A stretch of 22,499 nucleotides of DNA from a virus, in the IMG/VR virus record IMGVR_UViG_3300025299_000112, positions 1 through 22,499 of that record; one strand, given 5' to 3'. The translations under genes were made by a program, and so were the position numbers. The notes under the pieces are model-generated. The model was not told where the DNA came from and made no database searches. It saw only the letters and a program-made list of their open reading frames with translations. This document shows, piece after piece, positions 1 through 22,499 of this stretch; the first letter of the stretch is position 1, and each line of letters begins with the position of its first letter.

Positions 1-402
1 ATGAACCATCGCACCGATCTGCTTGAGCAGGACATGGCCGCCGTCAAATCGACACTGGACGACATGCGCGCCAATTACGTCCGTAGTGAAGTGCGTATCG
101 CCGCGCTGGAGGAGGATATGGCGACGGTGAAAACGGCGGTGGAAGTGATAAGTTCTAACTATGCCAGGCGCGAAGATTTGCGTGCGCTGGAACAGCGTTT
201 CGATTCCGAATTGCCTCACCTGGCCACGAAAGCTGAGCTGCAGGAACTGCGCAGCGAGACGCGTGCGTGGATGGTGGGCACAGCAATCTCCCTGTGCATT
301 GCGCTGGCGACGCTGCAGTTTTCTTTCTATCAGCTGCAGAAAAGCTCCATCAACGAGCAGGTTCAGCTTGCCGTCAAGGCGGCTGTCAAAGCCCAGCTCT
401 AA
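1..402 (+). CDS. Small coiled-coil protein with one C-terminal membrane segment
   Basis: This 133-residue protein has an N-terminal region (about 1-87) rich in Leu, Glu, Asp, Arg and Ala with heptad-like spacing, suggesting a coiled coil. A hydrophobic segment at about 90-112 is likely a transmembrane helix, followed by a short, mildly basic tail. The overall look resembles small DUF1640-like coiled-coil membrane proteins found in bacteria and prophages, but I do not recognise a defined family and assign no function. The ATG is the first base of the window, so upstream signals cannot be judged and a longer form is possible. It converges on the leftward 42-aa ORF, and the two stop codons overlap. 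Whether it belongs to the phage-derived locus or to the host flank is unclear. Confidence 0.6.
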   Translation: MNHRTDLLEQDMAAVKSTLDDMRANYVRSEVRIAALEEDMATVKTAVEVISSNYARREDLRALEQRFDSELPHLATKAELQELRSETRAWMVGTAISLCIALATLQFSFYQLQKSSINEQVQLAVKAAVKAQL

Positions 403-527
403 GCCATGTTGGTGGCCGGGTACGCCGGCCTCGGCACATTAAACCAGTGCGGGTTCGCCATCAGCTGTGAAGCGGCATCGCCACGCCGTGTCGCTTCGTC
501 AAGCGCTGCTAATTCGGCAGGGGACAT
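399..527 (-). CDS. 42-aa ORF under repressor-type operators, function unknown
   Basis: The ORF starts with MSPAELAALDEATRRGD and ends PAYPATNMA. It has a good ribosome binding site (GGAGA, about seven bases before the ATG). The predicted N-terminal half is helical, and the C-terminal half holds aromatic residues and prolines (HWFNVPRP). No transmembrane segment or signal peptide is visible. Its stop overlaps the end of the convergent gene at 1-402. Upstream are a candidate promoter and two perfect 16-bp copies of the operator also found at the repressor's divergent promoters, so it is probably induced together with the phage-type locus. I do not recognise the protein. A role in immunity, in regulation or as a moron gene are all open. 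It is small enough to be overlooked by gene callers. Confidence 0.55.
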   Translation of the reverse strand: MSPAELAALDEATRRGDAASQLMANPHWFNVPRPAYPATNMA

Positions 528-560
528 GGTTTTCTCCGTCAGGTAACTGTCAACGAAGAA

Positions 561-590
561 ATAATAGCAAAGCTAGTTTTTTCAGCGCAA
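561..590 (-). promoter_or_regulatory. Candidate sigma70 promoter for the 42-aa ORF
   Basis: Reading leftward, a -35-like TTGCGC (585-590) is separated by 18 bp from a strong -10 TATTAT (561-566). Transcription would start about 25 bases before the ATG at 527. One operator copy overlaps the -10 and the other lies just upstream of the -35, the expected layout for a repressed promoter. Confidence 0.5.
565..575. promoter_or_regulatory. Operator copy 1 (TAGCAAAGCTA)
   Basis: Near-palindromic 11-mer TAGCAAAGCTA within a 16-bp block AATAGCAAAGCTAGTT (563-578) that is repeated exactly 26 bp away. It overlaps the -10 of the promoter for the 42-aa ORF. The same motif recurs at the divergent regulatory promoters at 1669-1728. 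Confidence 0.7.
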
Positions 591-601
591 TAGCAAAGCT
601 A
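591..601. promoter_or_regulatory. Operator copy 2 (TAGCAAAGCTA)
   Basis: Second exact copy of the 16-bp block (589-604), immediately upstream of the -35 of the leftward promoter. The 26-bp centre-to-centre spacing to copy 1 (about two and a half helical turns) matches the spacing of the three operators at the main switch (24-25 bp). Confidence 0.7.
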
Positions 602-617
602 GTTATTTTGCGAAAAT

Positions 618-872
618 TCAGAACGGCTCCGGACTCTTGTCCAGCTCCGGCCGGTAGTTGCGCCAACGGATCTTGTCCGTATTGATGTGGGGCAGCAAAC
701 GGTCGGCATTGAAGGCCGCATAGCTATGCGAGAAGCCGCCGATCCGTGACGAAAGGAGGAGGATGGGCAGGGTAGGGAACACCTGTCCGGCCCGGCGCAG
801 CATGGCTTGCGCGGGGGCGGGATAGGTGGACTCGGCATCGACCAGCACCGCCGCCAGGCGGATGCCTTTCAC
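618..872 (-). CDS. Conserved-looking 84-aa phage-associated protein, function unknown
   Basis: This lies 32 bases downstream of the repressor gene in the same direction, so the two are probably co-transcribed. The likely start is the GTG giving VKGIRLAAVLVD. The open frame extends further upstream into the end of the repressor gene, but without a better start or a clear ribosome binding site. The sequence has alternating hydrophobic stretches (RLAAVLVD, LPILLLSSRIGG) that suggest a small alpha/beta fold. It then has a region SYAAFNADRLLPHIN and a charged, proline-containing tail. From memory, similar small proteins accompany LexA/S24-type repressors in betaproteobacterial prophages, but I cannot name a family or function. 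The start codon is the least certain part. Confidence 0.5.
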   Translation of the reverse strand: MKGIRLAAVLVDAESTYPAPAQAMLRRAGQVFPTLPILLLSSRIGGFSHSYAAFNADRLLPHINTDKIRWRNYRPELDKSPEPF

Positions 873-904
873 GGTGATGACGGCCGCGCGCAGCGCTGCC
901 CCGT

Positions 905-1654
905 TCAGAGCCGGTCCTTGAAATTGCGCGGATCGAAGCGTACCAGGCGGCCCACCACCTGGCAGTCGGCGCCCTTGCAGGGCTGCGGCCGGAACTCCGG
1001 GTTCTCCGATACCAGATACCATTCCCGGCGCTCGTATTTCAGGCGTTTGATCACGCCTTCGCCATGGTAATTAAGGGCAAACACGCCGCCGCTCACCCGC
1101 GTCTTGTTGCTCAGGTCGATAACGGCGATATCGCCTTCATACATCAGGGGCGCCATGCTGTTGCCCTTGATTTTTACGGCCAGCAGGGTCTGCGGCACCA
1201 GGCCGTTTTCTTCCATCCACTGGCGCGGGATATGATGGCGGTTGCCGTCGTCGAACAGGTTTTCTGTTTCGAAGCCGGTGATGCCGGCGCGCAGCGGCAT
1301 CGGCCCCAGCTTGATGGCCACGGCTTCCGGCGCCTCGTCCTCGTCATCCGTTACCGGCCGCAGGCCGGGCAGGATGGCGGACACCGCCTGCGAGGCGTCG
1401 CCGATCTGGGCCGCAATAGTGGGACTGAAATCTTCCACCGACACATTCAGTCCGCGCGCAAAGGCGGTCGCGGCCTTGATATTGAGCGGCCGTCGGCCAG
1501 CAATGTACTGCCACACCATGCCTTGCGAGCCGATGTCGAACTGCGCGCCGAACTCGGCCTGCGACATCTTCGGTTCGCGGGCGTCGAACAAGCGCTTCAG
1601 CCGGACGGCGTCTTCGGCTTGCCATGCTTCCAGGGGTTTCGGGTCTGTTTTCAT
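905..1654 (-). CDS. Phage-type repressor: HTH plus S24 (LexA/CI-like) peptidase
   Basis: This is a 249-residue transcriptional repressor that should hold the locus silent in the uninduced cell. An XRE/CI-type helix-turn-helix covers about residues 30-78 (MSQAEFGAQFDIG then VWQYIAGRRPLN), followed by an acidic linker (DDEDEAPE, 103-110). The C-terminal S24 peptidase domain has a catalytic Ser166 in GNSMAPLMYEGD and Lys203 in GVIKRL. An Ala123-Gly124 pair (LRAGITG) is a plausible self-cleavage site, as in LexA and CI. The frame could start further upstream at 1723, but that would add residues encoded inside the operators. The ATG at 1654 follows a -10 element almost directly and has no Shine-Dalgarno, suggesting a leaderless mRNA like lambda cI from PRM. 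The gene is divergent from the winged-helix regulator, with three operators between them. Confidence 0.9.
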   Translation of the reverse strand: MKTDPKPLEAWQAEDAVRLKRLFDAREPKMSQAEFGAQFDIGSQGMVWQYIAGRRPLNIKAATAFARGLNVSVEDFSPTIAAQIGDASQAVSAILPGLRPVTDDEDEAPEAVAIKLGPMPLRAGITGFETENLFDDGNRHHIPRQWMEENGLVPQTLLAVKIKGNSMAPLMYEGDIAVIDLSNKTRVSGGVFALNYHGEGVIKRLKYERREWYLVSENPEFRPQPCKGADCQVVGRLVRFDPRNFKDRL

Positions 1655-1664
1655 TTGAGTGAAG

Positions 1665-1692
1665 TGTATAGCAATGCTATTAACTACAACAA
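1665..1692 (-). promoter_or_regulatory. Repressor promoter (PRM-like, leaderless transcript predicted)
   Basis: On the minus strand TTGTTG (1687-1692), a 16-bp spacer and TATACA (1665-1670) form a modest promoter. The expected start lies near 1656-1659, only a few bases before the ATG at 1654. Operator copy 3 (1669-1679) overlaps the -10, so the repressor could regulate its own synthesis. Confidence 0.5.
1669..1679. promoter_or_regulatory. Operator copy 3 (TAGCAATGCTA)
   Basis: TAGCAATGCTA is a palindrome around its central base. It overlaps the -10 of the repressor promoter. Centre at 1674, 25 bp from the next copy. Confidence 0.75.
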
Positions 1693-1693
1693 C

Positions 1694-1704
1694 GAGCTTT
1701 GCTA
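1694..1704. promoter_or_regulatory. Operator copy 4 (degenerate, GAGCTTTGCTA)
   Basis: On the opposite strand this reads TAGCAAAGCTC, one base different from copies 1 and 2. It is the middle of three evenly spaced sites (centres about 1674, 1699, 1723) between the divergent genes. It lies just upstream of the rightward -35 and of the leftward -35. Confidence 0.65.
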
Positions 1705-1732
1705 TTGACTTTGCAAATAGCAATGCTAGTAT
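1705..1732 (+). promoter_or_regulatory. Early rightward promoter (PR-like)
   Basis: TTGACT (1705-1710), a 16-bp spacer and TAGTAT (1727-1732) form a good sigma70 promoter. Operator copy 5 fills the spacer and the start of the -10, so bound repressor would exclude RNA polymerase. It drives the winged-helix regulator and the Q-like gene. Confidence 0.65.
1718..1728. promoter_or_regulatory. Operator copy 5 (TAGCAATGCTA)
   Basis: An exact copy of site 3 placed between the -35 and -10 of the rightward promoter. Together with copies 3 and 4 it forms a three-site operator like lambda OR. Confidence 0.75.
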
Positions 1733-1780
1733 TGTGCCATGGAAGGCGCCTCATCAACAAGCTTTATCGGAAAGGGCATC

Positions 1781-2197
1781 ATGGCATCAGGCAAAACACA
1801 CCAAATCGGACAGACTTTCAGGCATCACGGCGGTCGGCGCAAGCTGGCGGCGCCGGACACCATCCTCAGCTATCTCCTCGCCTGCGGGCAGGTCACTTCG
1901 GCCGAACTCATCGACCTGCTGGACATTTCACCGGGCACCCTCAGCCGCCAGTTGAACGCGATGTGCGCCGCAGGAAAAATTCATCGGGCCGTCAAATATT
2001 CGGGGCGCCGTGGCGGCCACGCGGTCTACGCGCCCGGTCCGGAGCCCACGGATGATAACGACGAGGAAGAAGAAGCAAGCATGGAGCAGTCGGTCGTGCA
2101 TAACTACGACTGGCCGCGTGGCGAAGCACGGCGCGATCCGCTGGTGGCAGCGCTGTTCGGGGAAACAGGCATGCGTAATAACTGTGTTGAGCAATAA
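1781..2197 (+). CDS. Winged-helix DNA-binding regulator (early gene)
   Basis: This 138-residue protein is the first gene of the rightward transcript. Residues about 26-75 form a winged helix-turn-helix: DTILSYLLACGQVTSAELIDLL, then the recognition helix SPGTLSRQLNAMCAAG, then a basic wing (KYSGRRGGHAVY). An acidic stretch (DDNDEEEE) and a C-terminal motif RRDPLVAALFG follow. The ATG at 1781 was chosen because it has a ribosome binding site (GGAAAGGG). An upstream ATG at 1739 lies almost on the transcription start and is less likely. It could act as a Cro-like switch or as an activator of the late genes, the job PrtN does in pyocin loci, but I see no specific PrtN similarity. Its placement opposite the repressor supports a regulatory role. 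Confidence 0.75.
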   Translation: MASGKTHQIGQTFRHHGGRRKLAAPDTILSYLLACGQVTSAELIDLLDISPGTLSRQLNAMCAAGKIHRAVKYSGRRGGHAVYAPGPEPTDDNDEEEEASMEQSVVHNYDWPRGEARRDPLVAALFGETGMRNNCVEQ

Positions 2198-2208
2198 GGA
2201 GAGGTTTC

Positions 2209-2742
2209 ATGGGTTTCGCTGACAGATTTGTTCGTTCACTCAATTCGTATGACCTGCGCGACGACGCGCACCACCATGCCCTCGACGCTATCGCCGCCGC
2301 GGCGCTCGCAGGCGACCTCGGCTCGCTGCTGGCGCGTGTGAAATACGCGGATGGCACGGTCAACCGCCTGTTCGAAGGCAACCACCAGAATCTCGCGCAG
2401 CTGCTGCGTCTGTGGACGAATGCCGTGATCAAGAAAGGCCGGCAGCGGCGCTGGGTAAAGGAGAACACGGCGTGGGATGCGCAGGCGGCGCAGTCGCTGT
2501 ACCGCCGCGTGGCCGAACGCTCGCTGGCGTACTGGCTGGACGGGAAGTGCCCCACCTGCCACGGCACCGGCCAGGACGGGCACCGCGCCTGCGCTGCCTG
2601 CAAAGGAAACGGCAAGGCGGAAGTGCAGGGCGGCGGTTTCGAGCGCGAGCGTGTGCTCGATATGGTCAGCGAACTGGAAGTGATCGTGCAGTCGCACCAC
2701 GCGCGCGCCAATGCACTGTTGCGCAAGCGCCCCGCAAATTAA
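2209..2742 (+). CDS. Zinc-finger protein, probable Q-type late antiterminator
   Basis: This 177-residue protein follows the winged-helix gene by 11 bases and has a strong ribosome binding site (AAGGAGAGG). The N-terminal part is helical and basic (KKGRQRRWVK at 75-84). A zinc-binding DnaJ-like motif follows, with cysteines 114, 117, 128 and 131 (CPTCHGTGQ and ACAACKGNGK). The C-terminal part is a helix rich in charged residues. Phage antiterminators of the Q82 family carry CxxCxGxG zinc motifs of this kind. The position fits as well: last gene before the late operon, directly followed by a candidate promoter and three terminators. The assignment to antitermination is inference from motif and context. 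A generic zinc-finger DNA-binding protein is the alternative. Confidence 0.65.
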   Translation: MGFADRFVRSLNSYDLRDDAHHHALDAIAAAALAGDLGSLLARVKYADGTVNRLFEGNHQNLAQLLRLWTNAVIKKGRQRRWVKENTAWDAQAAQSLYRRVAERSLAYWLDGKCPTCHGTGQDGHRACAACKGNGKAEVQGGGFERERVLDMVSELEVIVQSHHARANALLRKRPAN

Positions 2743-2758
2743 AAACTGTTTTCACTGC

Positions 2759-2788
2759 TTGCCTGATCCGTTTTAGCCACAGTATTAT
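2759..2788 (+). promoter_or_regulatory. Candidate late promoter (PR'-like)
   Basis: TTGCCT (2759-2764), an 18-bp spacer and TATTAT (2783-2788) lie 16 bases after the Q-like gene. A second -10-like element, TAATGAT (2813-2819), begins about 18 bases after the predicted start. That resembles the promoter-proximal pause at which lambda Q loads. The roughly 95 bases from here to the first terminator contain no gene I can support. Confidence 0.45.
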
Positions 2789-2891
2789 TCATTCACTTAC
2801 TCACCGCACTCGTAATGATCGCGCCAGCGGCACCGATAGCGGAGACCCGTGTAATACCCGGCCTTGAATGGCCCCGTTCGTGTATACCCCG

Positions 2892-2915
2892 AGCCCGCCG
2901 CGTGCGGGCTTTTTT
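2892..2915 (+). terminator. Intrinsic terminator 1 of a triple array
   Basis: A perfect 7-bp stem (AGCCCGC, 2892-2898, with GCGGGCT, 2904-2910) and a 5-base loop are followed by a T run (2910-2915). Confidence 0.85.
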
Positions 2916-2924
2916 ATTTCCACT

Positions 2925-2947
2925 GCGCCTCCCTGGCGCTTTTTTTT
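2925..2947 (+). terminator. Intrinsic terminator 2 of a triple array
   Basis: A 5-bp GC stem (GCGCC, 2925-2929, with GGCGC, 2935-2939) and a 5-base loop are followed by eight T (2940-2947). Confidence 0.75.
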
Positions 2948-2948
2948 C

Positions 2949-2974
2949 GCCTCCGTTCGGAGGCTTTTATTTTT
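2949..2974 (+). terminator. Intrinsic terminator 3 of a triple array
   Basis: A 6-bp stem (GCCTCC, 2949-2954, with GGAGGC, 2959-2964) and a 4-base loop are followed by TTTTATTTTT. It ends 15 bases before the tail tube ATG, so the tail operon can only be transcribed efficiently from upstream if all three signals are overridden. Confidence 0.8.
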
Positions 2975-2989
2975 CCTGAAAGGCTTTCC

Positions 2990-4219
2990 ATGGGCGATAT
3001 CGCACAAGGCGTATCCAAAGAGTTCCGCATTAAACGCCAGACCGCGCGCGGCACCGTCGCAAGCGCTTCCGGCGCACAGATCCTGCGCCGCAAAACCGCG
3101 ACGATGGAACTCAAACGCGATGCATACAACACTGCCGACGAAATGGCGTCGCACCAGCAAATGTCCAGCGAGCGCCAGGGCGTGCAGATGGTGGACGGCA
3201 AGCTGAGCGGCTTCCTGTCTCCCGGCACCTACGCCGACCTGTTCTCGCAGATCCTGCGCAAGGACTTCGCAGCCGGCATCACCAGCGGCGAGCTGACCAC
3301 CGTGGCGGCAGCTTCCACCGCCGGTGCCTTCGGCACCTTCACCCGTTCCGCCGGCTCCTGGCTGGCCGATGGCTTCAAGGTGGGCGATGTGGTGCGCGGC
3401 AGCGGCTGGACCAGCACCGGCGATGCGAACAATGCGCGCAACCAGCTGGTGGTGAACCTGAACGCCACCGTGATGACGGTGAAGAACCTGGACAACTCGC
3501 CGATTGGCGCCAAGGCGGCCGGCGATTCCGTCACCATCGCCGTGGTGGGCAAGAAGTCGCATATTCCGGCCAGCGGCCACACCAATGTGTACAGCACGGT
3601 GGAAGAGTGGCGTCCGGACGTGGGCATTTCCCGCCTCAGCAAGGACGTGAAAGTGAGCCAGGCCGCGATCAAGCTGCCGGGCAGCGGCAACGGCGAGGTG
3701 GACTTCACCTTCATCGGCCTGGACCAGACCAACGGTGCGGAAGCCTACTTCACCGCGCCGGCGCCGGAATCCGCCACCGATGTGCTGTCCACCGCCACCG
3801 GCATCCTGGTGCTGAACGGCAGCGAGAACGTGGTGGTGACCAATATCGACTTCACCATCGATGGCCAGGAATCGGCGCTGGATGGCGTGGTCGGCACCAA
3901 CCTGCGCCCGGACATCCAGCGCAAGAAAGTGCTGGTCAAGGGTTCCTTCTCGGCCTATCTGGACAGCGACGCGATCCACCAGCTGTTCCTGGACGAGACC
4001 GAAACCAACCTGATCTCGATCCTCACCACCGGCACCGCGGCCAATGCGGACTTCATCGGCTTCTCCATGCCGCGTATCAAGATCCAGGGCTCGGCCCCGG
4101 ACGACGGCGAGAAGGCGGCCGTGCACCAGTACCAGTTTACCGCCCTGTACGACTTCAGCGGCGGCGCCGGTACGGATTCCGACCAGACCACGCTGTCCAT
4201 GCAGGACAGCCAGGCCTGA
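2990..4219 (+). CDS. Major tail tube protein
   Basis: This 409-residue protein is the first gene of the tail module. It would polymerise into the non-contractile tube (lambda gpV role). The ATG at 2990 was chosen because it has a ribosome binding site (GAAAGG). The frame runs further upstream, but only through the terminator array. The N-terminus (MGDIAQGVSKEFRIKRQT) and a beta-rich body with many short alternating strands are typical of siphophage tube proteins. Position confirms it: tube, frameshifting chaperone and tape measure in this order is the standard siphophage arrangement. It is longer than lambda V (246 residues), so it may carry extra surface domains. No head-tail connector or tail terminator gene precedes it, as in F-pyocin clusters. 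The family call rests on context and general look. Confidence 0.8.
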   Translation: MGDIAQGVSKEFRIKRQTARGTVASASGAQILRRKTATMELKRDAYNTADEMASHQQMSSERQGVQMVDGKLSGFLSPGTYADLFSQILRKDFAAGITSGELTTVAAASTAGAFGTFTRSAGSWLADGFKVGDVVRGSGWTSTGDANNARNQLVVNLNATVMTVKNLDNSPIGAKAAGDSVTIAVVGKKSHIPASGHTNVYSTVEEWRPDVGISRLSKDVKVSQAAIKLPGSGNGEVDFTFIGLDQTNGAEAYFTAPAPESATDVLSTATGILVLNGSENVVVTNIDFTIDGQESALDGVVGTNLRPDIQRKKVLVKGSFSAYLDSDAIHQLFLDETETNLISILTTGTAANADFIGFSMPRIKIQGSAPDDGEKAAVHQYQFTALYDFSGGAGTDSDQTTLSMQDSQA

Positions 4220-4224
4220 CCCGT

Positions 4225-4278
4225 CAGGGCCGATTGGCCCTGTGCTTTCGGCCCGGACGACCTCCGGGCCTTTTTTTT
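4225..4278 (+). terminator. Tandem hairpins and intrinsic terminator after the tail tube gene
   Basis: The first hairpin has a perfect 7-bp stem (CAGGGCC, 4225-4231, with GGCCCTG, 4236-4242) without a T run. The second has a perfect 8-bp stem (GGCCCGGA, 4250-4257, with TCCGGGCC, 4263-4270), a 5-base loop and eight T (4271-4278). Placed between tube and chaperone, it would keep the tube transcript more abundant than downstream ones. Confidence 0.85.
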
Positions 4279-4314
4279 CTTCTCACGACTCCCACAACAG
4301 AAAGATCAAAACCA

Positions 4315-4764
4315 ATGAACACCGCACAAGCAATCGCCGCCGCCGGCTTCGACATCTCCCTGCTGAACGCCGAAGCCCCGATCGAGAAAACCCATACCGT
4401 GACCGTGCTGTTCGACAAGGACGGCAACCACCGCGCGGGTTTCGAGATCGTCAGCAAGAATTCCGTGCAATACCAGGACGCCATCCGCGCCACTTCGGTC
4501 AGTGCCATCAAGCGCGGCCAGACCAAAAGCCTGCAGATCGATGCCAAAACCGATGAAGGCGCCGGCACCCTGTACGACTTGGGCGAAGACCGCAATATGC
4601 AGATCGCCATTGCCGTGGTGGTCGGCCTGCCCGGCTTCGTCGACCAGGGCCAAGCGGTGCCCGTCACGCCGGCCTTCCTGAAAGCCTGCTTCACCAAATT
4701 CCCGACCTGGCAGGACAAGATCATCGCCGCGCTGGAGACGGACGCCAATTTTTTGACGGTCTGA
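4315..4764 (+). CDS. Tail assembly chaperone (lambda gpG role)
   Basis: This 149-residue protein acts in tail assembly, where such chaperones coat the tape measure and recruit tube subunits. It lies directly between the tube and tape measure genes. It starts MNTAQAIAAAGFDISLLNAE and ends TDANFLTV. Near its 3' end is a slippery T TTT TTG heptamer (4749-4755), and the -1 frame stays open to 5117, so part of the ribosomes should make a G-T fusion of about 267 residues. This is the hallmark of the lambda G/GT pair and strongly supports the assignment. The ribosome binding site is weak (AGAAAG). The gene follows the terminator at 4250-4278 by 36 bases. Confidence 0.85.
   Translation: MNTAQAIAAAGFDISLLNAEAPIEKTHTVTVLFDKDGNHRAGFEIVSKNSVQYQDAIRATSVSAIKRGQTKSLQIDAKTDEGAGTLYDLGEDRNMQIAIAVVVGLPGFVDQGQAVPVTPAFLKACFTKFPTWQDKIIAALETDANFLTV
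4749..4755 (+). promoter_or_regulatory. Programmed -1 ribosomal frameshift site
   Basis: The zero-frame reading is AAT TTT TTG ACG GTC TGA. Slippage of T TTT TTG by one base places both tRNAs on TTT TTT, and the next codon becomes GAC (4755). The -1 frame then has no stop until 5115-5117. The zero-frame stop is at 4762-4764. Confidence 0.85.
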
Positions 4765-5117
4765 AGCAGCAGCTGCTGGCGTTTGCCGAGGCGGAGTTCC
4801 GCCTCGGCGCGCAGCAGCAGGACGGCCACACGCTGCGCTGGCACCTGGAGGTTGTCTACCAGCAGAGCGGCGTGATGCCGGAGGAACTGAACGTGCCGCC
4901 GCTGCCGGCCGAACTTGCGCACCTGTGGGGCTATTTCCAGCAGATGAACGCAAAGCGGACCTGCGGCGCCATGTTCCCCAATCCCCTGTCGGACGAACAG
5001 ATCCTGGGCTGGCAGCAGCGGCACCGGATCTGGCTCACACCATTCGAGGGCGAATGCATCGATGCGCTGGATCTTCTGTTCCTGATCAACGTCAGCAAAT
5101 CCCAAAAAACCTCATAG
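4755..5117 (+). CDS. Tail chaperone frameshift extension (lambda gpT role)
   Basis: These 120 codons have no initiation signal of their own at the junction and are expressed as the C-terminal part of the G-T fusion. After the slip the protein reads DGLKQQLLAFAEAEFRLG. It is acidic and helical, with several Trp residues (RWHLEV, LWGYFQ, GWQQRH). In lambda the T domain binds tube subunits. An internal ATG at 4872 opens the same frame, but it is not needed for this model. The stop codon at 5115-5117 overlaps the 5' arm of the next terminator. Confidence 0.8.
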   Translation, partial: DGLKQQLLAFAEAEFRLGAQQQDGHTLRWHLEVVYQQSGVMPEELNVPPLPAELAHLWGYFQQMNAKRTCGAMFPNPLSDEQILGWQQRHRIWLTPFEGECIDALDLLFLINVSKSQKTS

Positions 5118-5139
5118 CCGCCATCAGGTGGCTTTTTTT
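5116..5139 (+). terminator. Intrinsic terminator between chaperone and tape measure
   Basis: A 7-bp stem with one G-T pair (AGCCGCC, 5116-5122, with GGTGGCT, 5127-5133), a 4-base loop and seven T (5133-5139). The stem begins inside the TAG stop of the frameshift product. Confidence 0.75.
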
Positions 5140-5149
5140 CTCAACGACC

Positions 5150-8100
5150 ATGAACGAAGAAATCGCAAACCTCGGACTTCGCATCGTCTCGGCCGATGCG
5201 CGCACCGCCACCGGCGAGCTGGATTCCTTCAGCAAGGCCGGTGCACGTGCGCAGAAATCAACTGTAGAACTCGATCTCGTAGCGAGAAAGCTGAAGGGTG
5301 TGCTGGATGTACTGGGAATCGATACCAGTGTCGCATCGCTGCTTCAGATGAGCGAGGAATACGGGCGCCTGACGACCCAGCTGCGCCTGGCTACGGATTC
5401 CCAGCAGGCCTACGCACTGGCCCTGGCCGACGTCAAGCGCATTGCGGCGGAAGGCCAGCAGGACCTCGCCGCCACCGGTGCGCTGTACGCGCAAATGGCT
5501 CATGCCACGAAAGCGCTGGGTGTATCCCAGGAGCAGGTGGCCGCGATCACCGAAACTGTGAGCCTCGCCACCAAGCTGTCAGGCGCCAGCGCAAGCAATG
5601 CCGCCACGGCGCAGCAGGAACTGGTCAAGGCTTTCGCCGCCGGAACGCTGGGGATGGAGAGTTTTAACGCCATCAATACGACCGCGCCAGGCCTGATGAA
5701 GGCGCTGGCCGACGGCGTTGGTGTCTCGGTGAACGCCCTGCAGAAAATGGCGGCGGAAACCCGGATCACTTCGGACGTGATGGCTGGCGCCTTGCCAATT
5801 ACCTTGTCGCAACTGCAGCAACAGGCCGAGCAGAGCCACAGCGCAGCGGGGGCTACTACTGTCCTCAAAAACAGCGTGATGGAGTTCGTCGGCAGCCATG
5901 CCCAGGCCAATGGCGTGGTGTCACTGCTGGCAGGCGGCATCGGCCTGCTGTCGGATAACGTTTCGCTGCTGCTGAGCGTACTCGGTGCGGCGAAGGTTCT
6001 CGATATCACCAAATGGCTGGAATCCGCCACTGCAGGTGTGGGCGCCTTGACGGCCGCAACGGGTACCGGGGCGGCAGCGACCGGCCTGGCAAGCCGGGCG
6101 CTGGGCCTGCTGGGTGGGCCGATCGGGGTAGCGGTTACGCTGATCAGCACGGCAGCGGCTGCCTGGGCCTGGTACAGCAGTTCCAGTGATGACGCTGCGG
6201 GCAATGTGGCGAGCTCTGCTGAAACAAGCACTGCCGCCATCATAGAGAGCATGGAAAAGCAGGTTGCCGCGATGGAGCGCCGCAACGCGCTGGCCGCTGA
6301 AGGCACGCCGGCAGCCTCGAACCCGCTGGAAAACCAGCGCAATGTCGTCAAAGCGCAAATCGATCAGGTAGGTAAAGGGGAGGGCGACTATGCCAATCTG
6401 AACCTGCTGGCCCGGCAGGACCTGCTGATGAAGCTCGGTGGCCAGTATAACGACCTGACGCTGCTGATCGAACGCTTCAACAAGGCGTCGGTTGACGACG
6501 GGGGCAATAGCAAGACAGCGCAGGCGGTCGACGGCTTGCGTAACCGCTTGAATGGCGTCAACACGCAGTATCTGCAGGACCTGAAGACGCTCCAGGCGAT
6601 CCGCGAAGACAATCCTCAGGAGTACGTGAATCTCGTCTCCAAGCTGGCGAAGGAAACCTGGAACAACTCCGAAGCGGGCCGTGCTGCCGCAGACGCGGCA
6701 CGCGAGTCGAAGCAAGCCTATGACAGCCTGATGAAATCGATTCGCGGTACGACGGTAGAGAACGAGATCGAACTGAAAATCGGCAAGGATGCCAGCGCAG
6801 GTGAGCGCGCCCGTGCCCGCATTCTTCACGATCTGGACACGCATACCCTGAAGCTGGGCGTGACGCGCGAGGCCGCCGTGCGCGCGGCGCTCAAGGAACA
6901 GGAGCAGAGCGAAAAAACGCTTGCAGCGCAGCGCGTGGAAGCCGCGGGGATCAAGAAACTGGCGGACGAACGCAAGAGCGCGCTGGAAGCTGCCAATGCG
7001 GAAGCGAATGCCAACGAAGCGGCATGGGCGAACTTTGGCAAGAGCAAGGTCGAGATCGCGCAAGGCGAGCTGAAGCTGTTGCAGAAGCAAGTGGAACAGG
7101 CCGCTACGGACAGGGACCAGGCCGCACACCTCCAATCGCTGGCCGATGCAAAACAGCGCAGTATTGGCGCGATGGAGAAGCTGGAAGCGGGAGGAACGCT
7201 GAAGCAATGGACAGACGAGAACAAGCGCTATGCGATAGAGAGCATCCGGGATGATAAAGCGCGTGCGGCGGCCGTTCTGCAAAACGAGGCTGAGCTTCGT
7301 CGCAAGCAGGTCGAGCTGGTAGCCCAAGGCACGAAAGAACGTACCGACCTGGAGGAACAATACAACACCTGGTACAGCAACCAGCAGCAGAAGACGATCA
7401 CTCAATACGCTGAGCTGTTCCACACGGGATTTACGGAAATTCTAACCAAGGGCAAGGCAGGCTGGAAGTCCTTTACCGCATCGCTGGTCAACACATTCAA
7501 GACTACCGTTGCCGACCAGATCTACAAGATGATGGCCGAACCTTTTGTTGTTCGTCTGGTGGGGAGTTTTCTGGGCGTCGCCGGACCGGCTTCCGCTGCA
7601 GAGTCACCCGGTCAAGGGATGGCCGGCTCGGTAGCCAGCTCTGCGGTCAGCTCTGCGCTCGGACTGGGAGCGGCCGCGAGTGCTTTCACGGGCACCCTTG
7701 CTACCGGCTTCATGAACACCATTGTAGGGACGGGCGTGTCAGCAGGGCTCCAGGCAGCCGGTGCCATGGCGGCAAATGGCGCCTTTGCTGCAGGCGCCGG
7801 CATGGCAATCGGCGCCATTGCCCCTTACGCCCTGGCGCTCTATGCCGCCGTGAAGATATTCGACAAAGGCGAAGAGAAAAATACCCGCCTGACTTTTACC
7901 AGCAATAACACGCCTGGCAACATCAGCATCAACGAGCGTGGCAACGAAGGGAAGATTCACCAATCGTATATTGACGGCTATGGTACCGGCGCTTTTGGCA
8001 CATTCGGCCTGTCTTCCACCTACTGGATGGATGGCCGGCAGGAGGCCGTGCAAAGCTTTATCAAAACCGTGACCAAGGTTGACGACGTGCTGTCAGGATT

Positions 8101-9826
8101 CCTGACTACCGCCGAAAGGGACTCAGTCACGGCTGCGGTCACCGGTAAATCATTCACTGCGCATACGGGGGCCGAGAGCGCCAATCCGAATGCCTCCGGC
8201 CAGCTGGACACGGTCTTCGCTAACCGCCTGAACGCAGTATTCGAAGGCGTGTCTCCTGGACTCTCCAGCCTTATTTCCGGCTTCAAGGGGACGACCCAGG
8301 AGCTGGCTACCGAGGCGGCTGCGCTGCTGCAGTACCGCCAGTCGCTGATCGCGGGGGGCGAGGCCGTGTTCGGGATGAAGGTCACCATGCAGGAGCTCGC
8401 GGCGCTCAAGCTGCCGAGCGAGCAGACCAGTGCGGCGCTGGCCCGGCTGACGAATGAATTTGTGGCGACGAATGCGGTCGCTGCCGCGCTGGGCAAGACG
8501 GCGGAACAGGCATTTGGCGCAGCCGGCCTGGCCTCCCTGGCAGCGCGCGAGCAGGTGATCAAGCTGTCTGGCGGACTGGAATCGTTGGCGCAGCAGTCCG
8601 CCGGCTTCGCTGACAACTACCTCACCGAGGCGGAGCGCCTGGCGCCCGTACGGAAATTTGTGACCGAGCAAATGGCCGCGCTGGGCCTTGCCAATATCGA
8701 TACACGGGGTGAATTCAAAGAGCAGGTCCAGAAGCTGGACCTCACCAAGGAAGCCGATATCAAGCAGTACGCTTCCCTGATGAAGCTGCAGGCCCAGTTT
8801 GCCATGCTCTATCCGAAGATCGAGAGTACCGCCGATGCCATTAAAACCGAAGCCGAGCTGCGCAAGCAACTGAGCGATGCCTACGACGCCGAGCATGCGG
8901 CCATCAGCGGCACGCTGGACAAGATGAATGCCTACGCCAGTTCGCTGAAGCGTTTCCAGGACAGCCTGCTGCTGAATGAGCTCTCGACGCTGACGCCGGA
9001 GCAGCGCTACCAGGAAGCGAAGGCGCAGTTCGACCGCACTTTCGCACTGGCCCAGGGCGGCGACGAAACGGCGCAGGCGAACCTCGAATCCTCGGCGAGC
9101 GCCTACCTGAAGGCGTCGCAGCTGGTGAATGCTTCCGGCGCACGCTACCAGGACGATTTCGCGAAAGTCCGTGAAGCCACCGCCGATGCGCTGCAATGGG
9201 CGGAAGAGCAGGTCGATGTAGCCCGCGCCAGCCTGACGGCGCTGGAGAAGTCGGTCACCGGCCTGGTCGAGGTAAAGGCGGAAGTGGTCTCCGTTGCACA
9301 GGCTATCCGCGAGCTGTCAGGCACCCTGACGGCGAGCCAGCTGGCCACCGTGGGCGCCAACTCCACCGCGGCCATCGAAACGCTGTACCAGCAGCTGCTG
9401 GGCCGCCATTCGGATGCGGAGGGGCTGGCGTTCTGGAAGAACGTGCTGGCCGGCGGCACCTCGATCGCCGAGATTGCCCGCCTGTTTACGACAAGCGCGG
9501 AGTACCAGCAGAAGCATCCGGAAGCGTCTTCCACATCGCAGTCCTTCGTGGCGCAGGCAGCACCAAGCCAGGCCATGGCGTTCAGCCTGCGCGACTACGG
9601 CACCGCCAACACGGTGCCGCTGGTCGAAGCCATTCGCGACCTGAAGACCGAGAACGCGGCCCTGACCACGGAAATCAGGGAGCTGCGCGCCGAACAGCAG
9701 CGCCAGACCGGCGATGCCATCCAGGCCAACTATGACGCGAATGCACGCGGCGCCGCCATTGTGGCGGAGGCTGCGGTGTCCGCGATCCGTGCAGTATCCG
9801 AACCGAAAAGGATTGATCCGATATGA
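5150..9826 (+). CDS. Tail tape measure protein with C-terminal DUF4214-like segment
   Basis: This 1558-residue protein fills the growing tail and sets its length. Residues about 109-211 match the tape measure domain pattern (QQELVKAFAAGTLGMESFN, then APGLMKALADGVGVSVNAL). Hydrophobic segments occur at about 254-284, 318-342 and 842-904, and a long charged coiled-coil region at about 515-760. Residues about 1406-1455 match DUF4214 (LYQQLLGRHSDAEGLAFW, then IAEIARLFTTSAEY). The ATG at 5150 was chosen because it begins the recognisable protein. It has no Shine-Dalgarno and lies only 11 bases after a terminator T run, so expression may be deliberately low. The stop overlaps the next start (ATGA). 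The length predicts a tail near 230 nm by the usual 0.15 nm per residue. Confidence 0.92.
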   Translation: MNEEIANLGLRIVSADARTATGELDSFSKAGARAQKSTVELDLVARKLKGVLDVLGIDTSVASLLQMSEEYGRLTTQLRLATDSQQAYALALADVKRIAAEGQQDLAATGALYAQMAHATKALGVSQEQVAAITETVSLATKLSGASASNAATAQQELVKAFAAGTLGMESFNAINTTAPGLMKALADGVGVSVNALQKMAAETRITSDVMAGALPITLSQLQQQAEQSHSAAGATTVLKNSVMEFVGSHAQANGVVSLLAGGIGLLSDNVSLLLSVLGAAKVLDITKWLESATAGVGALTAATGTGAAATGLASRALGLLGGPIGVAVTLISTAAAAWAWYSSSSDDAAGNVASSAETSTAAIIESMEKQVAAMERRNALAAEGTPAASNPLENQRNVVKAQIDQVGKGEGDYANLNLLARQDLLMKLGGQYNDLTLLIERFNKASVDDGGNSKTAQAVDGLRNRLNGVNTQYLQDLKTLQAIREDNPQEYVNLVSKLAKETWNNSEAGRAAADAARESKQAYDSLMKSIRGTTVENEIELKIGKDASAGERARARILHDLDTHTLKLGVTREAAVRAALKEQEQSEKTLAAQRVEAAGIKKLADERKSALEAANAEANANEAAWANFGKSKVEIAQGELKLLQKQVEQAATDRDQAAHLQSLADAKQRSIGAMEKLEAGGTLKQWTDENKRYAIESIRDDKARAAAVLQNEAELRRKQVELVAQGTKERTDLEEQYNTWYSNQQQKTITQYAELFHTGFTEILTKGKAGWKSFTASLVNTFKTTVADQIYKMMAEPFVVRLVGSFLGVAGPASAAESPGQGMAGSVASSAVSSALGLGAAASAFTGTLATGFMNTIVGTGVSAGLQAAGAMAANGAFAAGAGMAIGAIAPYALALYAAVKIFDKGEEKNTRLTFTSNNTPGNISINERGNEGKIHQSYIDGYGTGAFGTFGLSSTYWMDGRQEAVQSFIKTVTKVDDVLSGFLTTAERDSVTAAVTGKSFTAHTGAESANPNASGQLDTVFANRLNAVFEGVSPGLSSLISGFKGTTQELATEAAALLQYRQSLIAGGEAVFGMKVTMQELAALKLPSEQTSAALARLTNEFVATNAVAAALGKTAEQAFGAAGLASLAAREQVIKLSGGLESLAQQSAGFADNYLTEAERLAPVRKFVTEQMAALGLANIDTRGEFKEQVQKLDLTKEADIKQYASLMKLQAQFAMLYPKIESTADAIKTEAELRKQLSDAYDAEHAAISGTLDKMNAYASSLKRFQDSLLLNELSTLTPEQRYQEAKAQFDRTFALAQGGDETAQANLESSASAYLKASQLVNASGARYQDDFAKVREATADALQWAEEQVDVARASLTALEKSVTGLVEVKAEVVSVAQAIRELSGTLTASQLATVGANSTAAIETLYQQLLGRHSDAEGLAFWKNVLAGGTSIAEIARLFTTSAEYQQKHPEASSTSQSFVAQAAPSQAMAFSLRDYGTANTVPLVEAIRDLKTENAALTTEIRELRAEQQRQTGDAIQANYDANARGAAIVAEAAVSAIRAVSEPKRIDPI

Positions 9827-11298
9827 CCGATGCAGAGTTCCTTGACTGGCTGAGAAGCCCGTCCGCCATCCGCACCACGCTCTACGAGATCGGCGTGCGC
9901 AGCGGCGGGGCGGAAACCACGCGCTACCTGTGCGACCGGCCCTACAACACGGGCGCCGGCGACGTGCCGGCCAACACGCATTATCTGCCAGTGGTGAAGC
10001 CCACCTTCCAGCCCACGGAAGAGCTGTCGCTGACGAACGACGGCAGGCTGTCCATCAGCGAAATCGAGTTCAGCAACGAAGACGGTGCGCTGGATGCCTG
10101 GCTGGGCGATATCTGGGACAACCGGCCGGCGCGCGCCTACATCGGCGACCCGCGCTGGCCGCGTGCCGAGTTCCGGCTGGTCTTCAGCGGCATTGTCGCA
10201 ACGCTGGCGCCCAAGGGACGCAGCGGCCTGGCGCTGTCGCTGCGCGACCAGCTGCAGCGCCTGAACACGCCGATGACCGAGGCCACGCTGGGCGGCGAGA
10301 CGCAAAACCGCGACCGCATCCTGCCGCTGGCTTTTGGCGAGGTGCACAATATCACGCCGCTGCTGGCGGATCCGGCGACGCTCGAATACATGGTGCACGC
10401 GTCGGCGATCGAACGCATCATCGAGGTGCGGGACAACGGCGTGCCGGTCAGCTTTACTCCCGTTGCGGGAACTGGCAAATTCCGGCTGAACCAGCAGTCC
10501 TACGGCACCATCACGGTCTCCGTGCAGGGCGACAAGTTCGGCGGCATGTACCGCAATACCGCGGCCGCACTGATCCGCCGCATCGTCACCGGCTATGGCA
10601 AGGCGGAAGACCGCTTCACCGATGCCGACCTTGACCTGGCCAGTTTCGATGCCTTCGAGGCGGCCCACCCGCAGCCGCTGGGCATCTTCCTGTCCGACCG
10701 CACCAATGTGCTGGTGGCGTGCCGCCAGCTGGCCGCCAGCCTTGGCGCCCAGATCCTGCCCGATGCGCTGGGCAAGCTGCGCATCGTGAAGCTGGACCTG
10801 GCTGCGCTGCCCGGCCCGGTGAGCATCGGCCTGGACCAGATGGTCGACAAGACGCTGGCGCCCTCGCAACGCGCGGACGTGGTGGCTGCCGTGAAGCTGG
10901 GCTTCTGCAGGAACTACACCGAACAGGGCAACCTCGTCACCACCATTCCGCAGGCGCACAAGGACCTGTTCGCCCAGGCCTGGCTGGAGGCGGTGCAGTC
11001 CGATACCGCGGTGCAGGCGGCATACAAACTCGATGCCGCACCCGCCATGCAGGAAACGGCGCTGCTCCAGCGCAGCGATGCGAATGCGGAAGCGCAGCGC
11101 CGCCTCAACCTGTGGAAAGTGCCGCGCATGATTTACCAGTTTGAAGGAACGGCCGACCTGATGCAGTCGCTGCAGCTGGGGAGGGCGGTGAGCCTGCCCG
11201 CCGAGCGCTTTGCGCTCGGCGGCGCCAATACCGGCGTCGTCATCAGCCTGTCGCCGAACTGGGCGGCCGGGCGCGTCAATGTAGGAGTACTGATCTGA
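9823..11298 (+). CDS. Tail tip / hub-like structural protein
   Basis: This 491-residue protein starts at an ATG overlapping the tape measure stop, so translation is probably coupled. It begins MTDAEFLDWLRSPSAIRTTL. The body is mixed alpha/beta with strand-rich blocks (LSISEIEFSNEDGALDAWL; FRLVFSGIVATLAPKG). No signal peptide or membrane segment is visible. The position directly after the tape measure is where distal tail and hub proteins lie in siphophages, so it probably helps close the tail tip and connect to the fibres. No NlpC/P60 peptidase motif (lambda K role) is seen here or nearby. Lambda M, L, K and I equivalents cannot be recognised, so the tip is simpler than lambda's or the proteins are diverged. 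Confidence 0.65.
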   Translation: MTDAEFLDWLRSPSAIRTTLYEIGVRSGGAETTRYLCDRPYNTGAGDVPANTHYLPVVKPTFQPTEELSLTNDGRLSISEIEFSNEDGALDAWLGDIWDNRPARAYIGDPRWPRAEFRLVFSGIVATLAPKGRSGLALSLRDQLQRLNTPMTEATLGGETQNRDRILPLAFGEVHNITPLLADPATLEYMVHASAIERIIEVRDNGVPVSFTPVAGTGKFRLNQQSYGTITVSVQGDKFGGMYRNTAAALIRRIVTGYGKAEDRFTDADLDLASFDAFEAAHPQPLGIFLSDRTNVLVACRQLAASLGAQILPDALGKLRIVKLDLAALPGPVSIGLDQMVDKTLAPSQRADVVAAVKLGFCRNYTEQGNLVTTIPQAHKDLFAQAWLEAVQSDTAVQAAYKLDAAPAMQETALLQRSDANAEAQRRLNLWKVPRMIYQFEGTADLMQSLQLGRAVSLPAERFALGGANTGVVISLSPNWAAGRVNVGVLI

Positions 11299-13472
11299 TG
11301 GCCACCATTGTGAATGAGCGCGACAAGCTGCTGCAGACGGCGGCTCCGCGCGATACCGACCCAACGCGGGGCAAGTCGCTCATCCTGTCGAGTGATACTC
11401 CCGTCTTCCACGTCACGAATGCCGGTGTGGCGTCGCCCTCCGCAGTCACCATCACGGCCAGTGCGATCAACATTCCCGGCAACCTGGCCTGGACCGTGAT
11501 AAGCGGCGCCAGCAGCATTGCGGTGGCGGCCGACACGAAATCAGCTACGCTGGCCTATGCCAGCATGACCGCCGGCTCGGCCACGATCCGGGCCCAGGTC
11601 AGCCACCAGGGCTCGACCTACACGGCGTTCTATGTCGTTGGCAAGGTGATGGACGGCGCCAATGGTTCTTCAGGCCTGAGCACGGGCATCGCCTTCGCCT
11701 ATAAGCGTTCGGCAACGGCGCCAGCTGACAATCCGGGGGCATTCACGTTTACCTTTGCCAGCAATTCGATCACGATCCCCAGTGGTGACGCATTGGCCAA
11801 CGGCTGGACCAAGACCATCCCGGCCGGCACGGATCCGCTATATGTGACGGTAGCATCGGCATCGGGCAGCGGCGCCACCGATACGGTGGCGGCCGGTGAG
11901 TGGGCCGCTGCCGCCATGTTCTCGCAGAACGGATTGAACACTGCCACGGTGTATTTGTATCAGCGTGCGGCCAGCGTGCCTGCCGTGCCCTCCCAAACCC
12001 TGACCTACGTCTTCTCCACTGGCGGACTCACCGGCACCCTGGGCAACTGGTCGCGCGCCATCCCTTCGGGCACAAGTCCTCTCTACGTCACCACGGCAAG
12101 CGCATTATCGAGCGGGGCAAGCGATACCATTGCGCCGGGCGAGTGGGCCACACCCGTTGTCATGGCGCAGAACGGCCTTGCCGGCGGAACTGGCACGGAT
12201 GGGCGGCGCGGCACGGTCAACACGTCGGGGACAGCATCTTCCTGGGATGATGACGCGGCCGAGGCCGCAATTCGCGTCGCGACTGCGGGTCTGCCGGAAG
12301 AACAACGACAGCCAATTGCGAGGGATGTTGTAACGCTGACCAATGGCAGCTTTGTCCAGACCCGGTTCTACGACGGAGATAGCTGGGAACCCCTGGCGGC
12401 CTATATTGACGGCAATCTGTTGGTCACCGGCACGGTGGCAGCGGAAGACGTGACTGCCGGTACGTTCACTGGCCAGGTCTACCGCACCGCATCCAGCGGG
12501 GTTCGATGCGTGATCAACGAAAACGAGAGCAATCAGCTGCGCGCATACGATTTGCACGGCACCAAAATTGCCTCTATCGGAGGTACCGGCCTTGACGCGG
12601 GGCCAGGCTTCTTCCGATATGACAGCGCTACTTATCCGACAGTATCCGTGTTCGCCCTTGGGGCAATGCCTGCACTCCGCGCAGAAAGTTTTAAAAGCGG
12701 CTCAGGCCTCGCGTTCTGGGCTGGTGCAATGCCAGGTCAGCAGGCAATAAGGGCCGAAGGCTATGTTGAGGTCATGCAGACCAGCGGAACCATGGCAGCG
12801 CTCTCGGTGGTGTCCAACAGCTTGGAAAGCACCAGCCACGCCCTGCGCGGCGTCAGCAATAGATCGCCTGGATCCTCGGGCCTGGTCGGCGCCGCAAATG
12901 GCAAGGCGTTCTATGCCGAGCTGGGCACGATGGGACCCTTTACGGGCGCCCACGACGCAGCGCTGCCCAATGGTGCAGAGATCGAGCCGGGCGACATCGT
13001 GCTCGATGTGCGCTGCCTGTTACGTGACGGCTGGTCGAATACCTTCTTCGAGGTGGCCCGCTCTACGCGGCCGATTCAGGCGGCGGCCATCGGGGTCTAC
13101 ACGCGCAACCTGGGGCCGATGGCAGATTACGCCCTGCCGCCGGGCCTCATGCAAGGCAGCTTCATCGATGACTTCGGCGATGCCCGAGGAGGGAATGCGG
13201 ATCTTCACAACGCGATGTCCGGCAACTACACAGTAGCGGAGATCAACGCCTTGGGCGAAGGGCAGATGAATGTGTGCGGGGAGGGCGGCGATATTCAGGC
13301 CGGAGACTTCATCGTCACCAGCTCGGTGCCCGGCAAGGGCATGCGTCTCGATCCCGCCATGCCACTAACCACCGGCATTCTCGGCGCGATCGTGGCCCGT
13401 GCGCGTGAACCAGCCTCGTTCGCGGCTGCGGACGACATCCAATCCATTGCTTGTATTTACGTTTGCGGATAA
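11298..13472 (+). CDS. Tail tip / central fibre protein with tandem repeat domains
   Basis: This 724-residue protein has a start that shares one base with the preceding stop (TGATG) and an AGGAG site ten bases upstream. Residues about 28-115 look Ig-like. Two tandem copies of one domain follow at about 129-212 and 216-293. Both contain an AYKR/LYQR strand, a PAGTDPLYVT / PSGTSPLYVT strand, and a closing GEWA...QNG. A segment YIDGNLLVTGTVAAEDVTAG (369-388) matches the DGNLxxxGTI motif common at the end of lambda J-type tip proteins. The C-terminal part (GDIVLDV, then GDFIVTSSVPGKGM) resembles the end domains of phage fibres. It probably projects from the tail tip and takes part in target binding. 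The exact family is uncertain. Confidence 0.65.
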   Translation: MATIVNERDKLLQTAAPRDTDPTRGKSLILSSDTPVFHVTNAGVASPSAVTITASAINIPGNLAWTVISGASSIAVAADTKSATLAYASMTAGSATIRAQVSHQGSTYTAFYVVGKVMDGANGSSGLSTGIAFAYKRSATAPADNPGAFTFTFASNSITIPSGDALANGWTKTIPAGTDPLYVTVASASGSGATDTVAAGEWAAAAMFSQNGLNTATVYLYQRAASVPAVPSQTLTYVFSTGGLTGTLGNWSRAIPSGTSPLYVTTASALSSGASDTIAPGEWATPVVMAQNGLAGGTGTDGRRGTVNTSGTASSWDDDAAEAAIRVATAGLPEEQRQPIARDVVTLTNGSFVQTRFYDGDSWEPLAAYIDGNLLVTGTVAAEDVTAGTFTGQVYRTASSGVRCVINENESNQLRAYDLHGTKIASIGGTGLDAGPGFFRYDSATYPTVSVFALGAMPALRAESFKSGSGLAFWAGAMPGQQAIRAEGYVEVMQTSGTMAALSVVSNSLESTSHALRGVSNRSPGSSGLVGAANGKAFYAELGTMGPFTGAHDAALPNGAEIEPGDIVLDVRCLLRDGWSNTFFEVARSTRPIQAAAIGVYTRNLGPMADYALPPGLMQGSFIDDFGDARGGNADLHNAMSGNYTVAEINALGEGQMNVCGEGGDIQAGDFIVTSSVPGKGMRLDPAMPLTTGILGAIVARAREPASFAAADDIQSIACIYVCG

Positions 13473-13475
13473 CCC

Positions 13476-14315
13476 ATGTTCAATAATCTCCGGATCATCT
13501 ACGACAACGCGGCGGACCGTGCGCTGCTGAGCGCCTCTTCGGAGGCCAGCGCGTCGCTCGGCGCCGCCAACCTCAAACTCGATACCAAGGCGCGCGTATG
13601 GCGCTCCACCGGTACCAGCGCACAGTTGGTGGCGACCTGGCCGCAGCCCGAAACCATTGCCGGCGTCGCCCTGGCGTTCTGCAATCTCACCGGCACCGAT
13701 ACGCTCCGCGTGCGCGGCTACGCCGAAGCTTCGGACAGCATGCCGCTGTTTGACAGCGGACCGGTACTGGCCTGCCCCGGCCCGGCCATGGGCTTGTGGA
13801 ACTGGGGACCGAAAGGACTGGGCTCCAACGCCTTTGCCTATGGCGGCGGTGCTTATGGCCGGGTCTGGATTCCAGTACCGGGCGCGGTCAGGAAGCTGCT
13901 GATCGATATCGCTGCACCGGGCAACCCGCTAGGCTATATCGAGGCGAGCCGCCTGGTGTGCGGCGCCTACTGGTCGCCGGAATACAACGCCAGTTTTGGC
14001 GCCGCCGTCACGCCAGTCGATTCATCCGCGCACTTCCGTACCGCGGCCGGCGACTTGCTGACCGATGCCGGGCCGCGGCACCGCGTCCAGGTCTTCGACC
14101 TGGGCTCGATGAATACCACCGACCGCGCCATGGTCTGGCATATCGTGCGCGGCAACGGCATGCCGAAACCGCTGTTCTTCAGCCTGTATCCCGGCCATGA
14201 GGACACGAGCCTGGAGCAGGAGCACCAGATGTATTGCAAGCTCAGCCAGCTCAAGGCCATCGTCACCCCGACCACCCAGCGTTACAGCACGTCCATCGAA
14301 CTTGAGGAAATCTAA
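13476..14315 (+). CDS. Tail tip accessory protein, beta-sandwich-like, function uncertain
   Basis: This 279-residue protein starts three bases after the previous stop and ends immediately before the next ATG (TAAATG). It is strand-rich. Its order of motifs (MFNNLRIIYDNAADRAL, then SASLGAANLKLDTKARVW, then TIAGVALAFCNLTGTDTLRV) resembles phage proteins with a discoidin-like or galactose-binding-like N-terminal domain. A long glycine-rich loop follows (GPKGLGSNAFAYGGGAYG). Residues about 190-279 look like a second beta domain (HRVQVFDLGSMNTTDRAM, then TPTTQRYSTSIELEEI). No membrane or signal segment is present. By context it belongs to the tip and may link the fibres to the hub or bind carbohydrate. 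I give it no firm function. Confidence 0.6.
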   Translation: MFNNLRIIYDNAADRALLSASSEASASLGAANLKLDTKARVWRSTGTSAQLVATWPQPETIAGVALAFCNLTGTDTLRVRGYAEASDSMPLFDSGPVLACPGPAMGLWNWGPKGLGSNAFAYGGGAYGRVWIPVPGAVRKLLIDIAAPGNPLGYIEASRLVCGAYWSPEYNASFGAAVTPVDSSAHFRTAAGDLLTDAGPRHRVQVFDLGSMNTTDRAMVWHIVRGNGMPKPLFFSLYPGHEDTSLEQEHQMYCKLSQLKAIVTPTTQRYSTSIELEEI

Positions 14316-16952
14316 ATGGGAAATCGCTTCTTTTATAATATGCCGCCCACGGTGGCGATCGAACGCCTGAACCAATTCGACGAGGAGGTGCAGCTGGCCG
14401 CTGGCGCCATTGTTGAGGCCAGCGCGGCGGCAGCCGCTGCAACCGTGAAGGCAGCTGAAGCCGCTTCCAGTGCAGCAGCTGCAGCAGATTCCGCTACCAC
14501 CGCCGGCAGCGGTGCCGCCACCGCCACCGCCAAGGCAGGCGAGGCGGCGTCCAGCGCGTCCAGCGCCGGTGCGAAGGCGGACGAAGCGTCTGCCAGCGCG
14601 ACCGCAGCCGCTGCGAGCGCTGCGCTGGCCGCGGCTAAGGCGGCCGACGCTGCTTCGGATGCCGCTACAGCCAACTTGAAAGCAGGGGAGGTTATTGCCA
14701 GCGCATCAGCTGCCGCTTCGAGCGCATCCATCGCCGACGGGAAAGCCGATGAGGCTTCCGCCAGCGCCGCTGCGGCTACGGCCAGCGCATCGGCCGCGGC
14801 AGCCAGCGCGGGCAATGCGCACAGCGACGCCATCGGCATTCTGAGCAATATCGGGGGGGCTGAACAGATTCTGGCGGATGCCCAGCTGACTGCGGCCGAT
14901 ATCAATGCCAATATCGCCGGCGCCGCAGCCAGCGCCGCAGCAGCGCAGGTAAGCGCGGCGGCAGCGGAGGGCAGCGCAGCCCTTGCAAGTGCCGATGCTG
15001 CAGCCGCGCAGGCCGACGCGACTGCAGCAGCAGGCTCTGCAACCTTCGCCAGCTCGGAGGCGGACCGTGCGCAGGCTGCAGCAGACATGGCAACGGCCGG
15101 GCAAATCCAGTCGGATTGGGGCCAGGCCGACAGCATGCAGCGGGATTTCATCAAGAACAAGCCTGATGTCGTACAGCGTGGCGAGCTGAACGCGCCCAAT
15201 GGCGTGGCAGGCCTGGATGCGAGCTTCCGGGCAAAACTGAAGAATGCCGCGGGTACGATCACCAGCTTGCTGGGGAACCTGGCGACCGCCACGCGTACCT
15301 GGTCCCTGCCCGATGCAAGCGGCACCCTTGCGCTACTCACGGATATCACCAAAGGCACTATCGGCCTGTCCAATGTGGACAACACTTCGGACGTCAGCAA
15401 GCCGGTATCGGCCGCCGCGCAAGCAGCCCTGAATCTGAAAGCCAACCTTGCTTCGCCCTTGTTTACCGGGACGGTAAGCGCCGACGGTGACTTCAAGGGC
15501 CCTGTTCTGTCGCTCAATTTCGACCGGCTGGAAAATCATGCTCACGATCTCGATACGGCTAATGTGGCAATCAGCTTCAACGGCTATGCCGGCGGTACGA
15601 CGCGCTACCGGAATTTCATCGTATGCGATGGCAAACAGGCGCCCATCATGTTCTTGACCGGGGCCAGCAAGCTGGCCAGTTTCACCGGCAGTGTCGCGGT
15701 CAGCCAGAATCTGACGGTCACCGGCAACCTGACCGTCAATGGCACGACCACTACGGTCAATTCAACTACCTTGACGGTGGATGACCCGATTGTCACGCTT
15801 GGTGGCGATACCGCGCCTGTTGCGGACGATGCAAAAGATCGGGGCATTGAAATGCGCTATTACGCCGGAGGCGCCGCGCGTCTGGCTTTCATGGGTTACG
15901 ACAGCAGCAGCGGCCGTTTTTCTTTCCTGACGTCAGCGACGAATACTGGCGAGGTCTTCACCGGAAGCAAGGGGATACTGGACGCAAACCTGGCCGGTGA
16001 CGTGTCCGGCAACCTGACGGGCAATGTGACCGGCAATGTGTCCGGAACGGCCGCTAATGTCACCGGCACCGTGGCGCTTGCCAACGGCGGCACGGGCGCC
16101 ACCACCGCGGCGGCGGCGGCCAGCAACCTTGGGCTGGGTACGGCCAGCGTGCCGGTGTTCAGCGGGGCCGTGCTGTCCTCCGCCTATCCGAACCTGCGCT
16201 TCCAGGAGACCGATGCCGCCAGCGGTTCGCGCTGCACGCGTATCGATTTCACCGGCGGCGTGATGAAGGTGCAGCGCCTGGGCGACGACGGTGTTACCTG
16301 GATCAGCGATATGCTGTCGCTGAGTGTCGCAGGCGTGCTCGGCATTGGCACAGTCAACGCGACCACATTAAATGCGGCCGAGCAAAGGCTCACCAGCGCT
16401 TCCCCCGTGCTGTATTTCGACGAAACCGGCCAGGCGGGTGGCACGGGCCTGTTCCGCCTGGTGGCGGACAATGGCGTACTGCGCCTCGACCGGAATACGG
16501 CCGCAGGGCGCGACTTCAGCAGTTACGCAACGATGTGGCAGACCGGTGCGAACAACAACTTCCTGGACCAGCCGCTGATCCGGGCCCGCCAGTACGACTG
16601 CAGCCTGGTGGTCACTGCCAAAGGCAATTCCGGTACCACGCCACAGACCTTCAATTACGAAGAGGGCTCGGTTCAGACCATCACCATTACCGGGGCGCAT
16701 AGCTGGTCTTTTTCTAACTGGCCAGGGTATGGCGATTTCGGTGCAATGCTTGTCGAGGCTACTAATGGCGGGGCGTACGCCGTCAGTTTCGCTGCCAGCA
16801 TCAGCTGGCAGTTGCCCGCTGGCGGTTACACGAACAGCTTTGCCAGCTATATGACCGCTGTCGGCCGCAGTGGCCTCCAGGCCAGCGGCGTTGACCAGCT
16901 GCTGTTCTGGAGCCGCGATGGCGGTACTACTGTCTATGGGAAAATTCTATGA
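14316..16952 (+). CDS. Large tail fibre with alanine-rich coiled-coil shaft
   Basis: This 878-residue fibre has a ribosome binding site GAGGAAA. Residues about 30-258 are an Ala/Ser-rich coiled shaft with heptad-like repeats and a twice-repeated KADEASASA motif, as in lambda Stf-type fibres. Hallmark tail fibre motifs follow in order: QSDWGQADSMQRDFIKNKP (about 265-284), NVDNTSDVSKPVSAAAQAAL and SPLFTGTV (about 352-388), NLTVNGTTTTVNSTTLTVDD (about 471-490) and ALANGGTGATTAAAAASNLG (about 588-608). The C-terminal part (about 775-878) is strand-rich with several Trp and likely forms the distal tip. The gene overlaps the next start by four bases. The fibre would help decide which cells are recognised. 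Confidence 0.85.
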   Translation: MGNRFFYNMPPTVAIERLNQFDEEVQLAAGAIVEASAAAAAATVKAAEAASSAAAAADSATTAGSGAATATAKAGEAASSASSAGAKADEASASATAAAASAALAAAKAADAASDAATANLKAGEVIASASAAASSASIADGKADEASASAAAATASASAAAASAGNAHSDAIGILSNIGGAEQILADAQLTAADINANIAGAAASAAAAQVSAAAAEGSAALASADAAAAQADATAAAGSATFASSEADRAQAAADMATAGQIQSDWGQADSMQRDFIKNKPDVVQRGELNAPNGVAGLDASFRAKLKNAAGTITSLLGNLATATRTWSLPDASGTLALLTDITKGTIGLSNVDNTSDVSKPVSAAAQAALNLKANLASPLFTGTVSADGDFKGPVLSLNFDRLENHAHDLDTANVAISFNGYAGGTTRYRNFIVCDGKQAPIMFLTGASKLASFTGSVAVSQNLTVTGNLTVNGTTTTVNSTTLTVDDPIVTLGGDTAPVADDAKDRGIEMRYYAGGAARLAFMGYDSSSGRFSFLTSATNTGEVFTGSKGILDANLAGDVSGNLTGNVTGNVSGTAANVTGTVALANGGTGATTAAAAASNLGLGTASVPVFSGAVLSSAYPNLRFQETDAASGSRCTRIDFTGGVMKVQRLGDDGVTWISDMLSLSVAGVLGIGTVNATTLNAAEQRLTSASPVLYFDETGQAGGTGLFRLVADNGVLRLDRNTAAGRDFSSYATMWQTGANNNFLDQPLIRARQYDCSLVVTAKGNSGTTPQTFNYEEGSVQTITITGAHSWSFSNWPGYGDFGAMLVEATNGGAYAVSFAASISWQLPAGGYTNSFASYMTAVGRSGLQASGVDQLLFWSRDGGTTVYGKIL

Positions 16953-18832
16953 GCCAGGAATTGATGATGATGGCCGGTACCGGCTCCAAGCCGAAAGCTC
17001 AGCTTAAGGAAATTTACTATGCAGACCAGTTCGTCGGGACTGGCGCGGCGCTGACGATTAACGACGGTATCAACCGCACGGATGGTGTTCCCGTGCTGGA
17101 TATCTTCAAATGCCACACTTCGGCTTCGACGCCATTCACGTGGTGCGACACCATTCGTGGTCCCGGGCGGCACATGGTAACAAACAGCAATGCTGCCGAA
17201 GCCGCCAATCCGCAGGGCATTGCGGCCTACACCAGCACGGGATTCACCCTCGGGTCGCACGGCAATATGAATTTGTCGGGCGGGCATATTATCCGGTTCA
17301 CGTTCAGGGAGGCACCGAAATTTTTCATGATGCGTGAAGTTGCCCATGTCCAGGGGAATGCAGAGACAGTTGATCTGTCCATGCTGGGAACGGTTGGTAT
17401 GGTGGTAGTCAAACGCAGGGATGGCACGTCCAACTGGTCGACACAGCATCAGTCCAACCCGTTCGAGAACATGAAGTTCTCCCTTAATTCGAGCGCTGTC
17501 GGGGCCATCGACAGCCAGATGTACACCATCTCGGGCACCACGCTGGCCATGTCCACGCATGCGAATGCGGCCACCGGCAGTTATATGATTTATGCATGGG
17601 CGAATGATGCGTCGCCCGACGGCTTCATACGCTGCGGTGCCTGGACCTCTCTGGGCATCGACCAGGTCCTCAGTACAGGCGGAGAGCCCAGCTTCCTGTT
17701 CTTCACTCATCCAAACACAGCAAGCCAGCGCTACATAATTGATGATTTGCTCGGTTTTGGCAATACTCAGTGCGGGTATCTGCAAGTGAATAATGCAGTT
17801 CAGCGGAGCACGCTCTCTCACGTTCTTAAGGATGGTGGTCAAAATGGCGTAACTATCGGTGCCACCACCCCCGCTGGTGTTTATCTGTGTGTGAAGGACC
17901 CCCGCGGTACGCCGAAGGATGCCACCCAGGTATTTCAGGCGGCCGCGACCCCAGCGGCGGCTACTGCCAGAATCGATGCGAATTTCCGGCCTGACATGGC
18001 ACTCCTCGGATCCCGAAGTGGAGGGAGTTCATGGTGGCTTCATGCTGCAATGCATAACTGGAACTCATACAAGAATCCCGCTATGGACGCCCCGGAGTCC
18101 TCTATGCCATCGCTCAACAAGCTTGCAGCCAGGGGGTTAGTTGCGCCTGTAAGTAGTGGAAATAATCTGATGGCTTGGATGTTGCGCCGTGCGTCGGGCG
18201 TGTATGAACAGGTGGCGTACATCGGGAATGGCAATACGCGTACCGTCGCCCATAGGCTAGGCGTGGCACCCGAAATGATTTGGGTAACGCAAGCCGGATT
18301 TTATGCGGAGGAGGGGGGCAACGAGTGGGGCATCTGGATGCGCGGTCCGGGCCTCGTAAATAATGAATCAGTCACCAGCGCGTGGGACGAAGGGAAAACT
18401 GCTGTTTTCGATATCTGGGGCGGTGGTTCCATCGGCAACAACCTGATATTCAACCTGGGCGGCGGGGATACGCGTTCCAACTACAGCGGTGTTCGATATA
18501 CGGCACACCTGTTCGCCACGCTTCCAGGTATCAGCAAGGTCACTTCCTACGTTGGCAACGGGGCGTCCCGGGTAGTCGACTGTGGTTTCTCAAACGGTGC
18601 GCGCGGCGTCATGATCAAGAAGGTTAGCGGCACCGGCGCCTGGCTTTTTTACGACGCATCCAGGGGGATCGTCGCTGGAAATGACCCGCGGGTCGGATTC
18701 AATTATGCCGAATCCTCGCTTGAGGATGGAATCGATCCCGATCCCTCGGGCTTCGTCGTCAATAAGACAGCGAATACGACATATAGCCCCAATGAATCCG
18801 GCCAGCTGTATATGGTCCTGGCCTTCGCTTGA
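16949..18832 (+). CDS. Receptor-binding tail protein with DUF7483-like repeats
   Basis: This 627-residue protein starts with MSQELMMMAGTGSK at an ATG overlapping the fibre stop. It contains several copies of a fibre-tip domain of DUF7483 type. One copy lies around residues 126-157 (ETVDLSMLGTVGMVVVKRRD) and continues to about 240. Another has YIGNGNTRTVAHRLGVAPEM (about 424-443), and the last has YVGNGASRVVDCGFSNGARG (about 534-553) and ends VLAFA. Such domains follow the pattern GNG..R.V.H.LG..P..I.VK and are common at the tips of phage fibres. By eye its base composition is less GC-rich than the tail core (30 of 60 bases at 17761-17820 against 42 of 60 at 10681-10740), consistent with exchange of the specificity module. 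It is probably the main adhesin. Confidence 0.75.
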   Translation: MSQELMMMAGTGSKPKAQLKEIYYADQFVGTGAALTINDGINRTDGVPVLDIFKCHTSASTPFTWCDTIRGPGRHMVTNSNAAEAANPQGIAAYTSTGFTLGSHGNMNLSGGHIIRFTFREAPKFFMMREVAHVQGNAETVDLSMLGTVGMVVVKRRDGTSNWSTQHQSNPFENMKFSLNSSAVGAIDSQMYTISGTTLAMSTHANAATGSYMIYAWANDASPDGFIRCGAWTSLGIDQVLSTGGEPSFLFFTHPNTASQRYIIDDLLGFGNTQCGYLQVNNAVQRSTLSHVLKDGGQNGVTIGATTPAGVYLCVKDPRGTPKDATQVFQAAATPAAATARIDANFRPDMALLGSRSGGSSWWLHAAMHNWNSYKNPAMDAPESSMPSLNKLAARGLVAPVSSGNNLMAWMLRRASGVYEQVAYIGNGNTRTVAHRLGVAPEMIWVTQAGFYAEEGGNEWGIWMRGPGLVNNESVTSAWDEGKTAVFDIWGGGSIGNNLIFNLGGGDTRSNYSGVRYTAHLFATLPGISKVTSYVGNGASRVVDCGFSNGARGVMIKKVSGTGAWLFYDASRGIVAGNDPRVGFNYAESSLEDGIDPDPSGFVVNKTANTTYSPNESGQLYMVLAFA

Positions 18833-18851
18833 ACAAATAAAGGAGTATCCA

Positions 18852-19397
18852 ATGAATGAGTATCGCAAACGTGCTGATGGCACGCTGGTCGGCGAGCAGC
18901 AATTGCGGCTTGAGTTTAATGGTATGGCGCCGGCAGTCTTTGATCGTGAGTTTTGTGATGTATTGCAGGTTGATCCAGTACTGCCGGCCCCTGCTCCCGA
19001 AGTTGGACCACAACATATCGCCTACCGCGATGGAATTGTGCAAGATGTCCTTGGAAACTGGATTTACGCTTGGTCTGTCCGTCAGAAATCTCCGCAGGAG
19101 ATTGCGGAACAGGAGCACGCCGCGACAGTAAGCGTTGAACGGCCCTACATCGTGTTGCTGGAGGAGATGCTTGACCGTAAAGCGCAGGAACGCCGCTACG
19201 ACAACCGCCTGACATGCGCATTGCGCGCAGGGTATAGCGGTCCGTACCAGGCTGAGGGGCAGGCCTTTGCCATGTGGATGGATGCATGCAACACCATCAC
19301 GTATGAGGTGCTACGGCAGCTAAAAGCGGGCACGCTCGCGCCACCCACCGTGGACGAAATGTTCAGCCAGTTGCCGGAACTCGCCTGGCCCGACTGA
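18852..19397 (+). CDS. Tail fibre assembly chaperone
   Basis: This 181-residue protein lies 19 bases after the receptor-binding gene with a clear ribosome binding site (AAAGGAG). The frame extends upstream into the preceding gene, but the ATG at 18852 is the well-supported start. The N-terminal half is strand-like (MNEYRKRADGTLVGEQQLR) and includes QHIAYRDGIVQDVLGNWIYA. A helical, charged region follows (LDRKAQERRYDNRLTCALRA, then EGQAFAMWMDACNTITYEV), matching the general plan of Tfa/DUF4376-type fibre chaperones. Such proteins help fibres trimerise and are usually swapped together with the fibre tip. Its lower GC content, like that of its upstream neighbour, fits that pairing. Confidence 0.75.
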   Translation: MNEYRKRADGTLVGEQQLRLEFNGMAPAVFDREFCDVLQVDPVLPAPAPEVGPQHIAYRDGIVQDVLGNWIYAWSVRQKSPQEIAEQEHAATVSVERPYIVLLEEMLDRKAQERRYDNRLTCALRAGYSGPYQAEGQAFAMWMDACNTITYEVLRQLKAGTLAPPTVDEMFSQLPELAWPD

Positions 19398-19437
19398 AAT
19401 GAAGTTCCCCTCACATATCACCTCAGGAAAAGAGACA

Positions 19438-19869
19438 ATGGCAATCGAAACTACGGCCGGAGCTGGCGGCGTCATCATCAAGATCTTCGGCATGCCGCTA
19501 CTGGCCGGAGCTGCCGCGAGTGCGCTTACCTTCCTGTTCATGTGGCCGCGCACGCGCCGCGAAGCCTTTGTCCGGTTCACCTGCTCCATCCTCACCTCGG
19601 CACTGCTTGGGCCGCTGCTGGTGGTGGCGCTGCACAGCTGGTGGCCGACGCTGTTCGAGTCGGCACGGGCCGTCTCGGTCCTGAATGGGGCCGATCCGGC
19701 GGTGGGCATGCTGGCCGTTGCCGGACCAGTCATGGTGCTGGCGGGCTTGCCCGCATGGTGGGTGCTGGGCGCCATCGTGCTGTGGCTGGAACGCCGCCGC
19801 GGCAAGGACATCGCCGAGCTGGCGCATGATGCGGCGGAAGCCGTGAGGGATGTGAAGGGGGGACTATGA
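19438..19869 (+). CDS. Holin-like membrane protein
   Basis: This 143-residue protein has three hydrophobic segments at about 11-35, 47-67 and 89-117, followed by a charged cytoplasmic tail (ERRRGKDIAELAHDAAEAV). It opens the lysis cassette directly after the fibre genes. The ATG at 19438 has a ribosome binding site (AGGAAAAG). An in-frame ATG at 19399 lacks one. It would form membrane lesions that release or activate the endolysin. Three membrane segments and a charged tail are a usual holin plan, and the endolysin start overlaps its stop (ATGA). The holin call rests on topology and position rather than on a specific family. Confidence 0.75.
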   Translation: MAIETTAGAGGVIIKIFGMPLLAGAAASALTFLFMWPRTRREAFVRFTCSILTSALLGPLLVVALHSWWPTLFESARAVSVLNGADPAVGMLAVAGPVMVLAGLPAWWVLGAIVLWLERRRGKDIAELAHDAAEAVRDVKGGL

Positions 19870-20492
19870 CGCCGGAGCAGTTCATGCGCATCATGCCCAA
19901 GGCCCGCCAGCGTGCGGGCCTTTTTGTTCCCGCGCTGAATGCTGCGATGGCGGAGTTCGGCATAAGCACACCGCCGCGCCAGGCCGCCTTCCTGGCGACG
20001 GTCGCGCACGAGTCCGGCCAGCTCTCCGTGTTGGAAGAGAACCTGAATTACAGCAGCGCTGCGCTGGCAAAGGTCTGGCCGTCGCGCTTTCCGCCGCCGC
20101 TGGCGGCGGCCTATGCACACCAGCCGGAACGGATCGCCAACCGGGCTTACGCCAGCCGCGAGGGCAATGGCCCTGAAGCGTCGGGCGATGGATGGCGCTA
20201 CCGTGGCGCCGGCGCCATCCAGCTGACCTTCGCCAATAACCACGCCGCCTGCGGCCGCCATTTCGGTCTCGCCAGTGGCGAGACCGGCGTCTGGCTGCGG
20301 CGTCCTGAAGGTGCCTGCCGCAGCGCCGCCTGGTTCTGGTGGCACAACGGCATCAACCGATGGGCCGATGCGCTCGACTTCGACGGTGTGTGCGACATGG
20401 TCAACCGGGGCAGGAAGACTGCAACGGTGGGCGATGCGATCGGCTGGCAGGAGCGGCTGGCTTTCTATAACACTGCCATGGAGGTCTTATGA
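19866..20492 (+). CDS. Endolysin, GH19 chitinase/lysozyme-like
   Basis: This 208-residue muralytic enzyme would cut peptidoglycan to release the particles. A GH19-type fold is indicated by FLATVAHESGQLSVLEENLN, with Glu49 as the likely catalytic acid, and by the downstream motif GDGWRYRGAGAIQLTFANNH (about 107-126), typical of GH19 phage lysozymes. A helix rich in Trp and Phe follows (AAWFWWHNGINRWAD). No signal peptide is present, so export depends on the holin. The ATG overlaps the holin stop, preceded by AAGGGGGG. An unusual feature is a perfect 9-bp terminator-like hairpin within its first 20 codons. Confidence 0.9.
   Translation: MTPEQFMRIMPKARQRAGLFVPALNAAMAEFGISTPPRQAAFLATVAHESGQLSVLEENLNYSSAALAKVWPSRFPPPLAAAYAHQPERIANRAYASREGNGPEASGDGWRYRGAGAIQLTFANNHAACGRHFGLASGETGVWLRRPEGACRSAAWFWWHNGINRWADALDFDGVCDMVNRGRKTATVGDAIGWQERLAFYNTAMEVL
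19899..19925 (+). terminator. Terminator-like hairpin inside the endolysin gene
   Basis: A perfect 9-bp stem (AAGGCCCGC, 19899-19907, with GCGGGCCTT, 19914-19922), a 6-base loop (CAGCGT) and a T run to 19925. It lies in codons 12-20 of the endolysin. On an untranslated or naked RNA it should terminate. Translation or antitermination would suppress it. Confidence 0.6.
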
Positions 20493-20989
20493 CAAACCTG
20501 CTCCTTCCCGCGCCGGCGAAGTATGCGCTGGCTGCCGGTGCGGCGCTGGCGCTATACCTGCTCGGGCGCATCGATGGCGAGCGGGCTGCCGGCGAAACGC
20601 ATCTCCGCTATGTGGAGCAGCAGGCTGCCCGCAGCACGGCTATCGCCCATGCCCAGGCCAGGGTTGTTGTCCGCACCGAAACCAAATACCGCGACCGTAT
20701 CCAGACGGTCTATGTGAAAGGAGATGAAATTGAACGCCAGGTTCCGGTCTACATTACGCGCGCTGACGATGAGCGCTTCGGCGTCAATGCTGGCTTCGTG
20801 CGCAGCTACAACGCCGCCTGGTCAGGTGAGCCTGCCGGACCTGCCGCCGAGTCTGATGCAGACCCCGCCGCCATTCCAGTGTCTGCGCTGGCCGCCACGG
20901 ACGCCCACAATGCAAGCGCTTGCCGGGCCTGGCGCGAACTGGCGCTCGGACTGCGGGAGCACTATCAGCAACTGAAGGGCATTGAATGA
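20489..20989 (+). CDS. Rz-type inner membrane spanin subunit
   Basis: This 166-residue protein overlaps the endolysin stop by four bases and has a strong ribosome binding site (GGAGGT). An N-terminal membrane anchor covers about residues 11-26 (KYALAAGAALALYLLG). It is followed by a periplasmic charged coiled-coil region (RIDGERAAGETHLRYVEQQA) and a cysteine-containing C-terminal part. A second reading frame inside it encodes an Rz1-like lipoprotein, the classical nested Rz/Rz1 layout. Together they would bridge inner and outer membrane and disrupt the outer membrane in the last lysis step. This also shows the host is Gram-negative. Confidence 0.85.
   Translation: MTNLLLPAPAKYALAAGAALALYLLGRIDGERAAGETHLRYVEQQAARSTAIAHAQARVVVRTETKYRDRIQTVYVKGDEIERQVPVYITRADDERFGVNAGFVRSYNAAWSGEPAGPAAESDADPAAIPVSALAATDAHNASACRAWRELALGLREHYQQLKGIE
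20724..20975 (+). CDS. Rz1-type outer membrane spanin lipoprotein nested in Rz
   Basis: This 83-residue protein is encoded wholly inside the Rz gene in the +1 frame. It has a basic N-terminus (MKLNARFRSTLR), a short hydrophobic segment, and a lipobox LASC with Cys26. A proline-rich stretch follows (TTPPGQVSLPDLPPSLMQ), as in Rz1 proteins. Start choice is unusual. The ATG at 20724 is directly preceded by AAAGGAG with no spacing, while an in-frame TTG at 20730 has the ideal six-base gap, so TTG may be the real start. The C-terminal third is less typical. Automated annotation often misses such nested genes. Confidence 0.75.
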   Translation: MKLNARFRSTLRALTMSASASMLASCAATTPPGQVSLPDLPPSLMQTPPPFQCLRWPPRTPTMQALAGPGANWRSDCGSTISN

Positions 20990-21101
20990 AGGGTTCTTAC
21001 TTACGGTAGAAATGCGACAGATACCGCCAATCTGATTGAGGTTTTGCTGTAGCAAAATTATAGTGTCTTGGGCAAAACTAAAAATCACATTCGGGGGAGA
21101 T
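20990..21101 (+). promoter_or_regulatory. Intergenic region with lipoprotein promoter
   Basis: TTGAGG (21036-21041), a 17-bp spacer and TATAGT (21059-21064) form a good sigma70 promoter for the lipoprotein gene. The spacer is itself an inverted repeat (TTTTGCT GT AGCAAAA, 21042-21057). No convincing terminator (GC stem plus T run) is seen after the spanin gene, so late transcripts may continue into the next gene. Confidence 0.5.
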
Positions 21102-22499
21102 ATGAATCTGCGTTTGCTATGCAGCGGCATCCTGTTGGCGAGCCTGGTGGCCTGTGGCGGCGGCAATGATGGCCCGGCAGTCGTCAGCACCATCAACGTA
21201 ACGAGCGGCAATAACCAGACGGCGGTGGCTGGCGCCAAAGTCGCCGACCCCATCGTGCTGACGCTGGTGGACGCAGGCGGAGCGCCGGTTGGCAACGCAA
21301 GCGCCACGGCTGCTGTGGCCACCGGGGGCGGAGCACTGGGCTCCACCGTCTACACCAGCGACAGCGCAGGCAAGGTAACGATCAGCAGCTGGACACTGGG
21401 CACGGCGGCAGGCGACCAGACCCTGAACATTACTTCTGCCGGCGCCAAAGCTACCGTGACGGCCAAGGCGACGGCTGGTGCGCCAACCAAGATCAGCGCG
21501 CTGGCGGACAATGTCACCAGCGGCAATATCGGCGCGGTGCTGACCGCACCCGGTGTGACCGTAACCGACATCAACAATAATCCGGTGGCGAATACGGCCG
21601 TGACCTTCTCCGTGGCGGCCAACAATGGCGTGCTCGCCGGAAGCACCGCCACCACCAATGCCGCCGGCGTAGCGCGCGTGCCAGGCTGGACGCTGGGGCC
21701 GGTCATTGGCGTGCAGAAGCTGACGGCCAAGGCCGGCACGAGCGCCAGTGTGGATATCTCCGTCAACGCCACCCTGGCTGCCGGCTGCGTGAAGCAGCCT
21801 GTAGCGATCGGTGTGCCGGTGGCAGGGGCGTGGACGACGGACGATTGCAGCGACACTGCGCTGGCCCGCCTGTACGATGAATACACGCTGAAGCTGGCCG
21901 TGCCAACGTCCTTCCGCGCAAAAGTTACAGCCGCCAGTGGCCGCCAGTTGCGCATCTTTACCGCTGCCGGGCGTGTGGTCGGCGAGATGCCGAGCGATGC
22001 CTTTGCCCCCGCCGCGCTGAATCCGCTGGAGCTGCAATACACGCTGCCGGCTGGCGACTTCCTGGTGCGCGTGTACACGCCTTCGCCTGCTGCGCCCGGC
22101 AACTACACGCTGAGCCTGACCGATGACTTCTCGAATGCGATCAGCGATGCGGCGACCTGCCGCCCGATCATCTTCGCTACCTTCGGCAGTACGGTCACGC
22201 AGAACCTGAAGGCGGGTAACTGCTCCTTCATGGGCGACAACGAGGACCGCCTTGTGCTCCTGCTGAAGACCGGGGAAACGGTGTCGATCTCGCTGGCCAC
22301 CACGGCGTTCAGCCCCTACCTGATCCTGCGCGACGACCGCACGCCGACCAGCCCGGCCGTGGCGAGCGCACGCCGGACTTCGCCGGGTACGGCATCCCTG
22401 ACCTATACCGCAACCTTTGATGGGTTCCACGAGATCATTGTCACCAGCAATACCTTCGTGGAAGAAGGCGTGTATACGGTGACTGTCACGCAGCCCTGA
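21102..22499 (+). CDS. Secreted lipoprotein with Ig-like and PPC-like domains
   Basis: This 465-residue protein starts at the ATG at 21102 behind a GGGGGAGA ribosome binding site. The frame is open further upstream, but without signals. A lipoprotein signal peptide ends in the lipobox LVAC with Cys18 (MNLRLLCSGILLASLVACGG). Two Ig-like (Big_1-like) repeats follow: about 26-125 (STINVTSGNNQTAVAGAKV) and about 126-225 (APTKISALADNVTSGN). The C-terminal half (about 227-465) looks like two pre-peptidase C-terminal (PPC) type beta domains (PAGDFLVRVYTPSPAAPGNY; TATFDGFHEIIVTSN). It is probably anchored in the outer membrane. The gene has its own promoter and looks like a host gene flanking the phage-derived locus. 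Its function is unknown. It ends exactly at the window edge. Confidence 0.8.
   Translation: MNLRLLCSGILLASLVACGGGNDGPAVVSTINVTSGNNQTAVAGAKVADPIVLTLVDAGGAPVGNASATAAVATGGGALGSTVYTSDSAGKVTISSWTLGTAAGDQTLNITSAGAKATVTAKATAGAPTKISALADNVTSGNIGAVLTAPGVTVTDINNNPVANTAVTFSVAANNGVLAGSTATTNAAGVARVPGWTLGPVIGVQKLTAKAGTSASVDISVNATLAAGCVKQPVAIGVPVAGAWTTDDCSDTALARLYDEYTLKLAVPTSFRAKVTAASGRQLRIFTAAGRVVGEMPSDAFAPAALNPLELQYTLPAGDFLVRVYTPSPAAPGNYTLSLTDDFSNAISDAATCRPIIFATFGSTVTQNLKAGNCSFMGDNEDRLVLLLKTGETVSISLATTAFSPYLILRDDRTPTSPAVASARRTSPGTASLTYTATFDGFHEIIVTSNTFVEEGVYTVTVTQP

Follow-up and report, generated by a model that had tools for sequence, protein, structure and literature searches.

What has a 22.5-kb viral locus been kept for if it encodes a phage tail and the means of lysis, and no head? 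The DNA that we analysed (hereafter the window) is an entire virus record of 22,499 bases. An earlier note, made from the sequence alone, proposed that it holds a domesticated flexible-tail bacteriocin. We set this proposal against three alternatives: a decaying prophage, one half of a split phage and a supplier of tails to other elements.

Gene content of the window

The window begins exactly with an ATG codon and ends exactly with a TGA codon, and its sister records likewise end at boundaries of their own genes. Such ends indicate that the record is a provirus segment, excised from a longer contig at gene boundaries. An S24 repressor gene on the minus strand is followed by two regulators and then by a plus-strand series from tail tube to spanin (2990–20989). 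Left of the repressor lie small genes (1–402 and 618–872), one for a coiled-coil protein of membrane type and one an 84-aa frame on the minus strand for which we found no Pfam family. We corrected four starts: repressor (1654), tube (2990, not 2864), tape measure (5150, not 4925) and fibre chaperone (18852). The window genes are tightly packed and all open, with no internal stops; the repressor, long tail genes of non-contractile type and full lysis set described in the earlier note are all present.

The tail genes, all on the plus strand, start with a tube protein (2990–4219, PF18906, 1.1e-17) that is 36–39% identical to tubes of Curvibacter, Limnohabitans and Caulobacter phages. It is followed by a gene that resembles tail assembly chaperones by position and family (4315–4764), with up to 75% identity to homologues in intact prophages and 67% to head-less ones, and by the tail assembly chaperone TAC_18 (4875–5117, PF23812, 7.2e-11). 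The tape measure protein has 1558 aa (5150–9826, PF20155, 1.5e-39; phrog_339, 8e-50) and carries a DUF4214 domain in its C-terminal part (residues 1409–1455).

The 491-aa tail hub protein (9823–11298, phrog_8917, no Pfam match) has a T5 pb3-like fold. Its AF2 model (pLDDT 92) superimposes on the T5 hub (7zqp_b) over 452 of 491 residues at 3.1 Å (Z 19.7), and its best match is thus the hub of a non-contractile siphophage. Hub folds of this kind also occur in contractile machines, so the assignment to the non-contractile class comes mainly from absent sheath genes: no sheath family or baseplate wedge gene was matched in the window.

Downstream lie a tail tip or fibre-associated protein (11298–13472, phrog_22201 tail fibre, 1.1e-11), a conserved tail-tip gene ahead of the fibre gene (13476–14315, phrog_8610), a large fibre of 878 aa (14316–16952) and a second fibre with a DUF7483 domain (16949–18832, PF24299, 2e-37; phrog_24898 tail fibre). 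Both large fibres named in the earlier note are therefore present, and the accompanying chaperone is a weaker call: the gene at 18852–19397 is chaperone-like by position and by tblastn matches of 31–33% in L046 and L055. The lysis genes, also on the plus strand, encode a holin-like membrane protein (19438–19869, phrog_1024; 58–66% identity in intact and head-less relatives), a chitinase-like endolysin (19866–20492, phrog_181, 3.5e-71) and an Rz-like spanin (20489–20989, phrog_4952).

Profile searches bear out the absences that the earlier note had listed. With the threshold relaxed to E<=1, the window still gave no match to a large terminase subunit, in a search that found one in 13 of 14 control genomes. 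No Pfam or PHROG match identified any window gene as a head, portal, connector, integrase or replication gene; the two fibre proteins match PHROGs labelled structural or head by domain only. No capsid or terminase gene adjoins the locus within the 22.5 kb. We also found no head-tail joining gene, no tail terminator gene and no lambda M-L-K-I-J set in the window, and no immunity gene was readable from its sequence.

Relatives with and without head genes

Genome scans with the window tape measure or hub protein alone returned nothing in bacterial genomes, and relatives were reached only by aligned hub, winged-helix and Zn-finger queries. The Zn-finger gene family also occurs in temperate phages of 50–72 kb. 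There it closes the early region; genes for both terminase subunits, small and large, come next, with portal and head genes and, further on, the same tail. Intact temperate siphophages of this kind (L034/L064, L028/L075, L054/L199, L058/L170, L060 and L042) share the tail and lysis modules of the window and, in most cases, its Zn-finger gene and control element, but in them genes for terminase, portal, capsid and connectors separate the control element from the tube. One of them, the 36-kb prophage L042, has genes for terminase, portal and capsid, and its tip, fibre and lysis genes follow the order seen in the window.

In a census of 79 Zn-finger loci, the next gene was terL or portal in 61 and the tube in 12; the other 6, which consisted of stretch ends or weak matches only, were left unassigned. 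Several of the 12 tube-next loci are known head-less records under new locus identifiers. By record rather than by locus identifier, the head-less loci number 13: the window, an eleven-record family (L040, L044, L047, L133, L135–L137 and L139–L142, hereafter the L040 family) and L204. The L040 family, drawn from eight isolate genomes and three metagenome records, has the gene order of the window, with nothing between Zn-finger gene and tube. L204, from an isolate, represents a third head-less lineage and carries one extra gene, tail-terminator-like, before the tube. Isolates that carry a head-less locus include those of IMG genomes 2893777743 and 2724679786. The window lineage itself is represented by one further record, L002, a 100% identical fragment. 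The gene that adjoins the window locus at its right end encodes a Big-domain lipoprotein rather than the purine permease found beside the L040 family, which marks the window as a separate lineage. The lipoprotein gene had no plasmid match and the purine-permease gene had distant matches only.

The window lacks the head segment found in intact relatives between late-control element and tube. In intact prophages the control element is followed by the terminase operon, here by the tube gene, indicating that head genes were removed between the element and the tail genes; the interval from Zn-finger gene to tube, which holds the head genes in intact relatives, is 247 bases in the window. Comparison of synteny across related genomes, which the earlier note had recommended, thus finds the head-less order recurring in an eleven-record family, and the proposal of a domesticated bacteriocin gains support from it.

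These comparisons also bear on the idea that a functional phage has been split in two, with the window as one half and the head genes at another place in the same genome. The analysis covers no more than 22.5 kb of the genome from which the window comes, and two genomes (2854727110 and 2708742400) hold an L040-family record together with intact prophages that have the same Zn-finger gene. However, every intact relative seen has its head and tail genes in a single operon that follows a single control element, and the window lacks the head-tail joining and tail terminator genes. The record was also cut at gene boundaries, which suggests that its neighbours were not called viral. We consider a split phage very unlikely.

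Regulatory genes and a late-control element

The repressor (905–1654, minus strand) is of the CI/LexA type with an S24 peptidase domain (PF00717, 8e-18; phrog_4, 1.5e-34) and has motifs of the self-cleavage type, Ala123-Gly124 and GNSM (Ser166). The adjoining region (1655–1738) is a putative divergent promoter and operator with a repeated TAGCAATGCTA and TTGACT-16-TAGTAT, both consensus matches only. On the other side lies a winged-helix regulator (1739–2197, plus strand, PF13412, 4.8e-7) whose close relatives were found solely in head-less loci; that of L204 is a distant relative. Weak winged-helix-type matches of 31% occur far upstream in two intact prophages.

The second regulator (2209–2742, plus strand) is a Zn-finger protein with DnaJ-type CxxCxGxG motifs, which we propose to be a Q-like antiterminator. 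The PHROG annotated as anti-termination protein Q-like (phrog_127) matches 11 of 15 members of the family. Alignment with lambda Q by hhalign covers the Zn finger only and is weak (P 2.5e-4, probability 43), and the AlphaFold model has a pLDDT of 47. In a tree of this protein, read without a root, the window and the L040 group stand apart from 14 intact-phage members (SH-aLRT 98). The regulatory part composed of winged-helix and Zn-finger genes thus groups the head-less loci together.

Between the Zn-finger gene and the tube we identified, on the plus strand, a promoter-like site that is a late promoter candidate (2759–2788; a consensus match, with the number of such sites not above chance), a conserved structured late-control element of the form ACTCGTAAT-hairpin-CACCGATAG (2808–2839) and three tandem intrinsic terminators (2891–2964, fold z −5.0). 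Further plus-strand intrinsic terminators lie within the tail operon (4250–4270) and ahead of the tape measure gene (5116–5133). Dozens of temperate phages share the late-control element, which precedes their late operon. In intact prophages it sits between the Zn-finger gene and terminase (at 12369 in L034); it stands directly before the tube in the window and at the equivalent place in the L040 family (at 1953 in L040) and L204. In two intact prophages, additional sequence that holds genes for other functions separates the Zn-finger gene from the control element (L034, 10532–12368; L028, 10532–15517), and this interval is likely a cargo site.

The stems of the element covary. Six distinct versions of the inner stem are all fully paired (24 of 24 positions, against 16.5 in shuffled alignments, s.d. 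2.1, with some shuffles also reaching 24). The outer stem pairs at 70 of 88 positions (57.0 when shuffled, s.d. 2.8), a value reached by 0 of 5000 shuffles. Kinship among the sequences inflates these pairing counts, and we take the covariation as support for a structured element, not as proof. Folding of single sequences was unremarkable, and no Rfam family reached threshold for the element, with weak, chance-like matches only.

Q proteins modify RNA polymerase that is paused near the late promoter (PMC6606751, PMC7171158). The window has the corresponding feature of Q-type late antitermination, with terminators between the candidate late promoter and the first late gene. Together with the structured element and the matches of the Zn-finger protein to the Q-like PHROG and to lambda Q, this arrangement points to antitermination as the likeliest control of the tail operon.

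Retention and decay of head-less loci

Across the testable genes of the L040 family (regulators, tail and lysis), median dN/dS values range from 0.03 to 0.28, including 0.04 for the Zn-finger gene, 0.055 for the tube, 0.15 for the tape measure, 0.04 for the holin and 0.12 for the lysin. We read the right flank in four L040-family records, and all four run into the same purine-permease gene (87–95% identical). A shared chromosomal site and purifying selection indicate that head loss is older than the divergence of the strains and that selection acted on the head-less state. Both observations belong to the sister L040 family only, the window lineage having just its one identical second record.

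The locus has not persisted everywhere. In a fifth genome, the permease site holds a degenerate remnant with repressor, winged-helix and holin genes only (L143, 1–4837), which is followed by the integrase gene of another element. In L044 the tape-measure gene is spread over three reading frames (3471–8052) and is probably broken, or reflects a sequencing error. The remnant and the split gene indicate that the locus has been lost in some strains.

Both would be expected of a defective prophage that recently lost its head and early genes and whose remainder is decaying without function, as would the close kinship of the tail modules to those of intact prophages. Yet the architecture persists in an eleven-record family after head loss, with dN/dS far below 1 and at one chromosomal site; the head-less state recurs in three lineages; and all genes of the window are open. 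We therefore regard a defective prophage as improbable, though the least improbable of the alternatives. With eight isolates of one family, a third lineage, purifying selection and a fixed site where one was seen, the pattern is not that of an isolated recent deletion.

Exchange of tail modules

In the tube tree, the L040 family falls within the intact phages, and the window tube lies elsewhere. These different places led us to reject a single tail ancestor for all head-less loci. Chaperone, tape-measure and hub genes also differ among members, some with 82–84% DNA identity to intact prophages. Since the tail genes do not follow the regulatory grouping, tails have been exchanged with intact prophages behind a conserved chassis. 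A more specific proposal is that a head-free chassis of repressor, winged helix, Q-like gene and late-control element is kept and has repeatedly received new tails from intact prophages that share this control element, that it may have arisen more than once, given three lineages, and that the covarying element is a new class of phage antitermination RNA. We hold this composite proposal tentatively, as somewhat less probable than its opposite.

The match between these tail modules and those of co-existing phages, together with the tail-terminator-like gene kept in L204, could also suggest a tail donor, whose tails complete the capsids of satellites or co-resident prophages and serve gene transfer, not killing. 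But joining to a head should require connectors and a tail terminator, none of which the window or the L040-type loci have, and the lysis genes and diverse fibres fit the needs of a killer. We judge this the least probable of the alternatives, slightly below a split phage.

Fibre genes vary further among the relatives. Four head-less loci (L149, L150, L151 and L147, reverse strand) have two tandem copies of a 280-aa tip gene, followed in at least L147 and L150 by a 599-aa fibre gene. Tandem tip genes with this fibre gene suggest a fibre cassette array; duplicated fibre modules occur in F-type pyocins (PMC13141977).

A putative F-type tailocin and its comparison with known systems

Taken together, the gene content without TerL, the recurrent head-less order, the fixed site and purifying selection, the shared control element, the T5-like hub and the repressor motifs argue for a domesticated F-type (flexible, non-contractile) tailocin, a reading to which we assign a probability of about 0.8. 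From sequence, the window is best read as an SOS-inducible, antitermination-controlled F-type tailocin of a new lineage, and the head-less locus is most likely a bacterial weapon made from a virus.

In the mechanism that we propose, DNA damage would trigger self-cleavage of the S24 repressor, after which both regulators, winged helix and Zn finger (Q-like), would be expressed. Through the structured element, the Q-like protein would enable RNA polymerase to read past the tandem terminators and transcribe the tail operon. On the T5-like hub, tubes would grow to the length dictated by the tape measure of 1558 aa; scaling from lambda, at about 0.15 nm for each tape-measure residue, predicts tails of very roughly 200–250 nm. 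Holin, endolysin and spanin would lyse the cell. The released tails, free of DNA, may open the envelope of relatives that the fibres recognise and thereby kill them.

F-type pyocins of Pseudomonas aeruginosa resemble the window in being head-less and in having non-contractile tail genes and a lysis set. F-pyocins are under the control of PrtN and PrtR, unlike the window, whose control looks like antitermination. F-pyocins also derive from lambda-like tails (PMC12090994), whereas the window has a T5 pb3-like hub and no lambda M-L-K-I-J set.

Rhizoviticin, the F-type tailocin of Allorhizobium vitis, shares with the window, by its description, a head-less region (22.7 kb), a flexible tail and a LexA-type repressor (PMC10811719). 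Both combine a tail with a lysis module (chitinase, membrane protein), and both are chimeras of regulatory and tail parts with intact prophage relatives (PMC10811719). Rhizoviticin differs in keeping replication genes and an integrase remnant and in needing a sigma-factor gene (PMC10811719); the early region of the window has only the repressor, winged helix and Q-like protein with the RNA-like control element.

The Burkholderia R-type tailocins BceTMilo and BglaTNB6 (PMC5411513, PMC11524443) are head-less phage-tail bacteriocins of betaproteobacteria, and the window likewise holds a head-less tail locus. These two are contractile and have a sheath, unlike the window. In the literature that we searched, the only named F-type tailocins are F-pyocin, monocin and rhizoviticin, and the Burkholderia tailocins are R-type (PMC10811719, PMC11524443). 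To Pseudomonas and Listeria, outside which the earlier note considered F-type tailocins rarely described, the alphaproteobacterial rhizoviticin (PMC10811719) is to be added. Our search, beyond whose reach most subscription papers lay, found no F-type tailocin in betaproteobacteria.

The many intact prophage relatives of this locus allow a direct test of how a phage becomes a weapon, including which segment was lost, which control was kept and how the tails are renewed.
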